DNA of 64,000 bases from Turritopsis dohrnii (taxonomy: Eukaryota > Cnidaria > Hydrozoa > Anthoathecata > Oceaniidae): positions 310,001 through 374,000 of the forward strand of contig BQMF02000254.1 in the NCBI GenBank assembly GCA_027922465.2. Direction: 5' to 3'. The notes under the pieces are model-generated. The model did not search any database and was not told the DNA's origin. It was given only the letters and a program-made list of their open reading frames with translations. Below are positions 1 to 64,000 of this stretch, in pieces; the first letter of the stretch is position 1, and each line of letters opens with the position of its first letter. The position numbers were made by a program, and so were the translations under genes.

Positions 1-987
1 CTAATCAAATAGGCAATTCATTGTATAATAGCCATTATTATGTTTTTTAATGTGCACTATTATGAAGTTATACATAGTAGGTAAATAGGAGAATTTAACA
101 ACGAGTAAGTTTAAAGCTTCCAAAAATGATATGTTTATAAAAAGAAAACATGTATTTGAAGGAAGACGCCCCCTATGTAACAATACCCCCACCCCTACTC
201 CCCCCCTTAACTGGCAACCCCCCTTAGAAATTCAGATCTAAATGTCATGTTGGATGTTGCATACAATGCAATGGTTCCTCTGGGATGATAAAAAACTGCC
301 GTCACGCCACACACGCTATTATACTAATCGTGAAAAGTGTGATCACATTATTAGGATATGGAATTATCATTTGTTTTAATCCTTTTTGCTGCTGGTTATT
401 TTTTATTTACTTTTGGAATTGAAATTGTTTTGAAGTGTCAGCAATGGATTTATGCATTTTTTTAATTGAATTCTCTTAAAATGATCTTGTTGGTAGAAGT
501 GATAATTATCAAGTAATAAATCCCCATTAGTGCCATTATGTTAGCTTTGTGGCAGTGTTTAATCAGATTCAGTAGTATAGTGACTCAGAACCGAAGCAAC
601 CAAAACAATGTGAGTTAAGTTTACTTAACGCTAGTTAATCGGCGGCATCAGCGCTAGCGATCAGTAATCGGATGCATGCTTAGAGGTGCGCGGCAATCGC
701 ATATATCATCGACTTTGCTCGGCCATATCTATTTTGTCGTGGGTAGTCTCGGATACCGGCAGTTCGTCATTACATCTTCGTCGCTTCCAGTCACGTTTTG
801 AGGAAGTTTTGAATTTCCCGCCTCGCCCGCCCCGTGAGGATTGTGGGACCTAGTTCCAATGACTTTAGGAAGTGTCTTTATAATATGCCTTGTCATTGTA
901 TCTTATTGTATATATATATTTTAGTTACGTTATCCTGTATGCTTATTAGTTCTTCAATATTATGGGTTGATGGGGGTGCATTGTTCT
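1..987. other. No gene seen; Helitron-like fragment near 240-350
   Basis: AT-rich. Bases 250-345 resemble part of the repeat unit at 5473-6592 (ATGCAATGGTTCC, then a TATTATACTAATCGTGA stretch). The more GC-rich 640-860 has no ORF. It lies upstream of the hairpin array. Confidence 0.4.
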
Positions 988-1466
988 GCTGTCCTAGGTG
1001 ACAGTAATTAAGAAGTGCAGGTAGTTAAGAAGCCGGTCCTTGTTGACGGTTTGTCAGGATAAAGATAAATCATATTTGCTGTCCTTGTTGACAGTAAACA
1101 TAGTTAAGAAGCCGTCCGGGTGGATGGTTTATCAGATTAGGCTTTGTCCTTGTTGACAGAAATCTCACTGTCCTTGTTGACAGCCAATCAGATTAAGAAG
1201 CCATCCTTGTTGATGGTTTGTCAGATAGGTCAGATTAGGCTCTGTCCTTGTTGACAGAAAATTATGATTACTTACTGTCCTTGTTGACAGAATATTATGA
1301 TTACTTACTGTCCTTGTTGACAGAATATTATGATTACTTACTGTCCTGGTTGACAGAATATTATGATTACTTTCTGTCCTGGTTGACAGACATATCAGAC
1401 TAAGAGGTTGTCCTGGTTGATAGCCTATCAGACTAAGAAGCCGTCCTGGTTGACGGTTTGTCAGGT
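988..1466. repeat. Tandem array of about 14 small hairpins
   Basis: Units of about 30-38 bp each hold a 5-7 bp stem around a loop CTTGTT or CTGGTT: CTGTC..GACAG (most), CCGTC..GACGG, CCATC..GATGG, GGTTGTC..GATAGCC. Between 1270 and 1390 four units repeat at exactly 33 bp. Stem bases differ between units but pairing is kept. Confidence 0.85.
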
Positions 1467-1881
1467 TCAGTTTAGCCACCACGCACCTCCAGATATCTCT
1501 CAACCGCCAAAAACATGTGTTTTTATTTCGCTGATGCCCTAGCCGGTTAAAAGTGAGAGTGTCATGTTTTTAGCGACTATTCATTTTGTGGGACTGCAAG
1601 CAACTTATATAATGATCTTTATGATGTTAGATCAGATGGGAGTATCATACCGTTTTCTAATTTAACACGTATATATATACTTGTGTACATCAGTATTATA
1701 CTTGTCTTGAAAATGGGTGGCTGATACTGGAAACGTTGACAAAAGATGCTGTTTTTCTTTAAATTAACTCTTCTGTACCGTATTTCACTATGCAATATCA
1801 ATTATCAATTATTTTAGCTATAACTTTTTGGAAGAAGTTTTGAGAATTTCTAAGAATTAATTAAAAATCTTTTCATTTTAG
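1467..1881. other. Non-coding; intron before exon A
   Basis: No ORF of interest. Ends in a T-rich tract and acceptor TTTTAG at 1876-1881. Confidence 0.4.
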
Positions 1882-2026
1882 GTTCAAGGAACATTTTCAT
1901 GTGGTGCGCACCAGTATATCTTTCGTGAACTTAAGGAAATAAGTGATATCAGAAAAATTCCATTCACCTGGCATACATTGTCTCCTGTTTTTGCACTCAA
2001 TGATCGACACCCACTAGAAAAGGATG
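1882..2026 (+). CDS. Mucin receptor exon A: start of first D8C-like module
   Basis: Open in one frame (starts VQGTFSCGAHQY, ends ..HPLEKDG), bounded by acceptor TTTTAG and donor G|GTTAGT, phase 0 in and phase 1 out. It is the most 5' exon recognised. Phase 0 entry means at least one coding exon precedes it, probably outside the window or too short to recognise. Confidence 0.65.
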
Positions 2027-5000
2027 GTTAGTACAATATGTTTCATGAATGATTTTTCCTAAAAACTAATAAAATGTATTATCTTAAAGCATATTGCTTT
2101 GTAATGTATTCAACCCATCCGACTTTCTAATGAATGCTTGGTTTGCTTTCGCAGAAATCCAAAAATCAAATTGATATTTTTGTACCATTAGAAAAAATTT
2201 CAAAAATAATGAAAGTCAATTAATTTGAATTTTCAAAAAATCATTGATATTGCCATTTAAAGTTTTTGCCAAAACTTGATCTCCACAGGGACATGAATTC
2301 CCAATTTGGAGGTGGTCACTATCAGTGACTGAAAAAGCGGCACTTAATAGTGATATACAGTTTCTGTGGGTACCTATTTCTTGCAAGTTTAATACAAGTG
2401 AAATCCATATCATGGAAGAGAGAAGAGAAAACCTTTAAAACCTTGAAAACCGTGAATTTAAAAAAGTGATCTTGAGGACCTTGAATAACCTTGAAAAGTC
2501 ATTCAATGACCTTGAAAATTTGGACATTTTTCTTATTTGTGATTTATTTCCTTAAAATGTTTTCTTTAAGCTGCAGTAAGTATGTAAGTTCTTTCGTTTT
2601 AACTATGTCTGTCATAATTTATACCTGGATAAACGCACAACCAAATATTTCTTCTGTGCGGCATTGCATTGTTGTAATAACTTCAACATTTTTCAAAAAT
2701 TCTGGTGGTACCAACTTTTTTCAATAGTGTCTGGGGGACTGTATTCTGTTGCCCATTCCCTTTGGTAATAACATTGATTATATAGAATAAGTAGGTGAAA
2801 AAATGGTTTCACTTATAAAGATCACACGGGGAGGAGAAAAAAATGCACATGCTAAATGAATGAAGTGAATAAAAAACATGTTCAATCAGATTAAAATCGA
2901 TTAAAAGAAATTGATTAAAAGAAATTAAGACAACTATTAAGACAAAAGCAAAAAAATATTTTGTTTCATGATACTCTTTTTTTGCTTATCGGTTTTTAAA
3001 CATTTTGATTGCTCGAAAAAACGTTCACCCGTCTCAGACAGTCAGGCAAGCGTTAGGATACACTGGCAAACTGAACATACTGCCACGTTCTGCCACTGCT
3101 GCTTTTTGTCCAAAATGTTTAATTCAGTTAGTTTCTTTGTGTTTAGTTGATGTATTGTTTTCAAAGCCAAGTCAACGGTGATCCTTTGAATATAAAACTA
3201 ACAATAATAATAAAAACAAAACGTTATTCCTATTGGTTCACCAGCCAAAAAAAGTCACATTCGATTGGGGTTGCAATGTATCTGTTTCGAACTCTCGTCG
3301 CACACAAAAAAAGAAGTAATTTCGCTCACTACTCAATCTACCATTTTGCTTGACTTACAAACAAACAAACAGACAAACAGACAGAAAATCGGCTATTAAT
3401 ATATAGACTTGTATAAAACTTGTTAGCCTTGCATTTCAAAGACGAGATATATAGTAAACCATAGAAGTCATATTTTAGAATATTTCCACAATTACATGTC
3501 ATCATCAGTAGAGTGTATGTACAAGTAGAAATGTATAAATATAAAGAAAAATATAAAAATGTAAAAATATAGAGAAAAGCTAAAAATCATTCAAGTGTAA
3601 AAAATCTGGTAAGCGATAATGTTGAAAAGAAATCTGCATAAATAAACAAAAATAGGTCCCAACAGAAAAATTAAATTGTGTTAATCACTGTCAAAAATAA
3701 CAACCACCGAAGAAAGCTCGCCACACTCTCATCCTCTCTCACAGGAATCTCTTCGAAGCGGGAAACAAAAGCGAAGTGATCTTGATAATTTCCAAAAAAA
3801 GAGTAAATGTGATTATCACTATCCAAATTAAAAATAATAACCAACGAAGGAGAGCTTTCCACACTCTCATCCCCTCTCACAGGACATACAATGAAGTGAA
3901 CAAAACCAAAATGTAAAAATGTGATATTCACTGTCCAAACAAAAAATTAACACAATTTCTTTCCAAAACAAAAGCTGTTTGATTTTCGACACATCCGGTA
4001 CACATTTTTTTTTATAAGCAACTTGCTAAGGGCTCAGCCCTCAAAATGGCCAAAAAAATAAGCAACTTGCTTAGCAGCCCTAAGCCCTGAAATCTTCATA
4101 ACAACTTTTTTGAGTCTTCCAAATCAAAAAAAAAAGAAAAAAAAATTCACATAAGTTTAAAGGGAGCCTTGTAAACCTTCATGAAATTTCTTTTTGTCCA
4201 CCAAGACAGACTAAAATTACCAGTGATAGATGGGTAGAATGAGTCAATTTGTGCATTGTAAGCATTTTTCTTACCTTTTGATAGAAATAGTCATAATAAT
4301 GAAGAATCAAATGTTTGATAAAATACTGTATAACCAAAATCTATGAAAAATACAAATACACAAAGCTATCATTTCAAGATTTTGAACTATGTATTTTTTA
4401 GAAAGAAATCAACCAAAAGAAAAGTCCTTAATTTTAAGCAGCCTTACAAGCAAATTTAGACCTGGATACTTAAAAATGCTTAGCAACTCCTGCCCTGAGC
4501 CCAAAATCGAGGTTGCTTATAAAAAAAAATGTGTAGTTTATGTAGTACCTTAATAGAACTAATTTTTGCGGGTACAAATTTTTGCGGAAGATATTTTCGC
4601 AGAACTTATATTCACGTTTTTTGGCCCTTTCCACAAAATTAAGTTCCACGAAATACAAAATAATGGCGTGACCATGAAAATTAGTGCCACGAAATTTAAG
4701 ATTTTTAAACAGCTAAATTACTGGTTCGAATTTTAGCACCACGTGACACTCTGATCCGCTGTTTGCAGCTTCAGTAAATCGAAATTAAGTTGAGTTTCAA
4801 ATCGTTTCTGAAATCATAAACATCTTGTAATTGGGAAAACAAGTATTTTTGTAATTTTTTTTTTATGTAATTTTGTATGAAAAAAGGTTGGTTGATACTT
4901 TAAGCTTTAAAGACAGTATAATAGTTCTTCTTTCCCTTGATCTCCCTGCTCCGCATGACATGCTTACCGCGAAAATAAGTTCCACGAATTTCGTAAAAAT

Positions 5001-8000
5001 CTTTCAACTGCGAAAATAAGTTCCGCGAAAATAAGTTCAGTGAAACTTGCCGATTTTGACCGATCCAACCGCGAAAATTTGTTTTGCAAAAATTTATACC
5101 CACGAAAATTAGTTCCCTTAAGGTATTGACGACTTGTCAAATCTGTGTTCAAAAGTGACCTGTCCAAATTCGAAATGAAAATATTTTACAAAACGACGCT
5201 GCTCATTTTCTTCCTCATACAAAAAGGCGATCTTGAATATATAAAACTTGTATAAGCCTTGTATTTCAAAGAGGAGATATATAGTAAACCATAGAAGTCA
5301 TATTTTAGATATTTCGACAATCACATGTCTTCATCAGTAGAGTGTATGTACAAGTAGCAAATGAGGCATATAAATATAGAGAAAAGCTAAAAATCATTTA
5401 AATGTAAAAAATCTGGTAAGCGATAATGTTGAAAAGAAATTTGAAATATATTTATATATATATCAGAAATATATACTCGTGTAAAAGTTTTTTACGGCTT
5501 TATTTTCGAAACGGATGTGCAAGAATCTTGTGTTCCTGTGTGCGAACCCCGTGACGAAAATTTCAATTACGAAATCGGAACTGGAAAATGTACCCGTGGT
5601 GTAGAGCTCGAAAAACTGATCAAAAAATTGTATGGGATCGTTTCGCTATGACCAACCGTTTCGGAGATATCATCAATCAAAGATTTTGATGACGTCATAG
5701 CCACAGTATCAAATTAAATTTAGGCCCAAATTTTGCGTCACCCCCTCACCCGTATCACGGACCCTTAAAAATGTCAGTTATCCTTATTGGTTCTCGAGAT
5801 ATTTCCCCAAAAGCGTCGCGTTCGATTGGGGATGCAATGCAATGGTTCCCCGTGATCATAAAAAAACTGATGTCAAATGATGCCACGTGCTTTTGGAATA
5901 ATTGTGAAAAAAGTGTCTCTCGCGTCTACGTGGTTTTACGCGCACATAAGAGGACGATGACCGTAAATTAAAACTAAATATATCACTGTCTAAAATAAAA
6001 GTGGGATGCACAACGCGGATTATTATAATAAGACTAGTATCTCGCGTAAAAGTTTTTTACGACTTTAATTTCGAAAAGGATCTTCAGAAATACGACGCGT
6101 TCCCATGTGTGTACCCTGTGATGAAAATTTTAATTACGGAATTGGAAATGGAAAGTGTACCCATGCTGTAGAGCTTGAAAAACTGATCAAAAAAATGTAT
6201 TGGATCGTTTCGCTACGACCAACCGTTGCAGAGATATCAGCAATCAAAGATTTTGATGACGTCATAGCCACAGTAGCAAATAAAGTTTAGGTCCAAATGT
6301 TGCGTCACCCCATCACCCATATCGCCGACCCTAAAAAACGTCAGTTATTGGTTTTTGAGATATTTCCCCAAAAACGTCTCGTTCAATTGGGGATGCAATG
6401 CAATGATTCCCTGTGATGCGATAAAAATAACTGACGTCACGCCGCGTGCTATTATACTAATCGTCAATTATCAATGGTCAAACGAAAAAATGACCACGAT
6501 TAAGAAGATTTTGACCGTAAATTTTAAAAAAACACAACACTCTCTAAAATAAAAGTGGGATGCACGATTGCGGATTAGTATATATAGACTAGCCGCCCAG
6601 GCGGCGTCGCTCGCCCTCTATGTTCAGCATGCGACCAATTCACGAAAAATAAAATGAAGAATTGGCAATGATAAGTTTGCCCATGTTGTAGAGTGTTGAA
6701 TATAACTGGTAAATTTTTTTTTACAGTTTTAGTCAATGTGAGTTGAACCGAGAGAAAGGATTAGTCAATTAAATTTCCCCTGGAGACATAAAAGAATCAA
6801 ACATCAAAATAATAATAAAAATTGGAACATCGAAATTCTCGATATTCCCTTTTTTTGACCAAAACCATGTTTTTTATACACAGAAGATGAAATGAAAAAC
6901 ACATGCAAAACCATTTACCAACTATTTACCTAACCAGAATAAAACTTTTTATCCCGGAGATGCGAATTATAACCAAACATCGCAGCACTTAAAATGCCCT
7001 ACGATTGACCGAAACAATTTTTTTGATACACAGAAAATGCAAAGTAACTTATAAAAATTGTTTTTTACCCTGGAGACGTGAAACAAACATTGCAACACTT
7101 AAAATGCCCTATTTCAGACCAAAATCATGTTTTTACATGCAGAAGATTTAATGCAGAAACAAATGGCAATACAACAAAGAAGTATATATTGTATACGCAG
7201 AATAGAAGTAACTTTAGTTAATTCATAATACAGAACACAAAACCAAAAAAAAATAATAACATTACAAAATGTGAATTGAAAACAAATCGATACCTTCCAA
7301 CTGTGTTTCTTTCGTGCGGAAGTAACATTGAACAGCAACCATAAATGAATTTTTGAAATGATATATAGTCTGTTCTTCCCAAAACCATCAACATCATGAT
7401 AAAAACCATGAGTTTTATTTCTTTAACGATTTACCTGCTTTTTTATTATTAATCTTACCTAAAAAATATTTCAATTGTATAAAAATGCAGAGAAAGGTAA
7501 TTATGCTATGACATGGTTGAAATAAAAAACAAAACAAAAAGCAAAAAGAAAATTCATGTAGGTACCCATTTATCTTAAAAAAATAAAACCTTCACTGCAC
7601 TTCTTCTGTATAGCCACATTATTTGATAATTAAAACGAAATAAGTAAAACCCTGAAAATGTGCTGGATACTCCACTCGCATTTCTTCTGTGCTTTTACAT
7701 TGTAAACAAACATTTAAATACATGCATAATAAAATACATCAATACAACTAACTAACTCACTATTACCCGTTGTTCTTTTATTAATCTAAAATACAATAAC
7801 AGTAAAAGTTTAGCAATAAACACGGTTATAAGACGTTTTATAGTAATAACAATACCTTCGTGTATACAAACCTGTGTTTCCTCGTCAAATTCACAACAAA
7901 GAAATGAAAGCCGTTATCATGGAGTCCATGCCGTTATTAACGACCAAAATTTTTGGAATTTGTCAGCCAATCAAAACAGCGCATTTTAAGAGTTTTCCTT

Positions 8001-11000
8001 TATTAGCCATGAAATCGATCAGCGGCGGGATTTCCCCATATACTAATCGTAAAAAAAACGCTCTCGCCTCTACGTGGTTTTACGACGAAAAGGGAAAAAA
8101 TAAGAAGGATTTGACCGTTAAAAGAAAAGTAAATATGTCACTCTCTAAAATAAAAGTGTGACACACAAATGCGAATTAGTATAATAAGATAATAAGCATC
8201 ATTTTATCAAATTCGTTTGAACTAAAAGAGTACATTGTAAAGCGAGACCCTTGCCACTAATGAAAACTAAGATGTTACACTGTCTGCTAAAGCTGCATTC
8301 TTTTGGCGAACACTGAAAGATAAGCAGAAAATTTTGAAAAACTTTGATGACATAATTTTGAATCTAGAAAAGGAGTATAAGGCAATGTAATCTCTTTTTT
8401 GTTTGTGAAGGAGAAATGAGTTTGATGATTTCAGATTTTCTCACAGAAAACAAACTGAATAAACTAGCAAGACTTAATATTATAGGTTACATGCTAATAG
8501 GAAGCTCTGATTGCATTTTTTTATTTTTCTGCTGATAGAGGAAAACAATTTTCCCAATGGTTTTAGTGATTTTTAGTCATCCTTATGAATACAGGGTTGA
8601 TAGAGATTGATAAAAGATGTTAAATATATATTTGTATCGACTACACTGTTTATGTGAAAAGTATTTTATGTTTTTATATGAATTGAAACGTTAGTATGGT
8701 CGTTCTATATTTTATTCTTTTTCAAGTAATATTTCGACCTCTTTTGACAAGGTCATCATCAGACTAATATAATTGAAACCATTACAAAGCTAATTAACGT
8801 CTCACATTTGACGTCAGAATTAATACAATGCAGCAATTAGTATAAAGAATTATTCCGAAGGTAAGAGAACATTGGTTTCCAGAATGTCGTCGTCACATAC
8901 TGACCATCGTCCTGGTTCAGGCCATGTTCACTACGTGGCGGCGTTTCCCGGAACTGAATTTCCAATGCTTCTCTTACCTTACGGTCGAATTTTCTTTCTT
9001 CCATTTTGATGGTGGAGGTGCTTTCCCAGTCGAATCCTCGCTTACATGTTTTTGCATGTAAGGACACCCCTGAAGAGTCCCATTTTTCGTCTCTGATTGA
9101 TTTCTTGTGTTGTTCCATTCGAGTGGAAACTTTGAGCATGGTTTCACCGACGTATTGTTTTTGGCAATTGCATTTCACCATGTAGACTCCGGGTTGACTA
9201 TTTTTTGGTAGTTTACTTTTATTACTTGAAGTGAGAAGTGTTTTAAGGTTAGCTGGACTTTTGAACACCGTTTTATAACCATGCTTTTTAAAAGTTTTTC
9301 TCAATTTCGGACTTAAACCAGGAATCCAAGGTAGCGTGATAATCTTGTTGGGTTGTTCATTTTGTTTATTTTCGTCTGGTTCTACTGGTTCTACAGGTGG
9401 CTTGTTGTTTTTCTGCAAATGTTTTTGTGATGGCTCTGAGTTGTTGTTCGTCATATCCGTTTTCGACAAAACAGGTGATCAGGAATTCAACTTCGTCTTT
9501 TTTGTGTTGATCTTTACAGATGGTGAATGCACGGTGTAAGAAACCTGTTAAGATTCCTTTTAATGTTTTTGGGTCATGTCCGGAGTGTGGTTTGATTTGA
9601 AAGTTTGTTATAGCATTCTTGCGGTGGATCTTGTATTCATAGGTACCATTGTTGTTTGTGATGTCAAGATCGAGGAATTGTAAGGATTTCTGGTGATCTT
9701 CAACGTCCATTGTGTATTTGATATGCTCTGGATCTTGTTGGTTATTACTTGAAAAAGAATAAAATATAGAACGACCATACTAACGTTTCAATTCATTTAC
9801 AAACACGTTCATATAAAAATGACGCTAAAAACAATAATCAACAGTTATGGAGCTGAAATATACCAAGATACCACCAAATTGAAAGCAGAAAAGAAGAAAA
9901 AAGCGAAAACGAAGAACCAGATCATCTTTCTTACAAGATGCATCGCACAAAAAATCATACCAAAATCAATGCAAGTTCCCTCTCCAATCAAATCAAGAAG
10001 AGGAAAAAATGTTACAGCTAAGTACCGATTTGATCTGCTACTCTGTGCGAAAAATGATGCGAAATCTCGACTCTTCCAAACGATAAAGCGAATAAATCAA
10101 CTTGAACGAACCATGAGCACACTGGTATCGTCAGAGCATATGACATTGATAAAAAAAGTTACATCAAAATCCGAATTTTTGTCTTTTCACCGCTGGAAAA
10201 ACCATCTCCGCACAAAATTTGAAAAACTCTGTGACGTTAAACAACAAAAAGCCACCAACGAAAACCCAAAAACACTTAAACCAACAACATTAAATCTTTG
10301 TGACGATGAAATACCAGAGCACCACAAAGAATTGCTAAACCTCGGACCAAAATTCGTACCCGTTAAAAGCTGTATACCATATATGGACATTATATCGAAA
10401 ACTGAATCGACAGCTCTCAAGATGAAGTACGACACAAAAGACGACACAGCGTCAATGAAACTTCGACAAGATGTACTCAGAGACTTAAAAATGGCGAAAA
10501 CTCCAAAAAGCAACCTATCAAAAAACCAACAAAAAGCCTTGAAAGAACTGAAAAATGATGAAAACATCAAAATTTACCCTTATGACAAAGGCGCTGGACT
10601 TGTCCGAATATCGAAAACCGATGCAGTGAAAAAGATCGAAGAACAAATCGGTAACACAGAAATAATTGAAAAGGATCCAACACCATGCTTAGCACGAAAA
10701 TTCCAATCGACATTGAGAGAGTTAAAGAAACAAGGCAAATTCACTAAAACTGAATACAAACAACTGTACCCAAGTGATCCTATACCACCAAGAATGTACG
10801 GTACAATAAAAGCTCATAAACCGGAAAAAGACTATCCAATGAGAATAGTGGTATCAACTATCGGCACACCAAGTTACAAAACATCCGAATACCTCGTCAG
10901 AATAATCCAACCAACACTCAACAAAAACAAAACTCGATTGAAGAACTCGCAAACATTTGTAAAAACCTCCAAAACATGGTTGATCGACAAAGATGAAATT

Positions 11001-14000
11001 CAAGTTTCGTATGATGTGGTCAACCTTTATCCATCAGTTCCAGTGAAAGAAGCTACCGACGTTATTATCCAGATCCTCTCAACCGATCCTACGTTGCAGC
11101 AGAGAACTAGACTCGATCTCAATGACATACAAACACTAATTGATCTGTGCCTGTCAAAATGCTATTTTCTGTGGGAAAATCAAATTTATCTCCTGAAAAA
11201 TTCCGCACCTATCGGGCTTGCATTAATGGTTGTGATAGCAGAAGCCTACCTACAATTTCACGAAAAGAATGCCATCGTTGCCGCACTGAACCGTAATCCA
11301 CCGGTAGCACCAAAATCATTTTTAAGATATGTTGATGACAGCCATGCACGTTTCCATGATCTTCAATCCGCCACAGACTTTCAGAACATTCTTAACCAAC
11401 AAGATCCAGAGCATATCAAATACACAATGGACGTTGAAGATCACCAGAAATCCTTACAATTCCTCGATCTTGACATCACAAACAACAATGGTACCTATGA
11501 ATACAAGATCCACCGCAAGAATGCTATAACAAACGTTCAAATCAAACCACACTCCGGACATGACCCAAAAACATTAAAAGGAATCTTCACAGGTTTCTTA
11601 CACCGTGCATTCACCATCTGTAAAGATCAACACAAAAAAGACGAAGTTGAATTCCTGATCACCTGTTTTGTCGAAAACGGATATGACGAACAACAACTCA
11701 GAGCCATCACAAAAACATTTGCAGAAAAACAACAAGCCACCTGTAGAACCAGTAGAACCAGACGAAAATAAACAAAATGAACAACCCAACAAGATTATCA
11801 CGCTACCTTGGATTCCTGGTTTAAGTCTGAAATTGAGAAAAACTTTTAAAAAGCATGGTTATAAAACGGTGTTCAAAAGTCCAGCTAACCTTAAAACACT
11901 TCTCACTTCAAGTAATAAAAGTAAACTACCAAAAAATAGTCAACCCGGAGTCTACATGGTGAAATGCAATTGCCAAAAACAATACGTCGGTGAAACCATG
12001 CTCAAAGTTTCCACTCGAATGGAACAACACAAGAAATCAATCAGAGACGAAAAATGGGACTCTTCAGGGGTGTCCTTACATGCAAAAACATGTAAGCGAG
12101 GATTCGACTGGGAAAGCACCTCCACCATCAAAATGGAAGAAAGAAAATTCGACCGTAAGGTAAGAGAAGCATTGGAAATTCAGTTCCGGGAAACGTCGCC
12201 ACGTAGTGAACATGGCCTGAACCAGGACGATGGTCAGTATGTGACGACGACATTCTGGAAACCAATGTTCTCTTACCTCTTACCTTCGGAATAATTCTTT
12301 ATACTAATTGCTGCATTGTATTAATTCTGACGTCAAATGTGAGACGTTAATTAGCTTTGTAATGGTTTCAATTATATTAGTCTGATGATGACCTTGTCAA
12401 AAGAGGTCGAAATATTACTTGAAAAAGAATAAAATATAGAACGACCATGCTAACATTTCAATTCATTTACAAACACGTTCATATAAAAATGACGCTAAAA
12501 ACATGTTTTTATATGGTTTTATATAAACTATACATTATTTGCCACTTGATATTGCAGGTTTATTGTTTTTTCAGTTTTTATAAAAGGGAGAGTTACTGTT
12601 GGTTATTGAACTATTCTCCCTTGAGAATTACTGTTTTTGCTTGAATCATTAGATTTTATCCTATAAAAAACTTTGAAAATTACTAAAAACTGGCCTTGAA
12701 AGACCTTTAATGAAATTGAAACTTAATTTCTGCTGGCAGCCCTGCTATATTTTGAATTTATTTATTTGTAATTCTATAAATTTCATTCAACAGTTGGTCA
12801 ACCGTGATAATGTTCTTCACAGAAAATACATCATGTAACTTTGCATGCATGTACTACCAGATATTGTTCATCATTGATATAATCTGAAGCTTATGTCTTA
12901 ACTAATTTTTCCTTTGTTTTTCTTAGGTCGAGTGAAATCAAGAATACAAAGAGTTCGATTTCAATGGAACAGTCTAGAGCAAATACCATTTAAATATCCT
13001 AAATGTGAATTTGATCAAGCATTTAGGAGAATTTGTACATTTATCCCCAAGTTTCAGGAGCAACAAGAAATATTCATTCGAAACTGCGGAAGGTTTTATG
13101 TTTATTTCCTTCCCCCAACCATTTCGATACAGGTAGAGAAAAATCGCAATATGGTAGTTTATGGTGGGCGTTATTGTGGAAAATCTGTCAATGTAGCATC
13201 AAACGGTAAAATGTTTCTCATGTTTATTTTAAGAAAAAACTGACAACATTAGCAACAATCTCTGGAAACATTTTTGGGTTTTTTTAGTCCCTGAACGTGA
13301 TCAGTGCAAAAACTACAAACCAGTCAAAGATTTAACTCATTTCATATTTTCAAACTCTTCATTTGATGAAACATCATCATTCATGTGTGAAGATACATCT
13401 ATTGGTTCCAGTTGGGTCAGGATTTTGGACACAGAGAGTGTCTCCATGATGGTGCAGCAGCAATGTGTAGTTCGACAAAATTCTTCTGCAAAATACCAAT
13501 GTGGTGGTTTATATCATGCTTGGTTGTTGGAACAACATCCTGTTAAAGAACAAGGTGGGAGCCAAGTTTTTCAATGTGTTCAACTTTATCAAATGTCTTG
13601 TATGTTATAATGTTCTTTGCTTTTATGCCTAGTTATATCTTCCCGGCTTGTTTGCATTTCAAATCCAAACGAATGCTCGTGCCAAGCTACATCAAGTCTT
13701 CAAGTCATTAACTGCGGTGGTTTTTATGTTTATCGAAAGTTGCAAAGATTCCCATTATGTGGTGCAAGAGTTTGTACTGTTTATGATCCAAAAGGTAAAT
13801 AAATAAATATGTTTCATATAATGCGTTACTGTATTAAAGCATGAGTCTTAAGTTTGTGAAAATTTATCATTCTCTGCTAGCAGCCACTACCCCTCAACCA
13901 ACAACAACAACGACAACTACCACACAGGGTACAACAACACCAATGACTACCACAAAGGATACAACAACACCAATGACTACCACACAGGATACAACAACAC

Positions 14001-17000
14001 TAGCAACTACCTCACAGAACACCACAACACAGATGAATAACACACAGGATACAGTAGCACCGATGACTACCACACAAGTTACAACAACACTAGGAACTAC
14101 CACACAGAACATAACAACACAGATGAATAACACACAGGATACAGTAGCACCAATGACTACCACACAAGTTACAACAACACTAGGAACTACCACACAGAAC
14201 ATTACAACACAGATGAATAACACACAGGATACAGTAGCACCGATGACTACCACACAAGTTACAACAACACTAGGAACTACCACACAGAACATAACAACAC
14301 AGATGAATAACACACAGGATACAGTAGCACCGATGACTACCACACAAGCTACAACAACACTGGCAACTACCACACAGAACACAACAACACAGATGAATAA
14401 CACACAGGATACAGCAACACCAATGACTACCACACAGAATGCAACAATCTTGAATGGATTTGTAGCAGAATTGAATACAACAGAAGGAACAACCTCATCC
14501 GTCAAAACTATGACACCAACAACTGCCACAGACACAACTACTACCACACAAGTACAAATGACCACACCTGTACCAGAAGTGAATCTCTGTCAAAGCTATC
14601 AAACGATTAGTGATGAGACACGGATGTGGGGTAATAATGTTCTTGAGAATCGAAAATGTGACCGAAAATTTGAAAAGCCTGTGCGATTTGTCTCACAAGA
14701 AGAGAAACCTTTGAAGCTGAAAGAAGGCTGCACAAAGAAAGATTTCCCATTCGCTTCTTGTCAATCCAACGGTTTGACCTGGCTAGAGGGAGGACACCCA
14801 AATGATACCGATAGGGCATATGAAAGGTTTGTCTGCTTGTACACATACCCTAATCGGTTAGTCCAACCACAAGATCAGGAATGCAGCTGCTCTACTCGAC
14901 AACTCATACTGGTACAGAAATGTGAGGTTGCACAAGAGACCTTTTATGTATACCAATTGTCTCCGTTAGTTTCATCAACTGACTATTGTCCTGCTAGATA
15001 TTGTTTGGAAAAGCAAGGTTTGTATTTTCTGCTCTAGGGAATGATATTTTGAAATCGTTTCTGTATTGTATCTTGGTTAAAGGGTGTTTGGGCCAGGTAG
15101 CGAAGGTATAATGTAGTCGGATGCCACAGACTCGGACCAGTACTTTTCATGCTGCGTGTTACATCAAACGTTGTTATTGTTATTTCGAATGTTTAATGGC
15201 AAACAAATTCTGTTAACGCCAGAAACAGGAGGCGCCCCAAAATGAAAAAGTCGTTCAACGAATATAAACACAAAAACAGAAACAAACATCCTGTGCAATT
15301 AGCAATGGCATTCATCGGGTGTATATGAAGGGTGTTTATTGAAAAGGTTTTTCTGGGTGTTTATTTAGAAACTTTTGCACCCGTTGACGCCACCACTGTT
15401 CCGCCCACAACATCTCCAACAGGTAGAAAAACTCATTTCTAATTTTTCATAAGTAGAGTCAATCTCAATGATAATTTAATTGCTGACTGTGCATGTTTGT
15501 TTAGATGTGATTGGTCTGTTCAACATTGAAAGCACGGTAAAGATTGAACAACCATTCGTAAACAATGTCGGGTTAATACAGAAAGATTATACAGACCCGT
15601 TATCGAAGATGTACAGGTTTTTAGTGAAAGCCACGCAACACGAGGTAAGAGATAAAAGGTTTTGATGACTTCCTAGAACACAACGAATTTTTTCAATGGA
15701 AAATGTTCGGTATAGAAAGTTTTGATAAGCCACAAAACAGTCTGACGTAACAACGCTATTTATATCACTGTTATTTGACTACACGTTTTTTTATAAGCAT
15801 CCAAGATCAGACCTTAGCAGAAATGTTGCTTAAAAATGGCCATTTTTTAGCAGTAATGTTGCTTAATTAGTTGCTAAGTATTAATAAAAAAAACATGTAT
15901 TTCCAGTCTTGAAAACCTTCGCGTAAGCTTAAGTACCTAAGCACATAGTCTAGGACACAGTACTGCAACCTGGTGTAGTGTAGTGTAGTGTAGTGTAGTG
16001 TGGCAATTTTAAGAAATGTACTGTAGTTATGTTAGTGTTGCATCATTTCAAAATTTCATGTTGCTAATTTATCTAAGATCTTTGTAGTACTGTTGCTTAA
16101 CTTTTTGAGAAGATTTGCTAGTGTTGCTTTAAATTTGTTGCTTAGAGACTGTTCACAAATGACGTCAACTGTTAGGGGGGGAGGGGGGGTTATACTAAAG
16201 TTGACGCTGGTTGACGGGGGAGGGGGGAGGGGATGTGATACTAGTTGACGTCAACCCACACAATTTTGCAGAACCTTGATTTTTCTAATTAATTAAAAGT
16301 TTCTTATGAAAATGTTTACACTGAATGTGATGTTGATAAGCACAGATGGAGTTTGATCAGAGAAAAATTACACGAAGATCATTTCAAATATTTTCACGTC
16401 TTATTAAAAATGCGTAAGAAACTAACATACAAAAGGACAAGTGGGATGAATGGAAGTTGTTTTGTTTTGGAGGGGGGGGGGGGGGGGGGGGGGGGGGGTC
16501 TTCTCAAACGATGACGTCAACTGAGGGGAGGGGGGGGTAACGCAAAGTTGACGCAGGTTGACAGAGGGGGGAGGGGGGGGTCAAAAATCTTGAAAAAATG
16601 GTTGACGTCATTTGTGAACAATCCCTTATAAAAAACCCCGTGTATTCTTAAGTGTAAAACCAAAGATTTGATCCGTAAAATCGAGATGTGTGTGTTCAAA
16701 CAAATAAAAAAAAATTGTTTGATTTTAGCTGACGCAGAGGTTTGCAAGAGTCAAAGATGTGAAAAGCATTAAGATTTTAAAAATAAGGTTAGTAGCATGT
16801 TGAATCGGTTGCCATAATTTTTTTATCCTCCGCTAGAAAAACGATATTGAGAGATAATCGATAAAAAGAGAATGATTTGTATAAATTGCAAGATCTCTCA
16901 CTTTTAGTAAAGGCAGCATCATTGTACACTATCAGTTGATATCCGATAAAACCTTCAATGTCACCGAGTTATCGGAAGCAATTCGGAAAAGCACGAACAG

Positions 17001-20000
17001 CAAACCGGATGTGGCTTATACGGATGGAGAGTTCACTTTGACAGGAAGATTGGATAACTCTCCAGCACTGTTTCTTGGTACGTCTAAACTCTCCGTCACA
17101 GGTGTATTTGATATAAAGGTTCTCGTGTGTCAAATCACGATCAGCTAAAACCTAAGAAGTTAGTTTTCAAAGTTTTCTTTCTGAAACTCTGAGCTTGAGT
17201 GATGTTTCAATGGAGACCATGGGTTTTCTTTGGTTTATTCCATGATACAGTTCATTTTTTTCAAATCATTGATGGAGTGTGTTTGTCTCGATCATGTTAG
17301 CTAAATGGTTTGATGTTTATCATCTTTGCTTGAAAAAACAAGGCATTCCCAATTATTAGCTCGTTTAGCCGGGCTGCCCAGACGAAAACAACATAGGTTT
17401 GACTGCAAACTTTAATGGTTGTGAATTAAGCAAACTTTAATAGTTGTGAATTAACATCGGAAGCAATGGAATTTTTGTTTAAAGATCGTAGTAAACATCA
17501 AGTTTCGCCTCACTTTTACTTTTAACTATAACATATTTTTGTTACTTAGCAACATTCACTTGTCAGAGAAGTTTATTTAAGGTGGTACGGGGAGGGTAAC
17601 GAGCGAAACATTTGTAGTTGCAGCTAGGGTTTGCGGCTGGGGTTTGTGGCTGGGGTTTGCAGCTGGGGTTTTGGAGATGCTGTAAGTCCCACCAAAGGGC
17701 GTCTGAAAATTTTGATTTTAAGAGTATTAAGATGCCACACCTAGCTAATATGTGGTCTTTAATTATCACCTAGCTAATATGTGGTCTTTAATTATCAAAA
17801 AGCTTATCAAAATTTTGGTACGGCAACCGGTGTACCTGCTGTACATCCTGTTAATTTTTTCCCTTCCCGCAGTAAGATTAATAATAGCAATTAGGGGCTG
17901 TTCATATGGAGGTGAGCTGGCCCGGTTAACCGGGCTGGCTCACTTGAATGAGATGAAATTCACCCAGTGTTCATATGGCTTTTCTCATCCCACTCAACCG
18001 GGCTGGAGAATGTTGTTTACATCACGTAAACAATAATTCGAATTTCAACGCGTGCGCACTTGTCTAAAATCTATCCCACTAAGCCGAGCTGGTCTGTTCA
18101 TATGAACAAATTTCATCTCACTTAGGTGAGATCCCGGTCAAATGAAATGAGATCTCACTTAAGTGAGCCAGCCCGCTTTTCATATGAACACAATTTATTT
18201 TTATAAAGATTTCTTAATGACAGTGAGATCTCTGCTAAGTGAGCTAGCCCGGCTAACCGGGCCAGCTCACCTCCATATGAACAGCCCCTTAGAATCTTTA
18301 AAACGAGGCCATATTTGTTGGCTTAGCCATAACACCGTGACAAAACCAGCTTGGAAAGTCCGTTCAAAAGTGATGGTAGACGATGTTTTTGTCTAGATTT
18401 TGACGAATGTGCGATTGATTTGTGCCACAAGAACGCATTGTGCACCAACTTACCGAACACTTTCTCTTATCGTTGCATCTGCAAACCTGGTTACCAAGGA
18501 GATGGATTGATATGTGATAAAGTTATTCACGAAGAAAGTCATGAGTGTAAGTCTTTTATTAAAGGTTTAAACCAATAGCTTCTAGACGTGGAAAAACAAT
18601 TGTCAATCAATCGTGAAAAGTCTAATCATGCTTCACTCCATAATCCCGTATGTTGGCCTATAACGTGCCGATAACTTCGTAAAAATTGCCGACGACTCCG
18701 TAAAAATTACCAAAGAATCCGTAAAGACTGTCCATTATTTAAACCCACTTTTTTGTTTCAGGGTCTGATGAAGCAATCATCATCGTGTCTGTTATGTTTG
18801 CAGTGTGTTTCGTTGTCATCGTCGCCTTGATCGCTTTCCTGTGCATTAAACGAGCCAAACCGTCGTCAAGGTAAGTGAAGCATGTGTGTATGCACGCTTG
18901 CTCGTAAATTCTTAGAAGGGCTTGATTTTTAATTATTCACCCCACATGCGTCTTTCCCGAATTTCTGTTTAAACGCTGAATTGTGGCCGAGTTTCGTATC
19001 TAACCTCGATTTCATGCGATTGATTGTTTCACTGATTTAATAACTTTGTAACTTAAGTCTCTGTTCTTCCCAATTCCCATTCCAATAAGCTGTCGTGTCT
19101 AACCTCGCTTTTAATATTTGAACTACTTCAGTTCAGTTTGAAAGCGAGGTTACACACGATAACTCGCCCATAATACAGCGTTCAAACAGAAATTCGAAAA
19201 GTGTTCTATTCTATTTTCAGCTATCATCTAATACTATGCCTGTCTGAAGATCACTGCGATTAAGAGCATTGTTATATAAATAATGTGTATAAATAATGCA
19301 CTCCTGCGCAGTGATTTTTCATCTATCATCTAATACCATGCCCGTCAGAAGATCACCGCAAATAAGAGCATTTTTATATAAATTATGTGTATATTTCTAT
19401 GGAAATGCACTCCCGCGCAGTGATTTTTCAAAAATTTTGCTCACTGCGTAATCGGTCTTGATTTTGATTTTCACTGAAATTTAATTTTAAGTGATTTCAA
19501 AGAAGGAGATAATGGATGTATGCGTAATTTTGTTTTTTAGTTACAACACTGGGATGGGTAAACACGGGTATGATAATTATTACGATTCCAAGAAGATAGA
19601 AGCTGATGAAAAGAATATCAGGTTACAAATGTATATGTCAGCAGATCCCTCACCACAACAAACAAGATATGACAAAGTGCCGGCACCGATGAACTATGAG
19701 GTAAATATTTGTTAGGGTCTCCTTTTAATTTACGTAACTGATCTAACCTGGTGGCGAGAGATGTTAAACCCAGCGGTCTAAAATATATTTGATTGAAACC
19801 ACTACACTGCACTCAAGAGTCATTTTTGAAAATGAGATTTTGTTGCAATAATAAGCATCCACAGGAAAGTTTAAAAGTCTCATCGAATGGTAACACATTC
19901 ACACTATTCAACTCTGGTCACAAATCCAACTCCTATGCTGGAACCGGCTTCCTCGTATCAGCAGATTGCAACACAACCTTCAAGCCGATCTCAGAAAGAT

Positions 20001-22880
20001 TATGTATACTAACATCTACGTTCAAAAAATCAAAATATATGTTCATCAGCGCATACGCACCGACAAACGAATCAACTATCAAGGATCCAGAGAATACTAG
20101 AACATTCTATGAAAGCCTATCTAATATCATCAATAGCGCTAACAAAAACGACATCATTATTGTCGGAGGTGATTTCAACGCCAAAACTAAAATACCTAAC
20201 CGAGATCATGCATTGAACGAAACTGTCGGGAAATACGCAAAAAGTAATATTAACAAGAATGGAGAAAAACTTATCGAACTGTGTAATATTCATAATCTCC
20301 GTATAACTAATACTTTCTTCAAGCACAAGCCAATCCATCAAACAACATGGACGTCACCAGCTCCCTTCAAAAATATCACTAACTCAAAATCGAAGAAACC
20401 TAGAAAGAACCCATATCGCAACCAAATCGATTACATACTTGTTAGAAACACCGTTAAGATCAAGATTACTGACTCGAAATCTACCATAGACAAGATCACA
20501 TCGTCTGACAACGAACACTGCATTTCGAAAATCAACCAACAACAAATCTAATAAACGAATTGATTACATCAAACTCAAAACACATGCTATTAGATCAAAA
20601 TACAAAGAGATGGTCGAAACGAAAATCAAGAAACTCGACCAAGATATCACCAATAGCCAGGAAAAGTGGGATAGAATATCAAAAATCCTGATCAATTCTG
20701 CAGAAATGACCGTTGGCTACAAAAAACCAAACAACAAATCTGATAACACAGACATCATCATGTTGTCAAATATACAGAGACACATTCAGAAACAAATCGA
20801 GTCAACAAAAAATGAAGAGCAGGTAGCCGTTCTCAAAAGATACCGAAATCGAGTCATGTATGAAATACATCGCGAAAAGAAAACAAGAAAACAAGAACAC
20901 TCATGAGCTGTCTCGAGCATAACCAAAATGAAAACGAGAAAATGTACAAGGCAGTCAAAATTATAAACAAATTGAAACCGAGGCAACCCCTTCTGATATC
21001 ATCTGATGAAGGTCTAACCACCAATGAAAAACATCATCGCAAAATACTTCAAAGGCATCTTCTGGAAAGACGCAGAACCAATGCCAGATGTTCATCCAAC
21101 TCCGATGGCAAGCCCTTTCACAGGAGAAGAGATACTGAAAGCCGTTCACAAAATGAAAACCAACAAATCGCCAGGCTGTGATGATGTACCTGTAGAGTTA
21201 GTAAAAGATGCTCCAATTGAAATATTTCAACATATCGCAGATATTTAAAACAAAATCGCAACTCATGGGGAATGTCCGAGAGAGATCAACCACGGCATCC
21301 TTGTACCGCTACAAAAGCCTGGTAAAGCAAGAGGACCCATGTCAAACCTACGCCCAATTACCCTTCTATCTACGCTGAGAAAGATTCTAGCCGTCGTCAT
21401 GATGAGCCGCGTTGGTAAAAAAATGGATAAAGAGACTCCTATCACGCAAGCAGCATATCGGAAAGGAAAATCCACAACCGAGCATGTATTTGCTACCAAG
21501 ATTGTCATCGAACGTACAATTACATCGAAAAACGAAGCAGTCTACCTCACTCTACTTGACATGAGCAAAGCTTTCGACAGCATCCGTAGAACAGATCTCA
21601 TCCAACATCTTCAGAACACCGTCAATCAAGATGAGCTGCACATCATGAAGAAGATGCTCGAAGTATCATTGACCGTCAGATGCAGAAACAGCACAAGCGA
21701 AACTTTCCCTACTGACACTGGAGCCCCCCAAGGCGATTGTACAAGTGCCGACAGTTTTACATACTATCTCGCGAAATCCCTGTGCAATTATAATCCAACA
21801 ATACTCGACCATCAGTACTATCAACAAGCTATCGTCAACAATGAGATCCCTGACCAGTTAGCTGAGCACAACTACTCTTCATGCACTCAAGACAAGCACA
21901 TCAACATCAATATGGAGTACGCTGACGACTTGAGCAAGATCACCAGCGACCACAACAATATTAAGCGATACGAACATGAACAGCCGATTAAACTGGGAGC
22001 AAAGGGGCTCCAAGTAAACGAAACCAAGACGGAGAGATATATTATCACCAGAAAGCATCAAGAATGGAAGAAGTGCAAGCTGCTCGGTACTCTACTTGAC
22101 ACTGACGAAGACATCAAGCGGCGTAAAATACTATCCATCAACAACGCTGCAAACAATCTCAAACTGTTCTTCGAGAATAATAAACTGTCAACAGCCACAA
22201 AAACGAAAGTTCTCGAAACGTACGTAGAGCCAATATTTCTGTATAACTCGGAGACATGGACATTAACCAAAACGCAAGAACAATCTATTGACGCGTTTCA
22301 ACGGAGACTCCTCAGAAAGTATGTGTTCAATGTGAAATGGCCGAAACCCATGAGTAATGAAGCAGTTTATAAACGATCAAAAGTGGAGCCATGGAAAAAG
22401 AAGATCACCCTACGTAGACTCAAATGGTTCGGTAAAGTAACGAATCTCCCTGAAGAAATACTAGCTCAACAAGCGCTGAGATATGGACTGGCCGAATACC
22501 CTAAACCACGTGGGAAACCAAAAACAACATGGATTTCCAATTCAAAGAAGATTTATCTAAAATGAACTTAACATGGGAGGAAGCTGTGAATATAGCAAAA
22601 GCAAACCTGACAGTATGGAATAACACAATCGATGAACATTTAAAGACTATTCAAGATCTTTTGTAGAGCAAAATCTTTTGTATGTAAATCTTCTATGCGT
22701 ACTTAGGTAGTGTAAATTTCTATTTACGGAATAAACCTATTGAATGAATGAATGAAAATCGAACTCGTCAATGTGTACATCAGGCCTTACGATAGACTGA
22801 TGAGATATACATCTATATGGTATGAATTTTTATTTCAGGCGGATGAAAAGCAGAAGGGCGTGACAACAATGCAGATGTGA
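1882..22880 (+). CDS. Mucin-like type I membrane receptor: 3x D8C-like, Thr-rich mucin, SEA, EGF, TM (13 exons, 5' end not seen)
   Basis: Thirteen exons join with consistent phase at every junction (2916 nt, 971 codons plus stop): 1882-2026, 12927-13205, 13288-13599, 13633-13794, 13884-15017, 15369-15422, 15505-15644, 16729-16787, 16908-17077, 18397-18546, 18762-18870, 19541-19700, 22839-22880. Order of the product: three cysteine-rich modules resembling the D8C region of uromodulin/GP2/OIT3, each ending near a C..FYVY..C pattern; Thr/Gln-rich mucin region; SEA domain with motif GSIIV; one EGF domain; a helix of about 22 hydrophobic residues; a short Tyr-rich tail. Such proteins are shed or tethered surface glycoproteins; an epithelial barrier or recognition role is inference. 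No signal peptide exon was found, so the start lies upstream. Intron 1 is 10.9 kb and full of transposons; the last intron holds a LINE. Confidence 0.8.
2027..3400. other. Intron 1 sequence, no gene; ends in GACA/AAAC simple repeats
   Basis: AT-rich with no supported ORF. Bases 3150-3405 show a diverged copy of the Helitron-like family (TTCGATTGGGGTTGCAATG) ending near a short AAAC/AGAC run and TATTAATATATAGACT. Confidence 0.4.
3409..3640 (-). repeat. Repeat pair copy 1 with hammerhead-like core (minus strand)
   Basis: About 200 bp recur at 5250-5445 in the same orientation. On the minus strand it reads CTGATGA, then a short inverted pair (GACA..TGT), then GAAATATT. This resembles the core of hammerhead ribozymes found in Penelope-element terminal repeats. 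A cleavage site with flanking stems is not evident. Confidence 0.5.
3660..3960. repeat. Two-unit diverged tandem repeat, about 135 bp
   Basis: The segment CACACTCTCATCC then CTCTCACAGGA occurs near 3720 and near 3862 with similar flanks (ATCACTGTC/ATCACTATCC). It gives a spurious open frame on the minus strand. Confidence 0.5.
4001..4533. mobile_element. MITE, 533 bp, TA target duplication
   Basis: Termini CACATTTTTTTTTATAAGCA and its inverse, flanked by TA at 3999-4000 and 4534-4535. The interior has GCTTAGCA-type subrepeats. No coding. TA duplication suggests a Tc1/mariner-type mobiliser (inference). Related motifs occur at 15785-15900. Confidence 0.75.
4548..5123. mobile_element. MITE, 576 bp, CCTTAA termini, TA target duplication
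   Basis: Starts CCTTAATAGAACTAATTTTT and ends with the inverse of CCTTAAGGGAACTAATTTTC; flanked by TA (4546-4547, 5124-5125). Subterminal TTTTGCGG/TTTTCGCGG repeats lie in inverted orientation at both ends, as in the element at 48022. Confidence 0.8.
5250..5445 (-). repeat. Repeat pair copy 2 with hammerhead-like core (minus strand)
   Basis: Direct-repeat partner of 3409-3640. Minus strand at 5338-5310: CTGATGA, stem GAC/GTC around ATGTGATT, then GAAATATC. The two copies bracket the MITEs at 4001-5123. Confidence 0.5.
5473..6592 (+). repeat. Two tandem units (about 560 bp) of a Helitron-like non-autonomous repeat
   Basis: Units 5473-6037 and 6038-6592. Both begin near CTCGYGTAAAAGTTTTTTAC, where CGTAAAA/TTTTACG can form a hairpin, and end GGATTAKTATAWWAGACTAG. 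CTAG matches the CTRR 3' end of Helitrons. Internal matches: CGTGACGAAAATT, CGAAAAACTGATCAAAAAA, GATTTTGATGACGTCATAG. Fragments of the family: 250-345, 3150-3405, 7880-8190, 34030-34190, 58843-58910. No protein. Confidence 0.5.
6593..7860. repeat. Diverged tandem repeats, then non-coding AT-rich sequence
   Basis: Between 6774 and 7160 three diverged units share CCCTGGAGAYR, then AACATCGCAGCACTTAAAATG and GACCAAAAYCATGTTTTT. The rest (7160-7860) shows no gene. Confidence 0.45.
7870..8192 (+). repeat. Helitron-like family fragment
   Basis: Shares CTCGCCTCTACGTGGTTTTACG, here split as CTCGCCTCTACG plus TGGTTTTACG, and ends GCGAATTAGTATAATAAGA, as in the units at 5473-6592. The open frame over it is not a gene. 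Confidence 0.45.
8193..8667. other. Intron 1 sequence, no gene seen
   Basis: AT-rich with short frames only. Confidence 0.4.
8837..9469 (-). pseudogene. Inverted partial copy of the Penelope GIY-YIG frame
   Basis: 210 aa almost identical to the plus-strand copy (differences include S/P near the linker and the last residues). With the RT-end frame at 9366-9710 it repeats 11395-12294. It lacks the RT core, so it is a 5' copy junction product and not an independent gene. Confidence 0.85.
9366..9710 (-). pseudogene. Inverted partial copy of Penelope RT C-terminus
   Basis: Begins MDVEDHQKSLQFLDL and ends CRTSRTRRK, identical to the end of the 650-aa RT ORF except for a few residues. Overlaps the minus-strand nuclease frame just as in the main copy. 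Confidence 0.85.
9819..11771 (+). CDS. Penelope-like reverse transcriptase ORF, 650 aa
   Basis: Intact. The N-terminal part is basic with the Penelope-type R-C-I-A-Q-K-I-I-P pattern (40-48). The RT domain lies in about 240-540: KIYPYDKGAGLV, PPRMYGTIKAHKP, VSYDVVNLYPSVPV, a primer-grip-like SAPIGLALMVV and catalytic YVDD (504-507). Telomerase-like RTs of this family prime at nicked targets. The ORF ends CRTSRTRRK and overlaps the endonuclease frame by 104 nt; in most Penelope elements both are one ORF. GC is higher than in its flanks. Confidence 0.9.
   Translation: MTLKTIINSYGAEIYQDTTKLKAEKKKKAKTKNQIIFLTRCIAQKIIPKSMQVPSPIKSRRGKNVTAKYRFDLLLCAKNDAKSRLFQTIKRINQLERTMSTLVSSEHMTLIKKVTSKSEFLSFHRWKNHLRTKFEKLCDVKQQKATNENPKTLKPTTLNLCDDEIPEHHKELLNLGPKFVPVKSCIPYMDIISKTESTALKMKYDTKDDTASMKLRQDVLRDLKMAKTPKSNLSKNQQKALKELKNDENIKIYPYDKGAGLVRISKTDAVKKIEEQIGNTEIIEKDPTPCLARKFQSTLRELKKQGKFTKTEYKQLYPSDPIPPRMYGTIKAHKPEKDYPMRIVVSTIGTPSYKTSEYLVRIIQPTLNKNKTRLKNSQTFVKTSKTWLIDKDEIQVSYDVVNLYPSVPVKEATDVIIQILSTDPTLQQRTRLDLNDIQTLIDLCLSKCYFLWENQIYLLKNSAPIGLALMVVIAEAYLQFHEKNAIVAALNRNPPVAPKSFLRYVDDSHARFHDLQSATDFQNILNQQDPEHIKYTMDVEDHQKSLQFLDLDITNNNGTYEYKIHRKNAITNVQIKPHSGHDPKTLKGIFTGFLHRAFTICKDQHKKDEVEFLITCFVENGYDEQQLRAITKTFAEKQQATCRTSRTRRK
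11668..12294 (+). CDS. Penelope GIY-YIG endonuclease ORF, about 208 aa, +1 frame
   Basis: LPWIPGLSLKLRKTFKKHG is the usual Penelope linker, then GIY-YIG nuclease: GVYMVKC (94-100), QYVGET (105-110), STRMEQHKKS with the conserved Arg, KREALE-type Glu (VREALEIQF, about 170). CNC plus later CKRG may bind metal. Its frame is +1 to the RT ORF. The same frame break is in the inverted copy. Confidence 0.88.
   Translation: MSKTDMTNNNSEPSQKHLQKNNKPPVEPVEPDENKQNEQPNKIITLPWIPGLSLKLRKTFKKHGYKTVFKSPANLKTLLTSSNKSKLPKNSQPGVYMVKCNCQKQYVGETMLKVSTRMEQHKKSIRDEKWDSSGVSLHAKTCKRGFDWESTSTIKMEERKFDRKVREALEIQFRETSPRSEHGLNQDDGQYVTTTFWKPMFSYLLPSE
12367..12425 (+). ncRNA. Hammerhead-like core in the Penelope terminal repeat
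   Basis: CTGATGA at 12381-12387, stem GACCT/AGGTC around TGTCAAAAG, then GAAATATT. Hammerhead motifs are known from Penelope terminal repeats. The inverted copy holds the same core at 8729-8765 (minus). Stem III could be TATT/AATA, but a matching stem I was not found, so activity is uncertain. Confidence 0.4.
12516..12926. other. Intron 1 end, no gene; polypyrimidine tract before exon B
   Basis: Nothing recognisable apart from CCTTTGTTTTTCTTAG at 12911-12926, the splice acceptor of exon B. Confidence 0.5.
12927..13205 (+). CDS. Mucin receptor exon B: first D8C-like module
   Basis: Phase 1 to 1. The frame from exon A continues as G-R-V-K-S-R. Ends in the D8C-like pattern NCGRFYVYF..RYC, matching the cysteine and FYVY placement of exons D and E. 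Acceptor TTCTTAG, donor G|GTAAAA. Confidence 0.75.
13288..13599 (+). CDS. Mucin receptor exon C: second D8C-like module, N-terminal half
   Basis: Phase 1 to 1; acceptor TTTTTAG, donor T|GTATGT. Encodes a segment starting VPERDQCKNYKPV with at least five cysteines and the motif CGGLYHAWLLEQHP, which lines up with CQSNGLTWLEGGHP in exon E and with CGT..GWL..SHP of vertebrate D8C regions as I remember them. Confidence 0.75.
13633..13794 (+). CDS. Mucin receptor exon D: second D8C-like module, C-terminal half
   Basis: Phase 1 to 1; acceptor GCCTAG, donor G|GTAAAT. Encodes NPNECSCQATSSLQVINC then GGFYVYRKLQ..C, the closing D8C pattern (C-x-C, Leu-rich strand, C, FYVY, C..C). Confidence 0.75.
13884..15017 (+). 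CDS. Mucin receptor exon E: Thr-rich mucin region plus third D8C-like module
   Basis: About 200 residues are almost only Thr, Gln, Asn, Met and Pro, with five 90-bp (30-aa) units at period starts 14041, 14131, 14221, 14311 and 14401; the units differ by few bases. Dense Thr predicts heavy O-glycosylation. The second half (from VNLCQSYQTIS, near 14578) is a complete D8C-like module in one exon, ending TFYVYQLSP..YCPARYC. Acceptor CTAGCAG, donor G|GTTTGT; phase 1 to 1. The start codon seen at 13841 lies in the intron and is not used. Confidence 0.8.
15018..15368. other. Mucin intron between exons E and F
   Basis: No repeat or gene recognised. Ends in T-rich acceptor TTATTTAG. Confidence 0.5.
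15369..15422 (+). CDS. Mucin receptor exon F: short Pro/Thr linker
   Basis: 54 nt, phase 1 to 1, acceptor TATTTAG and donor G|GTAGAA. Encodes ETFAPVDATTVPPTTSPTG, a glycosylatable stalk. Symmetric phase means it could be skipped without a frame change. Confidence 0.6.
15505..15644 (+). CDS. Mucin receptor exon G: SEA domain, N-terminal half
   Basis: Phase 1 to 0; acceptor TGTTTAG, donor GAG|GTAAGA. The segment (IGLFNIESTVKIEQPF.. then YTDPLSKMYRFLVKATQ) has the first strand and helix pattern of SEA domains. It joins directly to exon H. Confidence 0.75.
15645..16144. repeat. Diverged GCTTAGCA-type repeat and GTGTA pentamers
   Basis: From 15785 the sequence (CGTTTTTTTATAAGCA, repeated TTGCTTA) resembles the MITE at 4001-4533. 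A short GTGTA array lies at 15976-16000. Confidence 0.4.
16145..16625. mobile_element. MITE, 481 bp, TTA target duplication (PIF/Harbinger-like), G-rich
   Basis: Starts GAGACTGTTCACAAATGACG and ends with the inverse of GGGATTGTTCACAAATGACG; TTA flanks at 16142-16144 and 16626-16628. The inside is symmetric: GTTGACGC and G-tracts at both ends, with an uninterrupted G run at 16470-16498. It lies in the SEA-domain intron. Confidence 0.75.
16729..16787 (+). CDS. Mucin receptor exon H: SEA domain, middle
   Basis: 59 nt, phase 0 to 2; acceptor GATTTTAG, donor AG|GTTAGT. Encodes LTQRFARVKDVKSIKILKI, the SEA segment just before the cleavage loop. Confidence 0.7.
16908..17077 (+). CDS. Mucin receptor exon I: SEA domain with self-cleavage motif
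   Basis: Phase 2 to 1; acceptor CTTTTAG, donor G|GTACGT. Begins SKGSIIVHYQ. G-S-I-I-V matches the G|S-V/I-V-V autoproteolysis site of cleaved SEA domains such as that of MUC1 (established for the family), so the protein may be a noncovalent heterodimer at the surface. Confidence 0.75.
17078..17890. repeat. Intron with two short tandem repeats
   Basis: 17614-17675: four units of GGTTTGCRGCTGGG. 17735-17800: a 31-bp direct duplication around CACCTAGCTAATATGTGG. No gene. Confidence 0.6.
17894..18288. mobile_element. MITE, 395 bp, TTA target duplication (PIF/Harbinger-like)
   Basis: Terminal inverted repeats of about 50 bp, starting GGGGCTGTTCATATGGAGGT; flanked by TTA at 17891-17893 and 18289-18291. 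Subrepeats (AGCCCGGTTAACCGGGCT and GTGAGATC types) are palindromic. Three-base TWA duplications are typical of PIF/Harbinger. Confidence 0.85.
18397..18546 (+). CDS. Mucin receptor exon J: EGF domain
   Basis: Phase 1 to 1; acceptor GTCTAG, donor T|GTAAGT. Begins DFDECAIDLCHKNALC and has six cysteines in EGF spacing. The D-x-D-E-C start and N-T-F-S-Y-R-C are those of calcium-binding EGF domains. Confidence 0.9.
18762..18870 (+). CDS. Mucin receptor exon K: transmembrane helix
   Basis: Phase 1 to 2; acceptor TTTCAG, donor AG|GTAAGT. About 22 hydrophobic residues (core IIIVSVMFAVCFVVIVALIA) are followed by the basic stop-transfer KRAKPSSR, which fixes an extracellular N-terminus. Confidence 0.85.
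18958..19196. mobile_element. MITE-like inverted-repeat element, about 239 bp
   Basis: The first about 60 bp (CGAATTTCTGTTTAAACGCTG..CTAACCTCG) are mirrored by the last 60 bp. Target duplication not clear. Further CCTCGTTTT motifs occur at 22900-25650. Confidence 0.6.
19221..19432. repeat. Two-unit tandem repeat, about 105 bp, with inverted ends
   Basis: Both units start CTATCATCTAATACYATGCC and end CGCAGTGATTTTTCA; TCACYGCG near the start pairs with CGCAGTGA near the end, so each unit can form a long hairpin. Confidence 0.7.
19541..19700 (+). CDS. Mucin receptor exon L: cytoplasmic tail
   Basis: Phase 2 to 0; acceptor TTTTTTAG, donor GAG|GTAAAT. Short charged tail with several tyrosines (GYDNYYD, QMYM, RYDKV, NYE). 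No ITAM or other standard docking motif is clear. Confidence 0.75.
19817..20551 (+). pseudogene. LINE AP endonuclease domain
   Basis: Frame open to 20551: SAYAPTNES, then IIIVGGDFNAKT (Asp/Asn catalytic region, near 20165), TTWTSPAP and NQIDYILVR. The first about 100 residues of the domain are missing or altered, and a frameshift follows; the protein continues at 20610-20903 in another frame. Confidence 0.85.
20610..21248 (+). pseudogene. LINE linker and RT start, frameshifted
   Basis: The 20610-20906 frame encodes a Lys/Asp/Arg-rich linker. A further shift leads to 21024-21248 with GEEILKAVHKMKTNKSPGCD, the RT motif 0-1 region, ended by a stop at 21246. Confidence 0.75.
21339..22565 (+). 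pseudogene. LINE reverse transcriptase domain
   Basis: 408-aa frame: NLRPITLLSTLRKI, LTLLDMSKAFDSI, GAPQGDCTS, EYADDLSK (catalytic YADD at residues 194-197), LGTLLDTD, YNSETWTLTKTQ and RRLKWFGKV. The catalytic core is intact, but the start of the RT lies in another frame. Confidence 0.88.
22839..22880 (+). CDS. Mucin receptor exon M: last codons and stop
   Basis: Acceptor TATTTCAG, phase 0. Encodes ADEKQKGVTTMQM then TGA at 22878-22880. It lies just after the LINE that fills the last intron. Chosen because it is the first in-phase acceptor after the LINE; short, so less certain than the others. Confidence 0.55.
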   Translation, partial: ADEKQKGVTTMQM

Positions 22881-25790
22881 ATGTATAACGTCATCATATA
22901 ACCTCGTTTTGAGATTTCATGAACAGTCTCGAGATTATTTCAACAATATCATGCTATATCAACTTGTCTTCTCACAATTTGCATGGCTACTCTAAGTTTA
23001 CGCCCCTCTTTTAATGCCTCCTCTGATCGACGCCCTTCAATTTGCGCCCAATTAGATTTTGAAATAAATCTTGTAATCTTCCGATCGTGATTTGAAACTG
23101 CAAATTTTAGCGCAGCTGGTTATCACATTTCCAAATAACTTATCTTTCAAACCCGACCAATAAATTGCCGCAAGAAAGTTGTGTGGATGATATTATTGAG
23201 TTTATATTTTCCTCGTTTTCATTTAGACGTCTGGGATTATCAAGTAAACTTTCTATAAAAAATCTAGGAAACATGTTTCATGTAATTTCTGTATATATTA
23301 TAATCTGCATTATTTTACCCCCCAGGCGCAGAACAGGGGGGTTGCCTTATCACGTATCCATTTCAAATTTTGTATAAAGTTTATGAATAAGGAATTTCGT
23401 CAAATTTTATGTTGTTGATTTATCACCCAATACAAAAACATTCGATGAGAAGAAATATATGAATCTTGACGACCTTTTGACGTTCTTTCGACGTCTATTT
23501 GACGTCTATTTGATTACTAAAATGCACAGCCTTTCTTATCACCTCCAGGCACACTCGCCACTTTTGTCCGACAAAGGTTTCTACAATAAACGTGCAATTT
23601 TTGAAACTGGTAATGTAGGATTGAAAAAATTGTTTTTTTACCAGATTTTTTTCAGGGAAGAACCTTTTTACAGCCTTGTGCAGAGACCTGGCGATGACGA
23701 CGATTGCGACGCTTAAAATTCAGTGTAATCGTCGCAATCGTCTAATATGAACACGTCAAAATCGTCATAAACGCCTGGCGATTTCGACGATGAATTATCG
23801 ATAATAACTCTGACATTTTAAAATGTGAAAATATTTTGTTTTGTCAGGGGTAACTTGCAAACCAATATGAACATTCAACTAAAGTTGAAGATGCTATTAA
23901 CCTAATGTTACACAACCATTACTACATGCAGGATACTGCGTGTAACATGTCAAGAAGAACCAATAATATTTTTGGAGACAAGAATGTATTGATGAAAAAA
24001 AAAATGTCTAATCTCAATTCCTCCTTAGCAAACCCTTATAAATCATGGTATAATTCTAATATAATAGTCTGATCGAATATTTTCATCTTGAAAAACTCGT
24101 AATTTTAGAAAGCATTTGAAAGAAGAAGAAAGCTTTATTGAAACATCTGGATTAATGAGAGCATGAATATCATATGGGGAGGATGGGTGGTTTGACCGTA
24201 CGTAATGATTTTCAATACTATGACACGAATTCAAAAAGTTCAAAATTATTTCACAACACGTGCTGTGTTACACTAGCCTATAGCAACGCTCAAATAATAA
24301 ACCTTTTCATGAAATACATCATTGTATACATCGCCTCGTTTCTAAGTTTATGGATTATTACATGCTTAATCTTACTGAAACAGTTTCGTGAAAAAAAGTT
24401 TTTTTTCCTTGAGGTGTATTGAAATTCAGTTTGAAAACGAGACGTTGTTTGTTGTGACGTAATTCATGAGAGTTCTATTCAAAACAGCAACAACCTCACT
24501 TGTACAATTATAACATTTTGCTTTATAGAAGGAAACGATATATCAGTGAGTGGGGGAGATTTTTTTTATCATTCTTAAGTACGTGTATAGTTAAAGAAAA
24601 AAATAAATAATTAGAAACGAGTGGTATTTAAGAAAGGAAGCACGAAAAAGCTTCAAGAAATATCAAGGTTTGGTTGAAGAAAGTGGTTTGAAGCCTCTGC
24701 AAGCATCATATGATTGGTGTGCAAAATAGGTTGTAGAAATGGATTGGTACCTAAAGCACGGTCAAACAAATAAGAAGACATAATTTTCAATACGAGGCCG
24801 AACTAGAAAAGGTTCAGAAAGGAGGACTTCGATACCCACGTCATAACTTATAAAACATATCTAGCCTCGTTTCTAAGTTGATTGAAGCAGTTATCTTTTC
24901 AAATATGAAAGGCTAGATTCATTTCACACATTTTTCTTTCACATTTTCAAAAACAAAGCATCAGAAGACATTCTCTTCCTAAATAAATCCCATGATGACG
25001 TTAAATGTTTTCATGGCTCGATAAGTAAGTAATTATAAGTAAAGATTTGTAGCTAAACAAATTTAAATATCAAGGTTAATTTCTTCTGTACGCACATCCC
25101 TCACACATTCCACCTTATATACACCATACCACAAAATAGCTTGCTTATAAGAATTCAACACGGGTAAATCGCAGTAAAACAATGGCTTAAAAGTAAATAT
25201 GAGATACCTCTATGTAACCAAACATGACCAACATGGAAACGAGTTCGGGATGAATTTCCGATGAGCTTCCTTCCAGATCTTAGTGATTTCAAAAGTATAG
25301 GTTGAAAACGAGGCAATGAATATAGGGACTCTGCGTGAGAAACCACTTGAGCTGATGTTAGAGATGTCTTCATCATAATTTATCTGAAATGACTTTGGCA
25401 GCGTTCAACTCAGGCGCATTAAATGACAACAGAGTTAAAGTTTCCGGTGACTTGAAAAAGAGGCTAGTTAAGTAACTGTTATAGCTGTCTTCAAACATGA
25501 CCAACATGAAAACGAGGTCTGCATTCAGCGAAACCTGAATACAGTTCCTGATCAATTTCTACTGAGTCTTTTTTTATCACAACGATCACAGCCTCGTTCC
25601 AGATCTTAGTGATTTGAAAAGTATAGCTTGAAAACGAGGCAATGAAAATAGGGAGGCAGTTTCACAATACAACGGACATTTTATTTCAGACTTCTTCATG
25701 TTCAAATACAAAACATGAACAACACTTTACATTCAAAAATATTTCTTCCATAAACCAAACATGACCAGATTGCAAAACACAAACTCATAA
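22881..25790. other. Intergenic, no gene; CCTCGTTTT-type dispersed repeats
   Basis: Only weak frames. Near 25273 and 25593 a 60-bp direct repeat (TTCCAGATCTTAGTGATTT then AAAACGAGGCAATGAA) recurs about 320 bp apart. 23695-23800 has several GACGATT/AATCGTC inversions. Confidence 0.45.
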
Positions 25791-25796
25791 CCTTCA

Positions 25797-26160
25797 ATGC
25801 AGCGACTCTGCTGGGGGTCTGCACACTTGTTCACAAATGTTGTCGGCTGTGTGTTTCTTTGAAGAGGAAAACACATCACGCTATTGTTAAAACCTTTATA
25901 GAACAGTGAAACTTTTCAAAGTCAACATCAGGTATGGTTAAAACATAATGAATCAAGCAGCGACTCTGCGGGGGGTCTACAATTGCTTTTAACTGTGAAA
26001 TAAATAATTTCGTGAATAAATAAATAAATTCTAGAATCTTCATGTATTAATAGATAAAAAACTTTTCTGACTTAAAAACATCAACTTGTAACAAAATTCA
26101 AACGCACGAACAGAAACGATTTTTTCTTACAGTAGCGACTCTGCGGGGGGTCTTTTCTTC
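25797..26160. repeat. G-rich core repeated at 168-bp spacing
   Basis: GCGACTCTGCKGGGGGTCT occurs near 25799, 25967 and 26135, exactly 168 bp apart, while the sequence between is not conserved. A fourth copy is near 33040, where the following 50 bp also match those after the third copy. Confidence 0.7.
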
Positions 26161-27713
26161 TATTAGATAATTGCATCAACTGTATTTGGAGTCTGGACAC
26201 GAAGTTGATATAAGTTAACATATATGATTAACCAAAAATGAATTAAGTTCATCAATAAATAAATAAATACAAGTATGAAAACTAAACAAACATGAAACGA
26301 AAGATTTTTATATATTTCCCCATAGGGCGAAATATATGTTAAAACCGGCATTTTCCTTCTTCATCATCTTCTCCGTTCACTTTTATAGTCGCGGTTCGGT
26401 ATTGAATTTTCGCCTAGCCAAAGTAGATAAGAACACAGGCTAGTCTACAGCACGCCATTTTTTTCAGTCAGTGCAGAGCAGATGAACAGTGGAAGATTTT
26501 TGTTTTTTTTCTGCTAGCTTTTAAAATGATTCAATAATAGATGAAACGTTAAATGATGGAAATGGATCGTTTTAGTTCAGTGTTGTCTTAAAAAGCTTTG
26601 TAAAAACTTTTGAATGAACGTGTAAAAACCAGAAAAAATTGATGTAATGATGATGATGTTTTGTTTTTGTTGACAACAAACAATGTTATGGTGACTGGTT
26701 ATTAAATGCTTGGAGCAGTAAACCATTGAAGCTGTGATTTCAGTGAAAGGGTGAAAATTCACTATTAAAAGCCACGCTGAAGATTTATTTTTATGTTGCA
26801 TCCTGGATAAATGTGGCCCAAACTGAACAACACTGAAAGCACATGATGTATACAGCCATTAAAGGAAATCCTTTTTATATGGAGCACATCCAGTTCAATC
26901 AGTTTCTTTGATTCATAGTTTACATCACAAAAACTGCAAGTACAAACGTGACTGGTTATTAAATGCTTGGAACAGTAAACCATCAAAGCTGTGGTTTCAG
27001 TGCAAAGGTGAAAATTCATTATCAATAGCCAGGCTGAAGATTTATTTTAATTTTACATCCTGATATAATGTAGCCCAACTGAACTGAAAGCACGATGCAC
27101 CAGCCACAATAAAGGAAACCCTTTTCATGTGGAGAACAACCAGTGTGTTAATTCAAAAAGTACATACAAGAGCAGCAAGTAATAAGAAGCAAAATAAGAA
27201 GCCAGAAACTAATTGCGTATAATATTTTAAAACACAGGATTGAGACACATAATAACTTGACAGAATCTGGTCGAGTGTGCTTCCTTGGATAGTCATTTAA
27301 TCCAACAACAGAAACGTAGTTTGCTATGGATGAATTCCATGGTCACGTATACTGTTTTGATACTGTATATATCGTATATTTTATTTTGCAAAATTTAATA
27401 TACTGTCAATTTTCCTGTACGAACAACGAACGTAAATCAAAACACAATACAAATGACAGTCTGTAAATTAAATCAAGCTGGAACACAAACTTCTACTTTG
27501 AGCTATGTATATAGTGATTTGGTTATGGATATGTATTTTCACTACCAAATTTTTTTTTTCCATGGGATTTATATATGGTCATTTTTAGCACAAAATAAAC
27601 AATGAGGTGAACATATTTTTTTGAAGAGAGATGTTTTGAACTATTCTGTCCTAATTTGAAATGTTACACGTAATATTTGTCACTCAAAGATTTTGATTGC
27701 TTTTGATAGCTTA

Positions 27714-27766
27714 CCGTATTCTCTGTAATAAGTGCGGCGCTTACATCTTTTTTGAAATTAGGGGGT

Positions 27767-27816
<50 letters not shown>

Positions 27817-29174
27817 AGGACAGGGTGGCCAGTTCTGGAATTCCTTGAATTGTTCTGGAAATTTTTTGGTTCTGGAATTGTTCTTGAATCTAGTATTTTC
27901 TCGAAAAATATTTCTGTTCCCCCTTTTTATTAAGATTTGTGGAAAGATGATGTCTTAGTTTATTCAATTATTTACCCTAGATACCTTTCTTACCAGGGTT
28001 ATATTATTATATTATCTGTGTTTTATAACACTGTTTCAGACATGGTTTGGATGTTAAACTGATTGTTTTATACTAATGCTTGCCGACTGTTAATAGATTT
28101 TCTGCTTCTCTTTAGATATAGAATAGATAGATTTAGATATAGAATGTCTAGTAGAAATAGAACGCATGGGAAAGTTGTTTTTAATGAGTCTTGGCTAAAT
28201 GATGGCAGATTTAAATTATGGATTAAAAAAGGTCAGGACTGTAGTAAAGCTGTATGCTGTTTATGCAATAATGCTGTAATTGATATAACGAAAATGGGAG
28301 TTAGTGCACTTAATTCACATGCTAAAGGGACCAAACACCAAGAAAGAGTGAGAAATTATAATCCAACTGCTCCATTGTTTTTTCAAAGAAGTCTTCCATC
28401 TGCCTCCAGTGACAAGGCACAACCTACTGGCAGAATCGATGCAATGATGAATTCTGTTGCTGTTTCCCATGCAGAGATACGTTGGGTGATGAAAGTAGTT
28501 ACCTCTCATTTTTCCTATCGCTCTTGTCTGCATATGAATAGCCTACTAGCCTCCATGTTCCCAGACAGTCAGATAGCAAAATCCTTTCAGCTGTCAAATG
28601 CGCTTATTATACTTTATATGGTTTAGCACCATATTACAAAGAAGTGCTGCTACAAAATGTCAAAGCCTCGCCAGCTCATTCTATTCTTTTTGATGAAAGC
28701 TTGAATCATGATCTCCAAGATGAACAATTAGATGTTCAGATCCGTTTTTGGGATCATGAAACCACTTATTAGAGAGGGGTGCTAATTGGAGAGGGGCGCT
28801 TATAAAAACATTTTGAAATGGTCATGCTAGCTGTGAACGAGGCATTGCAATTGTAACAACTGTATAATATTTTCATGGCAACGAAATAAGATTTTTTACT
28901 TATAACTTAAATTTAGACATTTAGTCTTCTGTTTCTATTATATACAGAATTTTCGCTTTTTATTCAAAGTTCTAATTACCACCCGGGCGCTTATAAATTT
29001 CTGAGTCTAGTCTAATTTCTGTCTAGTCACTCTACAAGCGCCCGGGAGAGGGGCGCTTATAAAAATATTTTTGACTAGAAGGGATGCTTATTAGAGAGTG
29101 GGGGGGGGGGGGGGGGGGGGGGGTGGGGGGGGGGGGCACTTACTGGAGAGGGGCGCTAGTTAGAGAGAATACGG
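27714..29174 (+). mobile_element. DNA transposon with CCGTATTCTCT termini and BED-type transposase remnant
   Basis: Inverted ends: CCGTATTCTCTGTAATAAGT and the inverse of CCGTATTCTCTCTAACTAGC. Subterminal GAGAGGGGCGCTTATWA repeats lie at 28770-29160. Long G runs at 27762-27815 and 29098-29136. Inserted in the 1.8-kb TIR element. Confidence 0.65.
28144..28775 (+). pseudogene. BED-type zinc finger transposase-like protein, truncated and frameshifted
   Basis: The frame from 28144 encodes FNESWLNDGRFKLWIKKGQ, CCLCNNAV then ALNSHAKGTKHQ (C-C..H-H finger), and AEIRWVMKVVTSHFSY. Near 28575 a frameshift moves the match to KCAYYTLYGLAPYYKEVLL and HSILFDESLNHDLQDEQLD, ending at about 28773. The set resembles hAT-like transposase-derived proteins frequent in cnidarian genomes (from memory). 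The catalytic end is missing. Confidence 0.7.
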
Positions 29175-29786
29175 CATATATGTCTACCCAAAAGTATACC
29201 GTGGTATCAAAATTAAGTTTAGCAATTTTATTTTCTTCTTTTGTACAGAAAACCTGTATACAAATTTGATTGTATTACGTTTGTAAGATAGTTTTGTCCG
29301 AGTTGCAAAAGGCAAGTGTACTGTTAAGTTACATTGTTTACCCTTATTTTATGGTATAAAGGATAGGAAACTTGTCAAGCTTCTGCAACAATAAAGATCA
29401 TACATGATGAAATTGTCTTACACATTGATGGAGTTGTTGATATGCAGTTGTTTAAGGAGAAATATTAGTCGCATTTAGGTCTTATATATAATTTACGTGT
29501 CCATAGTAACTTCTCAGTCACTTTTTAACTCCACGGCAAAATTTTAAGAGAAACCTTATCATTTGACCGTGAACAACTTCATTTCATAATAAGTTCAAAG
29601 TAAGTTTTTCTGTGGTATTAAATTCAATCTTAGTATCAGGTTGATGGTAGTTATACTGTACCTATTTAATAATACATTTTTTCTCATGGTTATCAATGTA
29701 CACATAATAATTGATAAAATGTTTGCAACTTTGGGGAAATATATAGTCGCATTTTTGCGAATCTTGTTTTATAATAGGGAGCTTAC

Positions 29787-30218
29787 GCAACTGCAAGTCA
29801 TTTTTGGGTAAAAGGCCAAAGAGCATTCTTTGATGTAAGGGTCATTGACCCAAACGCTTCGAGGTATTCAACCCAAAGTCTGCAAAAATGTTACGAAAGG
29901 AACGAAAAGGAGAAGAAATCAGCATATAATGAACGAATACTAAATATCGAACATGGTAACTTTACTCCGTTGGTTTTCACTATTCAAGGAGGAATGGGTC
30001 GAGAGTGTAAAACGTTTTACAAGCGACTTTCTGAGATGGTTGCTGATAAAAGGAAGGAGCATGCATCAATCGTCACGAACTGGATACGAACAAAGATATC
30101 CTTCGCTCTTTTAAAATCAAGTCTGGTGTGTCTCCGAGGTTCCAGATCACCTTGGAATCAAAACAATGTAAAAATGACAGAAGACATCAGCATCGTTTCA
30201 AAAACGTCACACGTGTAA
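29787..30218 (+). pseudogene. Retroelement-associated C-terminal domain fragment (copy 1)
   Basis: Frame: FWVKGQRAFFDVRVIDPNA, EHGNFTPLVFTIQGGMGREC, then WIRTKISFALLKSSLVCLRG. It resembles a C-terminal region I remember from multicopy reverse-transcriptase-associated proteins of cnidarians and molluscs (QRAFFDVRVFNP..CLRGSRS). No start codon or upstream RT here, so a fragment. Confidence 0.5.
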
Positions 30219-30334
30219 AATCCGAGTGTCAATTGCTGCAATGAAGATATGTAATTGTGATTGGGAAGAATTTATTTGTAAAATGATGCAACGCAGTGAA
30301 CGGTGGTCTGCGAAATCTATATATTAATAGCCGG

Positions 30335-30370
<36 letters not shown>

Positions 30371-30391
30371 AATAACAAAACGTAAACAAAT

Positions 30392-30568
30392 ATGGCGGCT
30401 GATCCAGCCAAAGCCTTTGCTCTACAACAAAGTTTATTGCTTAACAAATATGAAGCGGAAGCAGTTACTGAGGAACAATGTATTATCTTAGAAATCTTTT
30501 ATTTACAATGCAATCAAACCAAGCACAATAGTCCAAATACAAAAGTACCAAACCGTGATTTATCATAA
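30392..30568 (+). CDS. Small ORF, 58 aa (copy 1), possible first exon
   Basis: ATG in good context (AAACAAATATGG) follows a poly-A tract. Encodes MAADPAKAFALQQSLLLNKY and EAEAVTEEQ, then less gene-like sequence to TAA. It could be the first exon of a duplicated or retroposed gene. Function unknown. Confidence 0.25.
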   Translation: MAADPAKAFALQQSLLLNKYEAEAVTEEQCIILEIFYLQCNQTKHNSPNTKVPNRDLS

Positions 30569-31545
30569 GTTCTTAGAGAGTTCATATCGAATGTTTACAT
30601 ACAATTTTTTTGAAATGAAGATGCAATGCAATGCAAACATTATCTTCCAAATGTTTTTCTCATGGCTACTCATGGCAAATTTAAACATTTAACAAATTTC
30701 CCAAGAGTGTTATGTGGCACTACAAGATCATGGCGAAAATATTAATGCTATTTGCAGTATAGGTTCCACAAAAAAGTCGTTGTTTAAAACTTTCCCTTAC
30801 TAAAAATAAATCTTTTTGAAAATAATGATAAACATTATCCCCAAGGGATTGCAATAGCAATCCTGTCGAACAACTTAAAATAGCATTGTAGAAGACACTT
30901 ACTGGAGAGGGGCGCTAGTTAGAGAGAATACGGCATATATGTCTACCCAAAAGTATACCGTGGTATCAAAATTAAGTTTAGCAATTTTATTTTCTTCTTT
31001 TGTACAGAAAACCTGTATACAAATTTGATTGTATTACGTTTGTAAGATAGTTTTGTCCGAGTTGCAAAAGGCAAGTGTACTGTTAAGTTACATTGTTTAC
31101 CCTTATTTTATGGTATAAAGGATAGGAAACTTGTCAAGCTTCTGCAACAATAAAGATCATACATGATGAAATTGTCTTACACATTGATGGAGTTGTTGAT
31201 ATGCAGTTGTTTAAGGAGAAATATTAGTCGCATTTAGGTCTTATATATAATTTACGTGTCCATAGTAACTTCTCAGTCACTTTTTAACTCCACGGCAAAA
31301 TTTTAAGAGAAACCTTATCATTTGACCGTGAACAACTTCATTTCATAATAAGTTCAAAGTAAGTTTTTCTGTGGTATTAAATTCAATCTTAGTATCAGGT
31401 TGATGGTAGTTATACTGTACCTATTTAATAATACATTTTTTCTCATGGTTATCAATGTACACATAATAATTGATAAAATGTTTGCAACTTTGGGGAAATA
31501 TATAGTCGCATTTTTGCGAATCTTGTTTTATAATAGGGAGCTTAC

Positions 31546-31977
31546 GCAACTGCAAGTCATTTTTGGGTAAAAGGCCAAAGAGCATTCTTTGATGTAAGGG
31601 TCATTGACCCAAACGCTTCGAGGTATTCAACCCAAAGTCTGCAAAAATGTTACGAAAGGAACGAAAAGGAGAAGAAATCAGCATATAATGAACGAATACT
31701 AAATATCGAACATGGTAACTTTACTCCGTTGGTTTTCACTATTCAAGGAGGAATGGGTCGAGAGTGTAAAACGTTTTACAAGCGACTTTCTGAGATGGTT
31801 GCTGATAAAAGGAAGGAGCATGCATCAATCGTCACGAACTGGATACGAACAAAGATATCCTTCGCTCTTTTAAAATCAAGTCTGGTGTGTCTCCGAGGTT
31901 CCAGATCACCTTGGAATCAAAACAATGTAAAAATGACAGAAGACATCAGCATCGTTTCAAAAACGTCACACGTGTAA
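31546..31977 (+). pseudogene. Retroelement-associated C-terminal domain fragment (copy 2)
   Basis: Identical translation to copy 1, through the tandem duplication. Confidence 0.5.
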
Positions 31978-32092
31978 AATCCGAGTGTCAATTGCTGCAA
32001 TGAAGATATGTAATTGTGATTGGGAAGAATTTATTTGTAAAATGATGCAACGCAGTGAACGGTGGTCTGCGAAATCTATATATTAATAGCCG

Positions 32093-32133
<41 letters not shown>

Positions 32134-32153
32134 AATAACAAAACGTAAACAAA

Positions 32154-32330
32154 TATGGCGGCTGATCCAGCCAAAGCCTTTGCTCTACAACAAAGTTTAT
32201 TGCTTAACAAATATGAAGCGGAAGCAGTTACTGAGGAACAATGTATTATCTTAGAAATCTTTTATTTACAATGCAATCAAACCAAGCACAATAGTCCAAA
32301 TACAAAAGTACCAAACCGTGATTTATCATA
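32154..32330 (+). CDS. Small ORF, 58 aa (copy 2)
   Basis: Same as copy 1, after the longer poly-A tract in the second duplication unit. Confidence 0.25.
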
Positions 32331-32659
32331 AGTTCTTAGAGAGTTCATATCGAATGTTTACATACAATTTTTTTGAAATGAAGATGCAATGCAATGCAAA
32401 CATTATCTTCCAAATGTTTTTCTCATGGCTACTCATGGCAAATTTAAACATTTAACAAATTTCCCAAGAGTGTTATGTGGCACTACAAGATCATGGCGAA
32501 AATATTAATGCTATTTGCAGTATAGGTTCCACAAAAAAGTCGTTGTTTAAAACTTTCCCTTACTAAAAATAAATCTTTTTGAAAATAATGATAAACATTA
32601 TCCCCAAGGCATTGCAATAGCAATCCTGTCGAACAACTTAAAATAGCATTGTAGAAGAC

Positions 32660-33345
32660 GGTTTCTACTTGTATTAACTTTTGAAATAACTATTGCATCT
32701 TTTATCGGTAACTGAATGAGAACCAGGTAATCATTATCATAAAGCAAACATTGAATATCATTAAGAAATGTGAATTGAAATTAGCATAATGTTTTGTTTA
32801 CATTTTTTTTCTTTGGTATTAATCCATTGCGTATGATGATTTCACAATAGTCTTCTCTACGTGATGAGCACCTGCGTATGTTCTACGGCTACGGTAAATT
32901 CATTACTTTTCCGTCGTAGAATGTACACGGCGGATTGGTATCTGCAACACAGTGCGTTACTTCATGATCTCCTTGAATTTCCCAATCACCTGGTTCACAC
33001 CGCAGCCGTAGAATCGCAGTTGCGTAAGCTCCCTATTAGCGACTCTGCGGGGGGGGTCTTTCTTCCAATAGGATAATCGCATTAATTGTTTTGGAAGTTT
33101 GGGTACGAAGTTGGTGAATTAAGATGATAATTATACTTAATAACAATAACAGAAAGTGTTTTAAGATGTATAAATAAATTAATTTAAATATATACAATTA
33201 AAAATGTCATCACGGATGGTTCCTACAACAAAAACAAAACTTCATTAGCGTGTTGTCATGGTAACGATAGGAAACTTTTCATTAAAAGTCTTTTCCGTCC
33301 AACTTTTTTCTGATAAAAACATTTAAATGAAATATTTACTTACTT
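32660..33345. other. Intergenic; palindromic segment and G-rich core copy
   Basis: 32880-33012: TTCTACGGCTACGG near 32880 is mirrored by CCGCAGCCGTAGAA. 33018-33039 is the inverse of 29771-29792. A GCGACTCTGCGG core sits at 33040. This is the 3' flank of the minus-strand NTPase gene. Confidence 0.5.
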
Positions 33346-33833
33346 TTAGTGTTGAAGAAGAAATTTCCTTATTCGTTTCTTCTTTTCATCGTCCCAAGGT
33401 CTCCACTGACACGCCACATCACATGCAGTTTCGCCATCTTTATTTTTAATATGACGATCTGCTCCGTGACGTATCAGGAGTTCAACACATTCGAAAGAAC
33501 CATACTGTGATGCTAAATGAAGTGGTGTGTCGTTGTAGTGATCTTGTTTGTTGATGAGATGATGAGGTGCGGATTTTATAAGCAGGGAGAGACAATCGAA
33601 ATAATTACTCCATGCAGCTACATGAAGTGATGTTTGTCCACCGTTGCTCATTGCTTCTATATCTGAACCTCTCTCTAGTAATAATCGAACAATCGATGAT
33701 TTGTTGTAAGAAGAAGCCCACATTAAAAGTGTCGATCCATTACGATCATCCCTCATCTTCACGATCGATGGAGAGATTGTGAGGTGGTGTTCGATGGATG
33801 ACACGTCGCCATTTTCGATAAGATCTCGAAGAT
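33346..33833 (-). CDS. NTPase gene exon 10: ankyrin repeats and stop
   Basis: Phase 1 entry; acceptor TATTTTAG; stop TAA at 33348-33346. Contains four clear ankyrin repeats ([17 protein letters not shown].., [16 protein letters not shown].., [19 protein letters not shown].., [10 protein letters not shown]..) preceded by a half repeat [18 protein letters not shown]. No polyadenylation site was pinned down. Confidence 0.85.
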
Positions 33834-36800
33834 CTAAAATAAATGAAAAATAAATGATAAAATGAATGAAGAATAATCGAAATAAAAATAGATTTTAAAT
33901 GGAAAGAAATTCTAAACAACTAATAATTAATAATTATAACAAATAAAAATAAAAAGTAAAACTAAATAAAAAAAGGTTTTAGAATTTATCAGAAATTTTG
34001 TGAAATGACAATGTTCATTTTGTGGGATTATCTTCTAAACCAATCAAAATAACTGACGTTTTATGATGCGCACCTCCCCCTGGTGGTACGCAGAGGTGAC
34101 GCAAGTGGACTGGGTGGTTGTGGAGCGCCGCGGATGGGTGCACCCACCACCTATGACGTCATAGCAAAACTTAATGACGTGTATCTCTTGAACTGTTCGT
34201 CACAGACATATGGTTCTATATATCATTTTAATCAGCTTTTCAAGCTCTAACTGATGGTAAATAAATCTTAAAGCGAAATGAATCTTCATAATTTCTGTCC
34301 GTTCTGGATCCGAAAATTGGTAAGCCAGATACGTTTCCAATTCAAAATGTGATCGAGCAATAGAAATATTAAATGAAGTGAATTTTCGAAATTTCCACTT
34401 GTTCAAAAGCAGATCAAGATCTGAAAATATTCTACATTCTTGCCAACCATGCTAATGCGAGTGGAATCGTTGAAAATTGTTAAACCAAAAGAATCACATA
34501 ACATCTACAGAAATGAAAACCCGATCAAAGATTTTTTTACCTTGTTGCTAAAGATATTTGTATGAGAAGTTAGAACATTTGTTTATTCAGATTCAAACAT
34601 ATGAATAATTTAAAATAACACCAGCACCACCGATGCTTACAAGTCTTCAATCCAACTGAACGACGAGAAAATAATCGAACTATACTTGGCGGGAAGAAAA
34701 AGAACTTAATCTATTGTCATTTTATTCGAAAATCTACACAGGCAGAGTTAATAATGTTCGAAACTTATATATGGTTCAAATCACATGACAAAAACAAAAG
34801 AATGACATGAAAGCAACTTGGAAGGAGAGAGGACTTCGGTTAAAACTGAAAAAACGAGGACATTTAACATTCATTTCATTAAACAGATTTATTTAAAAAA
34901 TACGTTATCACCGCTAGAAAAAAACTCCAGAGATACTATCGAAAAAATATAGTTCTCTAAAATCGAAGTTTGCATAGAGCTTAACCATCAAAATTAGCGA
35001 TAGTGGCCGAAAAGCGAACTTGTTACACGTTTTAGGGTTTAGATATTGTAAAATCGAAAACACGAGGTCTATTCGTGAAAGTGCGAAACCTTTCTAACAG
35101 CTTCATTATTTATGATTTTGGAAAAACACTCATTTTTCAAGCTTTAACGCCCATTAACGCAAACACCCTCTTCGCAATAAAGGAATTTATGAATCTCTTG
35201 TGAATTGCAAAAACAGTTTCATTCCGTTATCTAGGGTATCCCCTAAACATTGTCCAGAGGACACAACGAAGCCAAATCAGCTGAGTCAGGCAAAATTAGA
35301 CGGTTAAACGACAAGTTCTATTACAATGTATAAGATAACTTAACATTCATCACATTCTAAAGTTTTTTACAATCAGAAGATATATGGCTACAACGTACAA
35401 ATTTTGGATATTGATTTCCATGACTATAAGAATTTACATAGAACATTCACGATTCTGTGCCAATGGCTTTCAAAGATTTTCAGTACTAGTTAAAGTGAAC
35501 TTCATGAATCATGTAATTAGAGAAACAATAGATACATACAAACGAAGCGAAAGTTTATTACTAGTCAATTAATACTGTGCTTAAACAGGAATATGGGAAA
35601 GATCTGCTTCATTTCTTTTTTACCTGTTAACAATAAACATTGTTTGAGAAAGAATTTCTCAACTGGTCTCCTTTCTGTAATCAGAGAACATACTGATAGT
35701 AGAATTTCTTCATGTAATATTTGCATGAAAACACATATTCTATATTCTAAGTTTCGCAGAAAACAGAATAGTTTACGTAGCCTCATTTATATCGAAAATC
35801 TTAAGTGTAAAATTGACTATATCAAATAAATCATACATACCATCGAAAGTGTATTCTTTAGATGAAGATGACGTAGCTTCCGTGTTTGATGTTTGGCTAT
35901 TAAGAAAAAGATGAAAACATTAGAATTAGCGGAACTACTTAAACATGTAAACAAAGTACTGATGGCTAAACATCATCACAAGCACTTTATGTGAAGATTT
36001 CTTCTGTTAATTTTATAAACAAAATAAAATAAAGTATACCTTCTAACATTACTCGATGAGGACTCCTTAGGAGGTGCAGATGAGAGCGGAGAAGACGTAG
36101 TTTGACTAGGCAAGTTTGATGGTTGACTATAAAAAAACAACACCATTATATAAGCATTGTGCCAAACTTCCAAAAAAGCTACCTCATTAATATAAAGAAC
36201 AGTGTTGAGAACAAACAAAGTATACTTTCGAATAATATTCGACGGGTAATGTATCTCAGCTGGTGCAGACAGTATGCCTCCATATTTACTGATGGCGTGT
36301 ATTACAAATTTACATGTTAGTTGATTTTCTATAGTTAATTGGACTCTGTTGCCATGGAAAAGTGGATGTATGATATCGTATTCTTCACTAGCTTGCGATG
36401 TATCTGCCGACATTTTCGTTCTTGCCACTTGAAAGGAATTATCAGGATGAACCCAGGTGAGTTCTATGGAATTATCAGATAACATTTGCCCCTGAAGTTC
36501 TTGTACAGGTTCTGGCTGCATGAAGCTAAAGACACAAATGATAAACACTTTCAAATATAACTATACTAACATGATGTGTGTACGTATACTTGGATCAACA
36601 GAAAGTGTTCAGAATTCAAAATGTTCAAAAACAACAGGAACATAAATAGACCGAAACAAAACCTGAAAACGTCAAATATTGTTCCTACGGCATAACTTAA
36701 ACGAAATATTTCAGGAAATATTTCTATTTCAAAAGTTCAAAGATGATAATGTAAACTGCCTTTCAATAAATAAAGGAACAACTGAATACCGTAATGCAGC

Positions 36801-39800
36801 ATTTTCATCTGCCTTTGGCTTACTTGGCACCTCAGCTGGTTCGCTAACTTTGCAATATTTCTTGTGATGGGGATGATTTTTGTTGATTCTGATGGTAGTT
36901 ATCTTTGACTCACTGCAGAAAGAGGAAACAGTATGTGGAATCTTTTTGTCTTGACTTTCAGTCAGTAGATATGAATAAATCTCCAGAAAACTGTTGTCAC
37001 TGTCATGACATAACTTCTTCACAACATCACCCATCGATTCTCTTTCATTTCCTGCATATAATGTTTCATCATAAGGATAAGGAACAATAAGGACTAAATG
37101 ATCAGTGCACCTCGAAATCTTCTCAATAAAAAACTGCCTTTTAAAATGTTCCTTTGGGTCAATAAGGACAACAAGTTCTGAACATTCCAAGCCTCTACAT
37201 CCACTATAATCAGTCAGTACCGTTTTTCTATTAAATGTCATTTCGTTGAAAGATTGGTCATCCGAAGCGCCAGGTATGTAAAGAGTCCATTTCTTTCCTA
37301 AACTAGTCAACGCAGAGGAACACATTCGGTATTCATTTTCATCATTACATATGATCATTCGTTTCTCGTTTCTCCTTCCTGCACTGTAGACGTGGCATTG
37401 CAAAGCTAGAGACAACAAAACTGATTTCTCCAGAGCCGATAACTCTCCTTGTTGATTAAGAAATACCAAAACTGGTTTACGACCATTGATATTATGTCCA
37501 CAGTCCACACACTGTTGGAAGATAAAATTGGTTTCCACAACTGCATTTGAACCTTTATACTTCTTCTCATTTTCATTAGCGACTGAATCAATCTCGTCTG
37601 GATTTGAATGCTGAACCTGCAGGTCTCTCTGCACTGCGGGTAAGTGTGGTAAGTCTAAGGATGGTTCTGATGCTGTTTCAGTTCTTGCACTAACATTAAC
37701 AGGACTGGGAATTTTATTTGATCGACTGTGGATATTTCTTTGACAGGAATCCGATATCCGTGGTGGCTGCAAGACTCTATTTGGAAGAGAAATTCCTTCT
37801 GCTGATAATTCAATGATTTTAGATACTTGTTTGGTGGTGCGCATTGATAATGATAACGACATTACTTCCATTCCACAGTCATTATAACATTGGAAAGACT
37901 CGTGTTCAATTCTTTGGTTACCAACAACAGTAGCACGCCTTTTCTCCATTGAACGCATCGAAAATAAAATATGGGATTTGTCCAGGGATACTTCATTTTG
38001 TTTGAAGATGTTTTTCAGTGCAAGTGCTTCTACTGCATTGATGACTTCAGCATCAAGCTCATCAACAATGAGATGAAACCTCCTGCCTGAAGATTTCGCC
38101 TTCTCTATCATGGCCAGCAGCATGTTTGAAACAGTGAAAGGAATCTTTCGACTTCGGTTTTCACAAATTTGCTCAAATTCCTGTGATAGCCACATTTCTA
38201 CATCTTTACAATTTCCAAAAAGGACATTTGCGTTTCCAGTACGGCCAGCTTCTTTTATTTTCTGGAAAACATCTTCAAAGCCTTTCAGGAACAAACTATC
38301 GTTGTCAAATAAGACAAAGTATATATCTACAGGCTCTGTTGCATACTTCACTAAATGTTCGAGAAGATACCTTGTCACTACAGACTTCCCTGTGCCATAT
38401 CCACCTGTCACTATTTTCCACAGTTTCTCATAGAACACAACTTTTAACTGCTCTTCAGTCAGCCACATTAATAATATCTTTTCTGTCACTGTCCCAAAAA
38501 TGATTTTTGGCACGATTTTTCTGATTGCAAGGAAACTGAAGATGTAACTGACTCCAAGCATTATGGGTTGGAGACTTTGGTTTGCATCATCGAGTCGTTT
38601 CGGTGCGACATTGTCAATGTAGGAATGTAAATCAAGAAGTTTGTCTGCCAAATCCATTTCAAAAATATCATCTCTGTTAAGAATAAGAAGGTTTTCACAT
38701 TGATGTTCAATATTTGGTGCAGCTACTATGTTGACGTACGAGAGGTCTTCTCCAAGAAGTGAACTGAATACATAGAAAAATAATCGGTAAAAGATATCAC
38801 CAGCCTTCAAGTCTATCAGGGCTCCTTCTTCACTGTCAGCTTCACTGTAATGTACGATGAAGATGCATTGCTTCACATAATCAAACACTAGAAATTGTTT
38901 TTCTTCAGCAATTGATGATTGTTCAATTCGCAGTTTATCACAAATGTCATTAAGATCAAGATGAAGCATCTTACAATGTTCAATAAGATTATAGTCTGTT
39001 ATCAAAACTGTGTTGGGTAATTCAAATTTTGTTGCAACATCATAAAGTTTCTTTCTACACATATATGCTGGTGGAAACCTAATATTCTCATTAAGCAAGT
39101 CAGTAACATCAATGCTGAAGTATGCTGCAAAAAAGTTTCTGCATTTCTCAGTGTAGTCATCAAACGACAATTTCGTGGTGGACAGTTTACCACTAGTGAC
39201 AATGCTGACTTGCTCTGGCCTTTCTATCTTCGATAAATCCAACTTCTCATAAAAATCTCTAAACGCCGAATGGGTTAAAACTCCAGGCTTTGTGCGAAAA
39301 ACAGATGTTTCTTCTTGGCCATCAGTAACTAAAATGATGAAAATAAATTGAAAAACAAAATTATAGGCAATTATCCCAAAGCAATCACTAAAGAAGAAAA
39401 GGGAAAGAAAAACATGTTGCCAGTTTGTTTTTCAAAACTTTGATGTCATAACTGCTAGAAAAATTCATGAGTGATTTGGAAAATTCTAGAAATACGGAAG
39501 AATTTCGCAAAGTCCACAAAAGATAATGGATGTTTACTTTCCATTAATTCAAACCTTGTGTGGTTCTACCTGGGTTTTAGAAACAAACAAACCGAAAAAT
39601 TTATAAATTAAATCGAAATGTCTCATTAATGTTTACTTATGTTTTTTACGGTAGCAGCGATAGCGAATACCGTATTAAAACACCCGTGGACTCCTACTCC
39701 TCCTCCTCCTCTTCCTCCTCCTACTACTCCAGCCGAAATGGCAATTAGTCTGCGATTAGAGTCTGCGTGACTCTACTAATAACGCAATGTAAGTTCAAAT

Positions 39801-42800
39801 GAAGGAACGCAGCCTTCGAATTTTGGAAGCTTTTCTATAACAAACATTAGATTGCGTTTTGTTTCAAAAGTACATAATCTGATATTTTGTAGCTTTAACC
39901 ATGAAAGAATGAAATCTTATCAAATAGACCTACATAAAAATGGGACTTTTAGTTCATTGCGCTAACTGAAAATACTTGATATGTTGCTTTTCTTCTAAGT
40001 AAAGTTTATCAGTTCAAAATTTATTATTGCCTCAGTTGTTAGCTAACTATACACTATGTTTCTGTATTAAGGCTTTCAAAGATCTAGTTAGATCTAGGCA
40101 GTTATTTGTTATATATTTCCCCATAGGGCGAAATATATGTTAAAACCGGCAGTTTCCTTCTCTTTCATCATCTTCTCCGTTCACTTTTATAGCCGCGGTT
40201 CAGAATGCAATTTTCGCCTAGGCGCCAAAGTAGATAAGAATAGAGGCTAGTCTACAGTCAAGTAGTACGCCATGTTTTTTTTTTCAGTCAGTGCGGATGG
40301 GCTGTAGAAGATTTTTGATTTTTCCACTAGCTTTTAAAATGATTCAAGGGAATTCAACTTTAAATGATGGAAATAAATCATTTTAGTTCAGTATTGTCTT
40401 AAAAGGTTTCGTAAAAACTTTTGAAGAACGTGTAAAAACAGAAAAATGTTGTTTTGTTTTTGTTGAGATGATGATTGATTGGTAATTAAATGCTTGGAAC
40501 AACAAACCATTGAAGCTGTGATTTTAGTGCAAAGGCGAAAATTCATTATCAATACAGGCAGAAGATTTATTTTCATTTTACGTCCTGATATAATGTGAAC
40601 TGAAAGCACATATGATTTACACGTACAGCGCTATAAAAGGAAGTCTTTTTTTATGTGGAGAACAACCAGTTCAACCAGTGTTAATTCAAAAAGTATATTT
40701 CAAAAACAGCAAGTAAAAATGTGATGTCGTATATGCAATAAGAACGTCGGAAAACCAATTACGTATAATAACAGACAAGATTGAGAGACACAAATATCTG
40801 CTCGGAAAATGTGCTTCCCTAGATATTCATTTAATCTGACAACAGAAACATAAATTTACTATGGATTAATTCCATGATCACCTATACTGTAAATTAAATC
40901 AAACCAGAACACGAAACGTCTACTTTCAGCTTTTTAGTGATTTGGTTATGGATATGTAGTCTATTTTCACTACAGAAATCTTTTTTTTTTTTTCATTTAG
41001 GATTTACAATGGTCATTTTTATCAAATAATAAATAATGAGTGTGCACATATTTTTTTGAACAGAGATGTTTATTCTGAACACTTGAATTTAATTTTATAA
41101 ATTGTCACTTTAAGCCCATCTCTTTTTTGAAAATAACTCTTCTGTCAAAATTTTTTGATTGCTTTTTGATAGTTATTTGCTTATATATTGAAGATATTCT
41201 TCAGGGCGTAAATCTTTAGTAAAAAGAGAATAACGAGAAGTTTCATTTTGATTTATAATTTAATTCAAATTTCGTCCTGCATGATGATGTTCTGTGGATG
41301 TAGGACGAAATATTGAATTGAATTATAAATCAAAATGAAACTTCTTGTTATTCTCTTTTTGCTTATATATCTGCCTCATAGTATTTTTAATAACTATACT
41401 GTAGTACTAAAATTAAGTTTGACAATTTTCTTTTCTTCTTTTGTAAATGTGATTGTATAATTTTGAAAGACAGTTTTATCTGAGTTACAAAAAGCAAGTG
41501 CAAGTGTCTTCCGTTACATTACATTGTTTTGTTGTGATTTTATAGTATAAAGGATGTCAAGCTTCTGCAACAATAAAGATCATGTTTATTATGCTAAAAT
41601 CGCCTTACACATTGGTGCGGTTGTTGATATTTAGTTGTTTAATATTTATAAAAGAAACCTCATTTGACCATGAACATCTTCATTTCTTAATAAATTCAAA
41701 ATAAGTTCTTTTGTGGTATCAAATTCAATTCTACCCTGTTTAGTAAGGACAACATTTTTATCTGAGAGTATGACATTGATGGTAGTTATACCATTCATTG
41801 TAGTTATTTGATGATGTATATTTTTCTTATGATATTTAATGATGTATATTTTTCTAAACAATGTATGATATATAATGATGTATAATTAAGTTTCGCAACT
41901 TTGGGGAAATATATAGTCGCATTTTTGCGAATCTTGTTTGAATTCATTTTTGGTTTCATGAAATTATAATTAAAAACATTACATTTTTTTTTCGAAACGC
42001 GTGTTTTTTTTCTACACAGTCTTACTAAAAATTTTCTTATAAAAAAATCATATACAGCTCACGCATGTATAATTCTTTTGTCTTTAAATAAATTAATTTC
42101 TGGTGGTTTATGATTAGACCCTTTTTACACTAACTAATCATTTTAACAAATTTATCGTTTATGCCTGTTTTCCACCAGTGAGATATAAAAAAACACAAGC
42201 CTCAAAGAACTTTGTAGTAACCTTTGATAACTTTAAGTACAATTTAAGTACAATTGCTGCTACCGTTTTGCGCCATCTTGTTTTACTTCAAACTTCCTTT
42301 TCAGAGTTAATTGATTTAAGTGTGGTAATAAAATCATACGCTATGTATTCATGTAGTATGGAATAACTAAAAATATGATCTTACCAGAAACATAAGATTC
42401 TAGGTTGAACGGCTTGGTCTGACTAAAATTGTAAAAAAAAAAAAGATGTCATTTCATGTCATTTCAAGTGATGCTGAGATCCATTGGAGGAGAAAAGATC
42501 AGAAAATGATCTGAATACAGCAGTTACTGACTTTCTTGGCATCACATTGTGAAACAAAACTGACCCTTCATTTCTAGGCTCATTTTTGCGAAAATTCTGT
42601 TCAATGTAAATGTGATGTAAACCAGTTTTTAATGTTCTAAGTTAATTTTATGCCAGTGAAAACCATGTCTTGTATGTGTGATGTTCTATTGTTGCTACTG
42701 TACTGTCATGAGGGAATTATTATGTGATAATTACTTTATGTTAATTACCTTTTTAATTACCATGAAAAAGCCGCGAAATCAACTGAACTTTCAAAGTACG

Positions 42801-45800
42801 TGTGGGAATTAAAAAAACAAGGGAATTGAACCTAAACTTATGTGGGAAATAATCGATCATGCTATGCCATATAAAACGGTAGTAAAGCTTGCAACCTTTG
42901 TTTAACAGAAAAGTACAATATAATAACTTCAGAGCTTCCTTTATTAAACAAAAGAATAGAATTGATATCAAAGTGTCGTCACTTAAGCAAATTTCTTTTG
43001 AACAATTATAAATCAGTCCCACCACACTAAATTGATTACTTCACTTATTTCGTCTTTTTTAGCATTTTTAACATTGTCAATTAACTGACTTGCTAATGAC
43101 TTTTTAATGGTGTAATTTTCTTTTGTTGTGCTGATGAAACCTTTAGAAACTTTTAAGTATAGCTTTGCGTATTAATTTCCCATAATAACTGATCTTAAAA
43201 ATTTTAAATAAAATTTTTTTACTGTGTGATAGTTTTTAATTTTTTTTATTGTGTTTACAAATGACCTTCATTGTAAAATGAGTTAATTGATTTTTAAGAA
43301 TTTAATGAACTATATCTTTGAGTTTTTCTTCAATATCTTTTCGAAGAACAATATTTTGTCAAACATTTTATATTGATGGATAGAGCATGAAAAGCTCTCT
43401 CTTGTGATATAAAATTCACAATATTTTATCAGACATGTAATGAGATATACGCCTTGAAAGTTGGTGGATAAGACATTTTGAGACACACTGTATATAAACA
43501 CCTTGAATTTTTCATTTGTATGTATATCTGAGGATCGCACTAAGCGTGAAACTGACAGTCATGTACTTTTTTAATTTTTAATTTTAATTTTTAACAAATT
43601 TAAATAAATATATTATGCTCTACATAGTATTGAGCACAGTCTTCAACATTTGTTCACTTCACTTCATGTTAATTACCTTTTTATACAGTTGTTTTTCACA
43701 TTTTTTCTCTCTTCACTTCACATCAAATCTCTGTCATAGCAGGTCAATTTTTGATCATTTCAACAACATCCAGGCGCATATCAGTTTTCATATGGCAAGC
43801 TGGTGAGTTTATGTAATTATTTTTATGTTCGCTTCAATATCTAATATATGTTATTTTCACAAACAGTTTCAATGTAAACTTTTCAGTTATATTTTTGTAT
43901 TTTTGTTTAGTTTGAACATACACAACTAAGTTGAAACACCTGTGTCCTTTGTTTTGTGCCTTCTATGCATCTACGTATAGACGTAATGTTCAACGATATT
44001 CGCCGCGTCTTATCTGTTGATTCTAATGAGGATATTAAAGAGATTTAATACAGTAGAGTCTTCTGTTGTCGACCAATCGTTAAGCATGCTCTGCGTCGCG
44101 TATAGAGGATCCAACTTGAAAACACCATGTCCTGTGTAATTCCCACGTAACCGGCTAAAACGATCCAGTTATTCGTTCTCTCAGGATCAAGTTTGATTTA
44201 GAATTACAATCAAACAGCAATGAAGAAGAGTAGGCTTCAAAGGAGAAAACCAGTTATCAACTTTTTGATTCAACTGGTGAAAAAGGAACTCTCAGGCGTC
44301 GCAGAGTTATCAAACCTCATACAACACATGTCTTTGTCAGTCCTAAACAAAAAATCAACCAATCAGATGTAAGTCAGTTATTTATCAATTATCAATCCAC
44401 CCGTGATGACATCATTGATTTTATGGACGAGAATCAGTTAGAAGTCCAGTGGATCTCTACACGAAGGTGAAGCCATTTTAGACAAAATAAAAGGCATGAG
44501 GTCAAAATATTGTACCACATTCATCGAAATTCAAGTAACAATTGTGCATCATCAATCAATCGTTTAAAGAATTACATATCGAAGCAAATGTAGAAGTATC
44601 CAACCTCATTGATGCAGAAATAATGAGTAGAAATGAGATACTCCAAATTCGAAGTCGTATGGATAAAATATTATCTGATTTGAATGAATTGCTCAAGTCG
44701 TCAAAAAACGATGTACAAATAGATGATGTCAAAGAAAGATACGCAAACATTCAATTATCAATTCAGCAGTACTTTGACGCATTAAAGCTAAACTTTAATC
44801 AGCGAGACTTAAAGAAACAAAAGCTTTTTCATGAGAGCAAACTAGATATCAAACTATTAAAATTCAAAGGCTATAATTCATCTACAGACATTTACACATT
44901 CCAAGCAAACTTTGAAAGACTGTATGTGACAGTGACGCCCGTGCATTTATTGCCTGACATGTTAAGAAATTACTTTCTAGAGCAACTAGCTTTGTCCTTA
45001 GTTAAGTGTTAAGACAACATTGATTAAATATGGGAGCGTTTAAAAACGGCGTATGGAAATCCCAAGAATCTGATGGAAAGAAAATTAGATGAAGTTAGCG
45101 CTGTCAGTGAAATATGGAGATAAAAAGATCCAGAAAAAACCATGGAAGGACTAAGTAAAATCATCAAAATCATGAAAGATCTCATTCTTCTGTCTAACAA
45201 ACACCTCATACAAGATAAACTTTACAACGGAAATGACATCGAACGCATTTACAAGTTACTTGGAGACGGACGTGTTACTAGATGGTTATCTTACTCCTGT
45301 GTTGATAATCTTGATGGTGAGGACCTTTGGAAGAAACTTATTGTATTTCTCGAGGAGTTGAAAGTCCAGCAGCAGAAACATCTTATACTGCAGAAATCTG
45401 ACGAACCAAAGGGAAGAATTCAAAAAGATGGCAATAAGTCAGATAAAGGTGGAAGGTCATACATTTCAAATGGAAAGGACCAAGGAAGAGAGTTAATCAC
45501 TCGTCACATTGTTCTCATATATGCTGTATTTGTGGTGCTTCTGATCATGTGATCCAGAAACTAGAAACCAATAAAACCGCAGAGACATACAGATTTTGGA
45601 AGATGGAACAAGCATTAGCTGGGAAAATCGAAGAATTCAAAAACAGACACTGGATTCAAAGTGAACGTTGTGGATTTGATAGAGACGAACAAATGAGAGA
45701 CCAAATTGTATTCAAAGGCAAGTATAAAAAACTCTGCAGAGGTGCCTTCAATCCTTGAGCCTTGGTTGAGACCTTAAACTTATGAAAGAAGGCTGCAACC

Positions 45801-48800
45801 TAAAGATGACCACAAAGCATGCCGGACTGATTGAAGGAGCAAAAGGGATATCCCAGAATGAGATGGTGAACGGGCAGTTAGTGCGTTAGGTGGAGTATAC
45901 AGTAAGAAACGTCTACAAAGAATGAAGTTGAGGCATAACAACCAAAGCCAGCCAGAGAAAGATATCTCGCAATAGAAATGTACAAGCTGCACCTATCCTC
46001 AACACAAAGGACCGATAGAAAGAGAATGTCCAGCTTGGGGTCAAGAGTGCTATAAATGAGGGAGACAGAACCAGTTCAATAAAGCCTGTCTTACACCTGC
46101 CCCAACATCAAACCAACATCTGAAAACACCCAGACCCTTAATAAAAACACTGCAGAAAGACTCAGAAAGTGAGGAAGAATACGACTATTACATGTAACCC
46201 ATAGCTGCACAATGGAGATAGCAACCATGTCAACATATAGACCAACCAACTAGCCATTCACCACAGTATATATTGAGAACAAACCAATCTCTGTGTTAGC
46301 AGACACAGGAGCCATGGTTAGTGTTTATTTATTTGGCATTGTTTTACGTGGCTAGCCTCACTCAGTTGCTATTGCATCTGCTTTCCAGTAGGGGTCACGG
46401 CTTTGGTTGGAGGTTCCGAAGTATTTGACACTCTCATGAGTGACACAAACCCAATCAAGGGCTTGTGCTCTTCTGGATGGCCTCCCTGCAACACCCGATG
46501 TATCATCTACCCAATTTCCCTCACATGGCATGGGTCGACCCAGGGCTATGGTACATTCACTTGCGCATTTGAATCGCCGCCAAGGGGAATTGAACCCCGA
46601 TCTCTCGCATGAAATACGAGAGTGATAACCACTATACTACGGCGTCATGTCAGAGAATCATTTGCAACAGTTGGAACCAAAACCGACTTTAAGTTTGATG
46701 CCACAACCAAATCATCCAGCCATTCCTGTACAGAAACAATCTACATCATACTAGAAGGGAAACTGAAGACCCTAATCCTCAGTTATCAAGCCGCAACTGC
46801 ACTAGGAATCGTCAAACTCAAGAGACATATTTCTCAATACACAGGTGACCCAAAGTCAAATTTATTAAGTCCAGATGCCAATGTCAAACCATGGCAGCAC
46901 TACTCAAGAAGTATGATCATAAATCAAAAAGCTTTACACAATGATCCCAATGTCAAACCAGTTACAGCACCATCCATCTCCGGGAGAAATTTGATCAATT
47001 ACTCACAAAAATTCAACAACAGGACATTATTGAGGACGTAAACTGGCCAGTGAAATGGTTTTCCTTCCCAGTGGTAGTACCCAGGGAAAAAGCAGGATAG
47101 ATCAGGTTCACCGTGGACATGACCACTCAGTGGCGGATCTAGAGGTATGTCAAAATTTGTGTAGGAGAGCATTAACATAATTTGTTAATTCAATTTATAT
47201 TACCAATGGGATTATTTGAACGCTTTTCCTTTATGGTTAGATGGCTAACACTCTCCTACACAAATTTCGACATACCTCTAGATCCGCCACTGCCACTGGC
47301 AGAAAAGCAATACAGAGAACTAGGAAAGTAATTCCAACAGTCGAGGACATTAAAGCAATATTCAGTTAAAGTGTTTCAAATGTGAATGGTGATCAACTTA
47401 GCCGGAAAAGATGTTGCTGCAATACTTCGGGAAGAGCTTGCAGACATCCCTTGGATAACATCCACGATAATATAACAGTTGCAGGAAATCAAGAATCCCA
47501 TACGAGCTCTTTTTGCCAGATTCAATGTGGTTACTAACAATAAACCAAAAAAAGATTAAATTCTGGGAAATGTGGTTCACAGCCAATGGAATCACAAATC
47601 TTATGAAAGTAGAATCACTATGCTATGCAAGCTGTCTAAGAGATAAGGATGAGCTCCAGTCCTTTTTAGGGATGGCATAAGCCAAAGCAGATTTCATCCA
47701 AAAATCAAACGGTTATGACTTATCTTGCCAAAGGTTCAGAATATTCATTATGGACCATTATTAGTGGACTACTATTCACCACAATCACAGACTACAAACT
47801 GTTAATCCCAATATTCAATGGCAGAGGACATGGATTAACAAGGACAGAGCAAATAAATCTCACACTACAAGGATTCCATCTCAACCTACAACACAAACCA
47901 GGCATCACATACCCAGCAGATTACTTTTCACGCCACCCAAAGCCAATATCACAGTGTTCAAAACAAGAAGTATAGAAGAGCAAAGATATACAGACAACTA
48001 TAATGTACAGACAATAAGGTACTTTAAAGGAAGAAAGTGTTTGCGGAAGAAAGTTTTGCGGTTCGGCCAAACCTCAAAATTTTTGCATTTTGCGGGAAAA
48101 AACTTTTGCGGTACGAGAGTACCTTAAAGGGGAAAATTTCATCGCTGAAGTTGTTTCTTTATAGACATAAACAAACTCACTGACATTCAAATTTGCGTTC
48201 TATTGTAATTTTTATATCTCTCGGATTCGCTCTCCTGTGTTACTATCCAATTTTTGTCAGCGTCATTCATACTAGACAAAATTTATATGTTGGAGATTTT
48301 AAGACAGAAAAATTTCACTAGACAAACGTCGTTTAATTTTTCGCCAGGAAAATATTTCGTCGGGGAAATTTTCACGAAATAAAGTAGATCAAATCACTTA
48401 CCTTATCGGCCCTTTTTACGCCGGCCCTAATGTGGCGTTAATTTTGGTGCGCGGCATTAAAAGGGCCAGCGTAAATAGGGCCGGCGTAAAAAGGGCCAAA
48501 AAATTGGAAATTTTTCAAAAAATCGGCGTTATTTTTTAAAGTTGAAATTTAGATTTGAAAAAATGAAACCATCTTTAGATGTAAAAGAACTCTTTGGAGA
48601 CAATGAAGAGTCAGATGAAGGGGAAGTTGAAGCAGAAATAGAGGTAGAATCAGATGACGATGAGGGAATTAGAGAAAATAATGAAAGCATTAATGAAAAA
48701 GAGATCGAAATAATAATAATAGATTAAGTCTTACGATGTATTAGATGATATATATTAGAAGACATTTGTAGTATAAGTTAAAATTTGAACAGAAAAAGTG

Positions 48801-51800
48801 AAAAATAGTGCTTAAAAATTCTTTTTTTTTTCTTTTTTACATTTGAGGCGTAAATAACGGCCCTAAGTGGTGTTAAGGCAAAATCTTGGGGTGGCGGAAT
48901 AAGGGCCGGCGTAAAAAGGGCCGGCGTTAAATTAGGGCCGGCGTAAAAAGGGCCGATAAGGTATTGAAATTGGAGTCAATGAACTTCTAAAAACAGGCTT
49001 TAGGTCGGAGGAATTTCATTTGTACTAATTAACGAAAATTGGGATTACTTTGAAAATTTTCCGGGAAAAAACTTTTGCGGTTTACCAATATTGCAATACT
49101 TTGAGGGAATAAACTTTTGCAATTCGTAACAAAACCGCAAAAACCGCAAAACTTTCTTCCGCAAATACATTGTTCCTTTAAAGTATGTGCCCCAAAGAAC
49201 AAAGAGATAGCGGTGACACTGAAACACATCAGAGAGGAAACAAAACATGACACAACATTACAAAAGCTGCTGGAAATGATAAATAAAGGAAACGCTCACC
49301 TATATCCAAAATAATATAGACTGCAACCATTCCGAAAGGTTTTCAACAAGCTTACCACCAACAATGAGATCATCAAAGAAGGCAGTCGAATTTTTTCACC
49401 CAAAAGACTCTGTCAAAAATTAATAATTATTGGACACGAAAACCATCAGAGCCTTGTGTGAACAACAATTATTGTGCAGCTCTACATGGTTTCTGAGTGC
49501 AGAACAACACAAGCACTAGCTAGATGAGAATCCAATTAACCAAGACAACAGAATGTATGATGTGACAATGGCCCCTAGGTATCTATTTCTATTGATTTAT
49601 ATGTTGCAAACACCAAACAAGTCTTGGTAGAAAAGGACGAATATTCATGATTCCCTGCCATAGAAATTGTCAAATTAACCAGTGCACAAAACACCATCCT
49701 GAAGTCAAAAAATTCGTTGCAGACTTTGACAACCGAAAGAAGATAAAGTCAGATAACAGACTATCATTTAATGGAGAAGCTTTTAAAATCTTTGCCAAAA
49801 TAAAAGGCGTTTACCACCACTGCATCATTCCTCAACATCCAAAATCAAAGACTAAGAGATTATATTAAAGGACCAACATTTCAAATCTACTCAATACAAC
49901 ATGAATTCCACAAATGGAACAGAACATCCACAAGACAATGTCAAAAAGAATAAATCCCCTGGACTGTCACATCAACTAAAAGAAAGAATTCAAATCCAGA
50001 AGGGAAAGAAAACATTATCTCGACATGTCAACAACCTGAAACTAAAAAACGATTGTGGTTTCCTAAACAGACACAATCACTGAAGCAACCAGCATGCCCA
50101 TCAAGCGACTCAGACTCTAGTGATTTAGATGACAAGCAGGTCGAAGAAAAAACAACTTGTACATAATTGTTGAAAAAAGGACAGGATGTAGTATCCAATC
50201 TTAGATTCTTAATATGCTATGTTTTCTTGTAACTTCTAGGAAGGGTTCGCCCAAGTGAACACTGCAATTCGTTTTCTTTGAAGTTGAGTAATGACATCTG
50301 AGTAACAATCATTGAAGTAACAATCATTGTGTTTGCAACACAATTTGAAAATTAGTTTCTTATAGTCATATTTCAACTCAAACTCCATCAGGTATAAACA
50401 CACTTCCTAATTTATACATAAACGTTTTTCCAAATTTGTTTCTGAGCGCCAAGAATTTTAAGTTAGTTGGAAAATGGAAATTTATATCAAAAATATCACA
50501 GAATGTTGTAGAGGCTATAAACTGATTCAAGAAATGTTTGTTAAATAAATAATTATGTAAATCATACCTTTTAGAATTTACACCAAAAAAAGCTAAAATT
50601 AAGAATGAGAAAATGTGGATTTAGTAAAGACTATCAGTTGTTTATAAAATATTAAAAATAATAAAGATATAATTCAAATATAGAAACCTTCATATTACCT
50701 TGGTCAATATATGCAACAACTTGACCTGCATCCAAACATGTTAATACTTTCTTAAGAAAGGCCCACGTAGTTTGAGATTGATCGTTTGATTCATACCATT
50801 TGCACAACACTTGTAGCAGCCTCTCTTTCACATCATCAGGGTAATCCATTCTTATGACTTGTAATTCATGGTATTCAACAAGTATATGACCAATGACTCT
50901 CTCAAGATAAGGCAGTCGTCTTGAAATTTCTATGAAAATTTCTTTGAATTTCCTTGATTTTTCTTCTGCACTTTGAAAACAGTCATCTTCCAATGTGTCT
51001 ATCAAAAAAATAACAGTCAAAAGTAGCATAATTTATTTCATTTAGTCACATTTGGGACTTGTGCCATCTTCAATTCCAACCAATTAATGTACACACTTCC
51101 TCAGAGAAACATTTTTGAAAACATGTAGGATTATCAAAAAGGGTTTATTATAAATTCTGCTCTACAACCCAATGAACCCTTGAGTATGTATTTAGAATTG
51201 ACATGATTTCTTTCAACCCTCTAGTTGTCTTGTTTCTTATAATAGCTATGTAAAATAGCAATATTTTCATACCTCCTAGAACTGGTAGCTTTTCCAGTTG
51301 TTCCCTAGTGATGATGTGAACCTTGAGACCACAATTCCTCAGAGTCTCGTTAACAAATACTAAAAAGTTTTCATCTTCCCAGTTTGATACCCGATGTGCT
51401 ATCATGTATGCAAAACATTCGAGAACTGGTCTCTCCTGTTTACATTGGTGAAACAGCTCCTCTACCTTTATGTTATCACCATATAATAAATCTTTACAAA
51501 ATTTCTTTTTGTCCACAGATGTTTGTGCACAAAGTCGTTGATCAACAAGGTATGCAATCCAGAGCTCTGTAAGAAAAAAAGCATTTTGTTAAGGGCTTAA
51601 AATATGATATTTAGATGATGTTCAAAATATCAAACACTTAAAAGTTCACATACTAGTGGAGAAATTCTTAAGTGGAATTATTTGTGAATGACTGTTTCCA
51701 ACACATTTACTTGTTTTACTTGTATGGAACAAAAAATTGGGAGAATATTCATTAAAAAAAACCCAACAAAACACCTGACTCACAGTTACTTGAATATTAA

Positions 51801-54800
51801 AGAGTTATTTGAAGAGTTGTTATGTTTGTTTTTATTATCAACCCTTGCAAAGATGTAAACAGTCACTAATTTGTAAGTAGTTAAAATTAAAGAAAAAATG
51901 TAGAAAAAAAGAAGAAAATGTAGATACAGCATTAGGAAAACAATAGATCATTTTATTGAAAGGAAAAAGATCATAACCATCATGAAAACAAGACCATACT
52001 TATGCCACAAATAAACTCCCTTGATTATCTTTCATAACGACATTTTTTGTGTTATTGCATGTGGTTACTTAATTTTTGGACGGGTGTAAAATCCACAACA
52101 GTTTTGCTATTGACGATAACCCTATTGACAAACTGGTCCCAACTTGATATATTTTTTGTACTTAAGATTTTGGTACATAAGCAAGTATATGAAAATCGTT
52201 TCGTTTTAATATATCATCCAAATGTTTAATGAAAGAGCTTTGTTAATATATATATGAAAAAATTTATCAAAAAATTTATCAAAACAACCAATCCAGCTTT
52301 GAAATCCCAGCTTCACGATGATTATAAACGACATAGAAACCAAATTGTCTTTCTGTGCAGAATTAGCAAAAAAAAAATATTATTTTGAATACTTTAGATC
52401 CAACCTTAACAATATTAAAAACATATGGATTGGAGTTAAGAAAATAATCTCTGTAAATTCTTCTCGTCCTTCTAATACTCTTTCCTTGTCTATCAATGCT
52501 TCTATTACATCTGATCCCTTTATAGTATGTGATGCTTTTAATAACTATTTTTCTTCCATAGCTGATACTATAAGGGCCACTATACCTCCCACCTCTATAC
52601 ACTTCTCTCACTTTCTGAAGCAACCCAGAAAATCCATTTCGAAACTAAAATTATCTCTAGTTACTCCTGCAGAAATTAATTTTTTCACAAAATTAATTTA
52701 ATCTATTCCAAATAAAAAGGCTAGTGGTCCTTATAGTATTGATATAAACATTCTTAAACTCCTCAAACTTGAAATCTGTAATCCCTTGCATAAAATCTTC
52801 AATCTTTCCTTTTCTACTGGTGTCTTTCCTACCCTCTTGAAAACCTCTTCAGTCACTCCTGTTTACAAAAACAAGGGGTCTCCGCTGGAAATTTCTAATT
52901 ATCATCCCATTTCTCTCCACTCCAATATCGAAAAACTCCTGGAAAAACTAATGTATTCTCACCTTTCTTCTTTTCTCGAACATCATGAATATCTGTATAA
53001 GAGACAGTTAGTTTCAGAAAAGGGCACTCTACTTCTCATGCCCTTATTAATATCACAGAGCGCATTCGTAATGCACTTGACAATGGTCAGTTTGGTGTAG
53101 AGGTCTTTGTCGATCTTCAGAAGGCTTTTGACACAGTTGATCATAAAATTCTTTGTCAAAAATTAAACTATTATGAAATTCAAGGTACCACTAACAGATG
53201 GTTTAGGTCTTATCTGTCCCATAGAACACAGTTTGTTAAAATTCTTAACCACAAATCTGATATAAAAGCCATAAGGCACGGTGTCCCACCATGCTCCGTC
53301 CTTGGACCTCTACTGTTCCTAATCTATATTAATGACCTTCATCTTGCTCTTGCTTACTCTGATGTCTTTCATTTTGCTGACGATACCAATCTTCTTCTAT
53401 TTAGCAAGTCATTAAAGTCCCTCAACAAGAAAATAAACATTGATTTAAAACTTCTTTCTAGTTGGCTTAATGCCACCAAAATCTCTCTGAATGCCAGTAA
53501 AACTGAGTTTATTGGTCAGCGCCGCGAGGTAGCTGATCTTTCATTTCCCCGTGTCTGTCAGTCCGTGTGTGTGTAATGTTGCAGTTGTAGGCTGATACCG
53601 TGCAGGCTGTCAGAACTTAGACTAATTTAGTCCATGGTTTAATTAAGAAACGTTCATGATTGAGTAGTTACATTTTTTTTTCATGGTAAGTGCGGCGTAA
53701 AAATGAAAAATTGGAATGCGAACTTGCCAGAAGAAAGATTCAGCGTTCAAGCCAGTTTGTTTGCGAAATTTTTGGTAATGAAACAAGAATACATCCAGTC
53801 ATACGTTTTACATCGAAGCAAAGGAATTCTTATAGTTTCTATAGTAATTCTTTTCCGTTTCGTGTATTTTGGGTAACCCTAAGTTATATACTGAATTTTG
53901 TGGAGTTTTTTGTGGTGGTGTGTGTTTATTAGTATGGGTGTGTTGTGTGTGGAGAGGTTAAATGACCTAATGGATATGATAGCTCGGCTGCTTCCAAGGG
54001 TCCATATTCTCTTGGATTTACATGTTTTCATTTATTATCATGCCTCGTTTTTTATTATCATTCATGTTTTTTATGAAATAATATCGTTACTTCTGCCTCC
54101 TGAACTAAAAGTCAAAGAGAAAGACTGAAAGGGTCAATTTTAATGCGCCACACATTAAAATGAATTTAATTTTATTGTTTTTTGTTAAAAACCTTGCAGT
54201 AAAAGATAATGAGATTCAATACCAACCAACAATGCATATATATTATTTGAGAACCAATTTCGATTAAAATCAACTTCAGCTTCACCTTCAGATAATACAT
54301 AACGAAAACGGTTCAACTGTTTAGAAATATCTATCAAAGTCTAGTCATATTTACATTGCAAATACTATATACTTGACTTCGACTTTCTTGAGTTTCTTTG
54401 TGTTTTTGGGTCCTCTAGAGTATTCAAAATAAATGGACAAAAACAGTTTGAAATGTATAATATTTTATTTCCTACGAAAGTGCATGCACATGCTCAGAGG
54501 AAAATGACTTGATCAATGGTGTTCTATGATGAAAGTTATTATGTGGCAATTATCAAGTAAACAATGTTAGTGTTTATAAACATTGTAGCACTTGGTAAGT
54601 CGTCTACGTTGTTTTTTTGTATTCATCGTTTGCCAGCATAATAATCACAAGTATATATATATCAAGTATATATCATTCTATTTATATTCATCTCTGATGC
54701 TGAATAACACTTTGTAATTCTGATGATCACAATAACCTGTATTGTCAAAAAATGTACTTACTACTTTAGAAGTAGTAATTTTATAGATGACTGGCATTTT

Positions 54801-57800
54801 TTTTCTTTCAGGGAGAACAGTTGTCTGAAGTTAGGAACAGAGATAATTGATATCTACTTAAATTGATTTGTTTATATAAATATGACTTATGAATTTAAAC
54901 ATGTTTCAATAACATTTCCTGCTATATAGGTGCTATTTCACAGTCATATGTTGTTATTGGTTGGTATGATTATCATGTAAAGTTTGTTTGTAATTTTATG
55001 AAAGTGTATTCCTTTTCTTTATTGAAAAGGTAGAGCAGAAACTAATTTGTGATTTTCCATGATTCAAAAGGCAAATTGTGTTTCGATTAACAGGAAATTC
55101 ATAGTTTTACCCAGTGCTTTATTATTTTTTTGGTGTTATTGTTTTGAAAAACTGTCATTATTACAGTCTTAAGTAGCATGTAAGAGCAGGTTACTACTAG
55201 AGGATTTTAAGATTAAAAAACTTTAAGTACTTAGTAATAACATGGTATTTTCGGGATGATTTGGGATTAGTAGCCCCTCGTTTCATTGAAAAAATTTCAA
55301 AATAGCCCTCACTGATTACATTTAGCTTTGACTTGTAAGTGGATACAGCATTTGTTAAAAATTATTAATCTAAAAATTCATTTAATCAATTTTATGAAAG
55401 CTATTTATGTCCTACTCACATCAACACAATGATTTTGCCAATATTGTTTTATTACTAAGATCTGATCCCAGCGCTTTTTGTAAACAATTTGCAATGGTTT
55501 CTGATTATGGTAATCAGGACATTTACGTGCATTTCACGAGCATTAGCAAAATTGATCTGCAAAATGTGTACCTGAAAATTTGATACAATTTTTGGATTTG
55601 AACTCTATGATGATGAATATTAGACTGCTTGAAATTTGTACATGTTTGAAAGGAAGTCTAGTGTTTATTCCTCTCTTTGGTTAACGTTACTGATCTTTCA
55701 TTTCTCATCACTAGTCAATCATTCTGTGTGTAATCAGTTTGCAGTTATGTGCGCCCTCTTTAACGCCCTTTTTTGTTATCTTTAAAATTTTTAGTTCAAA
55801 ATCTGAAACTTAGATTCATAGCATTAATTCTTGAACAATAAGCCTTCAATAATATGTAATAATCTAAGGAATATCGCCATCGCTTTTAATTTCTTAGTTT
55901 TCTTTTGCGCTGACCTTAAGGCCCAAGGGCCTCTTGTTCTATTTAAACACAAATCTAAACCACTAAACTTTAATCTAAAAATCAAGATTTGTGGCAGGAG
56001 ACTTCAACCCAGTAAATACATAAAATATCTTGGAGTGTATCTCGACGAGGATCTCTCTTGGAAAAAACACATCCATGAGCTATCAATTAAACTTCGACGA
56101 GCCAATTGTGCATCGAGTAAAATCCGCCACTTTATTCCTGAATCTGTCTCTTTATCTGTTTATCATTCTATTTTTTCTTCTCATCTTCGTTATGGTTGCC
56201 AAGTCTGGGCCTTGCACGAGTCCACTTACAATAAACGCATCCTCCTTCTTCAAAAAACAGCTGCTCGCCTTATTACCTTTTCTTCTTTCAGATCTCACTC
56301 TAAACCACTCTTTTCAAAACTTGGCTTGCTTTCCATCTTTGATTTAACAATAGCTCTAAATATTCTATTCATTCATCAAATTCTTAATCATAGGATTCCT
56401 GATCACATTCATAGTGCTTTAAAATTCTCCGTTATACCTCACAATATCAATACTAGAAGTAAATCAGCAGGTTCCCTATTTAAACTTAGTGTTAAATCTA
56501 AATTGTATGGATTACACTCATTTACGTACCAATCTGTATGGTGGAATTACTTTCAATCAACTTTTACCCATCTTGACCTAACTTCTCTTTCATATAACCA
56601 ACTTAAAAACCTTCTCACTGACTTCTTTCTTAAAAAATATTCATCCTATGATTAATCTTTCACTATTGGACAACCACTTATCCTTATCCAATAACTTCTT
56701 TTTTTCTTTCCTTTTCTCACTTAAAGATTGTATGATTCTGCATTATATTTTTATTATTATATTATTATTTTCTTGTTTTCTAGTATATGATTGTTTTGGT
56801 GGCCACCCCCTGTGTTTAGATTCATCTATCGGGGTGGTCTCCTGTCACCACTTTATCCTGATGTATCACTTTATTTTTGGGACAAATAAATGAATATTCT
56901 ATTCTATTTTATTCTATTCTTATGACCTCGGTCTTAGTGATCAAACTTTTCAGCGATCGGCGTTTTTGAACGAAATAAAGCCAAAACGAAAATAAAATAA
57001 AATGTAAACAAACGTGAAGAATGTGTGAAGCTAGAATCAACTTCATACTCATATAAAAATGCTGTCCATACTAATCAGGGTGGAATTCAACTTAATACCA
57101 CAAAAAATATCATTTTGAACTTATGAAATGAAGATGTACGAACATCAAATGATAAGATTTCTTTCACAATTTTATTAGATTATTAAGAAATAAGAAAGAT
57201 AAGCATTCTAAAATGTTTCTGTAGTTACCTTTTTCACGGTCTAACGATGTTCAGATTGACCTAAATTTATTTTTGTGTTTTGTAACTAGTTTTTAGATTT
57301 CTGCGTAAGGAAGAAATCTGTTAAAATCGTCGGTGTTCTTGGTTCTTTTTATTTTCATTGCTGTCCAAATCTAGCATGATTACATTATATGTCTGTGGTG
57401 CATGCTTATCTAATATGGCACATCGTCAAAATGTCCGATCAAGAAGGCCTCAATCTCTAATCATCTTTTGAATCGCTGTGAGATGAAATATCAAACTTTC
57501 AAGAAACATTTGAAAGTGTTATAAAGTTTTTGTTTTACTCTTCCATTTTTTGAGTGGGTATTACTTAAGTACAAAGTATTCACGAGAAATTCAGAAATCG
57601 TTAATTGCTCGTTGTTATTGCCCCCGCAGCGAGCGTAAGCGAGCGAGGAGGCATAGTAGTTTCACGAGATAGGCGAATGTCAGTTCCGATTTTGTTCTTC
57701 ATCATCATCATCATCATCATCTTCCAACTTTCGTGTTGACGTTACACGGTGGAATACAATTATTAGCTGACTTTGCTTTTTTCCCGTTTCAAAACATGGT

Positions 57801-59181
57801 ACTGTAAGTGGGAGACAGAATGTTTTTTCGTATCTTTCTCCTAATTTACTACTATATTATACTGTGTTATTTAGAAAGTTCGTCTGCTAAAACTGCTTAG
57901 AAATTTTTCATATTACTTTTGTGTTGTTTTCGTAAAGGTAATGACAAGGCTTTTGAAGCACAGTTTAAAATCTGAAATTTTATCATATTAAAAACACATG
58001 TTAAAAGAATCTAACTTGATAATGTAAGTCTGTGTCTTACGAAAAGCTTTGTATGTTTAAGTGGAATTTTTAACATGTGTATATATATATGATGTTTTAG
58101 CCCTTTTAAATCTTTGCTACTTTTTATTTTGAATCAAACCACTTGAAATGATTTCTACTAATGGATTTTTCGGTTTAATTTTTTTTTTTCAAAAAAGTTT
58201 TTTTTTTCTTTTGGTTCTTACAAAATTTCTTTAACAAAATCTTATTTGATTATAAGATACATATCCATGGTTGCAGTTCACACATTTCTTTTGTTTGTAG
58301 CAATACTTTCTGGTATTACTTGTTAAGCCTTATTTACACGTTTTAAAAAGTATATTAGCATTTAGTGTGAGTTAGGTCTAAGAGATAACAAAAAGTAACA
58401 AAGTTTTATGTAGCTTTTCAGCTGCGTAAGTACATCTATTTGGTTTGCATATTTCCAGTTAGTGTCGCCACCGCTACACTAAGCCACAAGGTTACACTGC
58501 TCATTAAATAATTTGTTGTCTTGTAAAACTTAAGTATTTACACTTAAGTATTTGATTTTCGACACGCTCTTTCTTCACTGCATACAGATACTTTGATCAC
58601 GATTTGTATTTGAAATATTGTGTATTGTTTGCCATACATAAAAGACTCGCTTTGTCGAAATATTTAAAGTATGCCACTAATCAACCAAAAACATTTTTAC
58701 AAAAATCCTTAAGTTACAAAATATTTGGGCGGAAAGTTTTCTTTTTTAATGTACAGCTTACTGTGTGTAAAAATTGGAAAGCCTGAGCGTGGGGGCATTT
58801 TTAGCTAAAGCTACATGCTAGTTTTGTTTTAGCGTCCCTGAAATATATGTATACTACTATCCCGGCGTAAAAGATTTTTACAGTTTTTAATTTCCAAAAG
58901 GATACGTGCACAAAAAAATAATGATTTGGAAGAATGTTTTTAACGGTGCTTCTTGTTTCAGAGCACTAAACCTATTCAAAAGTAATTTTATATTTTTATT
59001 TATTTATATTTTTTAAATTTCGCTTGGACCCCACTATATTTAAAAAAAGAATTAAACAATTTCCATGAACACACAACTTAAACTTGTTTTGTTTTCCAAT
59101 ATATATATTCACTGTATGCACAATAAAATGTTCCTTACTTTGTTTGCAACCAACAATATTTTCATTTTGAATCAGTGCCAT
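33346..59181 (-). CDS. Death domain / SF1-type P-loop NTPase / FN3 / ankyrin-repeat protein, 1389 aa, 10 exons
   Basis: Ten exons read on the minus strand, phase-consistent throughout (4170 nt with stop): 59139-59181, 51273-51566, 50699-50998, 50568-50592, 42385-42422, 36790-39328, 36226-36525, 36040-36126, 35841-35896, 33346-33833. Product: residues 1-112 helical module of unknown family; 113-212 death domain; 213-233 linker; 234-1079 large region with P-loop GGYGTGKS (Lys548), Walker B VDELD (Asp656, Glu657), SF1 motif IV-like SLSMRTT, motif V-like GCRGLE and motif VI-like [13 protein letters not shown]; 1080-1180 FN3; 1181-1227 Ser/Thr/Pro linkers; 1228-1389 four to five ankyrin repeats. 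Death domain plus NTPase plus ligand-type repeats suggests a signalling scaffold or NLR-like sensor in innate immunity or apoptosis; this is inference. Introns hold Gypsy, LINE and MITE copies. Confidence 0.78.
33834..35840. other. NTPase gene intron 9; Helitron-like relic near 34030-34190
   Basis: ATGACGTCATAG and nearby GC-rich sequence recall the 5473-6592 repeats. Otherwise AT-rich without a supported ORF. Confidence 0.45.
35841..35896 (-). CDS. NTPase gene exon 9: Ser/Thr linker
   Basis: 56 nt, phase 2 to 1; acceptor TTAATAG, donor G|GTATGT. Encodes [18 protein letters not shown]. Resembles exon 8 in composition and start (Q-x-S-N). Confidence 0.65.
36040..36126 (-). CDS. NTPase gene exon 8: Ser/Pro linker
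   Basis: 87 nt, phase 2 to 2; acceptor TTTATAG, donor G|GTATAC. Encodes [19 protein letters not shown] and a Ser-rich end; disordered. Confidence 0.65.
36226..36525 (-). CDS. NTPase gene exon 7: FN3 domain
   Basis: 300 nt, phase 2 to 2; acceptor GTCTTTAG, donor AA|GTATAC. FN3 features: PEPVQELQ at the start, [10 protein letters not shown] (strand B Trp), then [15 protein letters not shown] (strand F/G). The 300-nt symmetric-phase exon is typical of FN3 domains moved as units. Confidence 0.75.
36790..39328 (-). CDS. NTPase gene exon 6: SF1-helicase-like P-loop NTPase core
   Basis: 2539 nt open in one frame, phase 1 to 2; acceptor CATTTTAG, donor CG|GTATTC. P-loop [11 protein letters not shown] at 38405-38373, Walker [10 protein letters not shown] near 38066, GCRGLE at 37202-37185, and [13 protein letters not shown] near 37120. 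The order (I, II, IV, V, VI) is that of UvrD/DUF2075-type SF1 NTPases; a clear motif III (GDxxQ) is missing, so helicase activity is doubtful. The 300 residues before the P-loop are unassigned; a stretch at residues 380-442 (hydrophobic strands, then [16 protein letters not shown]) recalls a NERD nuclease-like fold without its catalytic residues. That last point is weak inference. Confidence 0.8.
39329..40109. other. NTPase gene intron 5 (part); CTC microsatellite
   Basis: A TCC/CTC-rich simple repeat lies at 39690-39730. No gene. Confidence 0.5.
40110..41915 (+). mobile_element. TIR element (1.8-kb family), copy 2, uninterrupted
   Basis: TATATATTTCCCCATAGGGC at the start and GCAACTTTGGGGAAATATAT near the end form imperfect inverted termini. 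Aligns along its length with 26309-27710 plus 29180-29745. A minus-strand frame at 41646-41861 ([17 protein letters not shown]..) is the only coding hint. A foldback is nested inside. Confidence 0.7.
41221..41360. mobile_element. Foldback element, 140 bp
   Basis: AAAAAGAGAATAACGAGAAG through TTTCGTCCTGCAT is mirrored almost perfectly by the second half, leaving a 20-bp loop. Absent from copy 1 of the host TIR element, so it is a later insertion. Confidence 0.7.
41916..44200. other. NTPase gene intron 4 (part), AT-rich, no gene apart from exon 5
   Basis: No recognisable repeat family; several minus-strand frames are low-complexity. Around 43990-44150 may be the end of a Gypsy 5' LTR, but no LTR pair was confirmed. 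Confidence 0.4.
42385..42422 (-). CDS. NTPase gene exon 5: 38-nt linker
   Basis: Phase 2 to 1; acceptor AATTTTAG, donor G|GTAAGA. Encodes [13 protein letters not shown] and joins exon 6 as V-T-D-G-Q. It lies between a 1.8-kb TIR element and a Gypsy element. Confidence 0.6.
44542..45758 (+). pseudogene. Gypsy gag remnant
   Basis: 44542-45012 encodes a coiled-coil region then [16 protein letters not shown] and [10 protein letters not shown], a capsid-like start. 45142-45552 continues it after a frame break. At about 45492-45542, in another frame, [15 protein letters not shown] looks like a zinc knuckle. Confidence 0.65.
46240..46317 (+). pseudogene. Gypsy aspartic protease, split by a SINE
   Basis: Encodes [20 protein letters not shown] with the catalytic D-T-G. 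The frame resumes after the SINE as [18 protein letters not shown] (46648 on). Confidence 0.75.
46318..46652 (-). mobile_element. tRNA-Glu-derived SINE
   Basis: On the minus strand it starts with a tRNA-like head (46644-46575): box A TAGTATAGTGG, anticodon loop ATTTCAT (TTC, Glu) on a CTCG/CGAG stem, and box B GGTTCAATTCC. A body follows, ending in AAATAAATAAACAC. It interrupts the protease of the Gypsy element. Confidence 0.8.
47020..47395 (+). pseudogene. Gypsy RT remnant
   Basis: [20 protein letters not shown] then a stop and IRFTVDMTT match the RT start of Gypsy elements. The MITE at 47128-47292 follows directly and the frame goes on as [10 protein letters not shown]. Confidence 0.65.
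47128..47292. mobile_element. MITE, 165 bp, CAGTGGCGGATC termini
   Basis: Inverted termini CAGTGGCGGATCTAGAGGTA with about 40 bp of mirror symmetry. Flanked by CCACT at 47123-47127 and 47293-47297. A relative is at 59643-59791. Confidence 0.8.
47640..47975 (+). pseudogene. Gypsy RNase H remnant
   Basis: LQSFLGMA and [15 protein letters not shown], then [20 protein letters not shown] and [14 protein letters not shown]: the end of RNase H and the tether before integrase. Confidence 0.7.
48401..48961. mobile_element. GGCCGGCGTAAAAAGG element copy 1, 561 bp, TA target duplication
   Basis: Termini CCTTATCGGCCCTTTTTACG and its inverse, with several inner copies of AGGGCCGGCGTAAA. TA flanks at 48399-48400 and 48962-48963. 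About 97% alike to 60068-60629. Carries a small acidic ORF. Confidence 0.85.
48542..48727 (+). CDS. Small acidic ORF in the GGCCGGCG element
   Basis: 61 aa: basic start [10 protein letters not shown], then [20 protein letters not shown] and more Glu/Asp to the stop. In the second element copy the frame is shifted by small indels. A peptide function is not established; the region could also be non-coding. Confidence 0.25.
   Translation: MKFRFEKMKPSLDVKELFGDNEESDEGEVEAEIEVESDDDEGIRENNESINEKEIEIIIID
49188..50190 (+). pseudogene. Gypsy integrase remnant
   Basis: [20 protein letters not shown] (N-terminal), then [20 protein letters not shown] and [13 protein letters not shown] (core, second catalytic Asp region), then SRHVNNLKL near the C-terminus. 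Frames are broken. Confidence 0.75.
50191..50567. other. NTPase gene intron, no gene seen
   Basis: May include the 3' LTR of the Gypsy element (GGACAGGATGTAGTATCCAA near 50178 looks like an LTR start), unconfirmed. Confidence 0.35.
50568..50592 (-). CDS. NTPase gene exon 4: 25-nt microexon
   Basis: Bounded by TTTTAG and AAAAG|GTATGA. Without it the death-domain exon (phase 1) does not match exon 5 (phase 2 entry); with it the frame reads [15 protein letters not shown]. Found from phase logic, so worth checking by RNA. Confidence 0.55.
50699..50998 (-). CDS. NTPase gene exon 3: death domain
   Basis: Phase 1 to 1; acceptor TTTGATAG, donor G|GTAATA. The second half has the classic death-domain helix 4-6 pattern: [17 protein letters not shown], then [16 protein letters not shown] and QVVAYI. 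In this family the domain forms homotypic assemblies with adaptors or caspases. Confidence 0.75.
51273..51566 (-). CDS. NTPase gene exon 2: N-terminal helical module of unknown family
   Basis: Phase 1 to 1; acceptor CTTACAG, donor G|GTATGA. Encodes about 98 residues: [18 protein letters not shown].., a basic/Cys segment [28 protein letters not shown], and an end LEKLPVLG. Amphipathic helices and length would suit a death-fold relative, but I see no diagnostic motif. No known family is claimed. Confidence 0.75.
51567..52290. other. NTPase gene intron 1 (part), no gene seen
   Basis: AT-rich, no repeat recognised. Confidence 0.4.
52300..53513 (+). pseudogene. LINE RT, first part
   Basis: [35 protein letters not shown] after a stop at 52699, [57 protein letters not shown] and FADDTNLLL (catalytic FADD near 53373). 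Three frames are used. Confidence 0.85.
53514..55932. mobile_element. Non-coding insertion in the LINE, about 2.4 kb
   Basis: Starts GGTCAGCGC (53514-53522), with GCGCTGACC at 55907-55915, then TTAAGGCCCAAGGGCCT. A diverged direct repeat (GATCTTTCATTTC.. GTGTGTAAT..TTGCAGTT) is near both ends (53538, 55691). 54450-54610 matches 61040-61190. No protein. Type of element unknown. Confidence 0.5.
55920..56655 (+). pseudogene. LINE RT, second part
   Basis: Continues the broken RT frame: [49 protein letters not shown] and [12 protein letters not shown], with stop at 56653. Any start before 55920 lies in the insertion. Confidence 0.85.
56931..59138. repeat. NTPase gene intron 1 (part): repeat fragments
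   Basis: 57000-57190 is a minus-strand fragment of the 1.8-kb TIR family. 57615-57645 has AGCGAGCG subrepeats. 57700-57720 is a CAT microsatellite. 58843-58910 is the start of a Helitron-like unit. No gene. Confidence 0.5.
59139..59181 (-). CDS. NTPase gene exon 1: start codon exon
   Basis: ATG at 59181-59179, encoding [14 protein letters not shown], donor A|GTAAGG. It sits 2 nt after an acceptor TTTTAG, so an untranslated exon lies upstream, or the protein starts further 5'. Joins exon 2 in frame (K-Q-K-L-W-I-A) after a 7.6-kb intron containing a LINE. Confidence 0.5.
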
Positions 59182-59559
59182 CACTAAAACAGAGAAGAAG
59201 AAATAAAAGATAAAATCAAGATATTAATCCATTTAAGAAAAAGTGAAAATACAACTATCAGGTGTCAATACCTTCTTCAATATTTTTAACCAAAACAAAC
59301 TCTTTGTACTAAGATGGCACTTTATTTTCAAAATAAATTCTTTGTAGTTATGTATTTTTTCTATAAACAGCAACACATTCACAGAATAACCCTATCAAAA
59401 GAACATACATAAAAAATGACGTAAGCTAAAAGATCCAGCTTAACAAACACCTTCAGATGTGCATTAATTTGCCTAATTAAGTATAATCCAATTTTGAATT
59501 ATTTCATTGGTTTTCCTAACAATGTCCTTGTAACAACAATACCATTGCTACCATTTTCA

Positions 59560-60010
59560 CTTTAATGATTAACAAGTTTCGCGATGTGACTCCGCAAAGT
59601 TGCGAAAATTTCATGTGTGTACATTGATAACCATAAGAAATACACTGGCGGATACAGCGTATGTCGAGCACTTGTGGAGAAGCGCACTAACATAATTTCT
59701 GAATTCAATCAACATTAGCGTTTTTCTTTTATGGTTTAACTACTTTCACTCTCCTACACAAATTGCAACATACTTTCTAGATCCGCCACTGGAAATATGT
59801 ATAATCACACTAAGTATTTACAATGGTAAAACTACCATCAACCTGATACTCAGATCAAAATGCCCTTAAACAACAGGTGGAAATGAATTGAACAGCAGAA
59901 AAGAATTTATTTTGAACTGATAATAAAATAAAGATGCTCATACAATTTTAACCAGGGAATTAAAAAGTGACTGAGAAGGATTTAAAATGGCAGTTCATAA
60001 AATTAAATTC
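59560..60010 (-). repeat. 1.8-kb TIR family fragment (minus) with MITE inside
   Basis: The reverse complement matches 29500-29760 (TTCTCAGTCACTTTTTAA, GGTTATCAATGTACAC). The MITE at 59643-59791 splits it. Confidence 0.6.
59643..59791. mobile_element. MITE, 149 bp, relative of 47128-47292
   Basis: Ends CACTGGCGGATAC / CTAGATCCGCCACTG; flanked by GAAATA at 59637-59642 and 59792-59797. Confidence 0.75.
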
Positions 60011-60067
60011 AAGTATTCAGAATAAACATCAGAATAATCTCTGAATCAAAAAACGTATTATTTACTA

Positions 60068-60629
60068 CCTTATCGGCCCTTTTTACGCCGGCCCTAATGT
60101 GGCGTTAATTTTGGTGCGCGGCGTTAAAAGGGCCGGCGTAAAAAGAGCCGGCGTAAAAAGGGCCAAAAAAATGGAAATTTTTCAAAAAATCGGCGTTATT
60201 TTTTAAAGTTGAAATTTAGATTTGAAAAAATGAAACAAACTTTAGATGTGAAAGAACTCTTTGGAGATAATGAAGAGTCAGATGAAGGGGAAGTTGAAGC
60301 AGACAGAGGTAGAATCAGATGACGATGCCCTCATCGTCAATTAGAGATAATAATGAAAGCATTAATGAAAAAGAGGACGAAATAACTGTAATAGATTAAG
60401 TCTTACGATGTATTAGATGATATATATTAGACATTTGTAGTATAAGTTAAGATTTGAACAGAAAAAGTGAAAAATAGTGCTTAAAAAAATTTTTTTTTTC
60501 TTTTTTACTTTTGAGGCGTAAATAACGGCCCTAAATGGCGTTAAGGCAAAATCTTGGGGTGGCGGAATAAGGGCCGGCGTAAAAAGGGCCGGCGTTAAAT
60601 TAGGGCCGGCGTAAAAAGGGCCGACAAGG
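60068..60629. mobile_element. GGCCGGCGTAAAAAGG element copy 2, 562 bp, TA target duplication
   Basis: Nearly identical to 48401-48961; TA at 60066-60067 and 60630-60631. The acidic frame is disrupted by a deletion and an insertion near 60300-60345. Confidence 0.85.
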
Positions 60630-61560
60630 TATTTGTGAAAAAATTACCTTCATAAATCCCAAATAAAAAAAAACAAAACAGATTTTTTTAGTTAAAATAT
60701 AGATCCTTAACCAAATCACTGCATATAGCTGGAAGTAGTAGCTTGTGTTCTGGTTTGATTTAATTTACAGACTGTAATGTTGGATTGTGTTTTCATTTAC
60801 GTTTGTTGTTCACAAGGAAAATTCACACAGTATAACTTTTATATTTACGAAATATCATATATCATATACAATAGACGAGTTTCCAATGTTAATTACACTT
60901 TCATACCTTGTACATACTAAAAATCAAATACAATGTATGAAAATAGATAGGAAGTGCTAATGTGTATTGAAACTTTCTAATGTCGATTGTCTTTAAGGGG
61001 AACCAGAGAACCAAATAAAGTGACAACATTTTGAAGTGTATAAAGAGACTTTTATTTCCTGCGAGGCTGCGTGCGCATACTCACAGGAAAATGACTTGAT
61101 TAATGATATTCTATGTTGCAATATACTGTAATTATCGAGCAAAGAACACCGGTGTTTATAAACATTACGTCACTAAGAAACTCATCATACATTGTATTTG
61201 ATTTTTAGTATGTACAAGGTATAAAAGTGTAATTAACATCGGAAACTCATCTATAGCAAATAAAATAAGCTTTTCGAAAATATACACTTTACCTAAGTTA
61301 AAATTAAAATTTGACTTAAAATCATTGATTTAAACTTTCGTCACGGTTTCTGAACTCTTAATCATCAATATTAGATGTGGAATTTACGACCAATTACTCT
61401 TTTGTTTTGCAATTCAACAAGTGCAAAAGATTTGGTGTAACAAAGACACAAATGTTTAAAAAGTTTCACGAAAATCCTCTGAGAGTGTGTTAACAGCCTT
61501 ATTTTTTTTCAAAAAAAATCATTTTTCTGTAAGAGAATTTAGCTTTGTGAGGGAGAAAAA
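60630..61560. repeat. Upstream of the NTPase gene; repeat fragment at 61040-61190
   Basis: 61040-61190 is related to 54450-54610 (GGAAAATGACTTGATYAATG, GTGTTTATAAACATT). 60860-60900 and 61210-61250 contain an inverted pair around TAATTACACTTTYATACCTT. Confidence 0.45.
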
Positions 61561-61578
61561 AATATTGCAGTGACAAGT

Positions 61579-62667
61579 ATGGTACAGTTAACAAATGACC
61601 AACGAGTGTTCGTGGTTAAAAAGTGGTATGAAACCAAAAGTTACGTCAATGTGAGGAATGCATTTGCAGTGGCTTTCCCAAACAGACAACCACCGTCGAA
61701 ATCAACGACCCAAAGAAATGTTTTTAAATATGAGAATTTTGGAATAAGGACGTAATAACCATAATAAGGGCAACAGTGGAAGACGAAGAACAGCTGGAAC
61801 TCCTGCAAATATAAATGCTGTAAGTCAACTAATGCAAAATCAGCAACCAGGTGTATCCTGCAGAAGAAACCCTCTTCATATTACGAAAACGGCATTTAAC
61901 AACATTACAAGAAAAGATTTGAGATGGCATCCATACAAAATAGCCATGGTTCAAAAGTTGAAAAACGGGGATCGCGCCAGACGATTAAGATTTTGCCGGT
62001 GGTTCTCACCAAGGTCTAGAAATATACGTTTTTTATTAAACGTTGTCATTGGGGATAAGGCTATCTTTCACATGAGTGGTCAAGTGTCAAATCATTGGGT
62101 TCGCTGCTACGCCCCCAAAGGTCAACGCCCTGACGATTTCACTTACGAAAGGAGTGATAGTCGTGAGAGCCTATGTATGGGCAGCCTTATGTGGAAATGG
62201 GACCATCATCGGTCCATACTTTTTCAATAGTCGTGTAAATGGTGCTACGTACAGGGATATGCTGCAAAGGTTTGCTTTCCCTGGTTTGTGTTCATAACTA
62301 CCAAAAATATGGTCCGGTCTTTGATGGTTTGTGGTGGTTTCAAGATGGTGCACCCGCCCATAGGGCAAATGCCACAAAGAATCTATTGCAACAGAAATTT
62401 CAAAATCGCATTGTTGCTCTTGGTACCGCCACCAAATGGCCACCCCGATCACCTGATTTAACACCCTGTGATTTTTATCTTTGGGGATGTTTAAAGCAAA
62501 AGGTTTATTGGACACCTCCACGAGATCTTGTTGATTTGAGGCGCAGAATTGTGGATGAATTCAATTTGCTTCGTCAGAAACCTGCTGAAATTAGGAGTGT
62601 CTTTCGAGCTATGCAGGAAAAGGTTGATTTGTGTATTCAAAGAGGTGGATCCCACATTGAATGTTGA
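61579..62667 (+). pseudogene. IS630/mariner-type transposase, broken
   Basis: N-terminal helix-turn-helix MVQLTNDQRVFVVKKWYET, then a stop at 61753; frame 61832-62230 with NVVIGDKAIFHMSGQVSNHW (first Asp region); frame 62239-62667 with WFQDGAPAHRANATKNLL (second Asp) and WPPRSPDLTPCDFYLWGCLK (third catalytic position Asp). Near full family length (about 350 aa) but with at least two frame breaks. Terminal repeats not identified. Confidence 0.88.
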
Positions 62668-63052
62668 ATATTTTTAAGATTAAAACAAAATTGAAGGACG
62701 AAAGTTGAATTGAATAAATGTTGGGTTATTATGTATATCTTTTAGTTGAAACAAAGATATTTTTATCCTTGGCTTTGTAGCGATTGATCATTTTAATATT
62801 TTAACATTCCTCGTTGAAACTCATTTTTATTGTGTTTTACATTAACTTTTTACCATGACATTTTCCGGGCATTTTCACTTTTGCGTGGGAGAGCTTTCAA
62901 AAATGTTCATTTCTTAAAAAGAATCTCTGACACTCTTCTCTTTCTTTTTCTAATAAAAACTAGCTTCCACTAAAATGTAAACGGAGCTTTAAAGAATAAA
63001 CTGGTTTGACAATTATTTTTTACTGCAATTATTTATGCACGCTTCGAGGGTA
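62668..63052. other. 3' flank of the transposase, no gene
   Basis: AT-rich; the transposon end probably lies here but was not located. Confidence 0.4.
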
Positions 63053-63209
63053 TGCATCTACCGGTTTCAAACCATCAAACTTCTCAGTGAAAACTCTGTT
63101 AAAAGCGTTTGGAAGAACGAGACATCACTTGGCCAAAACCTCACCCTCCCAAACAAATTTAACAAGGTTTTGACCGTAAAAATTAGCTAGTTTGAAACCG
63201 GTAGATGCA
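63053..63209. mobile_element. MITE, 157 bp, perfect 20-bp TIR, TA target duplication
   Basis: TIR TGCATCTACCGGTTTCAAAC at both ends, flanked by TA at 63051-63052 and 63210-63211. No coding. Confidence 0.85.
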
Positions 63210-63211
63210 TA

Positions 63212-63890
63212 TACAGATTCTTTTGTAAAACAGTTTAATTGATGATTAAGCTCAAAAGTCGATGGTGTCATGATAAAATCTCTAATATTTTCTGTTGTAT
63301 TAAAATTTGATAAAAAATTTTTTTATCCATTGGAAAGAGAATATCCTAAGCTTCATATTGACCTAAAAATTTTTCATATTCATTGACTAGGTCAAAGACT
63401 ACAGCCACTTGAATTCCGAGGCCCTCTTATTTTAGGACATACTGAATATATATACGTATATACGTAATTGGTTTTCTGAACTTCTCTTTGCACATACAAG
63501 ATCAAGTTTTTGTGTACATTCTTTGTTATGTGTTCTTTGAATCAACATGACATGTTGAACTGGATGTTCTCCACAAAAAAGGGTGCGTCTTTCTGCACGG
63601 ACAGCTTATATGCATGGTTTTATAATGTGCGTCTGTTTCGTAGATTCGTTATATTTATATCTCCCACTTTTACGAGATGCCAGAACTGGGAATTTGAAGC
63701 TTATTGAAATTTAGGAAAAAAACTAGTAACCCTCGTAAACTTCATCGCTCTCAATGAGTCAAACCCGTATTCCGCCCGCTACTTCATGTTATCGTTTCTC
63801 AGTGAGTCAAACCCGTATTCCGTCTGCGACTTCATGTTACTGTATGATTATTGTATGGCTGCTGTGTCTGTGATCATCATGGATTTTCAG
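63212..63890. other. No gene seen; short direct repeat
   Basis: AGTCAAACCCGTATTCCG occurs twice near 63757 and 63804, each followed by CTTCATGTTA. Otherwise nothing recognised. Confidence 0.4.
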
Positions 63891-63894
63891 TAAT

Positions 63895-64000
63895 AATTGG
63901 GCACTAAGCTAGGATGTCACAAATAAAATGAAAATAAATCTTCTGCCTGGCTTTCAAAAATGAATTTTCGCCTTTGCACTGAAATCACAGATTCATTGGT
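63895..64000 (-). repeat. 1.8-kb TIR family fragment (minus), runs off the window
   Basis: The reverse complement (GTGATTTCAGTGCAAAGGCG, GCCAGGCAGAAGATTTATTT) matches 40515-40570 and 26990-27045. Confidence 0.65.

Follow-up and report, generated by a model that had tools for sequence, protein, structure and literature searches.

A hydrozoan gene family joining death-domain-like, SF1-type NTPase, FN3-like and ankyrin parts: a candidate sensor family on the NLR plan

A locus in the genome of the hydrozoan Turritopsis dohrnii raises two questions: whether one gene joins a death-domain-like part to a helicase-type NTPase and ankyrin repeats, and what kind of protein such a gene would encode. The window, by which we mean the whole stretch of DNA analysed, comprises 64,000 nucleotides (C254:310001-374000). 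The first-pass annotation had read ten exons in correct phase, encoding 1389 aa, without giving a strand. Consensus splice sites and compatible phases bore out the phasing and placed the gene on the minus strand, but the count changed to 8 exons (1368 aa), or to 9 (1383 aa) if a probable microexon is included. In substance the proposed fusion holds: the sequence indicates that helical and death-domain-like exons, the probable microexon, an NTPase exon of 846 codons, an FN3-like exon, two linker exons and an ankyrin exon belong to one gene. The exons are as follows.

59139..59181, minus strand: exon 1 of the first-pass annotation; 14 codons, open and in phase; doubtful
51273..51566, minus strand: exon 2, helical module; acceptor kept in 6/6 sequences; aligns with the N-terminus of Hydractinia P0008
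50688..50998, minus strand: exon 3, death-domain-like; 3' end at 50699 for the direct join, at 50688 if the microexon is included
42385..42418, minus strand: probable microexon, 34 nt; similar island and GT donor in 5/5 paralogs; phases
36790..39328, minus strand: NTPase exon (accessory domain and putative SF1-type NTPase); uninterrupted frame of 846 codons; splice sites conserved in 8/8 copies
36226..36525, minus strand: FN3-like exon; weak PDB FN3 matches; fn3 at the same place in relatives
36040..36126, minus strand: Ser/Pro-rich linker exon; phases; counterparts downstream in 2/2 paralogs
35841..35896, minus strand: second linker exon; phases; counterparts downstream in 2/2 paralogs
33346..33833, minus strand: ankyrin exon; stop codon at 33346; Ank_2 at 6e-23; counterparts in 2/2 paralogs

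The order of these exons recurred elsewhere in the genome. In 5/5 paralogous stretches covering the upstream side, the helical, death-like and NTPase exons followed one another as in the window, and in 2/2 stretches covering the downstream side the FN3/linker exons were followed by the ankyrin exon. The first exon proposed earlier, at 59181, is unsupported; the paralog stretches showed nothing convincingly like it. In paralog L016, homology upstream of exon 2 stops at 51962, near the point where the L022 stretch ends. The exon 2 acceptor is conserved in the window and in 5/5 paralogs, which indicates that some upstream exon exists.

An island near 42.4 kb, between the death-like and NTPase exons, was alike in 5/5 paralogs, with 5-10 mismatches of 60. 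Its 34-nt reading is in frame only when the death-like exon extends to the later donor (50688), an extension whose added codons give GNMK, GIVK or GKMK across the six sequences compared. This donor is GT in 4/5 paralogs (absent from L021) and the acceptor of the 34-nt form is AG in 4/5 (absent from L022), both being present in 3/5. The direct join, without the microexon, likewise preserves the frame, with a GT donor in 6/6 sequences (the window and 5/5 paralogs). Since L022 has no AG at the 34-nt acceptor, we hold the microexon at 42418-42385 to be probably real rather than settled.

The genome scan covered 435.9 Mb in 891 contigs. The NTPase exon had at least 63 matches, 60 of the 63 without a stop; since nine places match in two pieces, these were merged to at least 54 places, several of which lie together on shared contigs (C36, C325, C249, C4). 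A death-like exon was found upstream, on the same strand and within 20 kb, at 37 of the 54 NTPase places, where ~0.2 would be expected. This count used the 52 best death-like matches and rose to 39/54 after two more were added by eye. The paired exons were 0.6-11.4 kb apart; this count left 15/54 places without a death-like exon, two close copies (C687, C701) among them. Among the window copy and its seven closest copies, dN/dS of the NTPase exon ranged from 0.26 to 0.61 over 28 pairs, with a median of 0.36, indicating purifying selection; the splice sites of this exon were kept in all eight. The family is large, clustered and recently expanded. The death-like exon itself had at least 150 scored matches among 274 candidates in the genome; many of these relatives were not near an NTPase exon of the family, a wider expansion of death domains.

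Protein searches from the window returned P0001 alone; with P0001 as the query, 16 proteins were obtained (P0001-P0016), which opened up the family. Six of the 16 carry an organism name, in every case Hydractinia symbiolongicarpus. One of these, P0008 (LOC130629467), aligned with exons 2-3 of the window gene at 26% identity over 201 columns (E 7e-12 in the 16-protein set) and combines the window-type N-terminus and the NTPase in a single protein. No relatives were found in viral contigs or prokaryote genomes.

These data bear on the possibility that the exons of two neighbouring genes, or of a pseudogene, had been joined by eye. Introns of 8 to 11 kb with transposon remains would fit such an error. 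Against it stand the exon order repeated in 5/5 paralog stretches, the death-like/NTPase pairing at 37-39 of 54 places, purifying selection and the Hydractinia protein that holds both parts. We consider an artefact of this kind extremely improbable and rejected it because of the exon pairing and the purifying selection. The long intron at 44000-50200 contains broken ORFs that look retroelement-like by eye, three pieces of which had no Pfam match, and a plus-strand LINE-like element (RVT_1, E 4e-20) occupies 52303-56655, within the first intron of the earlier gene model.

Of the parts flanking the NTPase, the ankyrin repeats were clear: according to Pfam, Ank_2 matched at 6e-23, and the protein therefore carries C-terminal recognition repeats. 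The death domain was less distinct. Pfam Death matched exon 3 at E 0.0011, with 19.5 bits against a cut-off of 22.6, and the exon alone matched PIDD in the PDB at 0.013 and 0.018. A pair profile of exon 3 and its Hydractinia relative improved the PIDD death-domain matches to 0.0018 and 0.0023 and added Ankyrin-3 at 0.015, the chain being its death domain; among the matches of the same profile were also, at 0.013 and 0.014, two designed knot proteins. By itself, the Hydractinia counterpart had no Pfam Death match. The evidence from exon 3 alone is thus suggestive of a death-domain-like fold, and it is better with the Hydractinia relative included. The helical module of exon 2 had no Pfam match and no convincing PDB match.

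The FN3 part was weak in the window exon, which had no Pfam fn3 match and only weak PDB matches (Tie-1 at 0.16, titin at 0.81). Pfam fn3 occurred at the matching place in P0002, P0003, P0007 and P0009, over the cut-off in P0009 alone. Relatives have a beta-rich segment of ~100 aa between the N-terminal module and the NTPase; searches for it in the window (best E 0.2) and in the 5 paralog stretches (best E 0.39) found none.

The N-terminal module differed among relatives. At its place, Pfam identified TIR in P0002 and P0003 and HEPN_DZIP3 in P0007 and P0012, with a weaker HEPN match in P0005; the RNxxxH motif was present in 3/3 HEPN members. For the TIR stretch of P0002, the PDB gave no match at 0.001. 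In a tree of the NTPase, the TIR pair grouped with P0005, and P0008 with P0007, so that the N-terminal labels required three changes where two is the possible minimum. These three changes indicate that the N-terminal module has been exchanged. A single clade of HEPN-bearing rows was rejected (p 1.5e-8), as was one of death-bearing rows (p 3e-4), in tests that are weakened by long branches. By analogy, relatives with TIR or HEPN in place of the death-like part add weight to the reading, proposed in the first-pass annotation, that the gene may have an immune or cell-death role. A sensor of self/non-self or of colony identity, rather than of pathogens, might also be expected to belong to a large, clustered, recently expanded family and to have a death-like output. 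The TIR and HEPN relatives would, by the same analogy, suggest defence instead, and we regard colony recognition as very unlikely.

According to Pfam, all P-loop matches of the window's NTPase exon were below the cut-off: AAA_22 (4.7e-5) and NPHP3_N (6e-4) were the best, and AAA_19 (0.015) was the sole SF1-type match. With E values up to 10 allowed, the window protein matched neither NACHT nor NB-ARC, in agreement with the earlier statement that the NTPase is not of NACHT/STAND type. An alignment of 17 sequences contained 23 invariant columns. These include GxxGxGK and a Gln ahead of the P-loop, the DE pair, Arg in MRT, Gly in RG-E, and E and R in the motif VI-like stretch. The motifs were located as follows.

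38382..38405, minus strand: Walker A (motif I); GxxGxGK invariant in 17 sequences
38058..38063, minus strand: DE of Walker B (motif II); invariant in 17 sequences
37836..37844, minus strand: MRT, motif IV-like; M and R invariant in 17 sequences; motif name assigned by us
37095..37202, minus strand: motif V-VI-like stretch (GCRGLE ... E..SR....L); aligns with V-VI of RecD, Rep and UvrD

By our assignment of names, SF1 motifs Q, I, II, IV, V and VI are present in order and motif III is altered. The ~260 aa before the NTPase (39326-38530) form an accessory domain that is alike across the family and has no Pfam match. Comparison of the whole core with 44 single E. coli proteins using hhalign was discarded as an assay of P-loop class, the classes not being separated: the AAA proteins YifB and RtcR scored highest, and MalT, the sole STAND protein of the panel, was 9th through the P-loop alone. 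When the C-terminal half without the P-loop was ranked against 136 E. coli ORFs of at least 200 aa, RecD, Rep and UvrD occupied ranks 1, 2 and 3, followed by YifB (4th), RecB (20th) and HelD (52nd). As the E-values of the first three were only 0.03-0.05, the evidence lies in their rank and in the place of the alignments, which fall at the stretch taken as motif V-VI of these helicases. Counting against an SF1 type are AAA_22 and NPHP3_N as the best Pfam matches, the top scores of YifB and RtcR over the whole core, the weak E-values and the ranks of YifB and HelD for the C-terminal half, and the altered motif III. We read the switch as a putative SF1-helicase-type NTPase, not a STAND NTPase.

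A motor of this type might act directly as a helicase on the RNA or DNA of viruses or transposons, the death-like part serving for docking only and not for death signalling. The SF1-type motifs are compatible with this, and TIR and HEPN relatives would suit nucleic-acid defence as well. The alteration of motif III speaks against it, as does the exchange of the N-terminal module among three signalling or effector kinds, which fits a sensor-output plan; on balance we find direct helicase action unlikely. Somewhat less plausible still is an ordinary, diverged NLR whose NTPase would be an unusual switch of STAND or AAA type. The weak AAA_22 and NPHP3_N matches and NACHT matches of 0.15-0.16 in the relatives P0013 and P0015 could be taken that way, as could the N-terminal set, which is that of cnidarian NLRs as far as the available text of PMC8260672 describes them. 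The lack of a NACHT or NB-ARC match in the window protein counts against a diverged NLR, as do the three SF1 helicases placed first by the C-terminal half and aligned at motif V-VI, and the 9th place of MalT by the P-loop alone. P0013-P0016, which come from ENA sources, are distant relatives of the accessory domain and NTPase, with KGLEF as motif V; one cluster among these relatives has 125 member sequences.

Our preferred reading, which we consider likely from the sequence, is that the gene belongs to a large hydrozoan family of sensor type, built on the NLR plan with an SF1-type switch instead of a STAND one. Several known systems invite comparison. TRANK1, DUF2075 proteins and Schlafen group 3 helicases place an SF1-type NTPase in a large animal protein. 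We liken them to the window protein by description only; a single weak SLFN-g3 match was found, in the relative P0011 (E 0.074). RIG-I-like receptors carry a death-superfamily module before an SF2 DExD/H helicase and a C-terminal RNA-binding domain, whereas the window protein had no SF2 DExD/H or RIG-I C-terminal Pfam match at E up to 10. Cnidarians and brachiopods possess fusions of death-like or TRADD-N domains to Mov10, DDX60 or RLR helicases, in large expansions, according to the available parts of PMC8195603. These fusions resemble the window family in carrying a death-superfamily module on a helicase-type motor and in their expansion; they differ in that Pfam showed no TRADD-N in the window protein, whose NTPase is of another family. 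On the strength of that report, so far as it was available, such fusions are not new in principle; its accessible sections do not describe an exchange of death, TIR and HEPN domains around one NTPase.

Cnidarian NACHT receptors bear an N-terminal HEPN_DZIP3, TIR or death domain and, as portrayed in the accessible portion of PMC8260672, share with the window family this N-terminal set, a central NTPase, in part the C-terminal repeats, and lineage-specific expansion. By contrast, the window protein has an SF1-type motif V-VI and no NACHT/NB-ARC match, an accessory domain of its own before the NTPase, and an FN3-ankyrin C-terminus. Set beside NLRs in general, the window gene has an N-terminal signalling module and C-terminal repeats; a NACHT/NB-ARC STAND NTPase was not found (NPHP3_N at 6e-4, below the cut-off). 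The literature searched, from which most subscription papers were absent, contained no account of this NTPase family and its exchange of three outputs. Tentatively, and with a confidence just short of even, we propose a separate class of animal immune receptor, in which an SF1-helicase-type NTPase replaces STAND, death-like, TIR and HEPN parts are exchanged in NLR style, FN3 and ankyrin parts serve recognition, and at least 50 genes are present in one hydrozoan.

Death domains form clusters to which adaptors are recruited, TIR and HEPN domains serve as enzyme or adaptor outputs, and ankyrin and FN3 domains bind partners. On the proposed plan, an exchangeable N-terminal output module would be coupled to a central ATP-driven switch and a C-terminal FN3-ankyrin recognition part. 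The output would here be the helical and death-domain-like domains, and in relatives TIR or HEPN with RNxxxH. The ankyrin part, the NTPase or both may meet the trigger, which could be a pathogen protein or a nucleic acid that is foreign or out of place; a nucleic-acid trigger would be plausible by analogy, because the motor type is helicase-like. ATP binding or hydrolysis might then alter the shape or assembly of the protein, possibly by oligomerisation, and the clustered death-like domains could recruit a death-domain adaptor. If this is correct, animals built the NLR plan of output, NTPase switch and recognition repeats twice, the second time around a helicase-type motor, and a helicase-like engine would be tied directly to outputs of the death-domain, TIR and HEPN kinds. 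Cnidarian sensor repertoires may then be underestimated, since surveys with NACHT or DExD/H profiles would not count such genes.

The window also contains other elements. Two identical ORFs of 146 aa, 1.76 kb apart (29778-30218 and 31537-31977), had no Pfam match, nor did ORFs at 61748-62667 that resemble a mariner-type transposase by eye. A 672-aa ORF at 8837-12294 is followed by an ORF that has an inverted near-copy; on visual inspection they resemble an element of the Penelope type that includes a GIY-YIG part, without confirmation by Pfam. A second LINE-like element, at 19793-22565, contains an endonuclease (8.6e-7) and RVT_1 (2.4e-18).
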